Assembly (NCBI GenBank): GCA_002708845.1
Contig: PAPI01000004.1
Location: 1-64,000, forward strand
Reading direction: 5' to 3'
Length of the DNA stretch: 64,000 nucleotides
From: Leeuwenhoekiella sp.
Lineage (GTDB): Bacteria > Bacteroidota > Bacteroidia > Flavobacteriales > Flavobacteriaceae
Position numbers and translations under genes: made by a program. Below are positions 1-64,000 of this stretch, one piece after another; position 1 is the stretch's first letter, and every line of letters begins with the position of its first letter. Under the pieces are notes generated by a model. That model was not told where the DNA came from and made no database searches. It saw only the letters and a list, made by a program, of their open reading frames with translations.

Positions 1-33
1 GATGGCTTTTACTCTTGATGCAATGTCTGACAT
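1..33 (-). CDS. acpP: acyl carrier protein, N-terminal fragment at window edge
   Basis: Reading the minus strand from 33 gives MSDIASRVKAI before the window ends. This is the usual beginning of acyl carrier protein in Flavobacteriia, which carries fatty-acid intermediates on a phosphopantetheine arm in the cytosol. Only 11 codons are visible, so the DSL attachment serine is outside the window. The gene is divergent from purN, the arrangement I remember for this lineage. The identification rests on the N-terminus, the context and a matching promoter. Confidence 0.75.
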   Translation of the reverse strand, partial: MSDIASRVKAI

Positions 34-63
34 AATATTTAATTTTAAATTTTAATTAGGAGG

Positions 64-71
64 CAAAAATA
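64..71 (-). promoter_or_regulatory. -7 box TATTTTTG for acpP
   Basis: The minus strand reads TATTTTTG, an exact match to the Bacteroidota sigma -7 consensus TAnnTTTG, about 30 bases upstream of the acpP start. No clear -33 element was identified. Confidence 0.5.
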
Positions 72-211
72 GCAAACTTTACCGTTTTACCACATTACCA
101 GTCTAAAATGTGACGTTAATTTAAGTATTTAGTTTTTAAGTAAACACCAAAACGGGCTTTTTAAACAAAATATTATCCGTTGTTTTGCAGCCTTACAACA
201 CCTTATTTCCT

Positions 212-778
212 ATGAAACGAATTGTATTATTTGCCTCCGGAAGTGGCACAAATGCACAGCGTATTATCGAATATTTTAAAGATAATCTCGATATAGAAGT
301 CGTTTTAGTACTCAGCAATAAGCACAAAGCACAAGTGTTAGAGCGTGCCACCAAACTTAAGGTAAGTGCTTTTAGTTTTAACCGCACTGCTTTTTATGAC
401 ACCAGCCAGGTTTTAGATTTACTTAATCTCAACAAGCCAGACCTAATTGTACTTGCCGGCTTTTTATGGTTAATGCCTGAATCAATTATAAAGGCTTTTT
501 CTGGTAAAATAATCAATATTCACCCTGCATTGCTTCCGGCTTATGGCGGAAAGGGCATGTATGGTTCTCACGTTCATGAGGCAGTTGTTTCGGCAGGTGA
601 AACAGAATCTGGAATCACAATCCATCAGGTTACTGAAGAATATGACAAGGGCAGCATCCTCTTTCAGGCAAAAACACAACTCAGCCCGGAAGAAACTCCA
701 GAAAGTCTCGCTGTAAAAATTCATGAGTTGGAATACGAGCATTTTCCGCAGATAATCGAAAAGTTTTTGAATAAATAG
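212..778 (+). CDS. purN: phosphoribosylglycinamide formyltransferase
   Basis: A 188 aa protein that transfers a formyl group from 10-formyl-THF to GAR in de novo purine synthesis, in the cytosol. The N-terminus has the SGSGTN phosphate-binding loop (9-14). Asn102 and His104 in INIHPALLPA and Asp145 in EEYDKG match the catalytic Asn-His-Asp set of GAR transformylases. Length is normal for the family. The open frame extends upstream to an alternative start at 185, but ATG 212 begins MKRIVLFASGSG, where homologues start. It is near purF (2737) on the same strand but about 190 bp from the next gene, so joint transcription is not certain. Confidence 0.93.
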   Translation: MKRIVLFASGSGTNAQRIIEYFKDNLDIEVVLVLSNKHKAQVLERATKLKVSAFSFNRTAFYDTSQVLDLLNLNKPDLIVLAGFLWLMPESIIKAFSGKIINIHPALLPAYGGKGMYGSHVHEAVVSAGETESGITIHQVTEEYDKGSILFQAKTQLSPEETPESLAVKIHELEYEHFPQIIEKFLNK

Positions 779-968
779 TAACCGGTGAATTTGAAGCTTT
801 TCGCTTTGCGGGAAAGAAGAAAGCATCAAAAAACCAGATTTAAGTAATAGGATTTTTACTGAAACCTGTGCTTGGGAATCGAAGTGATGGCGAAGAAAAG
901 TTCAGAAAATAGCTGCGCTTGCAGTAAAAAGATTTCCGCCTTCGCGGAAAAGAAAAATTAATTTTTCA

Positions 969-1604
969 ATGGGTAAGAAAGAAAAGTTTTACGTCGTTTG
1001 GCAGGGTAAAAAACCAGGCATTTACACCACCTGGAAGGATTGTAAAGCTATGATAGATGGTTTTGCAGAGGCGCAGTATAAATCCTTCCCCAGTTTTCCC
1101 GAAGCCAAAGCAGCCTATAATAAAGAATATAAAGACGTAAAAGGAAGCTCTAAATCTAAGAAAGTACTTTCTGCCGCCGAAAAGGAAAAATATGGTGAAC
1201 CTAATTTATATTCTATTGCCGTAGATGCAGCAAGTTCGGGCAATCCCGGCAAAATGGAATACCGCGGTGTAGATACGCAAACAGGCAAGCAACTTTTTCA
1301 TCAGGGACCTTTTAGGCAGGGCACTAACAACATAGGTGAGTTTTTAGCACTGGTACACGGTTTGGCCTATCTCAAAAAGAAGAACAGCGACCGCATCATC
1401 TATTCAGACTCCCGAATTGCCATTGGCTGGGTTAAAAAGAAAAAATGCAATACCAAGCTTACTGAAAATGCTAAAAACAAAGACGTCTACGATTTGGTAC
1501 GCCGTGCAGAGTTTTGGCTTCAGAATAATACCTACAAAACGGCAATCGCAAAATGGGAAACCAAAGCCTGGGGTGAAATCCCTGCGGACTTTGGCCGTAA
1601 ATAG
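969..1604 (+). CDS. ribonuclease H with viroplasmin-type N-terminal domain
   Basis: A 211 aa protein that probably cleaves RNA in RNA-DNA hybrids. Residues 5-47 form the small hybrid-binding (caulimovirus viroplasmin-like) domain, with the typical start YVVWQGKKPGIYTTW. A charged linker follows (about 55-75), then an RNase H fold from about 80 to the end. Candidate metal ligands are Asp86 in IAVDAASSGNPG, Glu124 in NIGEFLAL, Asp147 in IYSDSRIAIGW and Asp207 near the C-terminus. The domain order matches RNase H1 of eukaryotes and many Bacteroidota. The 190 bp gap before it contains nothing I recognise. Confidence 0.85.
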   Translation: MGKKEKFYVVWQGKKPGIYTTWKDCKAMIDGFAEAQYKSFPSFPEAKAAYNKEYKDVKGSSKSKKVLSAAEKEKYGEPNLYSIAVDAASSGNPGKMEYRGVDTQTGKQLFHQGPFRQGTNNIGEFLALVHGLAYLKKKNSDRIIYSDSRIAIGWVKKKKCNTKLTENAKNKDVYDLVRRAEFWLQNNTYKTAIAKWETKAWGEIPADFGRK

Positions 1605-1739
1605 GCTCAGAAAGCATCCCAATCAAGAATTTAATACACCCAACTCATTCTTTTACAGCTTATTTAATATAAATAAAGACTGCTGGTAAGTTTAACGTCT
1701 ATCTACCGACCATTGTTTACAAAAGCGCAAGCAAAACTG

Positions 1740-1747
1740 TATATTTG
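1740..1747 (+). promoter_or_regulatory. -7 box TATATTTG for the PfkB kinase
   Basis: An exact TAnnTTTG match 14 bases before the ATG at 1762. A TTG at 1714-1716 is a possible -33 element with a rather long spacing of about 23 bases. This suggests the kinase, and perhaps purF, has its own promoter. Confidence 0.5.
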
Positions 1748-1761
1748 CAAAAAATTTTTTA

Positions 1762-2685
1762 ATGCAAAAAATGGTAATTGTAGGCACCTGTGCCTTTGAC
1801 GAGATTGAATCCCCTTTTGGAAAAACCGGAAAAATTTTGGGTGGAGCCGGTACCTTTATCGGTTTGGCTGCCTCTAATTTTGAAGTAGACCAAGCAATTG
1901 TATCTGTCGTAGGTTCAGATTTCCCGCAGGAATACATTGATCTATTAAAAGACCGGGGCATTAATATGAAAGGCCTTGAGGTGGTTGAAGACGGAAAAAC
2001 CTTTTTCTGGAAAGGCCGTTATCACAACGACCTTAATTCCAGGGATACCTTAATTACCGAACTCAACACCCTTGCAGATTTTAACCCTGTTGTTCCTGAA
2101 GCATATCAGAATGCAGAAGTAGTGGTTTTGGGCAATTTGCACCCGCTTGTTCAACTTTCGGTTTTAGAGCAAATGAACCAAAAGCCCAGGCTTGCCATTC
2201 TGGATACTATGAATTTCTGGATGGACAGCGCTCTTGAAGATCTTAAAAAAGTAATCGCCCGTGTCGATGTGATCACCATAAACGATGAAGAGGCGCGTCA
2301 ATTAAGCGGCGAATATTCTTTAGTAGTGGCTGCGCAAAAAATATCAGCTATGGGACCACGCTATGTGGTGATCAAAAAAGGCGAACACGGCGCATTGTTA
2401 TTTGAAGGTGAAAAAATCTTCTTTGCACCAGCGCTTCCACTTGAAGAAGTTTTTGATCCTACCGGAGCCGGAGACACCTTTGCAGGTGGTTTTGCAGGCT
2501 ATTTGGCCAGTACCGGGGATTATTCTTTTGAGAATATGAAGCGGGCGATCATACACGGCTCCAATCTGGCTTCGTTCTGTGTAGAGAAATTTGGAACAGA
2601 GCGGATGCAGCAGCTCACGCCAGAAGAAATTGAGACACGCCTGCATAAATTTAAAGCCTTAACGCAATTTAATTTAGACCTATAA
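1762..2685 (+). CDS. PfkB-family carbohydrate/nucleoside kinase
   Basis: A 307 aa ribokinase-superfamily kinase. The PfkB signature DPTGAGDTFAGGF ends the protein core, with Asp238 as the expected catalytic base and GAGD (235-238) forming the anion hole. The N-terminal half has the family GGAG..G pattern (27-33). The substrate cannot be told from sequence. The protein lies directly upstream of purF with 51 bp between them, so a link to ribose or nucleoside phosphorylation that feeds PRPP or purine metabolism is plausible but is inference. Confidence 0.85.
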   Translation: MQKMVIVGTCAFDEIESPFGKTGKILGGAGTFIGLAASNFEVDQAIVSVVGSDFPQEYIDLLKDRGINMKGLEVVEDGKTFFWKGRYHNDLNSRDTLITELNTLADFNPVVPEAYQNAEVVVLGNLHPLVQLSVLEQMNQKPRLAILDTMNFWMDSALEDLKKVIARVDVITINDEEARQLSGEYSLVVAAQKISAMGPRYVVIKKGEHGALLFEGEKIFFAPALPLEEVFDPTGAGDTFAGGFAGYLASTGDYSFENMKRAIIHGSNLASFCVEKFGTERMQQLTPEEIETRLHKFKALTQFNLDL

Positions 2686-2736
2686 AAACCCGCGCCCTCT
2701 TCTTAACCGAAGGGGGCGCAAACATTACAACAAGCT

Positions 2737-4635
2737 ATGAGTGACGCCATTAAGCATGAATGCGGAATTTCATTAATACGCCTCCTGAAACCCCTCGAAT
2801 ATTACAAGGAGAAATACGGGACAGCATTTTATGGAGTAAATAAAATGTACCTGATGATGGAAAAGCAGCACAACCGCGGTCAGGACGGTGCAGGCTTTGC
2901 CAGTATAAAGTTAAATATGGCTCCCGGTGAGCGTTACATTAGTAGACAACGCTCTGTAGCCCAGCAGCCCATACAAGACATTTTTGCTCAGATAAACACC
3001 CGTATAAACGAGGTGATGCGCGAAAACCCGGAATATGCAGAAGATGTTGCGCTGCAGAAGAAGCATGTGCCTTATATTGGCGAGTTGCTTTTGGGTCACG
3101 TGCGCTATGGTACTTTTGGTAAAAACAGCGTTGAGAGCGTTCACCCGTTTTTGAGACAAAATAACTGGATGCATCGCAATCTGATAGTTGCCGGTAATTT
3201 TAATATGACTAATGTTTTTCAGCTATTTAATAAGCTGGTAGAATTGGGTCAACATCCTAAAGAAAAAGCAGACACCATCACCGTGATGGAAAAAATAGGT
3301 CACTTTCTGGATGATGCGGTTGCCAAAGTTTACAAAAAACTCAAGAAAGAAGGCTATTCAAAATTTGAAGCCTCGCCGCTTATCGCAGAGCGCCTTAATG
3401 TTGCTAAAATTTTAAAGAAAGCTTCAAAAGACTGGGACGGGGGTTATACGATGGCCGGACTTCTAGGGCACGGTGATTCTTTTGTATTACGCGATCCTTC
3501 TGGGATACGCCCGGCATATTATTATAAGGATGATGAAGTGGTGGTTATCGCCAGTGAACGACCGGTTATTCAAACCGTTTTCAACGCAAACTTTGAAGAC
3601 GTTCACGAGTTAGATCCCGGTCACGCCATGATCATCAAAAAAAGTGGATCAACTTCTATTGAAAAAATTCAGGAACCGCACGAGCGTAAGGCCTGCTCTT
3701 TTGAACGCATTTACTTCTCCAGAGGAAGCGATGCAGAGATCTATCAGGAGCGAAAAGAGTTGGGACGACTGCTTATGCCCGAAGTGTTGAAGCATATTGA
3801 TCACGATACGCAAAATACCGTATTCAGCTATATTCCCAACACTGCTGAAACCTCGTTCTATGGAATGGTTGAGGCTGCACAGGCTGAGCTCGACAAGCAA
3901 AAAGCTGATGAAATTTTAGCTCGCAGAAGTGAACTCGACAAAGCCGGACTAGAAGAAATTCTATCCAAAAAATTACGCACTGAAAAGATTGCTATAAAGG
4001 ATGTAAAACTGCGTACTTTTATTACAGAGGATAGCAGCAGAGACGATTTGGTTGCCCACGTTTATGATGTTACTTACGGCGTAGTCAAAGAGACTGATAA
4101 CCTTGTGATCATTGATGACAGTATCGTACGGGGTACCACGCTAAAGAAAAGTATTATCAAGATGCTTTCCAGACTAAACCCTAAAAAAATAGTGGTGGTA
4201 TCTTCTGCTCCCCAAATACGCTACCCGGACTGTTACGGTATCGATATGGCAAAGCTTCAGGACTTCATTGCCTTTAGAGCTGCTGTAGATTTACTTAAAG
4301 AACACGGGAAGGAAGCAATTATTGATGATGTTTATCAAAAATGTTTGAGTCAGGTTGATTTTAAAGATGATGAAGTAATCAATTACGTAAAAGAAATTTA
4401 TGCTCCATTTACAGACGAACAAATTTCTGATAAGATTGCTTTGTTATTAAAAGATGAAAGTATAAAACCTGAGGTAAGTGTTATTTATCAAAAAGTTGAT
4501 AATTTACATAAGGCCTGTCCTAAAAACTTGGGTGACTGGTACTTTACTGGAGATTACCCCACAGCAGGAGGTAATCGTGTTGTAAATCGTGCTTTTATCA
4601 ATTATGTGGAAGGAAATTTAAAAAGAGCCTATTAA
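2737..4635 (+). CDS. purF: amidophosphoribosyltransferase-like protein, long Bacteroidota form
   Basis: Probably makes phosphoribosylamine from PRPP and glutamine, the committed step of purine synthesis. Residue 9 is a Cys in HECGIS, the position of the Ntn glutaminase nucleophile, preceded by a short peptide that would have to be removed. NRGQDGAGFAS (about 47-57) and GHVRYGTFG are glutaminase-domain motifs. The PRPP loop VIIDDSIVRGTT lies near residues 456-467. At 632 aa it is over 100 residues longer than E. coli PurF (about 505 aa), with extra helical sequence before the PRPP loop and at the C-terminus. I recall long forms in Bacteroidota. A regulatory or divergent role cannot be excluded. 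Confidence 0.88.
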   Translation: MSDAIKHECGISLIRLLKPLEYYKEKYGTAFYGVNKMYLMMEKQHNRGQDGAGFASIKLNMAPGERYISRQRSVAQQPIQDIFAQINTRINEVMRENPEYAEDVALQKKHVPYIGELLLGHVRYGTFGKNSVESVHPFLRQNNWMHRNLIVAGNFNMTNVFQLFNKLVELGQHPKEKADTITVMEKIGHFLDDAVAKVYKKLKKEGYSKFEASPLIAERLNVAKILKKASKDWDGGYTMAGLLGHGDSFVLRDPSGIRPAYYYKDDEVVVIASERPVIQTVFNANFEDVHELDPGHAMIIKKSGSTSIEKIQEPHERKACSFERIYFSRGSDAEIYQERKELGRLLMPEVLKHIDHDTQNTVFSYIPNTAETSFYGMVEAAQAELDKQKADEILARRSELDKAGLEEILSKKLRTEKIAIKDVKLRTFITEDSSRDDLVAHVYDVTYGVVKETDNLVIIDDSIVRGTTLKKSIIKMLSRLNPKKIVVVSSAPQIRYPDCYGIDMAKLQDFIAFRAAVDLLKEHGKEAIIDDVYQKCLSQVDFKDDEVINYVKEIYAPFTDEQISDKIALLLKDESIKPEVSVIYQKVDNLHKACPKNLGDWYFTGDYPTAGGNRVVNRAFINYVEGNLKRAY

Positions 4636-4755
4636 AAACACCCTTTAACTGATAATAACGCATTTGGTCTAAAAGTTTTGGCAGCTAGACCATCATTGTA
4701 ATACTTTAGTATCTGCCATAACATAAGTAGGTTAAGTTCATGGTAGATTTGGGGC

Positions 4756-4784
4756 AAAAAAGGTGGATTTCTTCCACCTTTTTT
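4756..4784 (+). terminator. strong intrinsic terminator after purF
   Basis: A perfect 12-bp stem (AAAAAAGGTGGA pairing with TCCACCTTTTTT) with a 5-base loop. Its arms end in A and T tracts, so it can act in both directions. It lies 120 bp after the purF stop. Its 3' arm is also the beginning of the first copy of the downstream tandem repeat. Confidence 0.8.
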
Positions 4785-5190
4785 ATTTGGATCAAATCGG
4801 GATGGCGAGCACAGCACAACTGCATTCCTCCATAAAATATTTAAAATCTATTTAAAAAGCAACAGGAAAAAAACAGGCTGCGAGCCGTTTCTCAACCCCC
4901 CTGATTTCTTCCACCTTTTTTATTTGTACCAAATCGGGGTGGCGAGCAATACGCAGTTTAACTATACTACAATTGAGTCACAAATAAAAAATCAAGTTCA
5001 CACCGAAAAAACAAAAACTGCGAGCCGCTTCCAATTTCCGCATTCTTCCACCTTTTTTATTTGCACCAACTTGGGGTGGCGAGGAAAACACTGTTTTCAA
5101 AGAATCATTAAGCCGCCAAAAAAATATTGCGCACCTTTTCCAACTTAAGCATTCTTCCACTTTATACTCAAAATTTCAGGGTGGCGAGCA
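4769..5190 (+). repeat. four imperfect tandem repeats, about 136-bp period
   Basis: A conserved block of about 42 bp begins TTCTTCCACCTTTTTTATTTG and ends GGGGTGGCGAGC. It starts near 4769, 4905, 5042 and 5151, so the spacings are about 136, 137 and 109 bp. A second block resembling CTGCGAGCCGCTTCC precedes copies 2 and 3, with a weaker version before copy 4. Sequence between the blocks is diverged. CCACC and GGTGG inside each block could pair as a stem. No reading frame is conserved across copies, so this looks like a non-coding tandem duplication. Confidence 0.7.
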
Positions 5191-5374
5191 AATCATCCTT
5201 AAAAATGCTATAAGCTTAAAACAACTGAGTTGAGCTCAAAATCAATAATCGCCTTCAGCCAGCTTCAACATCAGTTTTCTTCCTCTTTTAGTATCAATTT
5301 GGTGATAGCCATCAATTAGCCGAAAATTATCGATTTGGTAATTTCACAGGAAGAGCCGCGAGAAGGATAATAGT

Positions 5375-5467
5375 GAAAATCCCACAGCCCCACTTTCTGG
5401 GGTGAGGAATTGTAACGAATAGCCTGCCTTCGGCAAAGGTAAACCTGGCCCGAAGGGTTCGCTACAA
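5375..5467 (+). ncRNA. structured-RNA-like element, copy A
   Basis: This stretch shares a chain of conserved pieces with 46592-46703: GGATAnnAGTGAAAATCC, then GGGG, then ATTGnAACGnATAGCnTGCC, then GGCCCGA, with variable hairpins between. Visible hairpins are TGCC-TTCG-GCA and AGG-TAAA-CCT. Similar blocks recur in intergenic regions of Flavobacteriia. From memory it may correspond to the Rfam Flavo-1 motif, which I could not check. The transcribed strand is unknown; the conserved pieces are written here on the plus strand. Confidence 0.5.
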
Positions 5468-5486
5468 GAAAAATAATCAGCATAAA

Positions 5487-5513
5487 AAAACCCGGTCTTT
5501 AAAACCGGGTTTT
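5487..5513 (-). terminator. intrinsic terminator of sodA
   Basis: A perfect 10-bp stem AAAACCCGGT/ACCGGGTTTT with a 7-base loop. On the minus strand it is followed by a run of seven T residues, 20 bp after the sodA stop codon. Confidence 0.85.
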
Positions 5514-5532
5514 CAAAATCAGTTAATTCTAA

Positions 5533-6141
5533 TTATTTATTTTGTGCATACCGACTGGAAACTTCTTTCCAGTTGATTACATTAAAAAAGGCATCGATAT
5601 ATTCAGGACGCTTATTTTGATATTTCAAGTAATATGCGTGTTCCCATACATCAAGACCAAGTATTGGTGTTCCACCGCAACCTACTCCAGGCATAATTGG
5701 GTTATCCTGATTAGATGTCGAGCATACTTCTACTTTTCCACCTTCATGAACACACAGCCAGGCCCATCCTGAACCAAATTGTCCTCCGGCTGCAGTTGAA
5801 AATTTGTCTTTAAAAGCTTCAAATGAACCAAAAGCCGAATTGATTGCTTCTGCAAGTTCGCCACTTGGCTCTCCACCTCCATCAGGAGACATTACTTCCC
5901 AGAATAAACTGTGGTTGTAAAAACCTCCACCGTTATTACGTACTGCCTTATTAGACATATCCAGATTAATTAGGATGTTTTCAATGGTTTTACCTTCAAG
6001 ATCTGTGCCTTCAATAGCAGCATTAAGTTTGCTGGTATACCCGGCGTGATGCTTATCGTGGTGAATTTCCATGGTTTGAGCATCTATATGAGGCTCTAAT
6101 GCGTCTTTGGCATATTTTAATTTCGGAAGTTGAAATGACAT
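5533..6141 (-). CDS. sodA: superoxide dismutase, Mn/Fe family
   Basis: A 202 aa cytosolic enzyme that dismutates superoxide. The metal ligands are visible as His27, His77 ([11 protein letters not shown]), Asp164 and His168 ([11 protein letters not shown]). GGG before the second ligand and Gln121 in [10 protein letters not shown] are the pattern usually seen in manganese enzymes, so I favour Mn or cambialistic use. The frame stays open up to 6213, but ATG 6141 gives [18 protein letters not shown], the normal start of the family. A -7 box lies 36 bases upstream and a terminator follows. Confidence 0.95.
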
Positions 6142-6176
6142 ATGTATGATTTTTTCGTTAATATATAGTTCTTCAC

Positions 6177-6184
6177 CAAAGATA
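6177..6184 (-). promoter_or_regulatory. -7 box TATCTTTG for sodA
   Basis: An exact TAnnTTTG match on the minus strand. It lies inside the upstream extension of the frame, which supports translation starting at 6141 rather than 6213. Confidence 0.5.
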
Positions 6185-6302
6185 ACAATAACAGTAGGGT
6201 ATCGAAAGTTCACGGTGTTATAATACTCTTAAGGTTTAGGCGATTATAAGCTATAGCGTTTATTTGGGTTGCGTTGCCTGCCAGAATTAGTATCTTCATC
6301 CT

Positions 6303-9300
6303 ATGGAAAATGAAGCAGCATTTTTAATCTATAATGCTTCGGCTGGTGCCGGAAAAACTTTTACGCTTGTTAAGAATTATCTGGTGATTCTGTTTAAAAG
6401 CTCTAATGAATTTAAGTACCGGCGTATACTGGCCATCACTTTTACTAATAAGGCGGTTGCTGAAATGAAAACGCGTATAGTGGAAAGTCTGCAGGAGTTT
6501 ACTCAGGATAGTATCTTTGAAAATCCCGGACCGCTCTTACTGGCTGTTGAAGAAAAAACCGGTCTTGAGCGCAAGTTTATACAGCAAAAGGCCCAGCGGC
6601 TTCTTAAAAATATCATTCAGGATTTTGCTTCTTTTGACGTGGTAACTATAGATACATTTACCCATCGCATTATTCGAACCTTTGCTTACGATTTAAAGAT
6701 TCCACAAAACTTTGAGGTAGAACTAAACACTCAGGAGGTACTTGAGCAGGCCGTAGACAGACTCATTGATAAAACCGGCAGTGACAAGCAGATAACTAAC
6801 ATTCTTATTGATTATGCTCTTGAAAAAACTGATGAAGATAAAAGTTGGGACATTGCCCGCGATTTTTATGAAATCAGCAAACTGCTGCTTCGTGAAAACG
6901 ACCTCAACTACCTAAAACTACTTGAGTCTAAAAGCCTGGAAGATTTTACAGCCCTAAAAAAAAGCATCTCTAAAAGACTCAAAAACCTGAAGGAAAAAAT
7001 TAGCAGCTCTGCACAGGCGATGCTTGATTTCTTCGATAGCGAGGGTCTGGAAGACGCCCATTTCACCCGTAAATCCCTTCCTAATGCTCTACGCAAATTG
7101 GCTTCAGGTGATCTCACTATCAACTTAAATACCAAGTGGGTTGAAAATTTAGGCGCAGAACCTTTGTATACCAAAAACCAAAAAGAACCCATCAAAGCAA
7201 TTTTAGATGGAATAAGCGGTGAAATCGCATCGCAGTTCAGTACAATTAAATCGTACATTCTAAAGTATGGGCTGAATGCAGAGATTTATAAGAAAATCAC
7301 GCAGCTTTCGGTCTTACAGGCAATAAATAAAGAGGTTCAGAAAATAAAAGAGGAAAATAATCTCGTGCTGATTTCAGATTTTAACCAGCTTATAAACAGC
7401 CAGATCATCAATCAGCCCACACCTTTTATTTATGAGCGCCTGGGTGAGCGCTACGAAAATTACTTTATTGATGAGTTTCAGGATACTTCAAGGTTACAAT
7501 GGCAAAATCTGGTTCCTCTTATTGATAATGCACTGAGTACCTATACTCAGGAAGAAAACTTAAACAGTCTAATGCTTGTGGGTGACCCGAAGCAGGCTAT
7601 ATACCGCTGGAGAGGTGGTGATGCTGACCAGTTTATCGCACTGGCAGGAAGAGTAAACCCATTTCAAAATGAGAATAAAAAAGTTTTTAATCTGCCGCGC
7701 AACTACAGGAGTTATTCTGAAATCATTTCTTTCAATAATGCGTTTTTTACTAAAATTGCTAAACTATTTGAAAATCCGGACTACGAGGCAATCTATAAAA
7801 CCGGAAATGCCCAGGAACTCAATTCCCGAACAGGAGGTTTTGTTTCCTTGAATTTTGTGGAAGTTGGTACAAAAGCCGAAACGACACCGCAATATCTGGA
7901 TGAAGTGATAACGACTATTGCAAACTGTCTGAAAAATGGATTTCAACTTCGAGATCTATGCATTTTGGTTAGGCGTAATAGTGAAGGGGTTGAAATTGCT
8001 CAGAAACTTCAGGAAGAAAATATTCCTGTAATTTCAAGTGAGAGTTTATTGCTTTCTCAATCACCGGAAGTCGATTTCCTAACAAACATATTGCATTTTA
8101 TAGTAGAGCCCGGTTCTAATGCGATTGCCATTAAAGTTTTGGAATATATCGCTGCAAACTTTTATGAGCTTGAAGACACGCATGGCTTTTACTCAAAATA
8201 CATAAGCCTTAAAGGCCAGGAATTATTTGAAGCCGCACTGCCTGTAGATTTACATTTTGATATACAATTTTGCAGCGCTTTACCTTTATATGAATCTGCA
8301 GAGTATATCGTAAGATCTTTCGGCCTTCAAAAGGAGGGGGGATCTTACATTCAATTTTTTCTGGATGCTATTTTTGACTTCTCTCAAAAACATACGGGAG
8401 GTTTACCCGAATTTCTAAATTGGTGGGAGCTAAAAAAAGATAGACTAAGCATTAGCACACCTCCCGAAGCTGAAGCTGTTCAAATTATGACCATTCATAA
8501 AGCAAAAGGTCTTGAATTCCCGGTTGTAATTTACCCTTTTGCAGACACTCAGCTATATCCTAATAATGCTGATAATTATAATTGGTATTTACCCGAAGAA
8601 GGAGAATTTGGGGATTTTGATGCATTACTCATAAATCAAAACTCCAAACTGAAAGAATTCAACGAGCAAACGGCTTCTTTGTATGATACAAGACGTAGCG
8701 AACAGCAACTTGACAGTTTAAACATTTTATATGTTGCACTGACCAGAAGCATTGAGCAATTACACATTATAAGTTGTACAGCTAAGAATTCTCATACGAT
8801 AAACACGTTTGCCGATTTGTTGTTCAATTACGCTACAGGACATTCTCAATTTGATAAAGAGAGATGTTGTTTAGCTTTAGGGTCTGAAAAGCGTATTTCT
8901 AAGATTAAGAATAAACAAACCAATTCGCAAAATCTAAGGTTAATTTCATCAGCTAAAGAAGACCATAATATCGCGATGGTAATTCAGGAACTGAGGAATA
9001 CAGAATCAGATCGTGCCGCAGCTGTTGATTTCGGGAATGTGATGCATAATTTACTGGCCGAAATTACTGAATTCAAAGATGTTGATCACGTATTGAGAAA
9101 AGCTCAGAGCAAAGGTATTATTACATCAGAAACACAGTCTAACCTGAAAGCACAAATTGAAGAGTTAATAAATGAGGTTCAGTCTGAAGGTTATTTTAAT
9201 ACTAAGCATAAAACCCTAAACGAAAGAGACATTCAATTGGATCATCAGATTATCAGACCAGACCGCATTGAAATTAATTCTGATAACGAAGTACTTATTT

Positions 9301-9443
9301 TAGACTACAAAACGGGGCTTTCACAAGATACACATCATCAACAAATAGCTTTCTATGCAAAAAGTCTGGAGAAATTGGGCTTTAAAGTCGTAAAGAAAGG
9401 GCTCTATTATCTTAACAACGACGCTAAGCTCATTTTACTTTAA
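6303..9443 (+). CDS. addA: AddA/RecB-like UvrD-family helicase-nuclease
   Basis: A 1046 aa superfamily-1A helicase for double-strand break end processing. Walker A is ASAGAGKT (12-19). Later motifs are TFTNKAVAEMK, IDTFTHRIIRTFA, FIDEFQDTSRLQW (about 388), GDPKQAIYRWRGGD, TIHKAKGLEFPVV and LYVALTRS. A PD-(D/E)XK nuclease follows at the C-terminus, with PDRIE and LILDYKTG near 999-1006, the AddA order. The partner AddB-like nuclease is at 12664 on the same strand, separated by two OmpA genes. I expect the two proteins to form the AddAB equivalent of RecBCD. A degenerate -7-like TATCTTCA lies just before the ATG. Confidence 0.88.
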   Translation: MENEAAFLIYNASAGAGKTFTLVKNYLVILFKSSNEFKYRRILAITFTNKAVAEMKTRIVESLQEFTQDSIFENPGPLLLAVEEKTGLERKFIQQKAQRLLKNIIQDFASFDVVTIDTFTHRIIRTFAYDLKIPQNFEVELNTQEVLEQAVDRLIDKTGSDKQITNILIDYALEKTDEDKSWDIARDFYEISKLLLRENDLNYLKLLESKSLEDFTALKKSISKRLKNLKEKISSSAQAMLDFFDSEGLEDAHFTRKSLPNALRKLASGDLTINLNTKWVENLGAEPLYTKNQKEPIKAILDGISGEIASQFSTIKSYILKYGLNAEIYKKITQLSVLQAINKEVQKIKEENNLVLISDFNQLINSQIINQPTPFIYERLGERYENYFIDEFQDTSRLQWQNLVPLIDNALSTYTQEENLNSLMLVGDPKQAIYRWRGGDADQFIALAGRVNPFQNENKKVFNLPRNYRSYSEIISFNNAFFTKIAKLFENPDYEAIYKTGNAQELNSRTGGFVSLNFVEVGTKAETTPQYLDEVITTIANCLKNGFQLRDLCILVRRNSEGVEIAQKLQEENIPVISSESLLLSQSPEVDFLTNILHFIVEPGSNAIAIKVLEYIAANFYELEDTHGFYSKYISLKGQELFEAALPVDLHFDIQFCSALPLYESAEYIVRSFGLQKEGGSYIQFFLDAIFDFSQKHTGGLPEFLNWWELKKDRLSISTPPEAEAVQIMTIHKAKGLEFPVVIYPFADTQLYPNNADNYNWYLPEEGEFGDFDALLINQNSKLKEFNEQTASLYDTRRSEQQLDSLNILYVALTRSIEQLHIISCTAKNSHTINTFADLLFNYATGHSQFDKERCCLALGSEKRISKIKNKQTNSQNLRLISSAKEDHNIAMVIQELRNTESDRAAAVDFGNVMHNLLAEITEFKDVDHVLRKAQSKGIITSETQSNLKAQIEELINEVQSEGYFNTKHKTLNERDIQLDHQIIRPDRIEINSDNEVLILDYKTGLSQDTHHQQIAFYAKSLEKLGFKVVKKGLYYLNNDAKLILL

Positions 9444-9684
9444 CACACTATTAATTGTTGTTTTGTCGTGAAATCATTGAAACACATTATTGCCTAATTA
9501 TTTATAATAAATTGAATTTCAGTTAAATAAACCCTATTTTTAGGTGTTTATAGTCCGTATTTTATTATTCAAATCCGCTTGACAAAAACCAAATGCGGGG
9601 TAAATGTTTAATAAAACTTTATCAAAAGCGGCTTTGCCGTGTTTTTTTAACAAACTACTTTTACCCCGAACTAACTCGATCACT
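9444..9684 (+). promoter_or_regulatory. upstream region and leader of the first OmpA gene
   Basis: The last 60 bases include GGCTTTGCCGTGTTTTTTTAA followed by an AACAAACTAC segment. It resembles the leader of the second OmpA gene (11141-11207: GGCTTTGCTGC, then TTTTAACAAATTACA). GGC-TTT-GCC with a T run could be a small hairpin. I saw no exact TAnnTTTG box. A TTGACA at about 9579 is a possible upstream promoter element. Confidence 0.35.
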
Positions 9685-11061
9685 ATGATTAAAAGAATTT
9701 TACTCTCGTTTGCATTTTTTGCAACTATTCTGGCTTCAGAGCATTCATTTGGTCAAGACAAAAATAATCCGTGGTATATAAGTGTTGGTATTAATGCTGT
9801 TGACACATACCCTGTGGGTGAAGATAACAGGCCTTTTACAGGTGGGTTTCCTAATGAATTGTATAATTTTGATGACCATTGGAATATTCTTCCCTCATTA
9901 TCTACACTATATATAGGTCATTACATTGGTAGTGGCTTTAGTCTAGGTTTGAGAGGATCACTTAATAAAATTGATAAGTTAGGTGACGTTTCTGCCGATG
10001 ACCTGGCCTACTATGCTGTTGATGGAATGTTTAGTTACAGCTTTCGTGATGCATTATTCGGAGAAGGTGGTTGGTTTGATCCGTATTTAGGTTTAGGTGG
10101 TGGTTATACTTTTGTAGGTGATCAACCAAGTTTTGGTACGGCTAATGGTACCGTAGGTTTAAAAATATGGTTAGGAGATGCTGTTAATCTCAATCTTTCT
10201 TCTACATATAAACACGCTTTTGAAGATAAGTACGTAAAACATATGCAACATACTGCTGGTATTGGTTTTGCTTTTGGCGGAACTGACAGTGATGGTGATG
10301 GCATTTTTGATAAAGATGATGAGTGCCCTGACACTCCGGGACTTCCTGAATTTAATGGATGTCCAGATTCTGATGGAGACGGAATAAAAGATAGCGAAGA
10401 TGCCTGTCCTGAAGTTGCTGGTCTACCAGAATTTAATGGATGTCCGGATTCGGATGGAGACGGGATAGCAGATCCAAATGATGAATGTCCTAACACAGCA
10501 GGAATAGCTGCTCTTAACGGTTGTCCTGATGCTGATGGTGACGGAGTAAAAGATTCTGAAGATGAGTGTCCCAATGAGGCTGGTCCTGCTGAGAATAACG
10601 GTTGTCCTTATAAGGATCAGGATAATGATGGTGTTTTAGATAAAGATGATGAGTGCCCCACAGTTCCCGGAACTGTTGCTAATAACGGTTGTCCAGAAGT
10701 TACTGTAGCTGTTTTAGAAGAAATCAACGTTCAGGCAAGAACAATACTATTCGATTTAGACAAAGCTACCATCCGCAAAGAATCTTACGAAACCTTAAAT
10801 AACGTGGCCGAGATTATGAAGGAGTATCCAAATACTCAGTTTTTAATCGAAGGACACACAGATAGCCAGGGTTCTGATTCCTATAATATGAACCTTTCTA
10901 AGGAACGTGCCGCTTCTGTAAAAGAATATTTGGTTGGTCAGGGCTTACCTGCAAGCAGACTTTCATCTGAAGGTTTTGGAGAAACCAGACCGATTGCCAC
11001 AAATGCTACTGCTGCTGGAAGACAGAAAAATAGAAGGGTAGAAATATCTCTAATTGATTAA
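9685..11061 (+). CDS. OmpA-family outer membrane protein with TSP3 repeats, copy 1
   Basis: A 458 aa protein. A signal peptide (about 1-22, ending near SFGQ) is followed by a beta-barrel-like domain (to about 195). Then come calcium-binding thrombospondin type 3 repeats, DxDGDGIxDxxDxCP type (about 200-338), and a C-terminal OmpA peptidoglycan-binding domain with ILFDLDKATI, FLIEGHTDSQG and RKNRRVEI-like motifs. It likely anchors the outer membrane to peptidoglycan. ATG 9685 was chosen because it starts the signal peptide; the frame is open to 9604. It is closely related to the next gene and has the same length, so this is a tandem duplication. Confidence 0.9.
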   Translation: MIKRILLSFAFFATILASEHSFGQDKNNPWYISVGINAVDTYPVGEDNRPFTGGFPNELYNFDDHWNILPSLSTLYIGHYIGSGFSLGLRGSLNKIDKLGDVSADDLAYYAVDGMFSYSFRDALFGEGGWFDPYLGLGGGYTFVGDQPSFGTANGTVGLKIWLGDAVNLNLSSTYKHAFEDKYVKHMQHTAGIGFAFGGTDSDGDGIFDKDDECPDTPGLPEFNGCPDSDGDGIKDSEDACPEVAGLPEFNGCPDSDGDGIADPNDECPNTAGIAALNGCPDADGDGVKDSEDECPNEAGPAENNGCPYKDQDNDGVLDKDDECPTVPGTVANNGCPEVTVAVLEEINVQARTILFDLDKATIRKESYETLNNVAEIMKEYPNTQFLIEGHTDSQGSDSYNMNLSKERAASVKEYLVGQGLPASRLSSEGFGETRPIATNATAAGRQKNRRVEISLID

Positions 11062-11133
11062 AACCGACGAAAATATTGGGTAGTAACGTCAATACCAAAT
11101 AGAATTAATTTAACATTCTTAAGTGAATTTTAT

Positions 11134-11141
11134 TAATTTTG
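11134..11141 (+). promoter_or_regulatory. -7 box TAATTTTG for the second OmpA gene
   Basis: An exact TAnnTTTG match. Transcription from it would give a leader of about 60 bases before ATG 11208. That rules out the longer open frame starting at 11139, which overlaps the box. Confidence 0.55.
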
Positions 11142-11207
11142 GCTTTGCTGCTTAATTTTAACAAATTACATTTGCTTCGATTAACACTTAATTTTTACTT
11201 ACTTAAC

Positions 11208-12584
11208 ATGAAAACTCTTACTAAATTATTTCTTTTTGCGGCTTTTACTCTGGCGAGTTTAAGTACTGCAAATGCACAAGACAAGAACAATCCCTGGGGT
11301 GTTCGTATTGGGGTTAACGCTGTGGATACCTATCCTGTTAGCCCTGATAACAGACCATTCACCGGAGGATTTGCTAACGAATTTTTCAACCAAAGAGATC
11401 ACTGGAATATTCTTCCTTCAGTTTCTACATTATATGTAGGTCGTTACATTGGTAGTGGTTTTGCTCTTGGTGTGCAGGGTTCTATTAATAAAATTGACAA
11501 ACTTGGTGATGCTCCTGCTGATGATCTAGCTTACTATGCTATCGATGGTATGTTCAGCTACAGCCTTCGTGACCTAATCAACGGTGAAGGTGGTTGGTTT
11601 GATCCTTACCTGGGTGCAGGTGGTGGTTATGTTTTTGTTGGTGATATGCCAAGCCACGGTACCGCTAACGGTACTTTAGGTATCAAATTCTGGTTAAGCG
11701 ACAACATCAACCTTGACTTCTCTTCTACTTACAAGCACGCTTTTGAAGATCATTATACCAAGCATATGCAACACGTAGTTGGTGTAGGTTTCGTATTTGG
11801 TGGAACTGATACTGACGGTGATGGTATCTATGATAAAGATGATGAGTGCCCAGAAACTCCAGGTCTTCCTGAGTTTAACGGATGTCCTGATACTGACGGT
11901 GATGGTATTAAAGATTCTGAGGATGCTTGTCCTGAAGTAGCTGGTCTTCCTGAATTTAATGGATGTCCTGATACTGACGGTGACGGTATTCCTGACAACG
12001 AAGATGCTTGTCCAGACGTTGCTGGTCCTGCTGCTACTAACGGATGCCCTGATGCTGACGGTGACGGCGTAATTGATTCTGAGGATGAATGTCCAAATGA
12101 AGCTGGTCCTGCTGCTAACAATGGTTGTCCTTACGCTGACAGAGATGGAGACGGAGTACTTGACAAAGATGACAAATGTCCAGATGTTGCAGGTACTGCA
12201 GATAACGACGGATGTCCTGGTGTAGATGCTAGTGTTCTTGAAACTCTTAACGGAGAAGCTGGTCGTATCTTATTTGATACTGATAAAGCAACCATCAGAA
12301 CTAGTTCTTATGAAACTCTTGACCGTATTGCTAATATCGTTAAGGAGTATCCTAATGCTCAGTTTATCGTAGAAGGTCACGCTGATAGCCGTGCAAGTAA
12401 TGCATATAACATGGCTCTATCTGAAAGAAGAGCTCAATCTGTTGTTGATTATTTAACAAGTAAAGAAGGTGTTAATGCTGGTCAATTGACCATCAAGGCT
12501 TACGGAGAAGAGAATCCTATCGCTCCTAACACTACTGCTGCTGGTATGCAACTTAACAGACGTGTAAAACTTACTTTAAAGTAA
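11208..12584 (+). CDS. OmpA-family outer membrane protein with TSP3 repeats, copy 2
   Basis: A 458 aa paralogue of the preceding gene with the same architecture: signal peptide (about 1-22, ending near ANAQ), barrel-like domain, TSP3 repeats and a C-terminal OmpA domain ([33 protein letters not shown]). Codon use is noticeably narrower than in copy 1, with repeated GGT, GCT, CTT, CGT and GAC/GAT. This suggests it is the highly expressed member of the pair. It has its own promoter box and a terminator at 12623. A structural role in the envelope is inferred from the OmpA domain. Confidence 0.92.
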
Positions 12585-12622
12585 GAAACACTCAGATGTA
12601 AAATCTGAATTAATAAATACAG

Positions 12623-12650
12623 AAAACGCCCTGATAATTCAGGGCGTTTT
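12623..12650 (+). terminator. intrinsic terminator after the OmpA pair
   Basis: A perfect 12-bp stem AAAACGCCCTGA/TCAGGGCGTTTT with a 4-base loop, followed by more T residues. It ends 13 bp before the AddB start, so AddB probably needs read-through or a promoter I did not identify. Confidence 0.88.
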
Positions 12651-12663
12651 TTATTTTAGATTT

Positions 12664-15363
12664 ATGACAACATTTATAGATGAGGTAATTGCAGATCTTT
12701 TGAGTAAACATGCGCATAACCTTGTGAATACGGTTATCGTTTTGCCCTCTAAACGAGCAGGAGCATTTTTTAATAAAAGGCTTCGCGCACACTTAGAAGG
12801 TAGTTTTACTTTTCTACCCCAAACCCTGAGTATTGAGGATTTTATTGAAGATGTATCTGGGCTAACTGCTGTTTCCCCGACACAACTACAGGTCGAGTTG
12901 TATCAAATTTATCTGCGTGAATGTACAGAGACTGAACCTGATAATTTCTTAAACTTTTTGGGCTGGGCTCAGGCCCTCATTGGAGATTTTAATGAGATAG
13001 ATCGGCACCTAATTAGTCCGGAGTCTTTTTTTGATTATCTGAGCGCTGTTAAAGAGTTAAATCAGTGGTCTGCAGAACAGCCTACTGCACTTATATCTAA
13101 TTATCTAAAATTTTGGAGATCAGTAAAGCTGTACTACACTGCATTTACAGCGCATTTGAAAGATAAGGGTATTGGCTATCAGGGTATGCTTTACAGAGAA
13201 TCAGTATCACAAATCAATTCTTATTTAGAAAATGCGAAAAGCACTTATATATTTTGTGGCTTTAATGCGTTAAATAGGGCCGAGCAGTATTTAATCCGAT
13301 CGTTTTTAGAAAGACCGGACACACATATTTACTGGGATTTAGATCCTTATTTTACAGAAGACCAAACCCATATCACTTCTCGCTTCATAAGTCAATACCT
13401 TCGGGAATGGTCAGAATTAAAAGCGAAAAGTACCGTATTTCCAAAATCGGGAAGCAATTTTAATACTCCCAAAAACATAATAGCTACCGGAATTGCTCAG
13501 AACATTGGGCAGGTAAAATACGTAGGTCAAATTTTAGAACGTTTTACTGCTGAAGACCTTAATGATACTGCAATTGTACTTGGAGACGAAAACTTACTTC
13601 TCCCGCTACTCAATTCGCTCCCGCCGCAGGTGAATGCTGTAAATGTAACTATGGGCCTATCGCTTAATCAAATTACTCAAGCAGCGTTTTTTGAGACCTG
13701 GTTTCAACTCCAGATAAACAAGCGTAAATCAGAGTATTACTATAAAGATGTTCTTTCACTTCTAAACCAACCTTATGCTATAACATTATTGGGTGATTTC
13801 CGTTCAGAACTTAAAACAAAAATTACTTCAGAAAACCTGATTTACTTAACTCCTCAAGAACTGGTAGCTAATAATAGCGCTATTAATTTACTTTTTGAAG
13901 ACTGGCAGGATTCATCAGACATCGCCCTAACAAGATCATTACAACTTATTTCTCTACTTAAGGAACAAATGCAAAGTGAGCAAAAATGGCTCGAGCTTGA
14001 GTTCTTAGTAGCTTTTGAAAGACTCTTTAACCAACTTAGCGATCTTAATGCAGAATACCCCTATTTTGATTCGGTAAAGACACTAAGGCAATTTTACCGC
14101 GACTTACTTCAAAAGGAAACACTTGATTTTAAAGGAGACCCCTATCAGGGGTTGCAAATTATGGGAGTTCTTGAATCACGTGTGATTGACTTTAAACATG
14201 TTATCATTACATCGCTTAACGAAGGTACTCTTCCATCGGGAAAAAGCCAGAACAGTTTTATCCCCTTCGATCTTAAAATTGAATACAACCTGCCCACCTA
14301 TCGGGAGAAGGATGCGATCTACGCCTATCACTTTTTTAGACTGTTACAACGTGCCGAAACCGCACACCTGCTTTATAATAATGAAGCATCTGGACTTAAT
14401 AGTGGCGAAAAGAGCCGCTTTCTATTACAACTTGCAACAGATTCTAATGCTCAGTACCGGTATTCTGAAAATACGGCTTCCGCTTCCGTGAAGATTAAGC
14501 CGTCAACACTTAAAACAGTCTCAAAAACATCGGAATTGATTGAGAGTCTGAAAAGACACGCGCGATCCGGGTTTTCGCCATCTGCTCTTACCACTTACAT
14601 CAGGAATCCTATTGATTTTTATTATAAATATGTACTTGGGGTTGAAGAGCTGGAGGAAGTAGAAGATACGATCGCTCACAATACGCTTGGTACTGTAGTT
14701 CACGAAAGTTTAGAACAGTTGTATAAACCTTACTTAAATGAAATACTATCCTTGGCAATTGTTAAAAATCTATTGAAACAATATGAAGCAGAAGTATCCA
14801 GACAGTTTGAGCTTTGTTACAATATAGGAAATATCAAAACGGGTAAAAATCTCATCATATTTAACGTGGCTAAACAGTTTGTTCACAATTTTCTTCATAC
14901 TGAACTGAGGGAGGTAGAAGCCGGTTCAGAAATTTTGATCACCGGCCTTGAGCTCAAGTTTGAAACACAGCTCAGTCCAGACATAAAATTGAAAGGAACG
15001 GTAGACCGTATGGATCAAAATAACGGCACATTACGCATTCTAGACTATAAAACCGGCAAAGTTGAACCCGGCGAACTCGTCATCAAAGACTGGGAAACCC
15101 TTATTTCCGATTATAAGAAACAATCCAAGGCTTTTCAGGTGCTTTGCTATGCACTTATGTTTTCTAAAGAAAAAGGGCTTCCTGAGCAGGCTGAAGCAGG
15201 CATAATTTCATTTAAAAATCTGGGTAAAGGCTTTCTCAAGCTCAGCGAAGCAAAGGAAACCTCAATTACACCCCAACTGCTCAATACTTTTGAAACCCAT
15301 TTAAATAAGCTAATTGATGAAATTCTGGATGTAAATATTCCGTTTACTGAAAAGGAGGTTTAA
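12664..15363 (+). CDS. addB: AddB-like PD-(D/E)XK nuclease protein
   Basis: An 899 aa protein. The N-terminus (VIVLPSKRAGAFFNKRL) is a degenerate helicase-like domain without a clear Walker A lysine. The C-terminus has a RecB/AddB-type nuclease: GTVVHESLEQLY, then TVDRMD and LRILDYKTGK near residues 789-798. This is the layout of Bacteroidota AddB partners. Together with the AddA-like protein at 6303 it should process broken DNA ends for RecA. I did not see the four-Cys iron-sulfur cluster known from Bacillus AddB. The two OmpA genes between the partners are unusual for a complex. Confidence 0.82.
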   Translation: MTTFIDEVIADLLSKHAHNLVNTVIVLPSKRAGAFFNKRLRAHLEGSFTFLPQTLSIEDFIEDVSGLTAVSPTQLQVELYQIYLRECTETEPDNFLNFLGWAQALIGDFNEIDRHLISPESFFDYLSAVKELNQWSAEQPTALISNYLKFWRSVKLYYTAFTAHLKDKGIGYQGMLYRESVSQINSYLENAKSTYIFCGFNALNRAEQYLIRSFLERPDTHIYWDLDPYFTEDQTHITSRFISQYLREWSELKAKSTVFPKSGSNFNTPKNIIATGIAQNIGQVKYVGQILERFTAEDLNDTAIVLGDENLLLPLLNSLPPQVNAVNVTMGLSLNQITQAAFFETWFQLQINKRKSEYYYKDVLSLLNQPYAITLLGDFRSELKTKITSENLIYLTPQELVANNSAINLLFEDWQDSSDIALTRSLQLISLLKEQMQSEQKWLELEFLVAFERLFNQLSDLNAEYPYFDSVKTLRQFYRDLLQKETLDFKGDPYQGLQIMGVLESRVIDFKHVIITSLNEGTLPSGKSQNSFIPFDLKIEYNLPTYREKDAIYAYHFFRLLQRAETAHLLYNNEASGLNSGEKSRFLLQLATDSNAQYRYSENTASASVKIKPSTLKTVSKTSELIESLKRHARSGFSPSALTTYIRNPIDFYYKYVLGVEELEEVEDTIAHNTLGTVVHESLEQLYKPYLNEILSLAIVKNLLKQYEAEVSRQFELCYNIGNIKTGKNLIIFNVAKQFVHNFLHTELREVEAGSEILITGLELKFETQLSPDIKLKGTVDRMDQNNGTLRILDYKTGKVEPGELVIKDWETLISDYKKQSKAFQVLCYALMFSKEKGLPEQAEAGIISFKNLGKGFLKLSEAKETSITPQLLNTFETHLNKLIDEILDVNIPFTEKEV

Positions 15364-15476
15364 ATATTATTGATTTTCAGCACAGTAACTACTTCATCTG
15401 TTGGAGACTTTATCCAAAGCTGTAACAATTTGTACCAGATTATAACTCATAGGTATAAATCTTATAGTATTTGAAA

Positions 15477-15866
15477 ATGGAAACACAACCTAACAACCTG
15501 AATACCTTAAAAATACTCTTTATAGTTAAGAGTGTTCTTAACCTTCTCGCTGCACTTTTCTTTGCAGGCTATGGTTTTTTTGTCAATATGATTTTATCTG
15601 ATGTAGCTCACGGGCCACACGACACACCCTTTGATGTGGGTACATTTGTAGGTGTTATATCAGGAGTAGGTTTTACAGCTTTTTTGATACTGGCAATTCT
15701 TACTTTTCTCGCGGGTAAGTATTTAGGTGAAACCCGAAATTATACTTTCATTCTGGTCGTTTCAATATTAAATTTCTTTACCGGAATTCTGGGCATACTG
15801 CTCGGCATTTTCACACTTATTGAAATAAACAAACCACACGTCAAACTTATGTTTGAAAAGAAATAA
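15477..15866 (+). CDS. small predicted membrane protein, unknown function
   Basis: A 129 aa protein with three hydrophobic segments at about 15-40, 55-82 and 90-118, and a short polar C-terminus. ATG 15477 (METQPNNLNTL) was chosen over an in-frame TTG two codons earlier. I do not recognise a named family. A convergent terminator follows. It lies 113 bp after the AddB-like gene, so it may be a separate unit. Confidence 0.65.
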   Translation: METQPNNLNTLKILFIVKSVLNLLAALFFAGYGFFVNMILSDVAHGPHDTPFDVGTFVGVISGVGFTAFLILAILTFLAGKYLGETRNYTFILVVSILNFFTGILGILLGIFTLIEINKPHVKLMFEKK

Positions 15867-15893
15867 ACTTAAGAGCTTTCCTCGTTAAATCAA

Positions 15894-15921
15894 AAAGCCC
15901 CCTGTTTTCTCAGGGGGCTTT
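15894..15921. terminator. bidirectional intrinsic terminator
   Basis: A stem of about 11 bp, AAGCCCCCTG/CAGGGGGCTT plus one flanking pair, with a 6-base loop. A and T tracts flank it on both sides. It lies between the plus-strand membrane protein and the minus-strand fragment. Confidence 0.85.
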
Positions 15922-15925
15922 CTAA

Positions 15926-16300
15926 TTATATGGAAAGTTTAAAAAACCATATTGATTCAATTTTTAATCTTCCCAGCTTAAAAACCAATCTTCCTTTTCT
16001 GGGTAACATATATCTTGTTTCATTTATAGGTTCTTGTTCCGCAATAAAGGCTGAATAACTTGAGAAACCGGAATACTGTACTAAGGCATCGATGACTTCT
16101 ATTTGAGGAATTCTTAATTCCTGATGTTTACTGCTGACTGCTGTATTGTAATAATTTAAAAGACTTTTTTCTCCAAAGGCAAAACCTGCCATGTTCTCTA
16201 CTTCTGTTGATAATCTGGCTGCAAGCCGTGATTTTGAGGGTTTCACATAACCCCTTTTTTCTTCCTGAATTTTTGCTTTTTCAAAGGCAAGACAAATCAA
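15926..16300 (-). pseudogene. probable gene fragment, flavobacterial family with KPSKSRLAARLS-type N-terminal region
   Basis: The frame reads LICLAFEKAKIQEEKRGYVKP, then RLAARLSTEVENMAGFAFGEKSL and QIEVIDALVQYSGFSSYSAFI. This resembles the N-terminal region of longer flavobacterial proteins I remember, which continue into a membrane segment. The frame is open upstream to 16327 but has no ATG there; the only start is a TTG at 16300. After about residue 95 the sequence loses resemblance and stops at 124 aa. A missing start plus a lost C-terminus suggests decay. It may instead be a short intact protein with an unusual start. Confidence 0.45.
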
Positions 16301-16647
16301 TCTGCTGTGACTCCTATCCTGATAGTTTTAGTTATGCGCTTCAGCACATTGGGAAATCACACAGCTGTTTTTTCTAAAAACTTTCCGAAGCTTTTCCGCA
16401 GAATTTCTCACTACTCGTTGCGCTGCTCCATTCATTTGTTCCGGTAATCGTCACAGGAGCAAACTATCAGGGATTAGCACACCTGTGACTTAAAAACTTA
16501 CCAGGCTGTAGCATCAGAACACCATTGAGAAGTACGTGTTCTGAGAACTGCAGTTCTTCTTCTCAAAAACCGGCGTTCTGCCGGAATCAGATCACTGAGT
16601 ATACACCTCGGACAGCCCTGATCATGTCCCAACATTAACAGTACAAA
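16301..16647. other. gene-free interval before the small lipoprotein gene
   Basis: About 350 bp without a credible gene. It contains CGGC-GTTCT-GCCG and other short inverted pairs, and the 3' part may be the leader of the lipoprotein/kinase unit. It may also hold decayed remains of the minus-strand fragment next door. No named element was recognised. Confidence 0.4.
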
Positions 16648-16815
16648 ATGAAAAAATCAGTTTTTGCAATCCTTACGGTTTTCCTCATTATGAGCACATT
16701 TGCCTGCAATCCGGAAAAATTTGAAGAAGAAATCATCGCGCCGCAGGCGTGTTGTGAAGAAGAACCCACTGTTCCTCCGCCACCACCACCAGTGCCAAAT
16801 GACAGCATTCAGTAA
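16648..16815 (+). CDS. tiny lipoprotein with Cys-Cys and polyproline tail
   Basis: A 55 aa protein with a typical Sec/lipoprotein leader (KKSVFAILTVFLIMSTFAC) and a lipidation Cys near residue 19. The mature part is acidic and ends with a CCEEE segment and PPPPPP. It stops 35 bp upstream of the sensor kinase, on the same strand, and may share its transcript. A role as a periplasmic or outer-membrane accessory to the kinase is only suggested by position. Confidence 0.65.
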   Translation: MKKSVFAILTVFLIMSTFACNPEKFEEEIIAPQACCEEEPTVPPPPPPVPNDSIQ

Positions 16816-16850
16816 CAGGAGAGAATTAAAATAAAAGCTATTTTAGAGGG

Positions 16851-18509
16851 ATGAAATCAACTTGTTTTTCATCCCTTTTTTCTTTAATAGTCCTGTTTCT
16901 TAATATGGATATACGGGCTCAGCAACCTGCTGAAAAGCCCATAGACAGCTCGCTTTATTTTTACGAGATTATTGTAAACCCGGATGATGCTCTGAGTTTT
17001 AATAAAGCGGAATCGTATTATAGGAGAATGTATGAGGAGAGTATGGCCAAGTCTAACTATAAAAAGGCTGCTATATACCTAGAGCTGATTGGTTTTGGTA
17101 AAAATCAAATTGGAGACTACACCGCAAGCGAATTTAATCTGGTAAAATCTTTAGAACTGATCGAACCCTATACTGATACTGAATCGATTGAACTGAAATT
17201 AAGGCTATATAATCTTTTGGGAGTCCTATATAAAAATCTGAATAATTACCCCAAAAGTCTTGAATACTACGAAAAAGGTCTTGCTTTTGCCGATAGCACC
17301 AAAGATAGCATCAGCTTTTTTTTACGTGTAGGTAATGTACTGCGTAAAGAAGGTAAGATTGATCGCGCTATTGACACTTTAAAGTATGCTCTTAAGCTGA
17401 CTCAGAAAAATGAACTCGAAGTACTCAAGAGTTATGTATTAGACAACCTGGGCTATACACAGCTTACTACTGGAGATGAATCAGGAATATATAATCTGAA
17501 TCAATCGGTTGATATTCGTAAAAAACTGGGAAATACGGCAGCTTTATTTTCAAGTTACAGGCACCTAACCCAATATTATATTCAAATCGATGATACTTTG
17601 AATGCCCTCAAATATGCGAAAGAAACTTTATCCTTAACTCCAAATATAAAAGATCCAACCTTTGAACTAGAAGCGCTTGGCCTTCTGGCACAATTAGATG
17701 ATGACCCGCGCATTAAACGTTATAATTTTTTGAACGACAGCATTAAAGAAGCCGATTTAGCAAAGCAAAATAAGTATGCTGCATTAAAATATGACGTGGC
17801 TCAAGAGCAACGTCAAACCAAACAGGCCCGTGCTGAGCGTGACCGTCAAAAACGTTTAAAAACCATTTATGTTCTCGCCTTATTACTCGGGTTTCTGGTA
17901 ATATTAGGGTTCAGCATCTTTCTCCATTTAAAGCGCAAACAAAAACAGCTGGATGTAATTCGCAAAACAGAAGCAAGCATATCAAAAAAAGTTCACGATG
18001 GCCTGGCTAACGATACCTTTCAGGTAATTTCTGAACTGCAAAATCTTGATAACGTTCCAGATCATATTCTAAATAAACTGGACAAAATCTATATGGAAAC
18101 GCGGGATATTTCAAAAAATCACAGTCCGTTAATTGATGGGACTCATTTCAAAGATCAGCTGGTCAGCAGACTCAACTCGTATAAATCAGAGAACTTTAGT
18201 GTTATAACACGCAACCTCAACGGTATAGATTGGGAAAAATTTAGCAGAAATAAAAAGGACGCGATTTACATGGTCCTGGGAGAATTGATGACCAATACCA
18301 GAAAACACAGCCAGGCCAGCGTTGCTCTGGTATCTTTTGAACAAAAAGGTAAAAAATTAGCCATCACATTCAAAGATAACGGGTTAGGAAATGAAATAAA
18401 AAAAGGAAATGGTATCCAAAATATGGAATTCCGTATTTTTTCATTAAATGGAACCATTAGCTTTGAACCAGAGTCCGGTAAAGGACTTAAAGTTCAAATA
18501 CTGGTGTGA
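16851..18509 (+). CDS. TPR-repeat sensor histidine kinase
   Basis: A 552 aa kinase. A signal sequence (to about 24) precedes a periplasmic stretch of tetratricopeptide repeats (about 30-330), one transmembrane segment (about 337-360) and a cytoplasmic kinase core. The phosphoacceptor region SISKKVHDGLANDTFQ (about 376-391) is the HisKA_3 type that pairs with LuxR-type regulators. The C-terminal ATPase shows GELMTNTRKHSQA and DNGLGN. The response regulator starts 2 bases after its stop, so the two form a two-component pair. The signal sensed is unknown. Confidence 0.9.
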   Translation: MKSTCFSSLFSLIVLFLNMDIRAQQPAEKPIDSSLYFYEIIVNPDDALSFNKAESYYRRMYEESMAKSNYKKAAIYLELIGFGKNQIGDYTASEFNLVKSLELIEPYTDTESIELKLRLYNLLGVLYKNLNNYPKSLEYYEKGLAFADSTKDSISFFLRVGNVLRKEGKIDRAIDTLKYALKLTQKNELEVLKSYVLDNLGYTQLTTGDESGIYNLNQSVDIRKKLGNTAALFSSYRHLTQYYIQIDDTLNALKYAKETLSLTPNIKDPTFELEALGLLAQLDDDPRIKRYNFLNDSIKEADLAKQNKYAALKYDVAQEQRQTKQARAERDRQKRLKTIYVLALLLGFLVILGFSIFLHLKRKQKQLDVIRKTEASISKKVHDGLANDTFQVISELQNLDNVPDHILNKLDKIYMETRDISKNHSPLIDGTHFKDQLVSRLNSYKSENFSVITRNLNGIDWEKFSRNKKDAIYMVLGELMTNTRKHSQASVALVSFEQKGKKLAITFKDNGLGNEIKKGNGIQNMEFRIFSLNGTISFEPESGKGLKVQILV

Positions 18510-18510
18510 T

Positions 18511-19176
18511 ATGTTTAAAAAAATTTTAATCGCCGAAGATTTGGGATGGAATACCCAAAGAATTGAGCAACAGCTTCTTGAAACAGGAGCTGAAGAAATC
18601 ATCATCGCAGAATACTGTGATGATGCCTACATAAAATATGTTAAGGCCCTTAAAGATGACGTGCCGTTTGATTTACTGGTCGCAGACCTTTCTTTTAAGC
18701 AAGACCACAGAGAACAAAAACTAAATAGTGGTGATGAGCTTATAGCTGCAATACGCAAACTTCACATGCCATTAAAAGTTATTGTCTTTTCGATGGAAGA
18801 GCGCCTGCAACGTATACGCGGGCTTTTCGACGATCAAAAAATTGATGCGTATGTTTTTAAAAGTCGCCGAAGCCTTGAAGATATGGCCGAAGCTTTAATT
18901 GCGGTTGCTCAAAGTAAGCGTTATATATCTCCACAGGTGGCAGCAGCTTTAGGCAGTCAAAAAAATCTGGATATCGAAGAATACGATATTCTTTTACTGG
19001 AAGAAATTGCTAAAGGCCGTTCTAATCGTGAAATAAGCGAACGTTTTAAAGCTCTTACCATAAAACCCCACGGTATAAGCTCCATTGAAAAACGCCTCTG
19101 TAAATTGCGCATCGATTTTAAAGCTGCTAATGCCACACAGCTCATCGCTGTTGTCAAAGATTTAGGATTAATCTAA
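18511..19176 (+). CDS. response regulator, receiver plus LuxR-type HTH
   Basis: A 221 aa partner of the kinase just upstream. The receiver has Glu9-Asp10, the phosphoacceptor Asp59 in LLVADLSF, Ser94 and Lys117. All pocket positions are present. The C-terminus (about 160-221) is an HTH of the NarL/LuxR type, with ILLLEEIAKGRSNREISERF and a somewhat divergent recognition part (SSIEKRLCKLRIDF). The start at 18511 follows the kinase stop by one base. The open frame runs further upstream inside the kinase gene but without a receiver-like sequence. Confidence 0.9.
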   Translation: MFKKILIAEDLGWNTQRIEQQLLETGAEEIIIAEYCDDAYIKYVKALKDDVPFDLLVADLSFKQDHREQKLNSGDELIAAIRKLHMPLKVIVFSMEERLQRIRGLFDDQKIDAYVFKSRRSLEDMAEALIAVAQSKRYISPQVAAALGSQKNLDIEEYDILLLEEIAKGRSNREISERFKALTIKPHGISSIEKRLCKLRIDFKAANATQLIAVVKDLGLI

Positions 19177-19342
19177 ATTAGTCTGTCCTCATACTTCAAA
19201 ATGCTTTTTTGCGTTAATCAAAACGTGTAATTTTTTTATTAAATAATACCTCTTCGGTATATAATTTGAACTATTTGCGTGTAATTTGAAATTATTTGTT
19301 TTTTGACATTTAATCAAAAACTAGATGTAAAGAAGTAATCTT

Positions 19343-19783
19343 ATGAAAAAAATCCTTTTAAGTATCTGTTTTATTTTTCTTGCCTTCAGCCTTTCACAAG
19401 CTCAGGAATGGCAAAACGATTTTGGCAAAGCCAAATCACTAGCAGCAAAACAAGACAAACCCATTATTTTAGTCTTTCAAGGCTCAGACTGGTGTGCGCC
19501 CTGCATCAAGCTTAACAAAGAAATCTGGGAGACTGAAGCATTTCAGTCTTATGCCAAAGATCATTATGTGATGCTCCAGGCTGATTTTCCTCGAAAAGCA
19601 AAAAATGCCTTACCCGCTGCACAACAGGAAGCGAACAATAAATTAGCAGAAACATACAATAAGAACGGGTACTTTCCATTAGTGGTAGTTTTAGATAAAA
19701 ACGGTAAGGTTTTAGGCAATGCCGGTTATGAGAAGACTACACCTGCTGCTTACATCAAAAAAATTGATGCCTTTCTAAATTAG
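19343..19783 (+). CDS. secreted thioredoxin-family protein
   Basis: A 146 aa protein with a signal peptide (1-20, cleavage near SQAQ) and a thioredoxin fold. The redox pair is Cys51 and Cys54 in SDWCAPC, and YFPLVVV holds the cis-proline. It probably acts in the periplasm as a thiol-disulfide reductant. It is the first gene of an apparent operon with the ApbE, DUF4266 and DUF3570 genes, 4 bp before the TTG of the next gene. It may keep cysteines of the DUF4266 protein reduced; that is inference. Confidence 0.85.
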   Translation: MKKILLSICFIFLAFSLSQAQEWQNDFGKAKSLAAKQDKPIILVFQGSDWCAPCIKLNKEIWETEAFQSYAKDHYVMLQADFPRKAKNALPAAQQEANNKLAETYNKNGYFPLVVVLDKNGKVLGNAGYEKTTPAAYIKKIDAFLN

Positions 19784-19787
19784 ACCT

Positions 19788-20771
19788 TTGAAAAAGCTAA
19801 TTACTATTTGCCTTTTCTTTTGCATTCTAAATGCACTACACGCTCAACAAACGTTCAAGCGAACCCTTAAATTAATGGGCAGTCGCTTTGATATTACTGT
19901 TGTTGCTCAAAATGAGGCAGAAGGCAATAGTTTTATTGATTTGGCAATAGCCGAAATCACTCGTATTGAAAAGTTGATTTCATCTTGGGATGCCAATTCA
20001 CAAACCGCTGCCATAAATAATGCAGCAGGCAAAAACCCGGTGAAGGTTGATCCTGAACTGTTTCAGCTTATAAAACATGCTATAGGTATTTCAAAACTTA
20101 CAGACGGTGCTTTTGACATCAGTTACGCATCAATGGATAAAATCTGGAAGTTCGACGGCTCTATGACCCAAATGCCTGATGAAGAAGCCATTAAAGCTTC
20201 GGTTGCAAGAGTTGGGTATCAAAACATCGTGCTTGATGAGGCAAAAAATACCGTTTTCTTAAAAAACGAAGGCATGAAAATAGGCTTTGGCGCCATAGGA
20301 AAAGGCTACGCAGCAGACCGCGCCAAAGCCCTCTTGATTGAAAAGGGAGTATCAGCAGGTATCATAAATGCTTCCGGAGATATGAATACTTGGGGATTTC
20401 AGCCCAACGGTAATCCCTGGAAGGTGGCAATTACTAACCCGTTAGATAAAAACAAGGTTTTTGCCTTGCTTCCCGTTGTAAATTCTGCCGTTGTAACTTC
20501 GGGCAACTATGAAAAATATGTTACCTTCGAAGGTACGCGATACACGCATATTATTGATCCGCGTTCAGGATACCCTGCTACCGGAATTATAAGTGCTACT
20601 GTTTTCGCACCAAAAGCTGAGCTTGCTGATGCTTTAGCCACTTCGGTTTTTGTTATGGGTATAGATGTAGGTCTCAACCGCATCAATCAGTTGCCTAATA
20701 TTGAATGTATTATCATTGATGAAACTGGTAAAATTTACAAATCTGACCACATAGAAATCGAAAAATCATGA
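19788..20771 (+). CDS. apbE: FAD:protein FMN transferase
   Basis: A 327 aa ApbE-family enzyme that transfers FMN from FAD to a Thr or Ser of extracytoplasmic proteins. The TTG at 19788 is the start because it alone supplies the signal peptide KKLITICLFFCILNALHAQ. Conserved parts are TDGAFDISYASMDKIW, GFGAIGKGYAADRA, INASGDMNTWG and SGNYEKY followed by HIIDPRSGYP. No lipobox Cys follows the signal peptide. It overlaps the DUF4266 gene by 4 bases, so translational coupling is likely. The substrate protein is presumably encoded here or elsewhere. Confidence 0.93.
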   Translation: MKKLITICLFFCILNALHAQQTFKRTLKLMGSRFDITVVAQNEAEGNSFIDLAIAEITRIEKLISSWDANSQTAAINNAAGKNPVKVDPELFQLIKHAIGISKLTDGAFDISYASMDKIWKFDGSMTQMPDEEAIKASVARVGYQNIVLDEAKNTVFLKNEGMKIGFGAIGKGYAADRAKALLIEKGVSAGIINASGDMNTWGFQPNGNPWKVAITNPLDKNKVFALLPVVNSAVVTSGNYEKYVTFEGTRYTHIIDPRSGYPATGIISATVFAPKAELADALATSVFVMGIDVGLNRINQLPNIECIIIDETGKIYKSDHIEIEKS

Positions 20772-20980
20772 TTAAAAAATTGAGCATCTTACTCATTTTA
20801 GGCTGTTCGTTTACCAGCTGTGTTGCAGTAAAAGAATACGAAAAAGTCAATATCAACGATCCCGATATGGCTCTTGCCGATAAACCCGCAGATCGCAATG
20901 TTTCTACCGCTCACTCCTATCGCGAAGCTGCCGTAGGAGCAAATGGCGGTAAAACCGGTGGAGGATGCGGTTGTAATTAA
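20768..20980 (+). CDS. DUF4266 small lipoprotein
   Basis: A 70 aa protein with a lipoprotein leader (lipidation at Cys13 or Cys18), the conserved VKEYEKVNINDPDMALAD region and a Gly-rich tail ending CGCN. This matches DUF4266. It overlaps apbE (ATGA) and is followed 15 bp later by the DUF3570 gene. I remember DUF4266 and DUF3570 genes occurring together with apbE. The CGC tail could bind a metal or form a disulfide with the thioredoxin upstream; this is not established. Confidence 0.88.
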   Translation: MIKKLSILLILGCSFTSCVAVKEYEKVNINDPDMALADKPADRNVSTAHSYREAAVGANGGKTGGGCGCN

Positions 20981-20995
20981 TTCTTAGTATCTATT

Positions 20996-22273
20996 TTGAA
21001 AAATACACTTCCATTTTTGCTGTTTGTGTCGCTTAGTTGCTTTAATACTGTTTTTGCCCAGGAAGACCAAACCACTGAAACCTATAAAAAACGCGTTCTT
21101 GAAACCACAGAAATTGATTTCCTGAGCAGTTACTACAACCAAGACGGTCAAAATGCTGCGGTAACTGGCGGTATTGGTACCGAAGAATTAACCGACGCAA
21201 CAGGAACGATTGTCGTAGCCATACCGCTTAACGCAGACGATGTATTGACTATAGACGCCGGAGTTTCAGCTTATACCTCGGCATCCTCTTCAAATATCAA
21301 TCCTTTTGACGGTGGGGGTCAGGCCGATGCTTTTCAGGCTTCATCAGGAGCTTCAAGCGGTGATACATGGGCAAACCTTACAGGATCCTATTCGCACAGC
21401 TCAGACGATCGTAATAAAATCTGGTCTGCGAAAGCTTCGGTTTCTTCAGAATATGATTACTTCTCCGTAGGTTTTGGCGGAAGTTACACTTGGCTTTTTA
21501 ATGAGAAAAACACCGAATTAAGCCTCAACGGAAACATCTATCTGGATACCTGGAAGACTATTTATCCGATAGAGCTGCGCCCGGGAGCCAATTACGGCGG
21601 AGCTGGATACAATCCCCAGTTCACCCCATTTGACAATACCGGAAGAAATTCATATTCGTTAGGCCTTGGCTTTTCGCAAATTCTCTCCAAAAATCTTCAG
21701 GGATCTTTAGCTCTTGATCTGGTTCAACAACAAGGATTGCTTTCTACACCCTTCCAACGAGTTTATTTTAGTGACAAGCCCGATGTATTTGTTGAAGACT
21801 TTCAGCTTGCTGACGATATCGAACGTTTACCGGATACCCGTTTTAAAATTGCTGTTGGCGGTCGCCTTAATTACTACATTAATTCGATGTTTGTCCTTCG
21901 CTCGTATTACCGCTACTATACAGACGATTGGGGTATAAAATCGCATACTGCGAGTCTGGAGGTTCCGGTCAAAATCACCGATAAATTTACGCTGTATCCT
22001 TCTTACCGCTTTTACAATCAGACGGCTGCAGATCAATTTGGAGCCTATAACACTCATCTCTCAACAGACGAATTTTATACATCAGACTACGACCTTTCAA
22101 AATATAATGCTAATCAGTTTGGCTTCGGTCTCAACTATACCGATATTTTTGCCAAAATTCATATTATTCAATTCGGTCTAAAAAGCATTGATTTGAAATA
22201 TTACAATTACAAACGCAATACCGGCCTCAGTTCTAATATCATAACTGCCGGCTTTAAATTTGTACAGGATTGA
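20996..22273 (+). CDS. DUF3570 predicted outer-membrane protein
   Basis: A 425 aa protein with a signal peptide (1-21, TTG start chosen because it supplies KNTLPFLLFVSLSCF). It is rich in alternating hydrophobic beta strands, as in an outer-membrane barrel, and ends in FKFVQD. Residues 116-121 are SSGASS, close to the SGA(S/T) core of sites flavinylated by ApbE, with an Asp a few residues before. This makes it a candidate FMN carrier. The operon (thioredoxin, ApbE, DUF4266, DUF3570) suggests an extracytoplasmic electron-transfer unit. Its exact function is unknown to me. Confidence 0.85.
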   Translation: MKNTLPFLLFVSLSCFNTVFAQEDQTTETYKKRVLETTEIDFLSSYYNQDGQNAAVTGGIGTEELTDATGTIVVAIPLNADDVLTIDAGVSAYTSASSSNINPFDGGGQADAFQASSGASSGDTWANLTGSYSHSSDDRNKIWSAKASVSSEYDYFSVGFGGSYTWLFNEKNTELSLNGNIYLDTWKTIYPIELRPGANYGGAGYNPQFTPFDNTGRNSYSLGLGFSQILSKNLQGSLALDLVQQQGLLSTPFQRVYFSDKPDVFVEDFQLADDIERLPDTRFKIAVGGRLNYYINSMFVLRSYYRYYTDDWGIKSHTASLEVPVKITDKFTLYPSYRFYNQTAADQFGAYNTHLSTDEFYTSDYDLSKYNANQFGFGLNYTDIFAKIHIIQFGLKSIDLKYYNYKRNTGLSSNIITAGFKFVQD

Positions 22274-22287
22274 TTTGAAAATAAAAA

Positions 22288-22312
22288 ACCCGACACATTT
22301 AATGCATCGGGT
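22288..22312 (-). terminator. terminator, probably the original tRNA-Ala terminator
   Basis: ACCCGA pairs with TCGGGT around a loop, followed on the minus strand by TTTTTT. It lies just left of the att repeat. Before integration it would have been directly downstream of the minus-strand tRNA-Ala. It may also stop DUF3570 transcription. Confidence 0.65.
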
Positions 22313-22319
22313 CTTCATT

Positions 22320-22334
22320 TGTGGAGAAGATCGG
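22320..22334 (+). repeat. attL of element 1
   Basis: TGTGGAGAAGATCGG, identical to 26690-26704, which is the 3' end of the tRNA-Ala gene on the minus strand. The match ends at the next base on each side. Confidence 0.85.
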
Positions 22335-22474
22335 AACCCAACCCAGTTAATTTTTGAAGTTTCTTAGAGCCTGTTTAAAACGCTCTATTCCCTTCTTAGA
22401 TTACTGTTTTAGAGTGTTTTCAAATTTTTATATAGTTAGATACAATTAATTAAAAATAGCAGCAGTTAGTAAAA

Positions 22475-22493
22475 TGTCGGGACTATGTCGGGA
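22475..22493 (+). promoter_or_regulatory. left arm-type repeat of element 1
   Basis: TGTCGGGACTATGTCGGGA, that is TGTCGGGA twice separated by CTA. The same 19 bp occur at 26615-26633. It lies 141 bp inside attL and 37 bp before the integrase start. I interpret it as a pair of integrase or excisionase binding sites that may also control int expression. Confidence 0.65.
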
Positions 22494-22529
22494 TTTATTA
22501 TTTTTATCCTGTTCAAATGATTTCACAGA

Positions 22530-23843
22530 ATGGCCTCAATCAAATACTTTATTAAAGGTAGTACTGATCCTAGTACAATCTATATCCGTTTCATACACGG
22601 GCGCAAAATCGATTTTACCAAAACAACTTCGCTGCTTGTAAATCCTCGGTACTGGAACAATAAAAAGGGAACAGTAAAGCAAATTTCAGAATTTGACGAA
22701 AAGAAAAATTTACAGAATGACCTCAACGGCCTCAGAAACGTTGTTTTAAATCAATTTAATGACAAATACGCTAAAGGCGAATTAATTAACGCTGACTGGC
22801 TTAAAAATGCAATTGAAGCTTATTTCAATCAAAGTACTGATACTGATTTAAACTACCTTCTTGACTTTGCAGAATTTCACAAGGCTAACCAGCATCATAA
22901 AATACAGGCAAATGGCAAAATAGGAGTTTCTCCAGCTACGATTAGGAAATACACTACAATCATCAACAAACTTAAAAAGTTTGAAAAGCATAAAAAAAAA
23001 CGGCTGCAGCTGGTTGAGGTAGATTTAAAATTTCATAAGGAGTTTATAAAATACTTTCGCTCTATTGACCTCTTAAGTTATAATACCATAGGGAAATATT
23101 TAACCTTCATAAAAACAATCGTTAAAGAGGCGAAACGCCACGGACTTAAAGTTAGCAGCGATATTGAAAAGGCAGAGTTTAGACCGCCAAAGGAAAAGAC
23201 AACGTTTGTAACTCTCAACTACGAAGAAATAAACCGGATTTACAACTTTGATTTTAAAAACGCTCCATACCTAGACAATGCAAGAGATTGGCTAATTATA
23301 GGCGTTTGGAGTGGCGCTAGAGCTGGAGACTTACTCAAGTTTACAACGGCCAACATAAACAACGGGTTTATAGAATACACCGCTCAAAAGACCGGGCAAA
23401 AAATAATCCTACCGCTACACCCCCAAGTTTTGGAAATACTTGAGAAACGCTCCGGCCGGTTTCCTCGAAAGATATCAACCCAAAAGTTCAATGACTACAT
23501 AAAAACTGTTTGTGAGCAGGTGGGTTTGAGCGAAATGGTCGAAGGTGCTAGGACAACTGAGGTTAAAGACAACGTTTGGCGTAAAGAAAAGGGCTCTTTT
23601 CCTAAATGGCAGTTAGTAAGCACTCATATATGCCGGAGATCATTTGCAACCAATCATTACGGGAAATTGCCTACACCAGTACTTATGGCTGTTACTGGTC
23701 ATACTACCGAAAAGATGTTTTTAAACTATATCGGTAAAACAGCTAAAGACAATGCCAATGTATTGAACGATTTTTGGCAAAATCAGCAACTCAAAAGGGA
23801 CAAAAAAGCAATTCTCAAACCAGTTAAAACAGGTACCAATTAA
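22530..23843 (+). CDS. tyrosine recombinase (integrase) of element 1
   Basis: A 437 aa phage/transposon-type integrase typical of Bacteroidota. An N-terminal arm-binding domain (SIKYFIKGSTDPSTIYIRF) is followed by a SAM-like core-binding domain (about 105-215) and the catalytic domain. The active-site residues are Arg264 (GARAGD), a Lys in AQKTGQK, His366 and Arg369 (STHICRRS), the GHT motif and Tyr400 (FLNYIG). The set is complete, so it is probably active. It should recombine the 15-bp att repeats at the tRNA-Ala 3' end. It sits at the element end away from the tRNA and points inward. Confidence 0.92.
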   Translation: MASIKYFIKGSTDPSTIYIRFIHGRKIDFTKTTSLLVNPRYWNNKKGTVKQISEFDEKKNLQNDLNGLRNVVLNQFNDKYAKGELINADWLKNAIEAYFNQSTDTDLNYLLDFAEFHKANQHHKIQANGKIGVSPATIRKYTTIINKLKKFEKHKKKRLQLVEVDLKFHKEFIKYFRSIDLLSYNTIGKYLTFIKTIVKEAKRHGLKVSSDIEKAEFRPPKEKTTFVTLNYEEINRIYNFDFKNAPYLDNARDWLIIGVWSGARAGDLLKFTTANINNGFIEYTAQKTGQKIILPLHPQVLEILEKRSGRFPRKISTQKFNDYIKTVCEQVGLSEMVEGARTTEVKDNVWRKEKGSFPKWQLVSTHICRRSFATNHYGKLPTPVLMAVTGHTTEKMFLNYIGKTAKDNANVLNDFWQNQQLKRDKKAILKPVKTGTN

Positions 23844-23854
23844 ACTATAGACTT

Positions 23855-24034
23855 ATGCACGACTTATCAACTAAAATAGGATTTATGTGTACTTACTTTG
23901 AATTACTGCCGGTATGCACGTGTATTGACCAGGCGTTTGACTATTTACAAAAACTATGTTTTGACCTCAACGGTTTTAATCACTTTGAGAGCCGGAAAGA
24001 AATGAAGCAATGGTTTTTATCTGACTTTGACTAA
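23855..24034 (+). CDS. small hypothetical protein of element 1
   Basis: An open frame of 59 aa starting MHDLSTKIGFMCTYFELL and ending FLSDFD, in the gap between the integrase (12 bp before) and the 249 aa gene (14 bp after). It has three Cys residues in its first half. The tight fit between genes supports it; no family was recognised. Confidence 0.45.
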   Translation: MHDLSTKIGFMCTYFELLPVCTCIDQAFDYLQKLCFDLNGFNHFESRKEMKQWFLSDFD

Positions 24035-24048
24035 ATGCAGATCTTCAA

Positions 24049-24798
24049 ATGGAATATGATCCACAAATTTTAGACTTGTTTAGGGAGTTTGTACAGCAAA
24101 ATCTTATTGATACGGAACAACAAACAATACAGGATATTGAGAGCCGTACAGAGTTTAAATACGGCGACGATTGGCAAAGACTAAATTCATTAAAAAAGCT
24201 AGGCAAGAACTACATTACAGGGCACTTTAATCACCTCGACGCTAAAGGTGTTGATTATTCAACAGGAACTGTTCAGATTGTCGAAAGTGAATTTATAGAG
24301 CTTATAAATGAATGGAAACCAAACCTAAAAAATTATAACTCTCAAACTCCTGTTTTTGATAACAAATTAGACTTAGAAAAACCACTAGCCTACAAAAGTC
24401 ATTTTCAAATTATCGCTGTAATGACTTACTGTTTACAGGTTCAAATTTTGAACGAATATAGGGAGAATTTAAAGAATGTAATGAACCCTAAAACCATATT
24501 AAAAAATAGTCGAGATAAACTCAGGTATCAACACTTGTTTAAAGATAAAGGCTTTGAAATATTTAACTACCTAAGGGAAAACTTTTACGAAAGGAGCCCA
24601 ACTACTAAGTACACTTTAATTCACGATGTTTTAAGAGGTTTACTACAATGCAACGACTTGGAATATATGAACTTTGTGAAGATGTATTGTAGTGAGGATT
24701 TCGGCTCGACGCAATTTGTAAGAATGGCGAATACTGGAAGTGAGAAATACACAAAGCAACTTGAAAAAATTACTGAGCTTTATTCCAAAATAAAATAG
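24049..24798 (+). CDS. unknown 249 aa protein of element 1
   Basis: A mainly helical, charged protein without signal peptide or membrane segment. I recognise no catalytic motif. It occupies the slot between integrase and HTH protein, the same slot held by the 223 aa protein at 54630 in element 2. Both are of similar size and helical, though I could not establish homology by eye. A role in control, excision or mobilisation (RteC-like accessory) is speculation. Confidence 0.7.
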   Translation: MEYDPQILDLFREFVQQNLIDTEQQTIQDIESRTEFKYGDDWQRLNSLKKLGKNYITGHFNHLDAKGVDYSTGTVQIVESEFIELINEWKPNLKNYNSQTPVFDNKLDLEKPLAYKSHFQIIAVMTYCLQVQILNEYRENLKNVMNPKTILKNSRDKLRYQHLFKDKGFEIFNYLRENFYERSPTTKYTLIHDVLRGLLQCNDLEYMNFVKMYCSEDFGSTQFVRMANTGSEKYTKQLEKITELYSKIK

Positions 24799-24879
24799 CT
24801 CAAATCTATTGAGTTTGATTGAGCTAAAATAGGATCAATCACGAAATACATTTGACCATAATCAAAAACAAATTGAATT

Positions 24880-25161
24880 ATGGCCGATGCTATTTTATTA
24901 AACAATGTAACTCCAGAGGGTTTAACCGAAACCATTTTAAACGGTGTACAGGCAAAATTAGACCACCTCAAAAAAGAACTGCAACCCCAAGAGCCTGATG
25001 AATGGTTGACAAGAAAAGAAACCGCAAAACTTCTTAAAATAAGTTTGGTTTGTCTCCACGACTGGAGCAACAAAGGTATTTTGAAGGCCTACAAAGTTGG
25101 AAACCGCACGTATTTCAACCGTAAAGAGATCAACGCAATATTATTTAACTCAAATAGGTAA
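24880..25161 (+). CDS. excisionase-like helix-turn-helix protein of element 1
   Basis: A 93 aa protein. After a helical N-terminus (1-40) it has a MerR-like/HTH_17 winged helix: WLTRKETAKLLKISLVCLHDW, then KGILKAYKVGNRTYFNRKEI. This is the fold of small excisionases and DNA-binding accessory proteins of Bacteroidota elements. It is clearly similar to the 99 aa protein at 55383 in element 2 (RKxTAKLLxIS, LHDW, GIxKAxxxGNR). It probably binds att or arm sites and guides excision, or represses transcription. Confidence 0.85.
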   Translation: MADAILLNNVTPEGLTETILNGVQAKLDHLKKELQPQEPDEWLTRKETAKLLKISLVCLHDWSNKGILKAYKVGNRTYFNRKEINAILFNSNR

Positions 25162-25166
25162 ATGAT

Positions 25167-25613
25167 ATGGCAACGAACGGAGCAAAATATACGAGAGGGA
25201 TTTACCGAATTTTAGATAACACTTACAAGTCTTACGAGTTATATCAACTTACGGGAGCAACAGAAGAAAACCCACTAATAACAGAGCAAATTAGGATTGA
25301 GAAAAACCGCCAATTTAACAACGGCAAAGGGTTTCCTGACTGGCTTGTTGTACAGGATCAAAGGAAGTGGAGTAAATGTACAAGGGTTACAGGGCTTAGA
25401 CCAACCACAATGCAAAATGTATTTGAAGGGAACCAGCCTGTATTAAAAAATAATAAACTCAAACCGGAGAGCCTGATACTTGTGCAGTTTTCTGAGGATC
25501 GTACAATAGCAGTAGTTGACGTATTCAATAAGTACTACCCCTACGGTAACCAACTATTAAACGCAATGCTCACAAAGCACCAGTTTCACATACCAACACA
25601 AAAAAAGGAGTAG
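25167..25613 (+). CDS. unknown 148 aa protein of element 1
   Basis: Starts 5 bp after the HTH gene, so it is probably cotranscribed. It is polar and mixed alpha/beta by eye, with QDQRKWSKCTRVTGLRPT and LKPESLILVQFSEDRTIAVVDVF segments. No family is recognised. Its stop codon lies within the hairpin terminator at 25604, which closes this transcription unit. Confidence 0.65.
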   Translation: MATNGAKYTRGIYRILDNTYKSYELYQLTGATEENPLITEQIRIEKNRQFNNGKGFPDWLVVQDQRKWSKCTRVTGLRPTTMQNVFEGNQPVLKNNKLKPESLILVQFSEDRTIAVVDVFNKYYPYGNQLLNAMLTKHQFHIPTQKKE

Positions 25614-25629
25614 TATATACTACTCCTTT
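25604..25629 (+). terminator. palindromic terminator within element 1
   Basis: A perfect inverted repeat AAAGGAGTAGTAT/ATACTACTCCTTT with almost no loop, overlapping the stop codon of the 148 aa gene. It separates that gene from the replication-type gene. It could also be an operator for a dimeric protein. Confidence 0.6.
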
Positions 25630-25704
25630 AATTGTTCAAAAGATACGTTAACGAACGGCATTAACGCCCTGTAAAGATATTATTTACAGTTGATAAAAAC
25701 CAGA

Positions 25705-26106
25705 ATGGCAAAGCAAAGAACCTATAAAAAAAGGGCTGACTTTGATTTAAAGGATTTTCTGTATAATTCAAAAAAACCAAATACTAGAATATTACATTTT
25801 AATGAAGATATCGCTCTACATTATGGTGTTGATAATGCCTTAATGATTCAAAACATTGCTTTTTGGGTTTATCAAAATAAAGATGCTGGTAGGAACTATC
25901 ATAAAGGTAGATACTGGACTTTCAATACAGTCGAGAGTTTTACGGCTCAATATCCCTTCTGGACTTATGCTCAGGTGAGAAGGATTTTAAAAAATTGTGT
26001 CAAGGCCGGTGCATTGTATGAGGGAAATTTTAACCGTAAAAAATATGATCGTACAAAATGGTATACGGTTTCTGATCAGGCTAAAAAAATAATGGGTGTA
26101 TTGTAG
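25705..26106 (+). CDS. replication-type winged-helix protein of element 1
   Basis: A 133 aa protein. The core FNEDIALHYGVDNALMIQNIAFWV, YHKGRYWTFNTVESFTAQYPFWTYAQVRRILKN and TKWYTVSD resembles the N-terminal winged-helix of phage and plasmid replication proteins (DnaD-like or replisome organiser). Such proteins are usually about twice as long, so this may be a minimal or shortened version. ATG 25705 was chosen over an upstream TTG. A gene-poor 228 bp stretch follows, a possible origin. Confidence 0.6.
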   Translation: MAKQRTYKKRADFDLKDFLYNSKKPNTRILHFNEDIALHYGVDNALMIQNIAFWVYQNKDAGRNYHKGRYWTFNTVESFTAQYPFWTYAQVRRILKNCVKAGALYEGNFNRKKYDRTKWYTVSDQAKKIMGVL

Positions 26107-26334
26107 CTAAAGCCTTGTAATTACTCATTTGTTCAAATGAACAATTGCAAGTGCTAAAAACGACACACCAATACCATATTAAAATACACATAGTCACTAC
26201 TACAGAGTTGAAAAAAATAAATAGGGGTATGGTTAAAAATCACTAGATAAATACACAAGTGTACAACGCCCCTTAGCAAAGTTTTTACTCAATGAAATAA
26301 AATGAGGGGGGGGTATGTATCTCAGTACAACAAT
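26107..26334 (+). other. non-coding stretch of element 1, possible origin
   Basis: AT-rich sequence between the replication-type gene and the last small gene. It contains an inverted repeat TTGTTC-AAAT-GAACAA (26129-26144), a short ACAC-AA-GTGT and a run of eight G residues near 26305. Position and composition suit a replication origin, but no iterons were found. Confidence 0.35.
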
Positions 26335-26601
26335 ATGAAAGAATTTACAAAGGCTCAATTCTGGGAGCAATACGATTTATTCAGCATAGAAATAGACGGC
26401 ATTACACATTACTTAGCTGGAGACCTCAACCAAATTTTAAAAAATTACCGGCTGGAGCTTTCAAATGATATTTACACGTGTGAGCAATGCAGGGCAATTC
26501 TAACAATTATTAAAGATGAAAATAACAAAGAACTGGAGACCTCAACCAGTTTGTTTATTCCGGTGAACAAAATCAATGCCTTTTTAAAACCACTTAATTA
26601 G
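26335..26601 (+). CDS. unknown 88 aa protein of element 1
   Basis: Begins MKEFTKAQFWEQYDLFSIEIDGITHYLAGD and contains a CEQC pair. The frame is open further upstream, but that part includes the G run and is unlikely to be translated. It is the last gene before the right arm repeat. No family is recognised. Confidence 0.5.
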   Translation: MKEFTKAQFWEQYDLFSIEIDGITHYLAGDLNQILKNYRLELSNDIYTCEQCRAILTIIKDENNKELETSTSLFIPVNKINAFLKPLN

Positions 26602-26614
26602 CTTTTTTGAATTT

Positions 26615-26633
26615 TGTCGGGACTATGTCGGGA
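26615..26633 (+). promoter_or_regulatory. right arm-type repeat of element 1
   Basis: The same 19 bp, in the same orientation, as 22475-22493. It lies 56 bp inside attR. Together the two copies give four TGTCGGGA units at the ends of the element. Confidence 0.65.
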
Positions 26634-26640
26634 AAATAAA

Positions 26641-26677
26641 AACGCCCCGTTTGCTAAATACCGCAAATAGGGCGTTC
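26641..26677 (-). terminator. element-borne terminator for tRNA-Ala
   Basis: AACGCCC pairs with GGGCGTT, with an inner GTTTGC/GCAAAT pairing. On the minus strand it is followed by TTTTTATTTT. It is 13 bp inside attR, directly downstream of the tRNA 3' end, so it can replace the native terminator now stranded at 22288. Confidence 0.75.
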
Positions 26678-26689
26678 TCTTTAAATAAA

Positions 26690-26704
26690 TGTGGAGAAGA
26701 TCGG
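26690..26704 (+). repeat. attR of element 1
   Basis: TGTGGAGAAGATCGG, identical to 22320-22334. It covers the 3' acceptor strand and part of the T stem of the intact tRNA-Ala, so integration leaves the tRNA whole. Confidence 0.85.
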
Positions 26705-26765
26705 GCTCGAACCGACGACCTTTTGACTGCCAGTCAAACGCTCTAGCCAACTGAGCTACATCCCC
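26692..26765 (-). tRNA. tRNA-Ala (anticodon GGC)
   Basis: 74 nt cloverleaf. The anticodon stem TTTGA/TCAAA encloses CTGGCAG, so the anticodon is GGC. The G3-U70 pair that marks alanine tRNAs is present, as is discriminator A73. The D arm is GCTC...GAGC and the T arm GTCGG-TTCGAGC-CCGAT (one wobble/mismatch position). CCA is not encoded. One U-U mismatch is in the acceptor stem. It is the integration site of element 1. Confidence 0.93.
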
Positions 26766-26776
26766 ATTGGGTGGCG

Positions 26777-26784
26777 CAAATATA
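26777..26784 (-). promoter_or_regulatory. -7 box TATATTTG for tRNA-Ala
   Basis: An exact TAnnTTTG match on the minus strand, 11 bases upstream of the tRNA 5' end. Confidence 0.6.
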
Positions 26785-26805
26785 ATTAAAGTTCCCTAAA
26801 AACGC

Positions 26806-27606
26806 TTATTGTTTTTCTTTTAAAACCAACAACGGAATTCGGCTTTCAAAATCGGCTTTTTTTACCGAATCATCTTCCCATAACTTTTCAAAAAAGCCGC
26901 GCTTTCGTTTAAAAACGCAAATCAAATCGGGCTTGTTTTCGTTTAGATGTTCGAGTAAACCTTGAAAAACCGTTGCGTTTTCTGAATATTTATAAGTATT
27001 AACCAATTCACCCAGATTCGCATCAAATTCAGAATCCTCAGGCAGATAATCTGGTGTTTTTATTTGTAATAAGCGTAAGTCTGCTTTGTATCGCTTTTTA
27101 ATACTGTGCAGTGGGTCAAGGGTTGAACGATTATTTACAATTCCAGATTTAACAACCATTAGAATACGCGAGATGGGTTTGTATTCAAAATCTGCCGGCA
27201 CCACAAGCACAGCAGTCTCCGTATTTCGCAAAAGTCCGCCTGCTGTTTTCCCGAGGAAATTGGCTTCATTGACATTATGACTCTTTGGGGTTAAAACAAT
27301 TAGATCGAGATTGGTTTTTTGATGAAATTTACCCACAGCTTCCACCCAGTCATCACCCTCAAGCGGTTTCACACGTATTTTTACGCCTTCAGTATTAAAC
27401 CCGCTCAACATCTCGCTGATCTCCTGCTCTGCTATTTGGGCCATTTTCAGGCTTTTGGGCGGCAAGCCTCCCGAACGCCCGGGTTCTTTATACAGCTTGG
27501 AAACATACAATGTCGCTTTAAGTACACGCGCAAGCTCTAAAATGTAAGTGACATTGGTTTTTGAAACTGCGCTCTTTTCGCCAAGCGGAAGGAAAATGGT
27601 TTTCAT
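26806..27606 (-). CDS. universal stress protein, two UspA domains
   Basis: A 266 aa cytosolic protein with two tandem UspA-like halves (about 1-140 and 148-266). The first ends with LGKTAGGLLRNTETAVLVVP, close to the ATP-binding G-2X-G-9X-G(S/T) type motif. The second half is diverged. ATG 27606 (MKTIFLPLGEKSAVSKT) is the family start; the frame extends ten codons further. A -7 box lies 28 bases upstream. Family members help survival under stress; the specific role is unknown. Confidence 0.85.
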   Translation of the reverse strand: MKTIFLPLGEKSAVSKTNVTYILELARVLKATLYVSKLYKEPGRSGGLPPKSLKMAQIAEQEISEMLSGFNTEGVKIRVKPLEGDDWVEAVGKFHQKTNLDLIVLTPKSHNVNEANFLGKTAGGLLRNTETAVLVVPADFEYKPISRILMVVKSGIVNNRSTLDPLHSIKKRYKADLRLLQIKTPDYLPEDSEFDANLGELVNTYKYSENATVFQGLLEHLNENKPDLICVFKRKRGFFEKLWEDDSVKKADFESRIPLLVLKEKQ

Positions 27607-27633
27607 CTTTAATTGCTTTATCTCAATTTTGAG

Positions 27634-27641
27634 CAAAATTA
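27634..27641 (-). promoter_or_regulatory. -7 box TAATTTTG for the universal stress protein
   Basis: An exact TAnnTTTG match on the minus strand. It lies in the 45-bp divergent gap with the GNAT gene. A CTCAATTTTGAG palindrome overlaps the same gap. Confidence 0.45.
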
Positions 27642-27651
27642 AAGCTTATCC

Positions 27652-28155
27652 ATGATACAAAAAGCAAAACCTGCACAAATAGATGAAATACTGGAACTTA
27701 CCCGTGCTTGTGCGCTGGCTATGATTAAAGCCGGTATTTACCAGTGGAATGAGCACTATCCTTCAAGGGCTGCATTTGAAGAAGATGTGAAGCGCGACGA
27801 ACTTTTTGTGTTTACGCAAAGCGGAAAAATCACAGGCACCATTGTTATTTCAAATCTTAAAGATGAAATATACAACCCGGTTAAATGGCTCACCCCGCCC
27901 GATGCTAAAAGCGTTTATATTCATCGGCTGGCTGTACACCCTGATTCACAAGGCCAGGGTATTGCACAAAAATTAATGGATTTTGCTGAAGATTTTGGTC
28001 GTGAAAATGGCTTTGTTTCCATACGCCTGGACACCTTTAGTCAAAACCCCCGCAACAATCGTTTTTACCAAAAACGCGGTTATCATAAACTGGAAGAAAT
28101 CTTTTTCCCAAAACAAAGCAAATATCCATTTTACTGCTATGAACTCGTTTTATAG
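27652..28155 (+). CDS. GNAT-family N-acetyltransferase
   Basis: A 167 aa acyltransferase. Motif A is visible as IHRLAVHPDSQGQGIAQKLMDFAE (about 94-117), giving the acetyl-CoA loop Q-G-Q-G-I-A. The C-terminal RLDTFSQNPRNNRFYQKRGYHKLEEI is the usual motif B region. The substrate is unknown. It is divergent from the stress protein and followed 45 bp later by the MATE gene, so the two may be cotranscribed. Confidence 0.88.
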   Translation: MIQKAKPAQIDEILELTRACALAMIKAGIYQWNEHYPSRAAFEEDVKRDELFVFTQSGKITGTIVISNLKDEIYNPVKWLTPPDAKSVYIHRLAVHPDSQGQGIAQKLMDFAEDFGRENGFVSIRLDTFSQNPRNNRFYQKRGYHKLEEIFFPKQSKYPFYCYELVL

Positions 28156-28200
28156 GCTTTTGATAGTTAGAAAAGCTATTTTCGCAACAGGCTGAAGCTT

Positions 28201-29541
28201 ATGTCAAAAACAAATGCACTTTCTTTTAAAAACATCAATCGCCTGGCGATACCGGCATTGTTGGCCGGCATTGCAGAGCCTATCCTTTCTGCAACCGATG
28301 CGGCCGTGGTGGGTAATGTGCCGGTAAATGCTACCGAAGTTTTGGCAGCGGTAGGCATCGTGGGTTCATTTTTATCTGCCCTTATCTGGGTTTTAGGGCA
28401 GACCCGTAGCGCGCTGCAGGCCATTATCGCACAATATTATGGTGCCAATAAAATTGATGAGATAAGTACCCTACCCGCACAGGCTATTTATTTCAATATT
28501 TTTCTAAGCGTCATAATTCTGTCCTGTACACTTCCCTTTATTGAAGGTATCTTTTCACTTTACAATGCTTCAGGACTTATTCTGGATTATTGTGTGCAGT
28601 ATTATTCTATACGGGTCTGGGGATTTCCGCTAACACTATTCACATTTGCCATCTTTGGTATTTTTAGAGGTTTACAAAATACATTTTGGCCTATGGTGGT
28701 TGCCCTTATAGGCGCCGGAGTAAACATTTTGCTCGACTTTGCTTTGGTTTATGGTATTGAAGGTTACATTCCCGCGCTGCAAATTGAAGGGGCCGCCTAT
28801 GCCAGCCTTATTGCGCAAGGGCTTATGGCGATTTTATCCCTCATCCTGGTTCTTAGTAAAACCGATGTAAGTCTAAGGCTTAAATTCCCCATACATCCTG
28901 AACTGTGGCGACTGGTGGGTATGGCACTCAATCTTTTTGTACGCACCATCGCCCTTAATGTTGCGCTGTATCTGGCCAACTCCTTTGCTACAGATTACGG
29001 CGCATCCTATATAGCAGCACAAACTATTTTGATCAACATCTGGTTATTTTCGGCCTTCTTTATTGACGGTTATGCGGCAGCAGGAAATATTTTGGCCGGT
29101 CGTTTTCTGGGTGCAAAAGATTATAAAAGCCTGTGGGAACTGAGTAAAAAACTGAGTAAATACAGTTTGATAATTTCTGGTGGAATTATGCTTCTTGCCA
29201 CGCTACTTTATGAACCGCTAGGTCTTATTTTTAGTAAAGAACCTGAGGTTATTGCCCGCTTTACCGCCTTGTTTTTTGTTGTGATCCTGATGCAGCCGCT
29301 TAATGCGCTGGCATTTATATTTGATGGAATTTATAAAGGAATGGGTGAAATGAAATACCTGCGCAATGTGCTGATGATTGCTACCTTTCTGGGTTTTGTC
29401 CCCGCGATTTTCATCGGTGATTATTTTGAGCTGAAGCTCTACGCTGTGTGGATCGCCTTCTCTGTCTGGATGCTGATTCGTAGTGGAGCTCTAATCCTGA
29501 ACTTCAGAAAACGCTTTAAACCGAAAATAGCAGGTAGTTAA
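28201..29541 (+). CDS. MATE-family efflux transporter
   Basis: A 446 aa inner-membrane protein with about twelve hydrophobic segments in two similar halves. The start NINRLAIPALLAGIAEPILSATDAAVVGN is the typical first helix of DinF/NorM-type multidrug and toxin extrusion transporters. Transport is expected to be driven by Na+ or H+ antiport. The substrate cannot be deduced. Confidence 0.9.
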   Translation: MSKTNALSFKNINRLAIPALLAGIAEPILSATDAAVVGNVPVNATEVLAAVGIVGSFLSALIWVLGQTRSALQAIIAQYYGANKIDEISTLPAQAIYFNIFLSVIILSCTLPFIEGIFSLYNASGLILDYCVQYYSIRVWGFPLTLFTFAIFGIFRGLQNTFWPMVVALIGAGVNILLDFALVYGIEGYIPALQIEGAAYASLIAQGLMAILSLILVLSKTDVSLRLKFPIHPELWRLVGMALNLFVRTIALNVALYLANSFATDYGASYIAAQTILINIWLFSAFFIDGYAAAGNILAGRFLGAKDYKSLWELSKKLSKYSLIISGGIMLLATLLYEPLGLIFSKEPEVIARFTALFFVVILMQPLNALAFIFDGIYKGMGEMKYLRNVLMIATFLGFVPAIFIGDYFELKLYAVWIAFSVWMLIRSGALILNFRKRFKPKIAGS

Positions 29542-29581
29542 TTTTGATTTATGCCCACTGCGACTGCCTGCTGCAAACCGA

Positions 29582-30229
29582 TTATCGCGTCTTCAACCAG
29601 CCCGTAATACTCAGCCGTTCTGAAGCTAAAACCGGCTTTACCTCATGCTCCAAAACCTGACTCTCAAAAATAACAACCCGTCCCGGTCTGGGGATGATAT
29701 TTAAAGCCTCTTCACCGCTTTCTTTAGGCAAATAAATTGTGAGTTCGCCGCCATTACTGGCCAGCCAGGTATCGTCATTAAGGTAGCAGACTATAGACAA
29801 TTTACGGCGATCATCATTTTGAAACGTATCTAGATGGCGCTTATAAAATGTTCCGGTAGGGTACACCGCATAATGAAATTCCTTTTGCAAAATCCCCAGA
29901 AAGCAGGTGCGGTTGAGGTAAGCCACCAGATCATTGATTTTAGCGAAAAAACGGCGCTCTACCGCACGACCTTCGGCCTCGTTAATCCAGTAGATATAAT
30001 CGCCTCGTATTTTTTTATCGATTTCTTCATTAAGCCTATTCCCTATTGCAGCCTTTTTAAAAAGATCTGTTTCGTATACGCTTTTAAGGGAGTCCCGCAA
30101 TTCTGCGATCTCGTCTGCATCAAAAAAGTCATCAATGATGCTGTAATTTTTTTCAAGCAAATCAGAAATAACCCGTTCGTAAACAGTATTTTCTATAAAA
30201 TCAAGCTGCTCAAAAAGCTGTGTTTCCAT
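29582..30229 (-). CDS. 2OG-Fe(II) oxygenase family protein
   Basis: A 215 aa prolyl-4-hydroxylase-like dioxygenase. The iron ligands are the His and Asp in YKRHLDTFQND and the distal His in ESQVLEHEVKP; the Arg in SERLSITGW is the expected 2-oxoglutarate anchor. The double-stranded beta helix occupies about 90-215. The substrate may be a protein or nucleic acid. It is convergent with the MATE gene. Confidence 0.87.
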   Translation of the reverse strand: METQLFEQLDFIENTVYERVISDLLEKNYSIIDDFFDADEIAELRDSLKSVYETDLFKKAAIGNRLNEEIDKKIRGDYIYWINEAEGRAVERRFFAKINDLVAYLNRTCFLGILQKEFHYAVYPTGTFYKRHLDTFQNDDRRKLSIVCYLNDDTWLASNGGELTIYLPKESGEEALNIIPRPGRVVIFESQVLEHEVKPVLASERLSITGWLKTR

Positions 30230-30313
30230 GCGCGCAAAATAACTGAAAAAACAAATATGAATTTCAAAAAATTTCTAAACCCAAAATCCGGAGAATAGCG
30301 AGAAGACTTTTTA

Positions 30314-30321
30314 TACTTTTG
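30314..30321 (+). promoter_or_regulatory. -7 box TACTTTTG for the queD unit
   Basis: An exact TAnnTTTG match 25 bases before the 31 aa gene, which is followed 2 bases later by queD and then lpxH. All three may be one transcript. Confidence 0.5.
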
Positions 30322-30346
30322 TTGCTTTAATTAGTTTGAAAGAAAA

Positions 30347-30442
30347 ATGGAATTCTTAGAGTTTATAAGCGGGACCGGTATCTATGTAATTTTTGCAATC
30401 GCTTTGATTGCAGTAGTTCTTTACCGAAAATTTAAAGGTTAA
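30347..30442 (+). CDS. 31 aa single-span membrane peptide
   Basis: Starts MEFLEFISGTGIYVIF and ends YRKFKG, with one hydrophobic segment (about 11-26) and a positive C-terminus that would remain in the cytoplasm. It is placed between a good promoter box and the queD ATG (2-base spacer), and an A-rich AGAAAAATGG start context supports translation. Such micro-membrane proteins are often unannotated. Function unknown. Confidence 0.55.
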   Translation: MEFLEFISGTGIYVIFAIALIAVVLYRKFKG

Positions 30443-30444
30443 TT

Positions 30445-30909
30445 ATGAGCAACATACGTATTACCAAGCAGTTTTCATTTGAGACCGGCCATGCGCTATA
30501 CGGGTATGACGGCAAATGCCGCAATGTACACGGGCACAGTTATAAATTGTCTGTAACGGTAATTGGCACGCCTATTTCGCAAAGCGAAAATGTGAAGTTT
30601 GGAATGGTGATCGACTTTGGAGACCTCAAAAAAATTGTCAAAAACGAGATTGTTGATGTTTTTGACCACGCGACCGTTTTCAACAAAAACACGCCGCACG
30701 TTGAGTTGGCCAAAGAACTTTCAGATCGCGGGCACAATGTGTTGCTGGTTGATTATCAACCCACCAGCGAAATGATGGTAATTGATTTCGCCAAAAAGAT
30801 CAAAAAACACCTTCCCGAAAACATCAAACTTTTCTCGCTAAAACTTCAGGAAACGGATACCAGTTTTGCCGAGTGGTATGCTTCAGATAATGAAGCCGAT
30901 TTATCCTAA
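30445..30909 (+). CDS. queD: 6-pyruvoyltetrahydropterin synthase / QueD family enzyme
   Basis: A 154 aa enzyme of the T-fold. Zinc-binding His are seen in FETGHALYG and in NVHGHSYKL; the catalytic Cys is in GKCRNVHGHSY, as in 6-carboxytetrahydropterin synthase of the queuosine/7-deazaguanine pathway. The Glu in KLQETDTSFAEWY is the pterin anchor. PTPS activity is an alternative. It lies in a probable unit with a 31 aa peptide and lpxH. Confidence 0.88.
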   Translation: MSNIRITKQFSFETGHALYGYDGKCRNVHGHSYKLSVTVIGTPISQSENVKFGMVIDFGDLKKIVKNEIVDVFDHATVFNKNTPHVELAKELSDRGHNVLLVDYQPTSEMMVIDFAKKIKKHLPENIKLFSLKLQETDTSFAEWYASDNEADLS

Positions 30910-30918
30910 ATTTAAATC

Positions 30919-31698
30919 ATGAAGCAACCTGTTGAGCAGCTTACGATTCCACCCGGGAAAAAAGCGTACTTCTCAAGTGACAACCACCTGGGAGCGCCTA
31001 CCGCTGAAGCGAGTAAGCCCAGGGAGCTCAAGTTTCTTGCCTGGCTCAACACCATAGAGCGTGATGCAGCAGCTATTTTTTTGCTGGGTGATCTTTTTGA
31101 CTTTTGGTTTGAATATAAAACGGTGGTCCCAAAAGGTTTTGTGCGGGTTTTGGGCAAACTGGCGCAATTGCGTGACAGCGGAATTCCCATCTATTTTTTT
31201 GTGGGAAATCACGATTTATGGATGCACGACTACTTTGAAACCGAGCTCAACATTCCTGTTTATCACAAACCTCAACTGTTTCAACTCAATGATAAACGCC
31301 TGTTTATAGGTCATGGTGATGGCCTGGGTCCCGGTGACAAAGGCTATAAGCGGATGAAAAAAGTCTTTAACTCTCCGGTTTTTCAGTGGTTGTTTCGCTG
31401 GGTACACCCTGATATTGGAGTGAAAGTCGCCCAGTATTTGTCTGTTAAAAACAAACTGATTTCAGGAGACGACGATCATAAGTTTTTAGGTGAAGAAAAT
31501 GAATGGCTTGCCACTTACGCAAAGCGAAAACTGGAAAGTAATCATTACGATTATTTTGTTTTTGGCCACCGCCACTTACCTATGCGTATTGAGGTAGGTG
31601 AGCAATCAAGCTATTTTAATTTGGGTGATTGGATTGTACATTACACTTACGGCGTATTTGACGGAAGCGATTTTGAGCTGAAGGAATTCCATACTTAG
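30919..31698 (+). CDS. lpxH: UDP-2,3-diacylglucosamine diphosphatase
   Basis: A 259 aa calcineurin-like metallophosphoesterase that makes lipid X in lipid A synthesis at the inner membrane. The five metal motifs are visible: SSDNHLG, LGDLFDFW, GNHDLW, IGHGDGLG and FGHRH. It begins 9 bp after queD. The stop overlaps the end of the convergent gene at 31695 by 4 bases. The first motif has Asn for the usual Asp-x-His second position (SDNHLG), as in Bacteroidota members I recall. Confidence 0.9.
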   Translation: MKQPVEQLTIPPGKKAYFSSDNHLGAPTAEASKPRELKFLAWLNTIERDAAAIFLLGDLFDFWFEYKTVVPKGFVRVLGKLAQLRDSGIPIYFFVGNHDLWMHDYFETELNIPVYHKPQLFQLNDKRLFIGHGDGLGPGDKGYKRMKKVFNSPVFQWLFRWVHPDIGVKVAQYLSVKNKLISGDDDHKFLGEENEWLATYAKRKLESNHYDYFVFGHRHLPMRIEVGEQSSYFNLGDWIVHYTYGVFDGSDFELKEFHT

Positions 31699-32042
31699 TT
31701 TAGAGCGGTTAGCATAAACTGCCGGGTTTCCATCTTCAGAATCGTCTGGTCCAACAAATCCTGAAGCCCTTCGAGTTCTTCGCGGCTTACCGCAAGATCT
31801 ACCGTTTCTGCTGGAGTTTTCAAGAGCAACGATCTGCAGGATGCCGGTGCCGGACAGTCTTTACAGGTTAGTTGATTTCGGGTATCCTGGGTTTGATATG
31901 CAAAATGCTTCAGTTGATCTAGCGTAAAGTAGAAGCCCGTATCTCTAAACACCAACTGGGCTTTCAATTCTTCCTGACTTACCGATTTCCAGTAAAAGGA
32001 AATTCCTGTTTCGTTTCGATATATTATATTGATATGCTTCAT
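31695..32042 (-). CDS. conserved hypothetical protein with clustered cysteines
   Basis: A 115 aa protein starting MKHINIIYRNETGISFYWKSV. CKDCPAPASC in the middle is a possible metal site. It resembles small flavobacterial proteins in which a beta-rich start is followed by FTLDQLKHF-like and LAVSREELEGLQDLL segments. Function unknown. ATG 32042 was chosen because the longer open frame runs into recJ and passes the promoter box at 32058. Confidence 0.65.
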   Translation of the reverse strand: MKHINIIYRNETGISFYWKSVSQEELKAQLVFRDTGFYFTLDQLKHFAYQTQDTRNQLTCKDCPAPASCRSLLLKTPAETVDLAVSREELEGLQDLLDQTILKMETRQFMLTALN

Positions 32043-32057
32043 AAACGCAGTTTTACA

Positions 32058-32065
32058 CAAATATA
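32058..32065 (-). promoter_or_regulatory. -7 box TATATTTG for the Cys-containing hypothetical gene
   Basis: An exact TAnnTTTG match on the minus strand, 15 bases upstream of the ATG at 32042 and inside the gap after recJ. Confidence 0.5.
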
Positions 32066-32101
32066 AAACCTTGTTTAGAATAAATCTAAATAGAAAATGA
32101 A

Positions 32102-33796
32102 TTATTCCTGTATATCCCGCAGTTTTAACTGAATACTCACAGTTCCATTCCATTCATTCAGATCCAGGGAATATGCGGCTTTAAAGCGCTTTTTATGCGT
32201 GATCAACTTGCATTTTTCACCCAAATTAAAACCTATCGCCCCTATTTGAGTATTTGTTCCCGGCTGGGTAACGGTACATTTTAAATGCAAATCATCTGCT
32301 CCTACACATTTACCATAACCGGTATCAATCAGGTTTTTACTCATAAAAACCGGGGTCATATTGCCTGGTCCAAAGGGCGCAAACTGCCGAAGAATACGAT
32401 AGAATTTTGGTGTAATATCTTCCAGATTCAATTCGGCATCAATTGAAATTTCAGGAATAAGCAGGCGTTCATCAATAGTCTCGTTCACCACCTCCTCAAA
32501 TTTTGATTTAAAATCATCGTATTGGTGTTCTCCCAATGTGAGACCGGCTGCGTATTTATGACCTCCAAATTGTTCTATGTGTTCACTACAGGCTTCAAGG
32601 GCCTCATACACATCAAAACCTTTTACAGAGCGTGCGCTGGCAGCCAGTTTTTCACCACTTTTCGTAAAAACCAGTGTGGGCCGGTAATAGGTTTCGGTAA
32701 GGCGTGAAGCCACGATGCCTATTACCCCCTTATGCCAGTTTTCCTGATAGACCACGGTGGTTTTTCGCTGTTCTTCCTGATTGTGCTTTATTTGCTCAAG
32801 GGCCTCTGCAGTAATGGTCTTATCGAGATCTTTCCGTTCTGCGTTGAAAGCTTCAATAGCAGCAGCCATCTGTTGTGCCTGTTCTTTGTTTTGTTCGGTA
32901 AGCAGTTCTACCGCATGTAAACCATGCTTAATACGCCCGGCAGCATTGATACGTGGCGCAATGATAAATACCACATCGGTAATGGTAAGAATCTCCTTCT
33001 TTACATTTTCTATCAGTGCCTGAATCCCTGTGCGTGGAAGCGTATTTATGACATCAAGACCAAAAAAAGCCAGCACACGATTTTCACCGGTTATGGGTAC
33101 AATATCTGCCCCAATGGCTGTTGCGACCAGATCCAGATACGGCACAAGGGTTTTAACCGGAAGTCCTTTTTCTTGCTCTAAGGCCTGTATCAACTTAAAG
33201 CCCACACCGCAACCGCAAAGTTCGTCGTATGGATATGTGCAATCTTCCCGTTTAGGGTCGAGAACGGCCGCTGCATCAGGAATTTCGGGGCCCGGCCGGT
33301 GGTGATCGCAAATGATAAAATCGATACCGAGCTTTTTGGCGTAAGCCACCTTTTCAACGGCTTTTACCCCACAATCAAGCGCGATAATTAGGCTAATGTC
33401 ATTGTCGTGTGCATAATCAATACCTGCGTAGGAGACTCCGTAACCTTCTTTGTACCTATCGGGAATATAGGTTGCCACCTGAGGATAATGACTTAATAAA
33501 TAACTGCTCATCAGGGCCACGCTTGTGGTCCCGTCAACATCATAATCCCCGTAAACGAGAATGTTTTCGCCCTGCTGCATCGCGAGATTGATGCGTGCCA
33601 CTGCCCGATCCATATCTTTCATCAAGAAAGGGTCATGCAAATCATCTAACGAAGGCCTGAAAAATGTTTTTGCCTTCTCATAGGTATCTATACCCCGTTG
33701 CAGGAGGAGTAAGGCAATTTTTTCGGGGACTTTAAGCTGATTTGCAAAATCGTTTAATTTTTCTACTTCAGGAGTAGGTTTGAGCGTCCAGCGCAT
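32102..33796 (-). CDS. recJ: single-stranded-DNA-specific 5'-3' exonuclease
   Basis: A 564 aa DHH-family nuclease used in recombination and mismatch repair. Motifs are YGDYDVDGTTSVALM (about 80-94), IIALDCGVKAVE, FIICDHHRPGPEIPDAAAVLDP and the C-terminal DHHA1 region with QFGGHKYAAGLTL. An OB-like domain ends the protein. It starts 1 bp before the end of the upstream gene at 33798, suggesting cotranscription. Confidence 0.94.
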   Translation of the reverse strand: MRWTLKPTPEVEKLNDFANQLKVPEKIALLLLQRGIDTYEKAKTFFRPSLDDLHDPFLMKDMDRAVARINLAMQQGENILVYGDYDVDGTTSVALMSSYLLSHYPQVATYIPDRYKEGYGVSYAGIDYAHDNDISLIIALDCGVKAVEKVAYAKKLGIDFIICDHHRPGPEIPDAAAVLDPKREDCTYPYDELCGCGVGFKLIQALEQEKGLPVKTLVPYLDLVATAIGADIVPITGENRVLAFFGLDVINTLPRTGIQALIENVKKEILTITDVVFIIAPRINAAGRIKHGLHAVELLTEQNKEQAQQMAAAIEAFNAERKDLDKTITAEALEQIKHNQEEQRKTTVVYQENWHKGVIGIVASRLTETYYRPTLVFTKSGEKLAASARSVKGFDVYEALEACSEHIEQFGGHKYAAGLTLGEHQYDDFKSKFEEVVNETIDERLLIPEISIDAELNLEDITPKFYRILRQFAPFGPGNMTPVFMSKNLIDTGYGKCVGADDLHLKCTVTQPGTNTQIGAIGFNLGEKCKLITHKKRFKAAYSLDLNEWNGTVSIQLKLRDIQE

Positions 33797-33797
33797 G

Positions 33798-35357
33798 TTA
33801 GTCTAAATTAACTTTAAGAATCCAGGCCTTTTCTAAATCTTCTATTTTACGATAACCCTGAAGCCGGTTATAAAGCGCATCAGGGTCCTGACTAAAGTCG
33901 ATATAGATGTAATGATAGCCATTTTCCGGATTTACAAAATTCTTAGGAGCAAAGCCCAATCCTTCCATCTTTCGGGCCCATCTGGAGGCGTTTGTAGCAT
34001 TTGAAAACACGTGATTGACTACATAATACCCCTCTGGTTGACCGGCCACTTTAATTGAGGAAGTGCTCAGCATTTCATTGAGAACAGGATCACGGTTTAT
34101 TACTTTTTCCGGTTTTGAATCGGTTATAACCTCATCTTCTGAAGAGCCATCTTTTTCATAGACCACAACCTCAGTTTTTTTGGGTGTTGGCTCAACTTCT
34201 TCCTGAACCGGTAATCGATCTTTCTTCCCTTCTACCACAACCCGCTGATAGTAATCGGAACTGATTTCGGTTTGAAACGCCGTAAAAAACACAAACAAAC
34301 GATCTTCTTCGGTCTTGAACCGCAGCGTTACACCGGTTGCGTCATTATCGATAAGGCTGTTGTTTTCATTAGGAATCTGAAGCTTAGCTAAATCAAAACC
34401 CAAGGTATTATTACTTGCAGGGTTACGGGCAAGAAACTTTTTGTCATCAAAAGTAATGCTGCTGTTGAAAAAATTATTAGCATAACGCACCTTGCTTTTT
34501 AAAGGTACATACTCCTCGCTTTCTTCACCATAAATAAATACGGCATCCTTTGCCAGTAGCAGATCGCCCTCTAAAGCCGCCAGAGTGAGTGAAGCCTTTA
34601 CTTCACCCGTTTCAGGAACCCTAAAGCCGGAAAAGCGCAATTCTTCCGGCTCATTGATGCTTATATATCTAAATCCCTGATAGCTGGTCATATATTGCAA
34701 TGGCGCTTGCTGCTGCTCATAGACGAGATACAGCATCCATCCGGCAGAACTTCCACCAAACATAATGCCTTCAAGAGCAGTAACGTTAGCCAATGTGTAG
34801 GTCCCTGAGCCTGCACTTGGTGAGTTAAGCAAATCGGTTACATCACTATAACAGACGTAGGGAGCTGCATTCTTTAGGTCGGTATTGGGATCAAGAACCC
34901 CGTCGTAAACCAGTTCACCCTGAACCGAAATATAATCCTCATTTCCCGGAATCTTCAATTTTACAAGATCAAAAGGCCGGTTGCGTTTTTTCTTAATGTC
35001 ATAAACCATCCTGCTATTTCGCACTTTCTGTTTTCCTTCTGCCCCGGGATAAGTCGCAGCCCAATAAAGACCGGCATAGACGATTTTAGCATCGGCGGGA
35101 AGGTCGAGATTTGCACTGCTTGAACTGAACGTATCTGAATTGCCATCGATATCAACGTATTGCATTTCGGTGCGGTCATTGAGCGACTTGGGTTTATTAT
35201 TTACCCGCGTAGGATGATCGCTAAGGATTGAATTACCAATAACCCGGGTATCCCCGTTAATGTAAAACTCTTTTACTTTTTGAAAGGAAACGCCGCCCTG
35301 GCCAAACACAGACCCTGTGGCCCATAAAACAACTAAAAACAGAAACATCTTGCGCAT
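33798..35357 (-). CDS. secreted protein with C-terminal SPOR-like region
   Basis: A 519 aa protein. A signal peptide (about 1-22, ending SVFGQ) is followed by a large beta-rich region (VSFQKVKEFYINGDTRVIGNSIL... to about 390), an acidic linker (about 395-440) and a C-terminal part (GYYVVNHVFSNATNASRW, about 445-519) that looks like a SPOR/peptidoglycan-binding repeat. The N-terminal domain resembles that of adhesin-like envelope proteins found beside PorP/SprF genes, but I cannot assign a function. It starts at ATG 35357; the longer frame lacks a signal peptide. It precedes recJ by one base. Confidence 0.7.
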   Translation of the reverse strand: MRKMFLFLVVLWATGSVFGQGGVSFQKVKEFYINGDTRVIGNSILSDHPTRVNNKPKSLNDRTEMQYVDIDGNSDTFSSSSANLDLPADAKIVYAGLYWAATYPGAEGKQKVRNSRMVYDIKKKRNRPFDLVKLKIPGNEDYISVQGELVYDGVLDPNTDLKNAAPYVCYSDVTDLLNSPSAGSGTYTLANVTALEGIMFGGSSAGWMLYLVYEQQQAPLQYMTSYQGFRYISINEPEELRFSGFRVPETGEVKASLTLAALEGDLLLAKDAVFIYGEESEEYVPLKSKVRYANNFFNSSITFDDKKFLARNPASNNTLGFDLAKLQIPNENNSLIDNDATGVTLRFKTEEDRLFVFFTAFQTEISSDYYQRVVVEGKKDRLPVQEEVEPTPKKTEVVVYEKDGSSEDEVITDSKPEKVINRDPVLNEMLSTSSIKVAGQPEGYYVVNHVFSNATNASRWARKMEGLGFAPKNFVNPENGYHYIYIDFSQDPDALYNRLQGYRKIEDLEKAWILKVNLD

Positions 35358-35525
35358 ACCAAAAAGATTAAGGTTTAGGTAAAAGTAGGGATAAGCCGAA
35401 GTTACAAATAAGATGCAGTTTCTGCAGAGCCTCGCCAATAATTTGAATCAAAATGTTCAATTTTATCATTAAATTCCTGCTGTTTCAGCTTGAGAACTCA
35501 TTTGTTTCATTTAAAAAAATCAGAT

Positions 35526-36113
35526 ATGCCTTTAGTAACTCCGTTAGACCCCGATCATGATTCTGAAACGCGAAAACTTGCAGAATTCTTCAACGAAACC
35601 TTAGGATTCTGCCCGAACAGTGTGCTAACGATGCAACACCGTCCGGCTATTTCACAGGCTTTTATCAACCTCAACAAAGCGGTGATGGCTAATGAAGGTC
35701 GTGTTACTTCTGCTCTTAAGCGGATGATCGCCTGGGTGAGCAGCAACGCCACCGGCTGTCGCTATTGCCAGGCACATGCTATACGCGCGGCTGAACGTTA
35801 TGGAGCGGAGCAGGAGCAGCTTGATAACATCTGGGAGTACCGCACGCATCCGGCATTTTCTGATGCTGAACGTGCAGCGCTAGACTTTTCCCTGGCCGCC
35901 AGCCAGGTGCCTAATGCGGTAGACGATAAAATCAAAAGCGAACTTTACAAATATTGGAATGAAGGCGAAATTGTAGAGATGCTTGGCGTGATATCACTTT
36001 TTGGATATCTTAACCGCTGGAACGACTCTATGGCTACAACACTCGAAGAACCGGCTATTGAAAGTGGAAATACCTATCTAGGGAAGCACGGTTTTGAAGT
36101 AGGAAAGCACTAA
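35526..36113 (+). CDS. carboxymuconolactone decarboxylase / AhpD-like family protein
   Basis: A 195 aa all-helical protein. Cys78, Cys81 and His84 in TGCRYCQAHAIR form the CxxC redox site of AhpD-like peroxidase-related proteins. It probably helps peroxide defence, though some family members are decarboxylases. ATG 35526 (MPLVTPLDPDHD) was chosen over an upstream TTG. Its end is 3 bp from the end of the convergent rsmI. Confidence 0.85.
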   Translation: MPLVTPLDPDHDSETRKLAEFFNETLGFCPNSVLTMQHRPAISQAFINLNKAVMANEGRVTSALKRMIAWVSSNATGCRYCQAHAIRAAERYGAEQEQLDNIWEYRTHPAFSDAERAALDFSLAASQVPNAVDDKIKSELYKYWNEGEIVEMLGVISLFGYLNRWNDSMATTLEEPAIESGNTYLGKHGFEVGKH

Positions 36114-36116
36114 CAA

Positions 36117-36794
36117 TTAATCCTTGGGCTTTCCAGCTACTACGATTACGATTTCACCTTTAGGGGGTTTGCTTTCGTAATGTGCTAATACCTCGGCTGC
36201 AGTACCGCGTATGGTTTCCTCATGAAGTTTAGAAATTTCTCGCGACACGGAAACCTTTCGCCCTGCGCCAAAAAACTCCACCATATTTTTAAGGGTCTTC
36301 AGCAACTTGTGCGGACTTTCATAGAAAATAATGGTTCGTTCTTCTTCTGCCAAAATTTGAAAGCGCGTTTGACGTCCTTTCTTTACCGGTAGAAATCCTT
36401 CAAAAACAAACTTATCATTAGGCAGACCACTGTTTACAAGTGCCGGCACAAAAGCCGTAGCTCCGGGCAGGCAATCGACCTCAAGGCCGGCTTCGACGCA
36501 GGCACGGGTCAAAAGGAATCCGGGGTCTGAGATTGCAGGAGTTCCTGCATCACTTATCAAAGCTATGGTTTGTCCGTTTTTGATGCGATCCACCAGGCCT
36601 TCAACCGTTTTATGCTCATTGTGCATATGATGCGAATGCATCTGGGTGGTGATCTCAAAATGTTTAAGCAGTTTACCGCTGGTACGGGTATCTTCGGCCA
36701 GGATCAGGTCTGCTTCCTGCAACACCTTTACGGCCCTAAACGTCATATCATCAAGATTGCCTATGGGCGTGGGTACCAGATACAATTTACCCAT
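36117..36794 (-). CDS. rsmI: 16S rRNA (cytidine1402-2'-O)-methyltransferase
   Basis: A 225 aa SAM-dependent enzyme of the tetrapyrrole methylase fold that modifies C1402 in the ribosomal P site. Motifs are LYLVPTPIGNLDDMTFRA, LAEDTRTSGKLLKHF, ALISDAGTPAISDPGFLL and YESPHKLLKTL. The start at 36794 overlaps no other gene. The upstream gene ends 4 bp away on the same strand, so they are probably one operon. Confidence 0.95.
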   Translation of the reverse strand: MGKLYLVPTPIGNLDDMTFRAVKVLQEADLILAEDTRTSGKLLKHFEITTQMHSHHMHNEHKTVEGLVDRIKNGQTIALISDAGTPAISDPGFLLTRACVEAGLEVDCLPGATAFVPALVNSGLPNDKFVFEGFLPVKKGRQTRFQILAEEERTIIFYESPHKLLKTLKNMVEFFGAGRKVSVSREISKLHEETIRGTAAEVLAHYESKPPKGEIVIVVAGKPKD

Positions 36795-36798
36795 ATTC

Positions 36799-37656
36799 TT
36801 AATCGAATTTGCGGGATACGAGTTCTTTAAAACGGGATTCATAAACCTCTTTACCTTCCCAATGGTTGTAATCAGGTTTGATCATCTGATCAATTAGGGT
36901 AAAAGCTTCTTCCTGGCTGTTTGCCGTATTAAGCTGAGACAATACGCGGTTGTAATCTGCTGTGCTCCCATTAAATAAATGCTTGATAAAAGCAATGCGA
37001 TCGTTTAAACCAAATGAAAGTCCGCGGAAAGCCCGGTCATTAAGGGTTTTTGGCCTGTCTGCAGCCGATTTTTCCTGCTCTTCAAATTCAGCCAGTCGCC
37101 CGTACTCGCCAATATCATCTCTGTCATTTTTCATCGGTTGTGGCTGAGCTGTTATTTGTTGAAACATATTTTCAATAGCATCAGCTTCAGGAGGCATCTG
37201 GGCAACGATGTCCTTAATTTTTTCCATTACCGGCTCATGTAAAGAAGCCTGATTGATTTTTTCTTCGGGCTCTACAGATTTAGATTCGGTTTTAGGAGCA
37301 ACAGGTGGGGTCTCTCTTTTACGTAAACGTTCAAAAAGTTCCTGGTTTTGCTCAGCAATACGTGCAATACGCTCCAGGTCGCTTTCTTCAGGCTGGGGCT
37401 CGGGTTTTATTTCAGCAGTTTGTGGTTCTTCGGGCTCTATTTCAGGCTCTATGGCTGTTTGAGGCTTTTGGTCATCGGCTTGAGTGATCTCCGGTTCTTC
37501 TGCAGATTCATAACTTGCCTCCACATAAGCCATCACCGCCAGCGCCTCATAAATTTTTTGAGCTTTTAATTTTAGTGCCGTGTAATCGCTATCGGAATCA
37601 AGGTTTAAAATCTGGTTTGCGAGATGCTCCAGGTCAGATTTTAATTTCTTCTTCAT
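36799..37656 (-). CDS. conserved flavobacterial hypothetical protein
   Basis: A 285 aa acidic cytoplasmic protein. A helical N-terminus (1-50) precedes a long low-complexity region of Glu, Pro and Gln (about 50-130) and a C-terminal domain (about 205-285) with LNDRIAFIKHLFNGSTADYNRVLSQLN. I remember the C-terminal domain as widely conserved in Bacteroidota next to rsmI. Function is unknown. No signal peptide. Confidence 0.75.
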   Translation of the reverse strand: MKKKLKSDLEHLANQILNLDSDSDYTALKLKAQKIYEALAVMAYVEASYESAEEPEITQADDQKPQTAIEPEIEPEEPQTAEIKPEPQPEESDLERIARIAEQNQELFERLRKRETPPVAPKTESKSVEPEEKINQASLHEPVMEKIKDIVAQMPPEADAIENMFQQITAQPQPMKNDRDDIGEYGRLAEFEEQEKSAADRPKTLNDRAFRGLSFGLNDRIAFIKHLFNGSTADYNRVLSQLNTANSQEEAFTLIDQMIKPDYNHWEGKEVYESRFKELVSRKFD

Positions 37657-37696
37657 AAGTTTTTAGTTTGCTCTGTTTAATGCCGGGCGTTTTTAA

Positions 37697-37704
37697 TAAA
37701 TTTG
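37697..37704 (+). promoter_or_regulatory. -7 box TAAATTTG for tdk
   Basis: An exact TAnnTTTG match 53 bases before the tdk ATG, in the divergent gap. No obvious -33 element. Confidence 0.45.
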
Positions 37705-37757
37705 CTCAGCCCTCAAAATAGCGCGGCTTTGCCCTTTAAGAGGTTGAAAAGTACAAA

Positions 37758-38399
37758 ATGTTTCTCGAAAATACCGTAAATCATAAAGAGCAATTTGGAT
37801 GGATCGAAGTGATCTGCGGTTCTATGTTCTCAGGAAAAACTGAAGAACTCATCAGACGTTTAAAACGTGCCAAGTTTGCAAAACAAAAGGTTGAAATCTT
37901 TAAACCGGCTATTGATACCCGGTATGACGACGAGCTGGTAATCTCTCACGATGCTAACGAAATCAGGTCTACCCCGGTACCTGCTGCGGCCAATATTCCC
38001 ATTTTGGCAGATGGCTGTGATGTGGTTGGTATTGACGAAGCGCAGTTTTTTGATAATGAAATTGTCAAGGTCTGTAATGACCTGGCCAATCGTGGTGTTC
38101 GCGTCATTGTTGCCGGCCTGGATATGGATTTTAAAGGCAATCCCTTTGGCCCGATGCCGGCTCTTATGGCAACCGCAGAATATGTAACTAAAGTGCACGC
38201 GGTATGTACTCGCACAGGAAATTTAGCACAATTCAGTTATCGTAAAGCAGCAAGTGATAATCTGGTTCTTTTGGGTGAGACTGAAGAATACGAACCCCTA
38301 AGCCGCGGGGCCTATTATAAAGCTATGCTTCGGGAGCGTCTTAAAACCTTGAATGTTCAGGATCCCGAAGAAGTTAAAACCCCTAAGAAAAACGAATAA
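37758..38399 (+). CDS. tdk: thymidine kinase
   Basis: A 213 aa type II thymidine kinase that phosphorylates thymidine for salvage. The P-loop is [11 protein letters not shown] (about 22-32). Asp-Glu-Ala-Gln in [10 protein letters not shown] holds the catalytic Glu. TK1 enzymes usually carry a four-Cys zinc site near the end. Here only the Cys in HAVCTRTGN is obvious, and the later CxxC is missing ([11 protein letters not shown]). I recall this in flavobacterial versions. The alanine racemase ATG follows after 4 bp. Confidence 0.92.
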
Positions 38400-38403
38400 A
38401 TTC

Positions 38404-39519
38404 ATGTCACATACCGTTCTTGAAATAGACCTTAACGCATTAGAGCATAATTATAACTACCTGAGGTCTAAATTGAGACCTGAAGTAAAAATGCTGGCGG
38501 TTGTTAAGGCTTACGCCTATGGCAGTGAGTCTGCACATATCGCAAAAAAACTGGAAAGTCTGGGCGTTGCGTATTTTGCGGTGGCGTACGCTTCAGAAGG
38601 AATCGCGCTTCGTGAAGCCGGTATTCAAACTCCAATTTTGGTTCTGCACCCGCAGATAGAAAGTTTTAGCTCAATTATTAAACATTGTCTGGAGCCCAGT
38701 ATATATAGCTTCCGGGTATTAAAAGCTTTTATTGAAATTGCTGAAAATCAAAACCTAAACGAGTATCCCGTTCATATCAAATTCAACACCGGCTTAAACC
38801 GTCTGGGCTTCAAAGACGTGAACGAGGCTGAAATCCTTCAGCATCTTAAGGAGACTAAAGCTGTAAAGGTAAGATCACTCTTTTCCCATCTGGTTGCCAG
38901 CGAAGATCTAAATGAGAAAACTTTTACTCTTAAGCAGATTGAAACTTTTGAACACAACGCAAAAAATATAATAGCGGGCCTGGGCTACACCCCGATGATG
39001 CACCAAAGCAATACTTCAGCTATAATCAATTATCCTCAGGCACAGTTTGATATGGTACGCACGGGTATTGGATTGTATGGGTACGGCAATACGCAGGAAG
39101 AAGACCTTAAATTAAAACCCGTCGCGACACTTAAAACGATTATTTCGCAAATTCACGAAATTGCAGTTGGAGAAACAGTAGGCTACAACAGGGCACACAC
39201 CGCTGCTAAAAAAGAGCGCACGGCTACCTTGCCCATTGGTCATGCAGATGGTATTTCGAGAAGCTATGGGAAAGGCAAGGGTTATGTTATCATAAATGGT
39301 AAAAAAGCACCCATAATTGGTAACGTTTGTATGGACATGATCATGGTTAATGTAACCAGGATAGATTGTAAAGAAGGTGATGAGGTTATTGTTTTTGGTA
39401 AAGGTGCTTCGGCGGTTGCATTATCGGCACGTATCAAAAGCATCCCGTACGAATTGATCACTGCGGTATCGCAACGCGTTACTCGAAAAATTATTGATGA
39501 ATCTCAGGAAGAATTCTGA
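38404..39519 (+). CDS. alr: alanine racemase
   Basis: A 371 aa PLP enzyme that makes D-alanine for peptidoglycan. The PLP lysine is Lys35 in AVVKAYAYG. The second catalytic base is the Tyr in VGETVGYNRAH. An N-terminal TIM-like barrel and C-terminal beta domain are of normal length. ATG 38404 was chosen; the frame stays open inside tdk upstream, but those residues are not racemase-like. It is coupled to tdk by a 4-bp gap. Confidence 0.94.
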   Translation: MSHTVLEIDLNALEHNYNYLRSKLRPEVKMLAVVKAYAYGSESAHIAKKLESLGVAYFAVAYASEGIALREAGIQTPILVLHPQIESFSSIIKHCLEPSIYSFRVLKAFIEIAENQNLNEYPVHIKFNTGLNRLGFKDVNEAEILQHLKETKAVKVRSLFSHLVASEDLNEKTFTLKQIETFEHNAKNIIAGLGYTPMMHQSNTSAIINYPQAQFDMVRTGIGLYGYGNTQEEDLKLKPVATLKTIISQIHEIAVGETVGYNRAHTAAKKERTATLPIGHADGISRSYGKGKGYVIINGKKAPIIGNVCMDMIMVNVTRIDCKEGDEVIVFGKGASAVALSARIKSIPYELITAVSQRVTRKIIDESQEEF

Positions 39520-39573
39520 GTTTTTTAAAATTTATATATCTTAGTCAGACATTAACCACAAACCAACTAAATC

Positions 39574-39993
39574 ATGGGATTTTTAAAAGATTTTAAAGCC
39601 TTTTTAATGAAAGGCGACATCATTGCTCTTGCCACGGCAGTGATCATTGGAGGTGCCTTCAATAAAATCGTAGGCTCTTTAGTGAAAGATATTATTATGC
39701 CGGTCATTGGCGTTTTAATGGGCGGTAAAAACGTAAACAACCTGTTTTTCTCGCTGGATGGTGGGGAGTATGAAACTGTTGATGCCGCTGTTGAAGCCGG
39801 GGGTGCCATATTAACTTACGGTAACTTTTTACAGGCAGTAATCGATTTTATCATCATTGGCTTCGTTATTTTCTGGCTATTAAAAGGCTATGAAAAAACC
39901 AAGAAAAAAGAAGAAGCAAAACCTGCTGCTCCAAAAGGACCTACTCAGGAAGAATTGCTTATCGAGATTCGTGACGAATTGAGAAAGAAATAA
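39574..39993 (+). CDS. mscL: large-conductance mechanosensitive channel
   Basis: A 139 aa inner-membrane channel that opens under membrane tension in hypo-osmotic shock. It has two membrane segments (about 17-45 and 85-108), the conserved [21 protein letters not shown] pore helix and a charged C-terminal bundle with [14 protein letters not shown]. Length is normal. It is 54 bp after alr. Confidence 0.95.
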
Positions 39994-40142
39994 ACTACCT
40001 CATTATAGAGCCAAGAGACATTCGTCAGTAACAAATTTGTAATTTAAAGGCAAGCCTCGAGATATTACATTCTTTGGCGGTGCCAATAAAAATAAATGTG
40101 CCAGAAGGCACAAACCGCTGCACTGCAGACTTAGTTTAACTA

Positions 40143-40166
40143 AACCCTCGAAGAAATTCGGGGGTT
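40143..40166 (+). terminator. intrinsic terminator with GAAA loop
   Basis: A 10-bp stem AACCCTCGAA/TTCGGGGGTT with one G-U pair and a GAAA tetraloop. A run of seven T residues follows after TTC. Confidence 0.85.
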
Positions 40167-40276
40167 CTTTTTTTGTTATATATATAACAAAATGTTTTTA
40201 AATCAGACTAAACCACACTTTTTAAACAAATGTGTACATTTTCAAGAAGTTAGTCTTCTTATTTCTAAGAACTAAT

Positions 40277-40284
40277 TACTTTTG
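40277..40284 (+). promoter_or_regulatory. -7 box TACTTTTG for asd
   Basis: An exact TAnnTTTG match 32 bases before the asd ATG. Confidence 0.5.
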
Positions 40285-40316
40285 GCGTCCTAATTACACA
40301 ACTAAAATATTTAAGT

Positions 40317-41306
40317 ATGAAAGTAGCTGTTGTAGGTGCGACCGGAATGGTAGGCCACGTAATGTTACAGGTATTGGCAGAACGCAATTTCCCGATAACC
40401 GAACTCATTCCTGTAGCCAGTGAGCGCTCTGTAGGAAAAACGGTTTCTTATAAAGGTGAAGAATATACCATTGTTTCCATGGAAGACGCGATTGCGGCAC
40501 GCCCGGATATCGCAATCTTTTCAGCTGGTGGCGGTACTTCTTTGGAGTTTGCTCCCAAGTTTGCTGAAGTAGGTACAACTGTTGTAGACAACTCTTCGGC
40601 CTGGAGAATGGATCCTGACAAAAAGCTTATTGTTCCTGAAATCAATGCTTCCGAATTAAAAGATTCAGATAAAATTATCGCAAACCCCAACTGCTCGACC
40701 ATTCAAATGGTATTGGCATTGGCTCCTTTGCACAAAAAATATAAAATCAAGCGTTTGGTAATTTCAACGTACCAATCTATTACCGGGACCGGTGTTAAAG
40801 CGGTACAGCAGTTAGAAAATGAATATAAGGGTGAAAAGGGTGAGATGGCCTACAACTACCCTATTCACCGTAACGCAATCCCTGCTTGTGATGTGTTTAC
40901 TGACAATGGCTACACCAAAGAAGAAATGAAACTCGTTAACGAGACTCAGAAGATTTTAGGTGATAAAACAATTGCTGTAACTGCCACTGCTGTGCGTATT
41001 CCGGTTGTGGGTGGTCACTCCGAAGCGATCAATGTGCAGTTTGAAAATGATTTTGAGCTTTCTGAAGTGCGTCAACTTTTACAGGCTCAGGATGGTGTTA
41101 CCGTACAGGATAACCCGGACACGAATACCTACCCAATGCCTATTTATGCAGAAGGTAAAAACGATGTGTTTGTAGGACGTATCCGTCGCGATTATTCACA
41201 ACCTAACACCTTAAATATGTGGGTGGTTGCAGATAACCTGCGTAAAGGTGCAGCTACAAACGCGGTACAAATCGCAGAATATTTAGCCGCTAAAGAATTA
41301 GTCTAA
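40317..41306 (+). CDS. asd: aspartate-semialdehyde dehydrogenase
   Basis: A 329 aa NADPH-dependent enzyme that reduces aspartyl phosphate in the lysine/methionine/threonine and diaminopimelate pathway. The N-terminus VAVVGATGMVGHVML is the nucleotide-binding loop. Cys126 in NPNCSTIQ is the nucleophile, and the RIPVVGGHSEAI segment holds the catalytic His. Length and domains are normal. It has its own promoter and a terminator at 41331. Confidence 0.95.
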   Translation: MKVAVVGATGMVGHVMLQVLAERNFPITELIPVASERSVGKTVSYKGEEYTIVSMEDAIAARPDIAIFSAGGGTSLEFAPKFAEVGTTVVDNSSAWRMDPDKKLIVPEINASELKDSDKIIANPNCSTIQMVLALAPLHKKYKIKRLVISTYQSITGTGVKAVQQLENEYKGEKGEMAYNYPIHRNAIPACDVFTDNGYTKEEMKLVNETQKILGDKTIAVTATAVRIPVVGGHSEAINVQFENDFELSEVRQLLQAQDGVTVQDNPDTNTYPMPIYAEGKNDVFVGRIRRDYSQPNTLNMWVVADNLRKGAATNAVQIAEYLAAKELV

Positions 41307-41330
41307 TTCAAAAGAACTAACTAATTATAT

Positions 41331-41361
41331 AAACCTCTGAGACGCGACCTTTCAGAGGTTT
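41331..41361 (+). terminator. intrinsic terminator after asd
   Basis: A perfect 10-bp stem AAACCTCTGA/TCAGAGGTTT with an 11-base loop, then more T residues. Confidence 0.88.
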
Positions 41362-41400
41362 TTTTATTGCCTATATTTGAGGGAATTCAATTTGCTTCAA

Positions 41401-43566
41401 ATGAAAAAAATAGCTTATCTGGGCGCCTTCACGCTACTCTTCAGCGCCTGCGAAAATCAAGAAAAAAAAGAATCTGATATGGCAATGACCTATCCTGAAA
41501 CCAAGAAAGTAGATACGGTAGACACCTATTTTGGAACTGAAGTTCCCGATCCCTATCGCTGGCTTGAAGACGACCGCAGTGCAGAAACTGAAGCCTGGGT
41601 TAAGGCTGAAAACGAAGTCACGCAGTCGTATTTATCAAAAATTCCATTTAAGGATGAAATCAAGAAAAAGCTTGAAAAAATCTGGAATTACGAGAAAATT
41701 GGCGCTCCGTTTAAAGAAGGAGATTACACCTATTTCTACAAAAATGACGGACTCCAAAATCAATACGTTATCTACCGCTACAAAACCGATGCAGACCCTT
41801 CAACTGCCGAAGTATTTTTAGACCCCAATACCTTTTCGGAAGATGGAACCATCTCTCTGGGCGGACTTAGCTTTTCAGACAACGGAAAACTGGCCGCTTA
41901 TAGCATTTCAGAAGGCGGAAGCGACTGGCGTAAGGTTTTGGTAATGGATGCGGAGACCAGAGAAATTACCGAAGATACTTTGGTAGATATCAAGTTTAGT
42001 GGTATTTCCTGGAAAGAGAATGACGGCTTTTATTATTCGAGTTACGACAAACCAGAGGGCAGCGAACTTTCAGCAAAAACAGATCAGCATAAAGTGTATT
42101 ATCACAAGCTGAACACGCCTCAAAAGGAAGACGCGTTGATTTTTGGCGGTACACCCGAACAAAAACACCGCTATATTGGTGCAGGTACTACCGAAGATAA
42201 TAACTACCTCATCCTAAGTGCCAGTAATGCAACCTCAGGAAATAAACTCTTTATTAAAGACCTTACAAAACCCAATGCCGATTTTGTTACAATAGTTGAT
42301 AATGAAGACACGAATACTTCGGTTATTGAAAACGTAGGGTCTAAGCTGTATATCGTTACTGATAAAGACGCGCCAAACCGAAAAATCGTCACCGTTGACG
42401 CTTCAAATCCTACTCCTGAAAACTGGGTAGATTTTATTCCGGAGACCGAAAATGTGCTTTCGCCTTCTACCGGTGGCGGCTATTTTTTTACCGAGTATAT
42501 GGTTGATGCGGTTTCCCAGGTCAAGCAGTACGATTACGACGGCAACTTAGTACGTGAGGTTGAACTTCCGGGAATAGGTAGTGCCGGTGGTTTTGGCGCT
42601 AAAAAAGATGAAAAAGAACTGTATTACAGTTTTACCAATTATACTACTCCCGGAAGCATTTATAAATTCGATATTGAATCGGGTGAATCTGAGTTATTCC
42701 GTAAGCCAGCGATTAATTTCAATCCGGAAGATTACGAGAGTAAGCAGGTATTTTATACTTCAAAAGACGGCACCAAAGTCCCAATGATCATCACCTTCAA
42801 AAAAGGCCTGGAACGCAACGGAAAGAACCCAACCATTCTATACGGTTACGGCGGATTTAATATTTCGCTTACACCCTCTTTCAGCATCACCAATGCAATC
42901 TGGATGGAAATGGGCGGCGTTTATGCCGTACCTAACCTGCGTGGTGGTGGTGAGTACGGTAAAGAATGGCACGATGCCGGGACCAAAATGCAAAAACAAA
43001 ACGTTTTTGACGACTTCATCGCGGCTGCAGAATATCTTATCGCAGAAAACTATACTTCGAGTGATTATTTAGCTATTCGTGGTGGTTCTAACGGTGGTTT
43101 GCTGGTTGGTGCCACAATGACCCAAAGACCCGATTTGATGCAGGTAGCCCTACCCGCTGTGGGCGTGATGGATATGCTGCGCTATCATACGTTTACCGCC
43201 GGAGCCGGCTGGTCTTACGATTATGGCACTTCAGAAGATAGCAAAGAGATGTTTGAGTACATTAAAGGCTATTCGCCCGTTCAGAATGTAAAAGCAGGTG
43301 TAGATTATCCTGCAACGCTAATAACGACGGGGGATCACGATGACCGTGTAGTACCTGCACACAGCTTTAAATTTGCTGCCGAATTACAGGAAAAACAGGC
43401 CGGTGATGCTCCGGTATTGATTCGTATTGAAACCGATGCCGGTCACGGTGCAGGAACTCCTGTAAGCAAGCAAATAGAGCAAACCGCAGACATTTTTGCC
43501 TTTACGCTCTACAATATGGGATTTGACGTACTTCCTGAAAAAACAAAAGAAACCATTAAAGGCTAA
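41401..43566 (+). CDS. prolyl oligopeptidase family serine peptidase (lipoprotein)
   Basis: A 721 aa peptidase S9A protein. A lipoprotein leader ends LLFSAC (Cys about 17), so it is likely membrane-anchored in the envelope. A seven-blade propeller (about 80-430) precedes the alpha/beta hydrolase domain. Catalytic residues are Ser563 in GGSNGGL, Asp in DHDDRVVP (about 645-648) and His682 in AGHGAG. It should cleave short peptides after proline. ATG 41401 was chosen for the leader. Confidence 0.92.
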
Positions 43567-43597
43567 TTGAATAACAAGCAGTAACAACACATTAAAT

Positions 43598-43634
43598 AAA
43601 GACCTCAAAGGTTTTGATAACTTTTGAGGTCTTT
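43598..43634 (+). terminator. intrinsic terminator after the peptidase
   Basis: A 12-bp stem AAAGACCTCAAA/TTTGAGGTCTTT with a 10- to 12-base loop, then T residues. It lies just before the ABC gene start at 43647, so that gene is likely transcribed from a promoter near or within it, or by read-through. Confidence 0.85.
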
Positions 43635-43646
43635 TTATATTCTATT

Positions 43647-44570
43647 ATGCTAAACGTTAACATAGAAACCTTTGCCTACACCCTTGAGCCGGTTCTTAAG
43701 AATATAGATTTTACAGTTTCCGAGGGAAAGCATATTTCAATTCTGGGTGAAAGCGGTTGCGGAAAAAGCACACTGCTAAAAATTATTTACGGCCTGCTAC
43801 ACGTTGAGCACGGAAGTATTTTTTGGAAAGATCAGGAACTTTTAGGCCCTGATTTCAATCTGGTTCCCGGTGAACCGTTTATCAAATATCTGGCGCAGGA
43901 TTTTGATTTAATGCCTTTTATTTCGGTGGCAGATAATATAGGTAAACACCTCTCGCGCCGCTTTATGCAGCAGCGACAGGAACGTATTGAAGAGTTACTC
44001 GAAGTGGTAGATATGATGGCTTATGCAGATCAACATGTAAAAAACCTAAGCGGTGGTCAAAAGCAACGCGTTGCCCTGGCCCGTGCTATTGCCAAAGAAC
44101 CCGAACTGCTTCTACTAGATGAACCTTTCAGTCATATAGACAATTTTAGACGGAATGCCTTAAGACGAAAGCTCTACGCCTACTTGAAGAAGGAAGGCAT
44201 TACCTGTATTACGGCGACACACGACAGCGAAGAAGCGCTTTCTTTTTCTGATGAAATCAAGATGATGCGCGAAGGTACCTTTATACAAACAGACACTCCT
44301 GAAGACTTATTTCAAAATCCAAAAGATGCGTATGTGGCTTCGTTTTTTGGAGATGTCAACTCCTTAGAAATCGATAGTAAAACCAGACTTCTGATGCCTC
44401 ATCAACTCGAGGTTTCGGAACGTGAAACCCGATTAAAAGCTACTGTGATAAAATCTTACTTTAAAGGAAGCTATTATTTGATTGAAGCATTTTCTGACAA
44501 CCAAATGGTGTATTTTAATCATAACACGAGTCTAAAAGCAAATTCATCGGTTTTCTTAAAATCTAATTAG
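43647..44570 (+). CDS. ABC transporter ATP-binding protein
   Basis: A 307 aa ATPase. Walker A is GESGCGKST, signature LSGGQKQRVALARA and Walker B LLLLDEPFSH, followed by the His-loop TATHDSEEA. A C-terminal region (about 232-307) resembles the TOBE-type tail of importers. No permease or binding protein gene is adjacent, so the partner is elsewhere. ATG 43647 (MLNVNIETFAYTLEPVL) is the natural start; the longer frame runs through the terminator hairpin. Confidence 0.88.
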   Translation: MLNVNIETFAYTLEPVLKNIDFTVSEGKHISILGESGCGKSTLLKIIYGLLHVEHGSIFWKDQELLGPDFNLVPGEPFIKYLAQDFDLMPFISVADNIGKHLSRRFMQQRQERIEELLEVVDMMAYADQHVKNLSGGQKQRVALARAIAKEPELLLLDEPFSHIDNFRRNALRRKLYAYLKKEGITCITATHDSEEALSFSDEIKMMREGTFIQTDTPEDLFQNPKDAYVASFFGDVNSLEIDSKTRLLMPHQLEVSERETRLKATVIKSYFKGSYYLIEAFSDNQMVYFNHNTSLKANSSVFLKSN

Positions 44571-44636
44571 CTCATATTGAATTGGAACTGTAAATTATAT
44601 TATTTTTAATATTTTAGTTATTGTTAGGTAATATAT

Positions 44637-45374
44637 ATGAAGGTCATTTACAGTTCAAGGTTTCTTACCATTCATCTAAATGATGGGATTATGATTCAGG
44701 AATGGAGCGATTCGCCGCTTTCTGAAACGTATTTCAAGCAGGAGCTAAAACAATTTCTTAAGCAATTTAAAATTCATAAGCCACGGGGAGCCCTGTGGAT
44801 TTTAGAGAACCTGAATTTAGAAATTTCTGAAGATTTGTACGATTGGGTAGAAAAAAACATTCTTGAGCCTTTATATAAGGCTGGTCTCCGCAAGCTGGCT
44901 TCAACAGTACCTCAAGAGAAATTTGTTTATCTGTCAATTATCAACTCTGTTCAAAAGGTGGGTTTGGTCTTAAAACCAAACTTCTTTATGTGCAGGCAAA
45001 AAGCATTAAATTTTTTAAATGATACCGAGAATTCTGATGAGACTGAATTTAATTATCAGGTAAGTGAATCTGACCAAATTGGTGAGATCATTTTAGAGAT
45101 GGGGTATAATCAGCTTCCAAAAGTGATTCAACAGCTTGATAAGTTAAACTCTCAATTAAAGTTTAACGGTACTAATCAAAGTAATTTTGATCAGTTAAGT
45201 TTCAGAGAACTTGAAATTTTTAAAAGCATTGCTCAGGGTAAGTCTAATAAATCTATAGCAAAAAAACTTTTTCTGTCTGAAGGTACCATTGCCACCCATC
45301 GCAAATCAATCATCAAAAAGCTGAATATCAAATCAGCTACAGACTGGCAACGTTATGCAGATGCCTTTCTTTAA
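44637..45374 (+). CDS. LuxR-type HTH protein with SpoIIAA/STAS-like N-terminus
   Basis: A 245 aa regulator. The N-terminal domain (about 1-125; IYSSRFLTIHLNDGIMIQEW, PRGALWILENLNLEIS) resembles SpoIIAA/STAS-like folds common in Bacteroidota. The C-terminus (about 183-245) is a NarL/LuxR HTH with FRELEIFKSIAQGKSNKSIAKKL and TIATHRKSIIKKLNI. No phosphoacceptor Asp pattern was found, so activation is probably not by phosphorylation. Targets are unknown; its end is 4 bp from the end of the convergent FAD enzyme gene. Confidence 0.82.
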   Translation: MKVIYSSRFLTIHLNDGIMIQEWSDSPLSETYFKQELKQFLKQFKIHKPRGALWILENLNLEISEDLYDWVEKNILEPLYKAGLRKLASTVPQEKFVYLSIINSVQKVGLVLKPNFFMCRQKALNFLNDTENSDETEFNYQVSESDQIGEIILEMGYNQLPKVIQQLDKLNSQLKFNGTNQSNFDQLSFRELEIFKSIAQGKSNKSIAKKLFLSEGTIATHRKSIIKKLNIKSATDWQRYADAFL

Positions 45375-45377
45375 AGA

Positions 45378-46496
45378 TTAATGCCTGGATAAATCTGCAA
45401 GCTTCTTCCCTACCTGGCTGCCTATAGCTATACCCATACCACCCAGCCGCACACCACAAAATACGTTATCTGACAGTGATTTTAGTACAGGATGCTTTTG
45501 ATCACCAACCCCCAGAATACCGCTCCAGCGGTGCTCAATTTCTAAAGAAATTCCGGGCAAAATAGTCCCTTTAAGCACACCTTCTAAATACTGTTGAATT
45601 TGGGATGTGGTACCAAAAGAATCGGTTTGCTCGCCTGTAAGGTTCAGGTTGCGTCCTCCGCCCAGAAGTATGCGATTGTCAATGGTTCTAAAGTAGGTAT
45701 AGCCTTCATCCAAATGATAGGTACCGGTAAGTTTTAAATCTTTTATGGGTTTTGTGATTAATACCTGATTACGCGCCGGTTTTACCTGAGCAATATTCAG
45801 CCGCCCTGCAAAAGCATTTGTAGCGATAAAAAGTTTACGGGTTTTAAATTCAGCTTGAGATGTCTTCAGCACAACGCAAGAACCCAAATCTTCATAGCTT
45901 TCTACTTTACAATTGTTGAGTATTTGAATGTGATTATCGTGTGCCGAGTTTACAAGCGCACGCATCATCATGCCGGTGTCGAGTTCGCCCTCCTCCTTGT
46001 TAAACAGAAGCTGAGACTTAATGTTTCTGAAATTTTGTATGTTGGGTTTAATACTGAAAATCGCCTCATCAAAAAGCGGATATAGCAAACGGTTAATATA
46101 TTCCACAGATTCTAAACAGGTGGCATAAAGCTCCTGTTGATTCTGAAAAAACAATTCATATCCCCCGAGTTTCTTAAAACCAATAGCTGCATCACCCAAT
46201 CTTGTTCGCAAAGTTTCAAGCCCTTTTACGCGCATTTCAACCAAATTGAGCAGTTCTTCCTCGGTATGTGTTTTGAGATCAGCCAGAAGTTCTGAAACGC
46301 TGCCGAAACAGGCAAAACCTGCATTTTTTGTGCTGGCTCCCTGAGGCATAGCACCGCGTTCTAAAATGAGTATTTTGGCTTTAGGATAAATCTCACGAAG
46401 TTCTAGTGCACAACTTAAGCCGGTAATACCGCTGCCTACAATAGTAAAATCTACATCACTAAACCAGGTCTTATATTCCCAATAGGAAAGTGCCAT
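45378..46496 (-). CDS. FAD-dependent oxidoreductase (DAO family)
   Basis: A 372 aa flavoenzyme. The N-terminus FTIVGSGITGLSCALELRE is the Rossmann FAD loop with the acidic end in LILERGAMPQGAS. KNAGFACFGSVSEL and TYFRTIDNRILLGGGRN are amino-acid oxidase-type segments, and GVRLGGMGIAIGSQVGKKLA binds the flavin near the C-terminus. It oxidises an amine or amino acid such as glycine, sarcosine or a D-amino acid. The substrate cannot be told. Confidence 0.88.
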   Translation of the reverse strand: MALSYWEYKTWFSDVDFTIVGSGITGLSCALELREIYPKAKILILERGAMPQGASTKNAGFACFGSVSELLADLKTHTEEELLNLVEMRVKGLETLRTRLGDAAIGFKKLGGYELFFQNQQELYATCLESVEYINRLLYPLFDEAIFSIKPNIQNFRNIKSQLLFNKEEGELDTGMMMRALVNSAHDNHIQILNNCKVESYEDLGSCVVLKTSQAEFKTRKLFIATNAFAGRLNIAQVKPARNQVLITKPIKDLKLTGTYHLDEGYTYFRTIDNRILLGGGRNLNLTGEQTDSFGTTSQIQQYLEGVLKGTILPGISLEIEHRWSGILGVGDQKHPVLKSLSDNVFCGVRLGGMGIAIGSQVGKKLADLSRH

Positions 46497-46591
46497 GCAA
46501 TTATTTTTTCTGGATACTATTCAAAGATAGGTTAAACCAATTAAGCCCGTAAGACCTGAATTGCATCTGCTTTATGATGTATCCTGCGTTA

Positions 46592-46703
46592 GGGATAGCA
46601 GTGAAAATCCTGCTTCGCCTAATGCGGGGCAGATTGCAACGGATAGCATGCCTGCCGGCGAAGGCAGGCCCGACCCGGAGCTTTTGCGTAGGGTAATGCC
46701 CTT
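46592..46703 (+). ncRNA. structured-RNA-like element, copy B
   Basis: Second copy of the conserved chain seen at 5375: GGGATAGCAGTGAAAATCC, GGGG, ATTGCAACGGATAGC, TGCC and GGCCCGA. It includes a strong hairpin GCCTGCC-GGCGAA-GGCAGGC and ends with GCGTAGGGTAATGCCC. It lies between the start of the FAD enzyme gene and the end of accC. The transcribed strand and function are unknown. No protein is encoded here despite an open frame across it. Confidence 0.55.
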
Positions 46704-46710
46704 AAAAAAG

Positions 46711-46737
46711 AAAACCCCAAACTTAAAGTTTGAGGTT
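46711..46737 (-). terminator. intrinsic terminator of accC
   Basis: AACCCCAAACTT pairs with AGTTTGAGGTT with one mismatch and a 3-base loop. On the minus strand it is followed by a T-rich run. It lies 22 bp after the accC stop. Confidence 0.75.
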
Positions 46738-46759
46738 GTTCTTCTGCTTGATTTTTTAT

Positions 46760-48112
46760 CTATTCTTCTTCCGGAGCATTCATGACAAAATCGTTCATAA
46801 ATGCAGTGGTATAATTACCTGCTATATAATCAGGATGATCCATCAGCTGTCTGTGAAATGGGATGGTAGTTTTGATTCCTTCAATTACAAACTCATCTAG
46901 TGCGCGCTTCATTTTATTGATGGCTTCTTCACGACTCTGAGCCGTAGTGATAAGTTTGGCGATCATGGAGTCATAATTGGGCACAATAGAGTAACCGCTA
47001 TAAACGTGGGTGTCTATACGTACTCCATGCCCACCCGGCGCGTGTAAGTTGGTGATCTTACCCGGTGATGGTCTGAAGTTGTTATAAGGATCCTCAGCAT
47101 TAATACGACACTCTATCGAGTGTAGCTGTGGATAATAGTTTTTACCTGAAATAGCTACACCGGCAGCTACCAGTATTTGCTCACGAATAAGATCGTAGTC
47201 AACTACCTGCTCTGTGATGGGATGCTCTACCTGAATACGGGTATTCATCTCCATAAAGTAAAAGTTACGATGTTTGTCTACCAAAAATTCTACGGTACCG
47301 GCACCTTCATATTTGATGAATTCAGCGGCACGCACTGCAGCAGCTCCCATTTTTTCGCGAAGTTCATCGGTCATAAAAGGTGACGGAGTTTCTTCGGTAA
47401 GTTTCTGGTGACGGCGTTGAATGGAGCAATCACGCTCTGAAAGGTGACAGGCTTTACCGTTGCTATCACCTACGACCTGAATTTCAATGTGGCGAGGCTC
47501 TTCAATGAGCTTTTCCATATACATGGCGTCATTGCCAAATGCTGCTGCCGACTCTTGTCGTGCAGAATCCCAGGCTTTTTGAAGTTCTTCCTCTTTCCAA
47601 ACAGCACGCATACCTTTACCTCCACCTCCGGCAGAAGCTTTAAGCATTACGGGATATCCGGTTTCTTTGGCAATACGTTTACATTCTTCAAAATTTTCGA
47701 TAATGCCATCTGATCCCGGCACACAGGGTACTCCTGCAGCTTTCATAGTCGCCTTTGCAGTAGCTTTATCTCCCATTTTAGCGATCATATCGGGTGATGC
47801 CCCAATAAATTTCACTCCGTGTTCTTCACATATTCTGGAAAACTTGGCGTTTTCTGAAAGGAATCCGTATCCGGGATGAATAGCATCTGCATTAGTTATT
47901 TCTGCAGCTGCCATAATATTTGACATTTTGAGATAAGACTCGCTACTGGGCGCAGGGCCTATACAAACCGCCTCATCTGCAAAGCGTACGTGCAGACTTT
48001 CGGCATCTGCAGTAGAATAAACTGCTACAGTTTTAATGCCCATCTCTTTACAGGTTCTAATCACACGCAGTGCAATCTCTCCCCTGTTTGCTATAAGTAT
48101 CTTTTTAAACAT
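46760..48112 (-). CDS. accC: acetyl-CoA carboxylase, biotin carboxylase subunit
   Basis: A 450 aa ATP-grasp enzyme that carboxylates the biotin of AccB in the first step of fatty-acid synthesis. Seen are [15 protein letters not shown] at the start, the glycine-rich [12 protein letters not shown] loop, [15 protein letters not shown] and the active-site [15 protein letters not shown]. Length is normal. It is downstream of accB with a 93-bp gap. Confidence 0.95.
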
Positions 48113-48205
48113 ATCTCTGGTATTAAAGGCAAGCTTAAGTTGCCAAGAGCGTTTTAATCTGGTTTACAACAAAGTTGCTTACTGGTATAACTCTGCTGTA
48201 ATCCA

Positions 48206-48706
48206 TTAAGAAGGATCAACCAGGAATAAAGGTTGGTCAAACTCTACTGGTGATGAATCATCGACAAGGATTTTTACAATCTTTCCTTTTACCTCACTTT
48301 CGATTTCATTAAAAAGCTTCATTGCTTCAATCACACACAACACATCACCTTCTTTTATCGTAGAACCTACCTCAACAAAAACAGGCTTGTCTGGTGCGGG
48401 CTTGCGGTAAAATGTACCAATAATTGGCGATTTTACTGTGATGTATTTGTCATTGCTCTCTGCAGGTTTTTCTGCTGTATCAGCTGCTGGTGCGGCTTGT
48501 TGAGCAGCTGCAGGCTGAGCTGCTTGTACGGGTTGCTGTGGCATCGCACTGCCCATCATAGGAACTTGCTGTACGATTGTGGTTTCTCCCTTAGCCTCTT
48601 CGGTCGTCTTGATGGTGATTTTAAAATCATCCATCTCAAGCTTAACCTCACTTGCTCCAGACTTGGCTACAAACTTGATAAGGTTTTGAATTTCTTTTAA
48701 ATCCAT
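48206..48706 (-). CDS. accB: acetyl-CoA carboxylase, biotin carboxyl carrier protein
   Basis: A 166 aa protein. The lipoyl-like domain at the C-terminus (about 87-166) has EAMKLFNE with Lys130, the biotinylation site. An Ala/Gln/Pro-rich swinging linker (about 50-80) and a conserved N-terminal domain complete the normal AccB layout. It starts 27 bp after fabH ends. Confidence 0.95.
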   Translation of the reverse strand: MDLKEIQNLIKFVAKSGASEVKLEMDDFKITIKTTEEAKGETTIVQQVPMMGSAMPQQPVQAAQPAAAQQAAPAADTAEKPAESNDKYITVKSPIIGTFYRKPAPDKPVFVEVGSTIKEGDVLCVIEAMKLFNEIESEVKGKIVKILVDDSSPVEFDQPLFLVDPS

Positions 48707-48733
48707 AATTAATAACGTTAGTTAGATTAAAAA

Positions 48734-49729
48734 TTAAGCATTGTAGGCCCATTTCAGGTAGATGGAGCCCCATGTAAAACCGCCACCAAAAGCGGCGAAT
48801 ATTAAATTATCTCCTTTCTTAAACTGTTTTTCAAAATCGCTTAAGAGCAGAGGTAGTGTAGCAGATGTTGTATTTCCATAATGCTGTATATTCATAAGCA
48901 CCTTACTGTCATCAAGCTGCATGCGTCTGGCGGTAGCATCTATAATCCGTTTATTAGCCTGGTGTGCTACAAGCCAATTAACGTCATCGTGGCTTAGATT
49001 GTTGCGCTGCATAATACGCTCGCTCACATCGGCCATATTAGAAACGGCAAATTTAAAAACGGTTTTCCCGTCCTGGTAGACGTAGTGCTTTTTATTAGCT
49101 ACGGTTTCCTGAGAAGCAGGCATTAAAGAACCACCAGCCTCAATACGTAAAAAGTCTCTGCCCACACCATCTGAGCGTAGATATTCATCCTGAAGTCCCA
49201 GGCCTTCTTCATTGGGTTCAAACAATACGGCTCCTCCACCATCACCAAAAATAATACAGGTTGTACGATCTGTATAATCAATTATTGATGACATTTTATC
49301 TGCACCTATAAGTAATACTTTCTTGTATTTTCCTGAAGCCACATAAGCAGAGGCGGTAGACATACCATACAAAAAGCTGGAACAAGCCGCCTGCAAATCG
49401 TATGAAAATGCATTAACTGCTCCTATAGAAGTTGCAACAAATGCAGCTGTAGAAGCTACCGGAAGATCTGGGGTTGCAGTGGCCATAATGACCATATCTA
49501 TTTCTGAAGGATCTACCCCGCTTTTTGCGATTAGATCTTCGGCTGCTTTAATTCCTAAAAAAGAGGTTCCTTTTGAAGGGTCTTTTAAAATGCGGCGTTC
49601 TTTTATTCCTGTTCTGGTTGTGATCCATTCATCATTGGTCTCAACCATAGTTTCCAAAATTTCGTTGGTAAGCACATATTCTGGCACATAAGCGCCAACA
49701 GCAGTTATGGCTGCAGTGATTTTACTCAT
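48734..49729 (-). CDS. fabH: 3-oxoacyl-ACP synthase III
   Basis: A 331 aa enzyme that condenses acetyl-CoA with malonyl-ACP to begin fatty acid synthesis. Cys116 in QAACSSFLY is the nucleophile, with the His in WLVAHQANKRI and the Asn in QHYGNTTSATLPL completing the triad. DEWITTRTGIKERR is the typical N-terminal stretch. A terminator separates it from rpmF upstream, so it may need its own promoter or partial read-through. Confidence 0.95.
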   Translation of the reverse strand: MSKITAAITAVGAYVPEYVLTNEILETMVETNDEWITTRTGIKERRILKDPSKGTSFLGIKAAEDLIAKSGVDPSEIDMVIMATATPDLPVASTAAFVATSIGAVNAFSYDLQAACSSFLYGMSTASAYVASGKYKKVLLIGADKMSSIIDYTDRTTCIIFGDGGGAVLFEPNEEGLGLQDEYLRSDGVGRDFLRIEAGGSLMPASQETVANKKHYVYQDGKTVFKFAVSNMADVSERIMQRNNLSHDDVNWLVAHQANKRIIDATARRMQLDDSKVLMNIQHYGNTTSATLPLLLSDFEKQFKKGDNLIFAAFGGGFTWGSIYLKWAYNA

Positions 49730-49846
49730 ATAAATCTGGTTTCTGCGAAAAAATTGCGTTTTCGCTTAAAAATGGAAGGAAAAGTACTAAAAATCGATTA
49801 ATTAGCGTGGATAATTAACTTTTTTTGATACTCCTGAAAAATAAAA

Positions 49847-49870
49847 AAACTCCCGAAAAATCGGGAGTTT
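49847..49870 (-). terminator. intrinsic terminator between rpmF and fabH
   Basis: A perfect 10-bp stem AAACTCCCGA/TCGGGAGTTT with a 4-base loop. On the minus strand it is followed by TTTTTT. It lies 22 bp after the rpmF stop. Confidence 0.85.
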
Positions 49871-49891
49871 GTTAGGTTTTACAAGCTGCCG

Positions 49892-50092
49892 TTAAGCTAC
49901 TTCTTCGTTAGAAGTTGCGTCAATTACAACCTGCCCTCTGTAATAGAGTTTCCCTTCGTGCCAGTGTGCACGGTGGTATAGGTGTGCTTCACCAGTAGTG
50001 GCGTCTACACCAATTTTAGGCATTGCAGCTTTGTAATGCGTTCTTCTCTTATCTCTTCTGGTTTTCGAGGTTTTTCTCTTTGGATGTGCCAT
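49892..50092 (-). CDS. rpmF: 50S ribosomal protein L32, cysteine-free form
   Basis: A 66 aa basic ribosomal protein: [20 protein letters not shown] at the start and [10 protein letters not shown] near the end. The usual four-Cys zinc ribbon of L32 is absent; the region reads [12 protein letters not shown], so this is a zinc-independent (C-minus) form. It directly follows the DUF177 gene by 9 bp, the usual order in bacteria. Confidence 0.95.
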
Positions 50093-50101
50093 TACCGTAT
50101 T

Positions 50102-50653
50102 CTATTTATCTGTTAAAAAATCTTTCAATTTATCCCAACGGGGATCTGTTTCCTTGGGCGTCTGAGCTTCAGACTCATCTGCCTCTTTATTCTTTATACT
50201 TAACTCTTCAAGTTTATCAAGTATATCTGACTCTAAACTACCGTCTTCAACACCAGGATGTATCCTCTTTAATGGCATTGCCAGTACTATGAGTTCATAA
50301 ATGTATTGTGCGATATTCACTTCATATTCGCCGTGAGGCAAAATCAAAATATCATCAATCTCATCATTGTACTCCTGACCAAACTTAACTACCAGTTTAT
50401 AGGTAGCTTCAATAGGCTGATCATAAGGCTCATTAGTAAGATCACAATTTACATTTACAAAGCCCTGAGCATCAAAGTAAAATTCCATCAATGTAGATTT
50501 TTTACTAAGCGCTACCTTTAAATCTACATCTATAGAATTAAAGTCGTCATACTCAAAATGCTCAAAGAACGTGTCATCAATCTTGTATTGAAAATCGTGC
50601 TCCCCTTGTTTTAAACCAACAAACTGGATGGTATACGTTTTCAAATGCTTCAT
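50102..50653 (-). CDS. DUF177/YceD-family protein
   Basis: A 183 aa protein of the YceD family, which is linked to 23S rRNA processing and ribosome assembly in other bacteria. It sits directly before rpmF, the conserved neighbourhood. The domain shows VNVNCDLTNEPYDQPIEATYKLVV and DILILPHGEYEVNIAQYIYELIVLAMPLKRIHP. In other bacteria Cys pairs occur in this family; only one Cys is visible here. Charged C-terminal tail. Confidence 0.88.
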   Translation of the reverse strand: MKHLKTYTIQFVGLKQGEHDFQYKIDDTFFEHFEYDDFNSIDVDLKVALSKKSTLMEFYFDAQGFVNVNCDLTNEPYDQPIEATYKLVVKFGQEYNDEIDDILILPHGEYEVNIAQYIYELIVLAMPLKRIHPGVEDGSLESDILDKLEELSIKNKEADESEAQTPKETDPRWDKLKDFLTDK

Positions 50654-50697
50654 TACCTTCTCTTTCCTTATTCAAATCTTTCCGCAAAAGGCGGGTG

Positions 50698-50705
50698 CAA
50701 AGATA
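50698..50705 (-). promoter_or_regulatory. -7 box TATCTTTG for the DUF177-rpmF unit
   Basis: An exact TAnnTTTG match on the minus strand, 45 bases before the DUF177 start. It probably drives DUF177 and rpmF, and by read-through the fabH-accB-accC genes. Confidence 0.55.
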
Positions 50706-50750
50706 TAAATTTTTATTTAGCTGTTAATTAAGTGTGGATAAATTTTTTAT

Positions 50751-51827
50751 CTACCTTTCTTTCTGGCGTGAACGCCCTCCTTGTTGCTTTTTACGAGGCT
50801 GTTTTTTAAGTACATTTTGGGTTAATTCTGCGTATTCTTCCCGCTTTTTAAAGATGTCTAACGCCATAAACACCGCTTCTTTAAATGAGCCGGTATCTGC
50901 AACTCCTTTTCCGGCAATCTCAAAAGCGGTCCCGTGATCTGGAGAAGTACGTACTTTATTGAGTCCCGCAGTATAATTTACACCTTTTCCGAAAGCCAGG
51001 GTTTTAAAAGGGACAAGTCCCTGATCGTGGTATGCAGCAATGATAGCATCAAAATTTTTATAGTTTCCACTACCAAAAAAACTATCGGCCGCGTAAGGAC
51101 CGTAGGTTATTTTACCTTTTGCTCGAAGTTCGGCCAGCGTAGGAATCAAAACGGTATCGTCTTCTTTACCAATGACACCGTTGTCTCCTACATGGGGGTT
51201 AATCCCCAAAAACGCGATCTTAGGTTTTTCTACGCCAAAATCCTGAACCAGACTGTGGTGTATCGTTTCGAACTTCTTTTTAATAAGGTCAGCGGTAATA
51301 GTAGTAGAAACATCACTAACCGGTACATGATCGGTTAGCAAACCTACCTTGAGCTCTTCACTTACCATAAACATCAAACTATCTCCGTCTAGTTCCTGAT
51401 TCAAATAATCGGTATGACCCGGGAATTTAAAGTCCTCAGCCTGAATAGATGCTTTATTAATGGGGGCTGTAACCAGGGCATCAATCTCTCCCTTTTTTAA
51501 TGCCGCCACTGCTGCCTTTAACGACTTAATGGCATACGCTCCGGCTTCAGGATCTTCTTTACCAAAATTGATAATCGGGTTTTCACTCCACACATTGACG
51601 ACATTTATTTTACCGTCAATAGCTTGCGATGCATGCTTTATACCCTGAAAATTAATATCCAGTTCAAAGTGCTTTAAAATGTAACTAACGGTTTTCGCAG
51701 ACGCGAAAATAACCGGAGTACAAAAATCGAGCATAAGCGCATCCTGAAAGGTGCGCATTACGATCTCGCCTCCTATCCCATTTAAATCTCCTATGCTGAT
51801 TCCTAATTTTATACTTTGTTCTTTCAT
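50751..51827 (-). CDS. pdxA: 4-hydroxythreonine-4-phosphate dehydrogenase
   Basis: A 358 aa NAD-dependent enzyme of pyridoxal phosphate synthesis. The start IKLGISIGDLNGIGGEI, the metal-binding His region FPGHTDYL, the GINPHVGDNG stretch and IAAYHDQGLVPFKTLAF match the PdxA family. Length is normal. ATG 51827 was chosen; the frame continues upstream through unrelated hydrophobic codons. Confidence 0.95.
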   Translation of the reverse strand: MKEQSIKLGISIGDLNGIGGEIVMRTFQDALMLDFCTPVIFASAKTVSYILKHFELDINFQGIKHASQAIDGKINVVNVWSENPIINFGKEDPEAGAYAIKSLKAAVAALKKGEIDALVTAPINKASIQAEDFKFPGHTDYLNQELDGDSLMFMVSEELKVGLLTDHVPVSDVSTTITADLIKKKFETIHHSLVQDFGVEKPKIAFLGINPHVGDNGVIGKEDDTVLIPTLAELRAKGKITYGPYAADSFFGSGNYKNFDAIIAAYHDQGLVPFKTLAFGKGVNYTAGLNKVRTSPDHGTAFEIAGKGVADTGSFKEAVFMALDIFKKREEYAELTQNVLKKQPRKKQQGGRSRQKER

Positions 51828-51967
51828 AGTAAACCTATTTTTGGTTTTCCTTTGTAATAGTATTGTAAAAGTAGTTAAGTAAATAACCACCTGACACATT
51901 CAAATTCATTTTATTTGAATACGCTTACATTATATTGCTGAAACCATTCAGTTTAAAAAATAAAAAA

Positions 51968-52558
51968 ATGTTTACGGGAATTATAGAAAACCTCGGAGTA
52001 GTTAAAAATTTGAAACGTGATAACGGAAATCTGCATATCACGGTGCAAAGTAAATTGACTCCTGAGCTGAAGATTGATCAAAGTGTGGCTCACAATGGAG
52101 TATGCCTAACTGTAGTAGATTTACACGAAAACTCGTATACGGTTACCGCCATAGACGAAACCTTAAAAAAGACTAATCTTGGTCAACTTCATACAGGAGA
52201 TGCTGTAAATCTGGAACGGGCTATGATATTAGGCTCCCGCCTGGATGGGCATATCGTACAGGGTCACGTAGATCAAACGGCTACCTGCAGGAGTATCGCA
52301 GAAGAAGATGGGAGCTGGATCTTTACTTTTGAATATGACCCCAACTTGCAAAATGTTACTATAGAAAAGGGATCTATTACGATTAATGGGGTGAGCCTTA
52401 CGGTGGTAAACTCAAAAATTAATCAATTCAGCGTAGCTATTATTCCGTACACCTACAAGCACACCACATTTAAAGACTTTAAAGTAGGAACTGTGGTAAA
52501 CCTTGAATTTGATGTTATCGGGAAATACGTTAAGCGTCTTCTGGAAGTCCGTTCTTAG
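51968..52558 (+). CDS. ribE: riboflavin synthase, alpha subunit
   Basis: A 196 aa enzyme that converts two lumazines to riboflavin. Two tandem lumazine-binding domains are visible (about 1-97 and 98-196). Each has the MFTGI...NGVCLTV or NGVSLTV type repeat, and GHIVQGHVDQ starts the second half. The N-terminal MFTGII is the family signature, so ATG 51968 was chosen. The 3' end overlaps the convergent small gene by 29 bases. Confidence 0.95.
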   Translation: MFTGIIENLGVVKNLKRDNGNLHITVQSKLTPELKIDQSVAHNGVCLTVVDLHENSYTVTAIDETLKKTNLGQLHTGDAVNLERAMILGSRLDGHIVQGHVDQTATCRSIAEEDGSWIFTFEYDPNLQNVTIEKGSITINGVSLTVVNSKINQFSVAIIPYTYKHTTFKDFKVGTVVNLEFDVIGKYVKRLLEVRS

Positions 52559-52766
52559 CATTTTGGCTAAAGCCAAGGAAACAAATTCCTAAAATTAAGC
52601 CAACCGGCATAAGCAAAAGAATATAATCGTCAATAGGAAGCGGAAGTCCTATAGGTGGAGCATCACCACTATCCTTAGTTGGTTGGGGTGGTACTTTTTC
52701 CTGAGCAAAAGCCACACTAATACATAAAAATGCGAACCACAGAAGTAAGATATTTCTGATTTTCAT
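52530..52766 (-). CDS. small secreted protein with C-terminal membrane segment
   Basis: A 78 aa protein. A signal peptide (about 1-22, ending VAFAQ), a Pro-rich middle and a hydrophobic segment after LPIDDY (about 45-66) are seen. The layout recalls the short PID/PEP-CTERM sorting signals and many tiny flavobacterial proteins, but the tail (SQNAKNGLPEDA) lacks a cluster of basic residues. Function unknown. It overlaps riboflavin synthase at its end. Confidence 0.6.
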   Translation of the reverse strand: MKIRNILLLWFAFLCISVAFAQEKVPPQPTKDSGDAPPIGLPLPIDDYILLLMPVGLILGICFLGFSQNAKNGLPEDA

Positions 52767-53165
52767 GATTAATTGAAGTGGGACATTGATTTTACTCGAG
52801 GCGAAAATACTAAAAGTTATTAACTTTCGATGCATATTTAGTGCCTATAATCGAATAAATATTATTTTTCAAAGATATTTCTATTAGAAATAGTTGATCT
52901 TAATCTGATGATATATCTCGCTTTAGCAGCATTCTAAAGAAATTAAAAACAAGGTAAGTAATAAAATTCCTACTTTGTTGATAATTTAATTTTATAAATC
53001 CGGATTAAAAAATGCTTACTAAAAGTAGGGCTTTTGATGTAGCTATTAAGAATAAACTCCACATCAAATCGAAAAACAGGGCTTTTTTAAGTATTTAATG
53101 TAGTGTAATTTCATTTCAAAGGAATAAAAGAGGTATTCCAACTACGTTTAGCCTTTTAAAACAAA
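52767..53165. other. gene-free interval left of element 2
   Basis: About 400 bp of AT-rich sequence without a credible gene. A CCTACTTTG and its near-complement AAAAGTAGGG occur, but I recognise no named element. Confidence 0.4.
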
Positions 53166-53198
53166 AAACCCCTACAAACATACTGTTTGTAGGGGTTT
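53166..53198 (-). terminator. terminator, probably the original terminator of the CAT tRNA
   Basis: A perfect 15-bp stem AAACCCCTACAAACA/TGTTTGTAGGGGTTT with a 3-base loop. On the minus strand it ends in TTTTTTGT. It lies 14 bp left of attL of element 2. Before integration it would have followed the minus-strand tRNA. Confidence 0.8.
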
Positions 53199-53211
53199 AC
53201 AGGTGTTCTAA

Positions 53212-53224
53212 GTGGTCCCACCTG
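53212..53224 (+). repeat. attL of element 2
   Basis: GTGGTCCCACCTG, identical to 58915-58927 at the tRNA 3' end. The match ends at the neighbouring bases on both sides. Confidence 0.85.
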
Positions 53225-53343
53225 AACCCCCTATACTTTTCTTGAATTTTACTAAGTTTTACCGTATTTACAAGGCTTATATCATTAATTTGCTCACTTT
53301 TTACACTCTCCCAACTTAACCTTTAGAAAGCCAAATTAAAAAC

Positions 53344-53368
53344 ATTCGTCCCCTCATTCGTCCCCTAA
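53344..53368 (+). promoter_or_regulatory. left arm-type repeat of element 2
   Basis: Two copies of ATTCGTCCCCT separated by one C, followed by AA. The same 25 bp occur at 58837-58861 in the same orientation. It is 119 bp inside attL and 26 bp before the integrase ATG, next to its -7 box. It probably binds Int or the HTH protein and may shut down int transcription. Confidence 0.7.
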
Positions 53369-53382
53369 TTAGATTTTAAGTA

Positions 53383-53390
53383 TATATTTG
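53383..53390 (+). promoter_or_regulatory. -7 box TATATTTG of the element 2 integrase
   Basis: An exact TAnnTTTG match only 4 bases before the ATG. The start of transcription would lie at or next to the start codon, which suggests a leaderless message. The expected -33 position falls in the doubled arm repeat. Confidence 0.5.
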
Positions 53391-53394
53391 GGCT

Positions 53395-54630
53395 ATGGGA
53401 AAAGCAAAATTTATACTCAAAGAACCCAAGGCTAAAGAAGAAACTTTAGTTTATCTCTTTTATAATTATCAGTACAAAAGGTTCAAGTACTCAACAGGCG
53501 AAAAGATTAATCCTAAATATTGGAATCCCAATTCACAACGGGCTAAAGAGTCTAAGCAATTTAGAGAACATCCCGAGTTTAATAGTCGTTTAGATAATTT
53601 TGAAAGAGGTATAGCCAGTGCTTTTAGAAAACTATTAAATGACGGAGTACAGCCGAATAATACAATCCTAAAGAAAGAACTTGAAGCTGTATTGTCTGGA
53701 AATATTTTGCAACCCAATAAACTAAACCTTTTTGATTTTATTGAACGGTTTATTGAGGAAAGTAAACTGATTAAAAAAGAGGGTACCGTTAAAGTATATA
53801 AAACTTCATTCAAGTACTTACAAAAATTTGCATCCCATTTAAGAACGAATATTGACTTCGAAAGTGTTACACTAGATTTTTACAATCAATACATACACTT
53901 CTTAAGCACTAAACACAATCTTTCCGCCAACACGGTAGGCAAACATATCAAAACACTTAAAACGTTTATGAGCGAAGCCACAGAGCGTGGTTTAAATGAC
54001 AATTATGAGTTTAAAAAGAATAAGTTCAAAACTCTTAGAGAAGAAGCAGACACCGTTTATTTAAGTGTTGAAGAACTCAACTTAATTGAAAAACTAGATT
54101 TGAGTTCAACACCACGCCTGGAACGAGTTAAAGATTTGTTTTTAGTTGGCTGTTACACAGGTTTACGTTTTTCGGACTTTACCCAAATCAATCCTGAAAA
54201 TATTGTTGAGAGCAAATCACTAATGCAAGTAAGAACGCAAAAAACAGGAGAGCGTGTATTTATTCCTTTGCACCGTGTAGTTAAAAAAATATTGAAGAAA
54301 TATGATAACAGACTTCCTCAAACCTATACCAATCAGGTAATGAATAGATATATAAAAGAGGTCTGTTGTATTGCCGGTATCAAGGAAGAACTAGAGACAA
54401 CAATCACAAAAGGCGGGAAACTTACTAAAACACCCGAAAAGAAATTCAACCTCATTTCTACTCACACAGCAAGGCGTAGTTTTGCCACTAATTTATATTT
54501 GGCAGATGTACCCTCAATTTCTATAATGAAAATTACAGGGCATAAATCTGAAAAATCCTTTTTAAAATATATCAGGGTAACTCAAGAACAGAACGCTGAC
54601 AAACTATTAAATCATCCCTTTTTTCAATAA
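53395..54630 (+). CDS. tyrosine recombinase (integrase) of element 2
   Basis: A 411 aa integrase. It has an N-terminal arm-binding domain, a SAM-like core domain (about 100-210) and the catalytic domain. Active-site residues are Arg258 (GLRFSD), a Lys in TQKTGERV, His357 and Arg360 (STHTARRSFATN), GHKS, and Tyr392 (FLKYI). All are present, so it should be active. It sits at the far end from the tRNA, as in element 1, but is only distantly similar to that integrase. Its stop overlaps the next start by one base. Confidence 0.93.
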   Translation: MGKAKFILKEPKAKEETLVYLFYNYQYKRFKYSTGEKINPKYWNPNSQRAKESKQFREHPEFNSRLDNFERGIASAFRKLLNDGVQPNNTILKKELEAVLSGNILQPNKLNLFDFIERFIEESKLIKKEGTVKVYKTSFKYLQKFASHLRTNIDFESVTLDFYNQYIHFLSTKHNLSANTVGKHIKTLKTFMSEATERGLNDNYEFKKNKFKTLREEADTVYLSVEELNLIEKLDLSSTPRLERVKDLFLVGCYTGLRFSDFTQINPENIVESKSLMQVRTQKTGERVFIPLHRVVKKILKKYDNRLPQTYTNQVMNRYIKEVCCIAGIKEELETTITKGGKLTKTPEKKFNLISTHTARRSFATNLYLADVPSISIMKITGHKSEKSFLKYIRVTQEQNADKLLNHPFFQ

Positions 54631-55301
54631 TGACTGATTCTCCAATATTTACAACCTTAAAAGAAGAATTTCAAAAAGCACTAGAAACCACCCCAAACAA
54701 AAAAATGTTGATTCAGCGTGAATTATCAGCAATAGAAAATTTTATTAATGGTAACGGGAAACAGATCAGAGCGGGTATTATTAGGACTATTGACTTTTCA
54801 CATATTCAAAGCGTCATTAATCTGCAACAGATAAGGCATTATAGAAATAATGAATTTCTAAAAATGATGGACTCTCTTTATACAAATGGTACTATTGATA
54901 AATCAATAATTGATTCTGATAGTTTTCTATCTACTTCTTATTTGACGGAAACCATAGAATTTGCTCAGGGTTTGTTTCAATACTATTCTTGGCTTCAGGA
55001 TTTAGAGAATGAAAAACCAAAACCAAAAAAATCTGATCTCACGCACAAGCAAAAAATGTTGGCTTTGCATTATTTAGGATTAGACTTGTCTCAATATGAC
55101 AACACTAAATCTGCAAAAATTCTTTCTCTGATTTTAGATTTAGACGAGGGCAACACTCGAAAATACCTCTCATACGTCGCAGCTGGTAAAAATGAAGTGC
55201 GCACAAAATCAAATTTTAAAAAGTTAAATGAAGTCTTTAAACATCAAGGCTTAGACGATATAGCATTCACAATAAAAAATGATTTAGATAAAATAAGCTA
55301 A
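54630..55301 (+). CDS. unknown 223 aa protein of element 2
   Basis: A charged helical protein translationally coupled to the integrase (TAATG overlap). The C-terminal half (LTHKQKMLALHYLGL, then DEGNTRKYLSYVAAG and RTKSNFKKL) resembles a module seen next to integrases in Bacteroidota mobile elements. No catalytic motif is recognised. It holds the same slot as the 249 aa protein of element 1. A control or accessory role is a guess. Confidence 0.7.
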   Translation: MTDSPIFTTLKEEFQKALETTPNKKMLIQRELSAIENFINGNGKQIRAGIIRTIDFSHIQSVINLQQIRHYRNNEFLKMMDSLYTNGTIDKSIIDSDSFLSTSYLTETIEFAQGLFQYYSWLQDLENEKPKPKKSDLTHKQKMLALHYLGLDLSQYDNTKSAKILSLILDLDEGNTRKYLSYVAAGKNEVRTKSNFKKLNEVFKHQGLDDIAFTIKNDLDKIS

Positions 55302-55305
55302 ACGT

Positions 55306-55330
55306 TGTGGTTACCACAGCACCAACCACA
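55306..55330 (+). promoter_or_regulatory. inverted-repeat operator candidate before the HTH gene
   Basis: TGTGGT-T-ACCACA (55306-55318) followed by a third half-site AACCACA (55324-55330). It lies 52-76 bp before the ATG of the excisionase-like gene, in an 81-bp gap. It could bind that protein for autoregulation. Confidence 0.4.
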
Positions 55331-55382
55331 GGGTAGCCCCCAAAGTAGTTTTACGCCAGTATTAATTAAAAACAATTAAATA

Positions 55383-55682
55383 ATGGCAAACGTAATGCTA
55401 CACACTTTTGAACTATCCGACTTTGAAAAAGTTGTTGAACAAGTTCTTGAAAGAAAACTAAAATCTTTCATTCCTCAAGAGAAAGAGAAACTTACTCTAC
55501 TCACTCGCAAGGATACTGCAAAACTTCTGCGGATATCACTCCCAACCCTTCACGATTGGACTAAAACGGGCATCGTAAAAGCGCACCGTATTGGCAACAG
55601 AATTCTTTACAAACTGGAAGAGGTTAATCAGGCACTTAGTCAGATTCAAACTTCAACAAAGAGAGGAGGTCTGCAATGCTAA
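55383..55682 (+). CDS. excisionase-like helix-turn-helix protein of element 2
   Basis: A 99 aa protein. A helical N-terminus (1-40) is followed by a MerR-like winged helix (LLTRKDTAKLLRISLPTLHDWTK, GIVKAHRIGNRILYKLEEV). It closely parallels the 93 aa protein of element 1. It probably binds att or arm sites as a directionality factor, or represses the operon. The stop overlaps the next start. Confidence 0.85.
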   Translation: MANVMLHTFELSDFEKVVEQVLERKLKSFIPQEKEKLTLLTRKDTAKLLRISLPTLHDWTKTGIVKAHRIGNRILYKLEEVNQALSQIQTSTKRGGLQC

Positions 55683-55894
55683 AAAAGAAAAATGATTATT
55701 CAGTTATCGTGTTTTTTGAAGACGGCACTAAGCCCAAAAAATGGACTTATGTACACAAGCTAAACGGGTTCTCAATGTTCCTTAAAAAGAAACACCCCAC
55801 TTGGCAGTATATGAATGTCTATAACAGACGTTCAGGCGGTTTTATGCGGCGCTTTATGCGAGACAGTTTTATACCGCCCTTTATCACGGAGTAG
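55676..55894 (+). CDS. unknown 72 aa basic protein of element 2
   Basis: Overlaps the HTH gene by 7 bases and is preceded by GGAGG, an unusually strong Shine-Dalgarno for this window, which supports translation. It is very basic (KKKNDYSVIVFFEDG, SGGFMRRFMRD) with many aromatics. No family is recognised. It may bind DNA or assist the Rep protein. Confidence 0.65.
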   Translation: MLKKKNDYSVIVFFEDGTKPKKWTYVHKLNGFSMFLKKKHPTWQYMNVYNRRSGGFMRRFMRDSFIPPFITE

Positions 55895-55989
55895 TTTTCT
55901 TTTTTTTTAACCTTTAAAACACGCACACCTTTAGAACCTTTATTTAAACCCCTTTAAATGGTTTTAATTAATGTGCAACGATTCAGATT

Positions 55990-56823
55990 ATGATGTTAGT
56001 CAAAAATACATATGGAACAAGTGTAGCTTTCTGCACGGGAATGTTTGGCAGATTGCCAAAAGATGAGTTTTCAGGTTCTGCCTTGCAACGGAAAAAACAA
56101 AAAACAGACAAGAGCAAAGCAAAGCCGAAACCAAAAAAAGAGGGAGCCGTTAAGCTTCGCTCCCTCTCAAAACGCTCAAAGCAAAAGATCAGGAAAAAAA
56201 TTACCTGCTTTGCTAGGTGTTATAAACGCCTAAGCTTCGTAACACTTACATTTTTAAATAAAGTTGAAGACAAGCAAGCGGTTGATGTTTTGAGAAAATT
56301 TCTTGATAACGCTAAGAAGCGCAGTAAAGATTTTCAGTACGTGTGGGTAGCCGAACGGCAAACCCAGAACAGTGAATTTTTAGGAAACGTACATTTTCAC
56401 ATCATTACCAATAAATACTGGAAAATTGAAAAATGGTGGAATTACTGGCTCGAACTTCAACTAAAGAACGGCATCAAGCCTAGAGATGCCAATTTTAAGC
56501 CGTCTAGTGCATTTGATGTAAAGCAGTTAAACTCTAGCAACATTAGGTCAATTGCTTCTTATGTGACGAAGTATGTGACTAAAAACAATGCGAAGTTTAA
56601 ATGTCAGGTTTGGAATTGCTCAAGACGTGTTTCTGAACTGTACACAGACTTCTACACCACGGTAGAATTTACAGAACAGTTTAAAAGATTAAACGCAGTA
56701 CTTAAAGAGTTTGAACTAAAAGACCACGGTAAAATGCCCTATATGAATGTAAAAATGATAGACCTAAACAGGCAGACATTACCAATGTACAGACGATTAG
56801 ACGATAAAAATAAAGCAATATAA
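55990..56823 (+). CDS. HUH rolling-circle replication initiator-like protein
   Basis: A 277 aa protein. All three rolling-circle motifs are in order: motif I VTLTF (84-88), motif II VHFHI with His135 and His137 (metal-binding HUH), and motif III YVTKYVTK with Tyr191 or Tyr195 as the nicking tyrosine. The N-terminal 80 residues are very basic. Such proteins nick one strand and start replication of small plasmids and ssDNA phages, or act as relaxase-like nickases. It implies that the element can replicate after excision. I cannot tell the exact subfamily. Confidence 0.8.
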   Translation: MMLVKNTYGTSVAFCTGMFGRLPKDEFSGSALQRKKQKTDKSKAKPKPKKEGAVKLRSLSKRSKQKIRKKITCFARCYKRLSFVTLTFLNKVEDKQAVDVLRKFLDNAKKRSKDFQYVWVAERQTQNSEFLGNVHFHIITNKYWKIEKWWNYWLELQLKNGIKPRDANFKPSSAFDVKQLNSSNIRSIASYVTKYVTKNNAKFKCQVWNCSRRVSELYTDFYTTVEFTEQFKRLNAVLKEFELKDHGKMPYMNVKMIDLNRQTLPMYRRLDDKNKAI

Positions 56824-56825
56824 TT

Positions 56826-57179
56826 ATGAAGATACGAGTACAAAATAATTTAGGCCTTAAGCAAACTTTTTTAGCAGATTGCAAATTATTGACAGGACTT
56901 CACTTTACAACTTCACAGAAATTTATCAAGCAGAATTCTAAAAATTTTGATTTAGACAAGGTTGAAAAGGATGTCTCAATTTCAGTTCAGGGTATGATAG
57001 TAATATTAACGCTAAGACAGGATAATGAACTATTTCAATTTCTTATTGAAGAAGATTTAGACTTTCACGCTATATATGACTTTGATGAAAGTGATATGAG
57101 TTATGAATTAAAACATTTAATTGATATATGCCATAATTCTTTAAAAACCAATATGTCGTTTACAACAAATAGTGTGTAA
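56826..57179 (+). CDS. unknown 117 aa protein of element 2
   Basis: Starts 2 bp after the Rep gene stop, so they are probably translated together. It is acidic near the C-terminus, with EEDLDFHAIYDFDESDMSYELKHLIDICH. No family is recognised. Its end is 5 bp from the end of the convergent restriction gene. Confidence 0.6.
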   Translation: MKIRVQNNLGLKQTFLADCKLLTGLHFTTSQKFIKQNSKNFDLDKVEKDVSISVQGMIVILTLRQDNELFQFLIEEDLDFHAIYDFDESDMSYELKHLIDICHNSLKTNMSFTTNSV

Positions 57180-57184
57180 ATCAA

Positions 57185-57799
57185 TTAAGGTTCAACTCCT
57201 AAAATGAGTAATGGTACTGGAGGGCTATTACGGCCTTGTCTCATTACGTTGTATACTTCACCCTCAAAATATGCAATTCCACTTGACATTTGGGATTGCA
57301 TATTTTTTGTTGGTAAAATTTCTATTCCTAAATTAATCACACCCCCTGAATAAAAGAGCATATGCTTAACAAACAAATCGTAAGCAACAAACGAATATTT
57401 GCCAAATTGAACTTCCACTGCAATTTTATTTTTGACAAAATCCGTTTGGTTATAGCTATAAATTGGTGATTCTTCACCATTGTCTTCAAGAAATTTCTTC
57501 TGCTCGCTAGTTGGCATTAGAATACTCTTTTCCATTAGCTCACGATTCAATGTTATGTAATAAGAGTAGCGACTTTCTTTCCAATTTGTCTTTGAAAATT
57601 CTTTTTGAAATTCCTTATTAATATCTACAGGGCTATAAAGCATATTCCCCTTTTTTGTTTTTTCTTTACTGACCTTAGTCTTAAAATCATCAGCATCAAT
57701 TGATTCGATAACAGATTTTATTTCTTCGTAAAGATCATTGTGGTGTACTATAAGATACTCTTCTCCGTTTAAATGTGAATATTTCTGGGCTATTTTCAT
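57185..57799 (-). CDS. type II restriction endonuclease, BglII/BstYI family
   Basis: A 204 aa enzyme. Asp120, Glu129 and Gln131 in TDFVKNKIAVEVQFGKY give the D-9-E-x-Q spacing I recall for BglII (Asp84, Glu93, Gln95) and BstYI. The region after it (FVKHMLFYSGGVINLGIEILP, MSSGIAYFEGEVYNVMRQGR, PPVPLLILGVEP) is typical of this family, and the length fits BstYI. The family cleaves GATC-centred sites (AGATCT or RGATCY); the exact specificity here is unknown. It lies 10 bp downstream of its methyltransferase on the same strand. Confidence 0.85.
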   Translation of the reverse strand: MKIAQKYSHLNGEEYLIVHHNDLYEEIKSVIESIDADDFKTKVSKEKTKKGNMLYSPVDINKEFQKEFSKTNWKESRYSYYITLNRELMEKSILMPTSEQKKFLEDNGEESPIYSYNQTDFVKNKIAVEVQFGKYSFVAYDLFVKHMLFYSGGVINLGIEILPTKNMQSQMSSGIAYFEGEVYNVMRQGRNSPPVPLLILGVEP

Positions 57800-57809
57800 T
57801 TTTTATGTT

Positions 57810-58745
57810 CTAAACAAGTTTTTCCCATTCTTTAGGAACTTGTGATATTTTATCCTTCTTAGAAGGTTTATGAATTGGTTTATTAATTGGTCTAGTTTTA
57901 AGCGTGCCTTCATTTAATTCTTCTATACGCTTTAATGCCAAATTACAGTACTCTTTATCTTTATCTATTCCTAATGCTTGCCTACCATTTTTCAAGGCTG
58001 CTATCACGGCAGAACCAACACCATTAAACGGGTCAAGTACCCAGCCATTTTCATTTGACAGTGCAAGAACACACCTTTCAACTAATTCTATAGGATATTG
58101 ACAGGGATGAGACGTTTTTTCAGGATGATTTGACTTGACATTTGGAATATTCCAAAGTTCATTCTCCCAATCCCTTTTAACAATTTCCCATATATCAGAT
58201 GGATTTTTTCCTTTAGGGTTACCCGATAACTCACCTTTCTTTGGACCTTTAAAATGTCTTTTGCCAGGATATTTGGATGGGACCCTCACATCATCCAAAT
58301 TAAATATATAATCATCAGTCTTTGAAAACCAAAGTATTGTTTCGTACCTACCTGAAAATCTATTTGAGGCATGTAATCCGTGCCCAAAATGCCAAACAAT
58401 TCTATTTCTCAGTTTTAAACCAAGTTTTTTAAATATTTGATAATAAAAAATATCTAGAGGATAAATCTCACCTTTATCAACGTAGTTTCCAACTTGCCAA
58501 CAAATATTACCCTTATCTGATAAAACTCTTATAAGTTCTTTTATGATTTCTTCTTGGGTCGAGAGATACTCCTCAATAGTCGTCTTGGTTTCATAAGATT
58601 TTCCAATATTGTAAGGAGGTGATGTAATTATTAAATCATATTTAGAACTTTCTTCACTCTTTAAAATTTCTAAACTATCACCGTTCTTAATTGAATAATT
58701 CAAACTAGGATCAATGTAATCAAATAATGGTTCTTCAGTCTTCAT
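57810..58745 (-). CDS. DNA methyltransferase (SPPY, probably N4-cytosine)
   Basis: A 311 aa beta-class enzyme: motif IV TSPPYNIG (Ser42-Tyr45) comes first and motif I DPFNGVGSAVIAAL follows near the C-terminus. SPPY is the usual catalytic motif of N4-methylcytosine enzymes, as in the M.BglII group. It should protect host DNA from the adjoining restriction enzyme. It is first in the minus-strand unit, so methylation precedes cutting. Confidence 0.9.
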   Translation of the reverse strand: MKTEEPLFDYIDPSLNYSIKNGDSLEILKSEESSKYDLIITSPPYNIGKSYETKTTIEEYLSTQEEIIKELIRVLSDKGNICWQVGNYVDKGEIYPLDIFYYQIFKKLGLKLRNRIVWHFGHGLHASNRFSGRYETILWFSKTDDYIFNLDDVRVPSKYPGKRHFKGPKKGELSGNPKGKNPSDIWEIVKRDWENELWNIPNVKSNHPEKTSHPCQYPIELVERCVLALSNENGWVLDPFNGVGSAVIAALKNGRQALGIDKDKEYCNLALKRIEELNEGTLKTRPINKPIHKPSKKDKISQVPKEWEKLV

Positions 58746-58836
58746 AAGTCAAATATTCTACTATCTATGGTAAGAATTAGTCGTTTTGTAAAATTAGAAG
58801 ATCGGAATAAATAAATTAAAGAAAAGAACAGGATTT

Positions 58837-58861
58837 ATTCGTCCCCTCATTCGTCCCCTAA
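58837..58861 (+). promoter_or_regulatory. right arm-type repeat of element 2
   Basis: The same 25 bp, same orientation, as 53344-53368. It is 53 bp inside attR, a distance close to that in element 1 (56 bp). Confidence 0.7.
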
Positions 58862-58867
58862 AAAGAA

Positions 58868-58912
58868 AAAGCCCTTAATAAACGCTGATTTCCAGCTATT
58901 TACAAGGGCTTT
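58868..58912 (-). terminator. element-borne terminator for the CAT tRNA
   Basis: A 9-bp stem AAAGCCCTT/AAGGGCTTT around an inner GCTG/CAGC hairpin. On the minus strand it is followed by TTTTTCTTTT. It lies 2 bp inside attR, downstream of the tRNA, and can replace the terminator left at 53166. Confidence 0.75.
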
Positions 58913-58914
58913 AC

Positions 58915-58927
58915 GTGGTCCCACCTG
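58915..58927 (+). repeat. attR of element 2
   Basis: GTGGTCCCACCTG, identical to 53212-53224. It covers the 3' acceptor strand and part of the T stem of the tRNA, leaving it intact. Confidence 0.85.
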
Positions 58928-58989
58928 GGCTCGAACCAGGGACCACCTGATTATGAGTCAGGTGCTCTAACCAACTGAGCTATAGGACC
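58916..58989 (-). tRNA. tRNA with anticodon CAT (Ile2 or Met)
   Basis: 74 nt cloverleaf. Acceptor GGTCCTA/TGGGACC, anticodon stem CCTGA/TCAGG with loop CTCATAA, and T arm CCTGG-TTCGAGC-CCAGG. The anticodon is CAT. Elongator Met and Ile2 (read as AUA after lysidine modification) share this anticodon and loop. The GG..CCTATAGCTC start resembles isoleucine tRNAs, so I lean to Ile2. It is not initiator Met. It is the integration site of element 2. Confidence 0.93.
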
Positions 58990-59023
58990 GGCGTTTAAAG
59001 CGTATTACGCCTTAAAGCGGGCG

Positions 59024-59031
59024 CAAAAATA
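59024..59031 (-). promoter_or_regulatory. -7 box TATTTTTG for the CAT tRNA
   Basis: An exact TAnnTTTG match on the minus strand, 34 bases upstream of the tRNA 5' end. Confidence 0.55.
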
Positions 59032-59076
59032 GTATTATTTTTTATTTGATACAAGGTTTTCATTTTTCTTCTGGCA

Positions 59077-59478
59077 CTAGTCCCGATCCTGGCATAGTTC
59101 AATCAACACACCTTTGGTACTTTTGGGATGTAAAAATGCCACCCATTTGTTATCTGCTCCTGCTTTAGGCTCTTCATTAATAACCTCAAATCCTTCTGCT
59201 TTCAGGCGCTTCAATTCGGCTTTGATATCTGTTACAGCATAAGCAATGTGATGAACTCCTTCTCCCCGTTTCTCAATAAATCTGGCTATTGCACTATCTG
59301 GATTTGTGGCCTCAAGCAACTCAATCTTACTGTCGCCCATTTTAAAAAAGGAGGTATTTACTCCTTCTGAAGCTACAGTCTCGATTTTATAAGGAGGTAT
59401 GCCAAATAACTTTTCGTAAAGGGCATTACCCGCATCCAGGCTTTTAACTGCGATTCCTATGTGTTCTACCTTATTCAT
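59077..59478 (-). CDS. mce: methylmalonyl-CoA epimerase
   Basis: A 133 aa glyoxalase/bleomycin-fold enzyme that interconverts the (R) and (S) isomers of methylmalonyl-CoA. VEHIGIAVKSLDAG at the start, GVHHIAYAV in the middle and a terminal VLIELCQDRD hold the metal-binding His, His and Glu. ATG 59478 (MNKVEHIGI) is the family start. No mutase gene lies nearby in the window. Confidence 0.92.
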   Translation of the reverse strand: MNKVEHIGIAVKSLDAGNALYEKLFGIPPYKIETVASEGVNTSFFKMGDSKIELLEATNPDSAIARFIEKRGEGVHHIAYAVTDIKAELKRLKAEGFEVINEEPKAGADNKWVAFLHPKSTKGVLIELCQDRD

Positions 59479-59644
59479 ACGCTTTTGTTGCGGTTTCAAA
59501 CGCTCGATCTCAACAGGTTTTTATTTGAGCTGAAAAATTAAAGGATCGTAAATATCTTTCTTATACCAACCGAAAAAATTCAAAGGCTGAGCAATGAACA
59601 TTTAATCTCAATTCTCCAGTAAAGGTAATGCAAATTTATTGACG

Positions 59645-59652
59645 TATTTTTG
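59645..59652 (+). promoter_or_regulatory. -7 box TATTTTTG for rbfA
   Basis: An exact TAnnTTTG match ending 4 bases before the rbfA ATG. Transcription would begin at or near the start codon, so a leaderless message is possible. Confidence 0.5.
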
Positions 59653-59656
59653 CCCT

Positions 59657-60049
59657 ATGGAAACAAACAGACAAAAGAAAGTAGCCGGTGTTTTGCAGCG
59701 CGATCTGGTTGATGTGCTACAAAAAGCATTGATGCAGGCCGGTGTTAAGAATATTATAGTATCGGTAAGCAAAGTCAGCGTAACTACCGATTTGTCTCAG
59801 GCCAAGGTATATATGAGTGTATTTCCTCACGCAGAAGCTACCGCAATGCTAAAGGAAGTTAACGCTGTTAAGCCTTTTATCAAACACGAAGTTGCTCAGC
59901 GTACGCGCCATCAACTGCGTCGTATGCCCGAACTTCAATTTTATGTAGACGATTCTTTAGAGTACATTGATGGTATTGATAAATCCCTGAAAGGAACTGA
60001 AGATCCTATCGAAAATCCTGATTTACTACCTCGCCGTAAAAAATCTTAA
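59657..60049 (+). CDS. rbfA: ribosome-binding factor A
   Basis: A 130 aa KH-type protein that helps mature the 30S subunit. RQKKVAGVLQRDLVDVLQKAL, SVSKVSVTTDLSQAKVYMSVFP and RHQLRRMPELQFYVDDSLEY are the usual RbfA segments. ATG 59657 was chosen; upstream codons overlap the promoter box. The next gene starts 7 bp after its stop. Confidence 0.93.
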   Translation: METNRQKKVAGVLQRDLVDVLQKALMQAGVKNIIVSVSKVSVTTDLSQAKVYMSVFPHAEATAMLKEVNAVKPFIKHEVAQRTRHQLRRMPELQFYVDDSLEYIDGIDKSLKGTEDPIENPDLLPRRKKS

Positions 60050-60056
60050 GCCTGTC

Positions 60057-61259
60057 TTGAAGTTTTCAGTATTTATCGCAAAACGTTACCTGTTTACTAA
60101 AAGCAGCAACAATGCTATAAATATCATTACCCTCATTTCAGCCTTAAGTATCATAGCAGGCTCAGCCGCCTTGTTTATTGTTTTATCAGGTTTCTCCGGT
60201 TTAAAGGATTTCAGCCTTTCTTTTTCTTCGCTGTTTGATCCCGATATAAAAGTGATTCCCGCTCAGGGAAAAACCATTACTTTTAATGAGAAAACTGCTG
60301 ACGTACTACGTAATACAAAAGGTGTAGCCGATTTCACTAAAATTATTGAGGAGCGCGCCTTTCTGGAGTTTAGAGGAAAAAATCACATCGCCTATATAAA
60401 AGGAATTGATGAAAATTACTTAAAGGTAAATCCGATAGACAGTACCCTACTTTATGGCAACTGGTTATCTCAGGAAGAACCCTTAGCTGTTATTGGCTTC
60501 GGAATTTCGAGAATTCTCTCCCTTGGCGTAAATAATTATAATGATCTGCTGCGCGTGATGGTTCCCAGACCAGGTAGCGGCCAGATTACCGATCCTACTC
60601 AGGCTTTTAATAATTCGCAATTAGTAGTTTCTGACATCTTTCAAATTAATGAAGAGCTTGATCAAAAATACATTTTTGTAAACCTTAATTACGCCCGGCA
60701 ATTACTAAGATATCCAGACACCACGTTAAGTGCTCTGGAAATCAAATTAAAACCTGATGCAGATCCCCTAAAAGCACAAAGTTCTATTCAAAAACTCTTC
60801 GGAAATCAGGCAGAAGTCAAGACCCGTTTCCAACTGAATGATAAGCTGTATAAAATGCTTAATGCCGAAAACCTGGCGGTATATCTCATCTTTACTTTAG
60901 TACTGATTATTGCTTTATTTAACCTTGTGGGAAGCATCATAATGATCATAATCGACAAGAAATCCAACATCAAAACCATGCACAGTATGGGAGCTTCACT
61001 GAAAGAAATCAAGAGAATTTTCTTTCTTCAGGGAGCGATGATGACCGTCTTTGGAGGTCTGCTGGGCTTAGTGATTGGGGCTCTGGTGGTTGGAGCGCAA
61101 TTGCTGTTTGAACTCAAAATGATCACTCCCACACTGCCCTACCCTATGCAATTTACGGTTATGAATTTCTTAGCGGTATTTCTTACCATAAGTATTTTGG
61201 GAGTTCTGGCATCTTACCTGGCGTCTTCAACCATCAGACCAAAATTGCTGGAAGACTAA
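60057..61259 (+). CDS. FtsX-like ABC transporter permease (LolC/E type)
   Basis: A 400 aa inner-membrane protein with one N-terminal membrane segment (about 22-46), a large periplasmic domain (about 50-270) and three C-terminal segments (about 275-395). VFIAKRYLFTKSSNNAINIITLISALSI is the typical LolC/LolE start, supporting the TTG at 60057. It may help move lipoproteins to the outer membrane. No ATPase gene is adjacent. Close spacing suggests it is cotranscribed with rbfA. Confidence 0.88.
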   Translation: MKFSVFIAKRYLFTKSSNNAINIITLISALSIIAGSAALFIVLSGFSGLKDFSLSFSSLFDPDIKVIPAQGKTITFNEKTADVLRNTKGVADFTKIIEERAFLEFRGKNHIAYIKGIDENYLKVNPIDSTLLYGNWLSQEEPLAVIGFGISRILSLGVNNYNDLLRVMVPRPGSGQITDPTQAFNNSQLVVSDIFQINEELDQKYIFVNLNYARQLLRYPDTTLSALEIKLKPDADPLKAQSSIQKLFGNQAEVKTRFQLNDKLYKMLNAENLAVYLIFTLVLIIALFNLVGSIIMIIIDKKSNIKTMHSMGASLKEIKRIFFLQGAMMTVFGGLLGLVIGALVVGAQLLFELKMITPTLPYPMQFTVMNFLAVFLTISILGVLASYLASSTIRPKLLED

Positions 61260-62263
61260 ACCATGGTCTGTGTGGCAAAGTCGAAATCTGCAAAGCGTTC
61301 TTCAACCTCATCAAAGGCAGCGAAAACATCTGCTGCATCATCACTGGTTACCATTTTCATACGATAAGGCTTAAAGTCTGGAATACCCTTAAAATAATTG
61401 GTATAATGCCTACGGGTTTCAAACACTCCAAGCTTCTCGCCCTTCCAGTCAATAGACATCTGCAGGTGTCTGCGCGCGGCTTCAATACGCTCCTGCATCG
61501 TAGGCGGAGCCATATGCTCACCGGTCTTAAAAAAGTGCTTCACTTCTCTAAAAAACCAGGGATAACCTATACTCGCCCGGCCCATCATTGCGCCGTCGAG
61601 ACCATATTCATCCCGCATTTCCACAGCACGTTCCGGAGTATCCACATCGCCATTGCCAAAAACCGGAATGTGCATCCGCGGATTGTTTTTTACTTCGGCA
61701 ATAGGGCGCCAATCGGCGTTACCTTTATACATTTGAGCACGAGTCCTTCCGTGTATGGAAATCGCCTTGCAGCCTACATCCTGTAAACGTTCTGCAACCT
61801 CAACGATTTTTATGGAGTCGTGATCCCAACCCAAACGGGTTTTTACAGTAATAGGCAGGTTGGTGTGTTTTACCATGGCTTCGGTAAGGGAAACCATAAG
61901 ATCAATATCTTTTAAGATACCCGCACCTGCACCTTTAGAAACCACTTTTTTAACCGGACAGCCAAAGTTGATATCGATAATATCAGGTTTTGAAGCTTCA
62001 ACAATCTCGACACTTTGCAGCATAGACTCCAGATTCGCACCAAATATTTGTATGCCTACGGGGCGTTCTTTCTCGTAGATATCTAACTTCATCACGCTTT
62101 TAGCAGCGTCACGTATAAGGCCCTCACTTGAGATAAACTCTGTAAATACTACATCTGCACCCTGCTCTTTGCATAATGCGCGAAAGGGCGGGTCACTCAC
62201 ATCTTCCATGGGTGCCAAAAGCAACGGGAAGTCTCCTACATCAATATCTCCAATTTTTGCCAA
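61256..62263 (-). CDS. dusB: tRNA-dihydrouridine synthase
   Basis: A 335 aa FMN enzyme that reduces uridines in tRNA. LLAPMEDVSDPPFRALCK, DINFGCPVKKVVSKGAGAG (catalytic Cys in GCP), SIHGRTRAQMYKGNADW and FGNGDVDTPERA match the Dus family. It begins with TTG: no ATG lies in frame, and MAKIGDIDVGDFPLLLAPM is the natural start. Its 3' end overlaps the permease gene by 4 bases. A -7 box lies at 62329. Confidence 0.92.
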   Translation of the reverse strand: MAKIGDIDVGDFPLLLAPMEDVSDPPFRALCKEQGADVVFTEFISSEGLIRDAAKSVMKLDIYEKERPVGIQIFGANLESMLQSVEIVEASKPDIIDINFGCPVKKVVSKGAGAGILKDIDLMVSLTEAMVKHTNLPITVKTRLGWDHDSIKIVEVAERLQDVGCKAISIHGRTRAQMYKGNADWRPIAEVKNNPRMHIPVFGNGDVDTPERAVEMRDEYGLDGAMMGRASIGYPWFFREVKHFFKTGEHMAPPTMQERIEAARRHLQMSIDWKGEKLGVFETRRHYTNYFKGIPDFKPYRMKMVTSDDAADVFAAFDEVEERFADFDFATQTMV

Positions 62264-62328
62264 AGCTTTGATTTTTACTTCAATATCTTTAAGGTAACCT
62301 AAAAGACTATCGAGTCTGTATTATCGCG

Positions 62329-62336
62329 CAAAATTA
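62329..62336 (-). promoter_or_regulatory. -7 box TAATTTTG for dusB
   Basis: An exact TAnnTTTG match on the minus strand, 65 bases before the dusB TTG. Confidence 0.45.
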
Positions 62337-62383
62337 AACAATGTTTGGCAAACTATACCTATACCGGTTTGCTTCCCAAAAAT

Positions 62384-64000
62384 CTAGTCATTTGGTTTTA
62401 AACGGCTCTCTTCTTCAGCATTAACTGCTCTGCCATTATCTCTAAGCTTGAAGTTTCCAAATTTATACCGAAGTCCTACCCGTATTTTCCGTGATTCGGG
62501 CATAGCGAAAAACGAATTGTTCTGGTTGAGATAACGCGAAGTCATCGGAATGTTATTCGTATTCAAAATATCTTCAGAACTCAGATTAAAAATTAATCTT
62601 CCGTTTAAAAAACTCTTCTGAATGTCAATATTTAAAGCATACTGCGGCCTGTCGTATTGATATGAACCTGATAAGATATTTGAAATGAACGTATTTGACA
62701 AAGTTGCGGTAAGAGTACGCTCCTGATCAATAATAAAATAATTTTGCGTTTGGGCATAAAAACCGGTAATCTTTTGCTTGTAATCCTGGTCAACGCTCTC
62801 AAGTGCCTTAAATTCATTCTCCATTCTAAAAAGTGAAGTATTAGCGCTCATCCACATCCAGTTGGTCACAAATTCAGAATAAATCACATCCAGACTGTAT
62901 TGTTGCTCGTAATTGAGATTAGTGTTTACACCGCGTAATGTCAGGTTTTCATTATCCTGAAAAGGTAATCTGGACATCATATCATCTACACGATCCCAAT
63001 ATAAATTAATGAAAAGCTTACTTTTAAAAGTATAACTGAACTCTACGTGGTTGTTGATTGCAGGCTGAATATTAGGATTCCCTTCCTGAAAGTTATTTTC
63101 ATTCAAAAAATACCGGAACGGATTTAAACTCTGGAAACGCGGCCTCTCAATCCTGCGGCTGTAGGTGAGTCCAAAAGAATGATTTTCAGACGGACTGTTC
63201 ATCAAATAGACGGTTGGGAAAAGCTCAAAATACTCTTGCGTATTGACTACTCCGAGTGTTCTTGAGTTTCCATTAGCATCGGTATATTCTCCACGCAAAC
63301 CGGCCTGAAGACTCCATTTTTCCCAATCCTTCGAAAAGCTGAAATAGGATGCATAAATACTTTCAGTATAATCAAAATTATCATTCAGGATTGCATTGCC
63401 GGTATTAATATCACCATTGCCGTCAAAAAACTCCTGCCTGCTCTTTGAATCGATTCCTGAATATTTAGCGCCGGCTTCAAATGCCCAACTTCCTAAATTC
63501 CCGGTATAATCTAGTTGACCTGTATAGATCTGAGAATTTTGAGTGGGTATGGTATTAAATGAATTGGCATTTAAAAGATTGCCTTGCGGCGAAAAATAGC
63601 GCGTTGCTACAGCTTGCGACTGATCGTTAGCATAATCAATATAGTTTGCATTTGCAGTAAGGGTCGCATCGTTTTCACCCAGCTGGCGCTCATAATTCAA
63701 ATTAAAAAGCAAATTATCCCTCGAATTCTCAAGAAAGCTCTTGGTAGTATAAAGCGAATCAAGTTGCCCTTGTGGATTGAAAATTTCGGTTCTCCCGCTG
63801 ATGTCTGAGTCGGCTTTTGGGGTGTGCAGCACATTGGCGCTCAGACTCAGCATGTCTTTTTCGCTTAGCGTAAAATCTAAAATAGTATTGAAGCTGTGCG
63901 AAAGCGTGCGGGTATCCTTTGTAAACAAATCATCCCAGGTTGCTTTAGTGCTTCCATTGGGATTGAAAAATTCGATGAAGCCTTCATCGGTTTTGGTATC
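62384..64000 (-). CDS. TonB-dependent-receptor-like outer membrane protein, C-terminal part
   Basis: The frame is open through the right edge of the window, so the gene continues beyond it; the 24 codons upstream of 63928 are in frame and coding-like (FIEFFNPNGS). At least 538 residues are seen. Beta-rich strands with repeated NNFQEGNPNIQPAINNHVEFSYTFK and LIFNLSSEDILNTNNIPMTSR segments match the OMP_b-brl_3-type barrel common in Bacteroidota. The C-terminal end is RVGLRYKFGNFKL. The signal peptide and plug are outside the window. Confidence 0.85.
   Translation of the reverse strand, partial: DTKTDEGFIEFFNPNGSTKATWDDLFTKDTRTLSHSFNTILDFTLSEKDMLSLSANVLHTPKADSDISGRTEIFNPQGQLDSLYTTKSFLENSRDNLLFNLNYERQLGENDATLTANANYIDYANDQSQAVATRYFSPQGNLLNANSFNTIPTQNSQIYTGQLDYTGNLGSWAFEAGAKYSGIDSKSRQEFFDGNGDINTGNAILNDNFDYTESIYASYFSFSKDWEKWSLQAGLRGEYTDANGNSRTLGVVNTQEYFELFPTVYLMNSPSENHSFGLTYSRRIERPRFQSLNPFRYFLNENNFQEGNPNIQPAINNHVEFSYTFKSKLFINLYWDRVDDMMSRLPFQDNENLTLRGVNTNLNYEQQYSLDVIYSEFVTNWMWMSANTSLFRMENEFKALESVDQDYKQKITGFYAQTQNYFIIDQERTLTATLSNTFISNILSGSYQYDRPQYALNIDIQKSFLNGRLIFNLSSEDILNTNNIPMTSRYLNQNNSFFAMPESRKIRVGLRYKFGNFKLRDNGRAVNAEEESRLKPND

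Follow-up and report, generated by a model that had tools for sequence, protein, structure and literature searches.

We identified two small mobile DNA elements seated in tRNA genes within the window, the 64,000-nucleotide stretch of Leeuwenhoekiella sp. contig PAPI01000004.1 analysed here. The cores of both elements form direct repeats that take in the 3' end of the target tRNA gene. The 15 bp left core of element 1 (22320..22334, + strand), a displaced copy of the tRNA-Ala 3' end, is identical to the right core within the 3' end of tRNA-Ala(GGC) (core 26690..26704, + strand; tRNA 26691..26765, − strand, ARAGORN), and the 13 bp left core of element 2 (53212..53224, + strand), a displaced copy of the tRNA-Met 3' end, is identical to the right core at tRNA-Met(CAT) (core 58915..58927, + strand; tRNA 58915..58989, − strand, ARAGORN). 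Relatives show an empty site for element 2, with a riboflavin synthase gene located 0.5–0.6 kb from tRNA-Met in four of nine congener loci (L181, L182, L185, L188) and outside the short locus in the other five. Both elements encode replication proteins, a DnaD-like protein in element 1 and a rolling-circle type initiator in element 2, and an HTH_17 protein that is a candidate directionality factor. The HTH_17 protein of element 1 (24880..25161, + strand, PF12728) is excisionase-like and matches phrog_66 (excisionase and transcriptional regulator); that of element 2 (55383..55682, + strand) was assigned by Pfam.

The tyrosine integrases Int1 (22530..23843, + strand, 437 aa) and Int2 (53395..54630, + strand, 411 aa) share with the IntCTnDOT subgroup a SAM-like core-binding domain and a catalytic domain with R-K-H-R-H and tyrosine (R264, K287, H366, R369, H391, and Y400 in Int1). 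Pfam placed SAM_5 above and Phage_integrase just below the cut-off in Int1, and recovered the PF17293 arm DNA-binding domain (E 3.4e-07), SAM_5, and Phage_integrase in Int2. The Int1 fold resembles lambda Int and Tn1549 Int. Its N-terminus, predicted to consist of three strands and one helix, had no match to a Pfam arm domain, and the N-terminal model alone had no arm-binding domain among its matches in the PDB. Among 55 aligned integrases, Pfam detected Arm-DNA-bind_5 in 17, one of them Int2.

Each element carries its own exact doubled motif, TGTCGGGACTATGTCGGGA in element 1 and ATTCGTCCCCTCATTCGTCCCCT in element 2, at two places on the + strand, one pair per end in the same orientation, as the initial annotation had described. 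The left arm pair of element 1 (22475..22493) reads TGTCGGGA-CTA-TGTCGGGA with a period of 11 and is copied exactly at the right end (26615..26633); the left arm pair of element 2 (53344..53366) reads ATTCGTCCCCT-C-ATTCGTCCCCT with a period of 12 and is likewise copied exactly (58837..58859). Core and pair are separated by 140 bp (element 1) and 119 bp (element 2) at the integrase end and by 56 and 55 bp at the tRNA end, within a few bases of the distances first proposed. With up to one mismatch allowed, the units TGTCGGGA and TTCGTCCCCT occur four times each in elements 1 and 2, respectively, and no opposite-strand copy of either was found within its element. Only these two families recur identically at a second place among exact doubled 8-mers (gap 0–6) in the window. 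Widespread occurrence elsewhere in the genome, which would speak against a role at the element ends, was not observed: searched without mismatches across 39 contigs, each doubled pattern was present only at its two known places, and a reversed control pattern had no match. At the tRNA-Ala loci L211–L213, whose left flank is not syntenic with that of element 1, no arm pair was visible by eye in 260 bp.

The layout recurs, with differing sequences, in many related elements, in line with the proposal that the shared geometry reflects a common family design. We compiled a first set of 102 non-redundant integrases (112 minus 10 at ≥90% identity) and a second set of 20. L207, which has no core, was dropped from the second set but kept in a Mantel subset of 37. 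Doubled 8-mers with at most one mismatch were enriched upstream of the 102 integrases at periods 10, 11, and 12 only, being present in 33, 38, and 41 upstream regions vs 34, 39 (7.7%), and 45 (8.8%) of 509 GC-matched windows, respectively. The period 10 signal, which is prominent also in the stretch before the pair, seems to be separate from the pair signal. Near pairs were accepted at a score of 8 in the first set (or if a far copy was found) and of 7 in the second, in which three of 19 pairs scored 7. A subterminal repeated motif flanking the core, as for arm-type sites, was located at both ends for 36 of the 122 integrases (28/102 in the first set, 8/20 in the second; L111 was removed from the far-end list as spurious), frequencies that are not a census because regions were picked among the higher-ranking matches and some of these were passed over. 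The other 86 had no far pair in the 18 kb examined and may belong to elements longer than 18 kb or end with their contig; degenerate or absent pairs are possible as well. Same orientation was a selection requirement for the 36 two-end elements, and the one count that admitted either strand found 25 pairs in the same and 0 in the opposite orientation. The tRNA begins 41–65 bp (median 56) beyond the right pair across nine tRNA types (25 of the 36, with an ARAGORN tRNA within 120 bp). Loss of the doubled motif beside a closely related integrase would have weakened the initial annotation, but all six non-redundant relatives more than 50% identical to Int1 or Int2 (L071, L005, L190, L191, L117, L007) keep a doubled motif at the integrase end, with short or imperfect copies in L005, L007, and L190.

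Motif sequence varies with the N-terminal domain of the integrase. Across 82 elements, motif distance correlated with N-terminal distance (r 0.333), and partial Mantel tests, in which shared ancestry is only partly removed (L104 and L194 are almost identical integrases from two genomes), retained 0.210 (p 0.002) for the N-terminal domain given the catalytic domain, as opposed to 0.051 (p 0.058) for the catalytic domain given the N-terminal one and a small residue of 0.061 (p 0.018) for the core-binding domain. The same tracking was found in the 37 elements with a far copy. Nearest N-terminal and nearest catalytic neighbours differed in 45 of the 82 elements, and the motif was closer to that of the N-terminal neighbour in 22 and of the catalytic neighbour in 12, with 11 ties (sign test p 0.12, Wilcoxon 0.007). 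No single column passed the family-wise threshold in a column-wise test. The expectation that motif and N-terminal domain change together was upheld in the set of 82, while in the second set alone (n = 19) the partials were equal (N-terminal 0.196, p 0.026; catalytic 0.207, p 0.024) and the two domains inseparable.

We interpret the doubled motifs as predicted arm-type sites for the N-terminal domain of each element's own integrase, with a probability of roughly 0.87. The pairs might instead be operators or landing sites of the HTH_17 protein that control excision from both ends: in 64 of 82 elements int is followed within 9 kb by an ORF of the HTH_17 type, on the int strand in 62 of them, the element 1 protein resembles phage excisionases, and winged-helix directionality factors are described as binding beside arm sites (PMC11963761). 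The initial annotation had considered this protein as an alternative binder, but given the N-terminal domain no residual association of the motif with the HTH protein was left (−0.041, p 0.884, n = 62), as against 0.324 (p 0.002, n = 62) for the N-terminal domain given the HTH protein. Element 2 and L071 moreover share an identical motif, despite differences at 54% of positions between their HTH proteins and at 26% between their Int N-terminal domains, and we regard HTH operators as quite unlikely. That the pairs serve as origins of replication or transfer (iterons or nicking sites), placed near the ends by coincidence, is extremely improbable; such a role would suit the encoded rolling-circle type initiator and DnaD-like protein, but is at odds with the presence of one pair per end, at an almost constant distance from the tRNA core in elements ranging from 4 to 18 kb, and with the association between motif and N-terminal domain.

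The left pair often adjoins a promoter. Just past the left pair of element 2 lies TATATTTG (53383..53390, + strand), which fits the Bacteroidota −7 promoter box (consensus from PMC7366714), and TAnnTTTG occurs from −12 to +32 of the end of the left pair in 38 of 82 elements vs 51 of 1640 random windows, which suggests that the integrase regulates its own gene through this pair. In element 1 the expected position lacks a TAnnTTTG match. The pairs could on these grounds be int promoter operators only, the right-end copy being a duplicate without a role in recombination, and KplE1 offers a documented case of arm-type sites overlapping an int promoter (PMC2951348). The right pair, however, has no TAnnTTTG box (0/36), yet keeps its sequence, orientation, and core distance across nine tRNA types, and a purely regulatory function is very unlikely.

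Between right pair and core, both elements carry a hairpin on the − strand, followed by a T-rich run in element 1 (26641..26676; 56-base spacer, MFE −23.5) and a T-run in element 2 (58868..58912; 56-base spacer, MFE −21.0), probable element-borne terminators of tRNA-Ala and tRNA-Met, respectively. None of the nine congener tRNA-Met loci gave a blastn match to the element 2 hairpin. Outside the left ends, further hairpins on the − strand probably represent the former host terminators of tRNA-Ala (22287..22312, beside the left core and without a congener match) and tRNA-Met (53166..53198); the left flank of element 2 resembles (85% over 55 bp) the hairpin that follows tRNA-Met where congener L182 has an empty site. 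Strong folding of the right spacer was seen in 33 of the 36 two-end elements, as judged against a first control without composition matching and a composition-matched shuffled control, so the element probably supplies the tRNA with a new terminator in place of the one lost to insertion.

Under the arm-site reading, the core-binding and catalytic domains of each protomer would hold the recombination core while the small N-terminal domain grips one motif copy, and motif copies spaced by roughly one turn of the helix (11 or 12 bp) would seat two N-terminal domains side by side. The circular form, with one pair per end, would offer four arm sites, one for each protomer of an integrase tetramer. 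Once the element is integrated, one pair and one core would remain at each of attL and attR, so that each end could recruit its own two protomers for excision. Integrase bound at the left pair, by the int promoter, would probably shut off its own gene.

Paired arm sites are already known elsewhere. The N-terminal domain of the Tn916 integrase similarly binds DR-2 repeats near both transposon ends, whereas Tn916 is not known to target tRNA genes. CTnDOT has about six arm sites, compared with one tandem pair per side here, and the number and arrangement of arm sites also differ in lambda Int and KplE1 IntS. A similar overall plan is seen in the IntCTnDOT subgroup (CTnDOT, NBU1), described as having N-terminal arm-binding, core-binding, and catalytic domains and subterminal arm sites, with NBU1 using the tRNA-Leu 3' end (PMC8138268, PMC10865867). 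The first catalytic arginine is present here (R264) and in NBU1 but absent from CTnDOT's own integrase (PMC8138268). Mycobacteriophages of Clusters J, K, and L have attP with paired arm-type sites and tRNA targets (PMC3706429, PMC10865867). In Cluster J, attP is given as lying 3' of int, whereas the left pair lies upstream of int here, and its authors noticed no obvious systematic site differences matching N-terminal differences, whereas both vary together over many motifs in our elements. The family-wide layout appears to be undescribed in the literature searched.

Footprinting, element by element, is the usual way to locate arm sites. In this family, sequence comparison by itself predicts such sites for many elements and links them to a domain of about 100 residues, and the dozens of natural protein-site pairs make DNA choice by arm-binding domains directly testable. 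The predicted pairs help to mark element ends precisely and offer users of integrases as genome tools a guide to the length of attP required. Should the replacement terminator be confirmed, it would mean that the elements repair the transcription stop of the tRNA as well as its end. More broadly, and with about even odds of being right, Bacteroidota tRNA-gene elements may share one att chassis of fixed geometry and free letters. On the right it would comprise the tRNA 3' end, a replacement terminator, and the arm pair, and on the left the core, an A/T-rich region phased at 10 bp, and an arm pair that also serves as int operator; arm pair and Int N-terminal domain would evolve together as a single exchangeable lock-and-key unit. 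If so, a recognition code could be derived from hundreds of natural pairs, and attP could be read from any genome.

The initial annotation had described two small integrated elements, each bounded by an integrase gene (int) on one side and a tRNA gene on the opposite side, that carry a doubled motif just inside both ends at matching distances; all four doubled motifs were found as described, exact and on a single strand, with a period of 11 in element 1 and 12 in element 2. When one mismatch was allowed, the motif unit occurred in four copies per element, and no inverted unit was found within either. The doubled patterns have no further occurrence in the 4,353,457-base assembly. The 15-bp cores of element 1, i.e. 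the direct repeats that include the copied tRNA 3' end, are located at 22320–22334 (left, the integrase end) and 26690–26704 (right, in the 3' end of tRNA-Ala), and the 13-bp cores of element 2 at 53212–53224 (left) and 58915–58927 (right, in the 3' end of tRNA-Met). Four of the nine congener tRNA-Met loci (L181, L182, L185, and L188) present the empty site of element 2, with 0.5–0.6 kb from riboflavin synthase to tRNA-Met. At locus L187 (congener G399), a hairpin lies 3' of tRNA-Met together with a doubled motif of another sequence (AGGGTGC twice, period 12), which looks as though a further element built in this way had inserted there.

Integrase matches were drawn from the order (196 and 395 genomes), the family (349 genomes), and a contig scan, and up to 20 kb of sequence around them was taken, which gave 99 new loci. 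Together with the two stretches of the window, L005–L010, and L070, these formed a first set of 108 loci with 112 integrase frames (102 integrases after removal of near-duplicates); a second set of 20 integrases was added later. Doubled 8-mers with at most one mismatch, scored in the 120 bp upstream of int (-130 to -10), were enriched over GC-matched control windows at periods 10 (33/102 versus 34/509), 11 (38/102 versus 39/509), and 12 (41/102 versus 45/509), and were at background level at periods 7–9 and 13–17 upstream of the 102 integrases. The period-11 and -12 pairs were highly varied in sequence among relatives. Such a pair was present for 19 of the 20 second-set integrases, with the lowest score in three cases. 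In L093, the integrase at 7575 is preceded by four head-to-tail copies of the 11-bp unit ATGTCGGACAT rather than two.

A first pass recovered a far copy of the left pair for 36 of 112 integrases versus 5 of 216 control windows; by set, it was found for 28/102 and 8/20 integrases, and under a both-strand rule its orientation was the same in 25 cases and opposite in none. Of the 36 two-end elements, 25 have an ARAGORN-called tRNA on the opposite strand no more than 120 bp from the right pair (nine tRNA types; 41–65 bp from pair to tRNA start, median 56); for the remaining 11, ARAGORN called none within that distance. A direct repeat, mostly a tRNA 3' end, joins both ends in all 28 first-set two-end elements and extends into a hairpin in some; it lies 108–147 bp from the left pair except in L071, whose reported repeat sits in the spacer, 161 bp away. 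Pair-to-pair length ranges from 4.1 to 18.5 kb. Most likely, the motif copies would act as four arm sites, two per end, each taking up one N-terminal domain of an integrase tetramer, so that two domains lie next to each other at each end, about one turn apart.

Motif distance was set against protein distances for 82 elements. The predicted change of motif with the Int N-terminal domain was recovered (r 0.333, and 0.210 with p 0.002 once the catalytic domain is accounted for), whereas the catalytic domain given the N-terminal domain retained 0.051 (p 0.058) and the core-binding domain 0.061 (p 0.018). The far-copy subset (n = 37, including L207, which has no core) gave corresponding partial values of 0.290 (p 0.002) for the N-terminal and 0.030 (p 0.290) for the catalytic domain. 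Among the 62 elements with an HTH_17 protein, the excisionase-like product encoded downstream of int, the N-terminal domain given this protein scored 0.324 (p 0.002) and the reverse -0.041 (p 0.884). However, N-terminal (0.196) and catalytic (0.207) domains explained the motif equally in the second set alone (n = 19), which counts against N-terminal specificity, and a nearest-neighbour test was mixed (22 versus 12 and 11 ties; p 0.12 by sign test, 0.007 by Wilcoxon test). The motif is identical in element 2 and L071, whose N-terminal domains differ by 26% and HTH proteins by 54%. Judged from these sequence comparisons, motif similarity follows the Int N-terminal domain and hardly the catalytic domain; the original reading as integrase arm sites is well supported by this association and the family-wide recurrence, and is right in substance.

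On the tRNA strand, the 56 bases past the right pair fold at -10 kcal/mol or below in 33 of 36 elements (all but L075, L079, and L197, which lack a strong hairpin), versus 112/720 random 56-mers from the same loci and 205/3600 shuffled spacers, and 26/36 have a TTTT run at or after the last stem. The right spacer thus looks like a terminator. In element 2, the left flank bordering the core on the outer side resembles the sequence 3' of the intact tRNA-Met in L182, a hairpin with a T-run (85% over 55 bp), while the right spacer of the element has no match at any of the nine congener tRNA-Met loci; the host terminator was therefore apparently displaced by 5.7 kb and replaced by the element's own.

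The Bacteroidota -7 box, TAnnTTTG (PMC7366714), occurs between -12 and +32 bp relative to the end of the left pair in 38/82 elements versus 51/1640 random windows, and at 0/36 right pairs. Element 1 has no such box by its left pair; that of element 2 (53383–53390) ends 4 bases short of the predicted Int2 ATG at 53395, as it appears to in L071 and L005, which would make the int mRNA leaderless unless the true start is farther downstream. In many elements the -33 region would lie within the left pair, and bound integrase would therefore probably repress its own promoter, as is described for IntS of KplE1 (PMC2951348) and proposed for attP-bound IntS of ICEMlSymR7A (PMC11963761). Tandem repeats of period 10 lie between left core and left pair, e.g. 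in L072, L155, L166, and L203. Within the 105 bp leading up to the left pair, a repeat of exactly this period, mostly A/T-rich, was present in 25/82 elements versus 8/308 windows, and no other period was clearly raised. An excisionase landing strip is an attractive reading, because a known wHTH directionality factor binds beside an arm site at one molecule per 10 bp (PMC11963761), but no tracking of the HTH protein by this repeat was seen.

Element 2 encodes a BglII-like restriction endonuclease and an N6/N4-type DNA methyltransferase adjoining its right end (57185–58745, minus strand), likely type II restriction cargo. It also encodes a rolling-circle type replication initiator (PF23343; 55990–56823, plus strand), and element 1 a short protein similar to DnaD-type and phage replication initiation proteins (25690–26106, plus strand); both elements may therefore replicate once excised. 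In both elements, an ORF of 220–250 aa shortly 3' of int (24049–24798 and 54630–55301, plus strand) had nothing above the Pfam cut-off and no match in NCBIfam or PHROGs.

Arm-type sites are known, as are arm-binding domains in the IntCTnDOT subgroup (PMC8138268), and in mycobacteriophages pairs of direct-repeat arm sites flank a tRNA core (PMC3706429, PMC10865867). For Cluster J, the authors reported no obvious differences among sites that would match those of the N-terminal domain (PMC3706429), whereas such a link exists here. The constant layout, replacement terminator, and covariation were not found described for Bacteroidota tRNA elements in the openly accessible literature searched. The doubled motifs are real and the system is of a known kind, and the paired-arm-site arrangement seems general for this integrase group.
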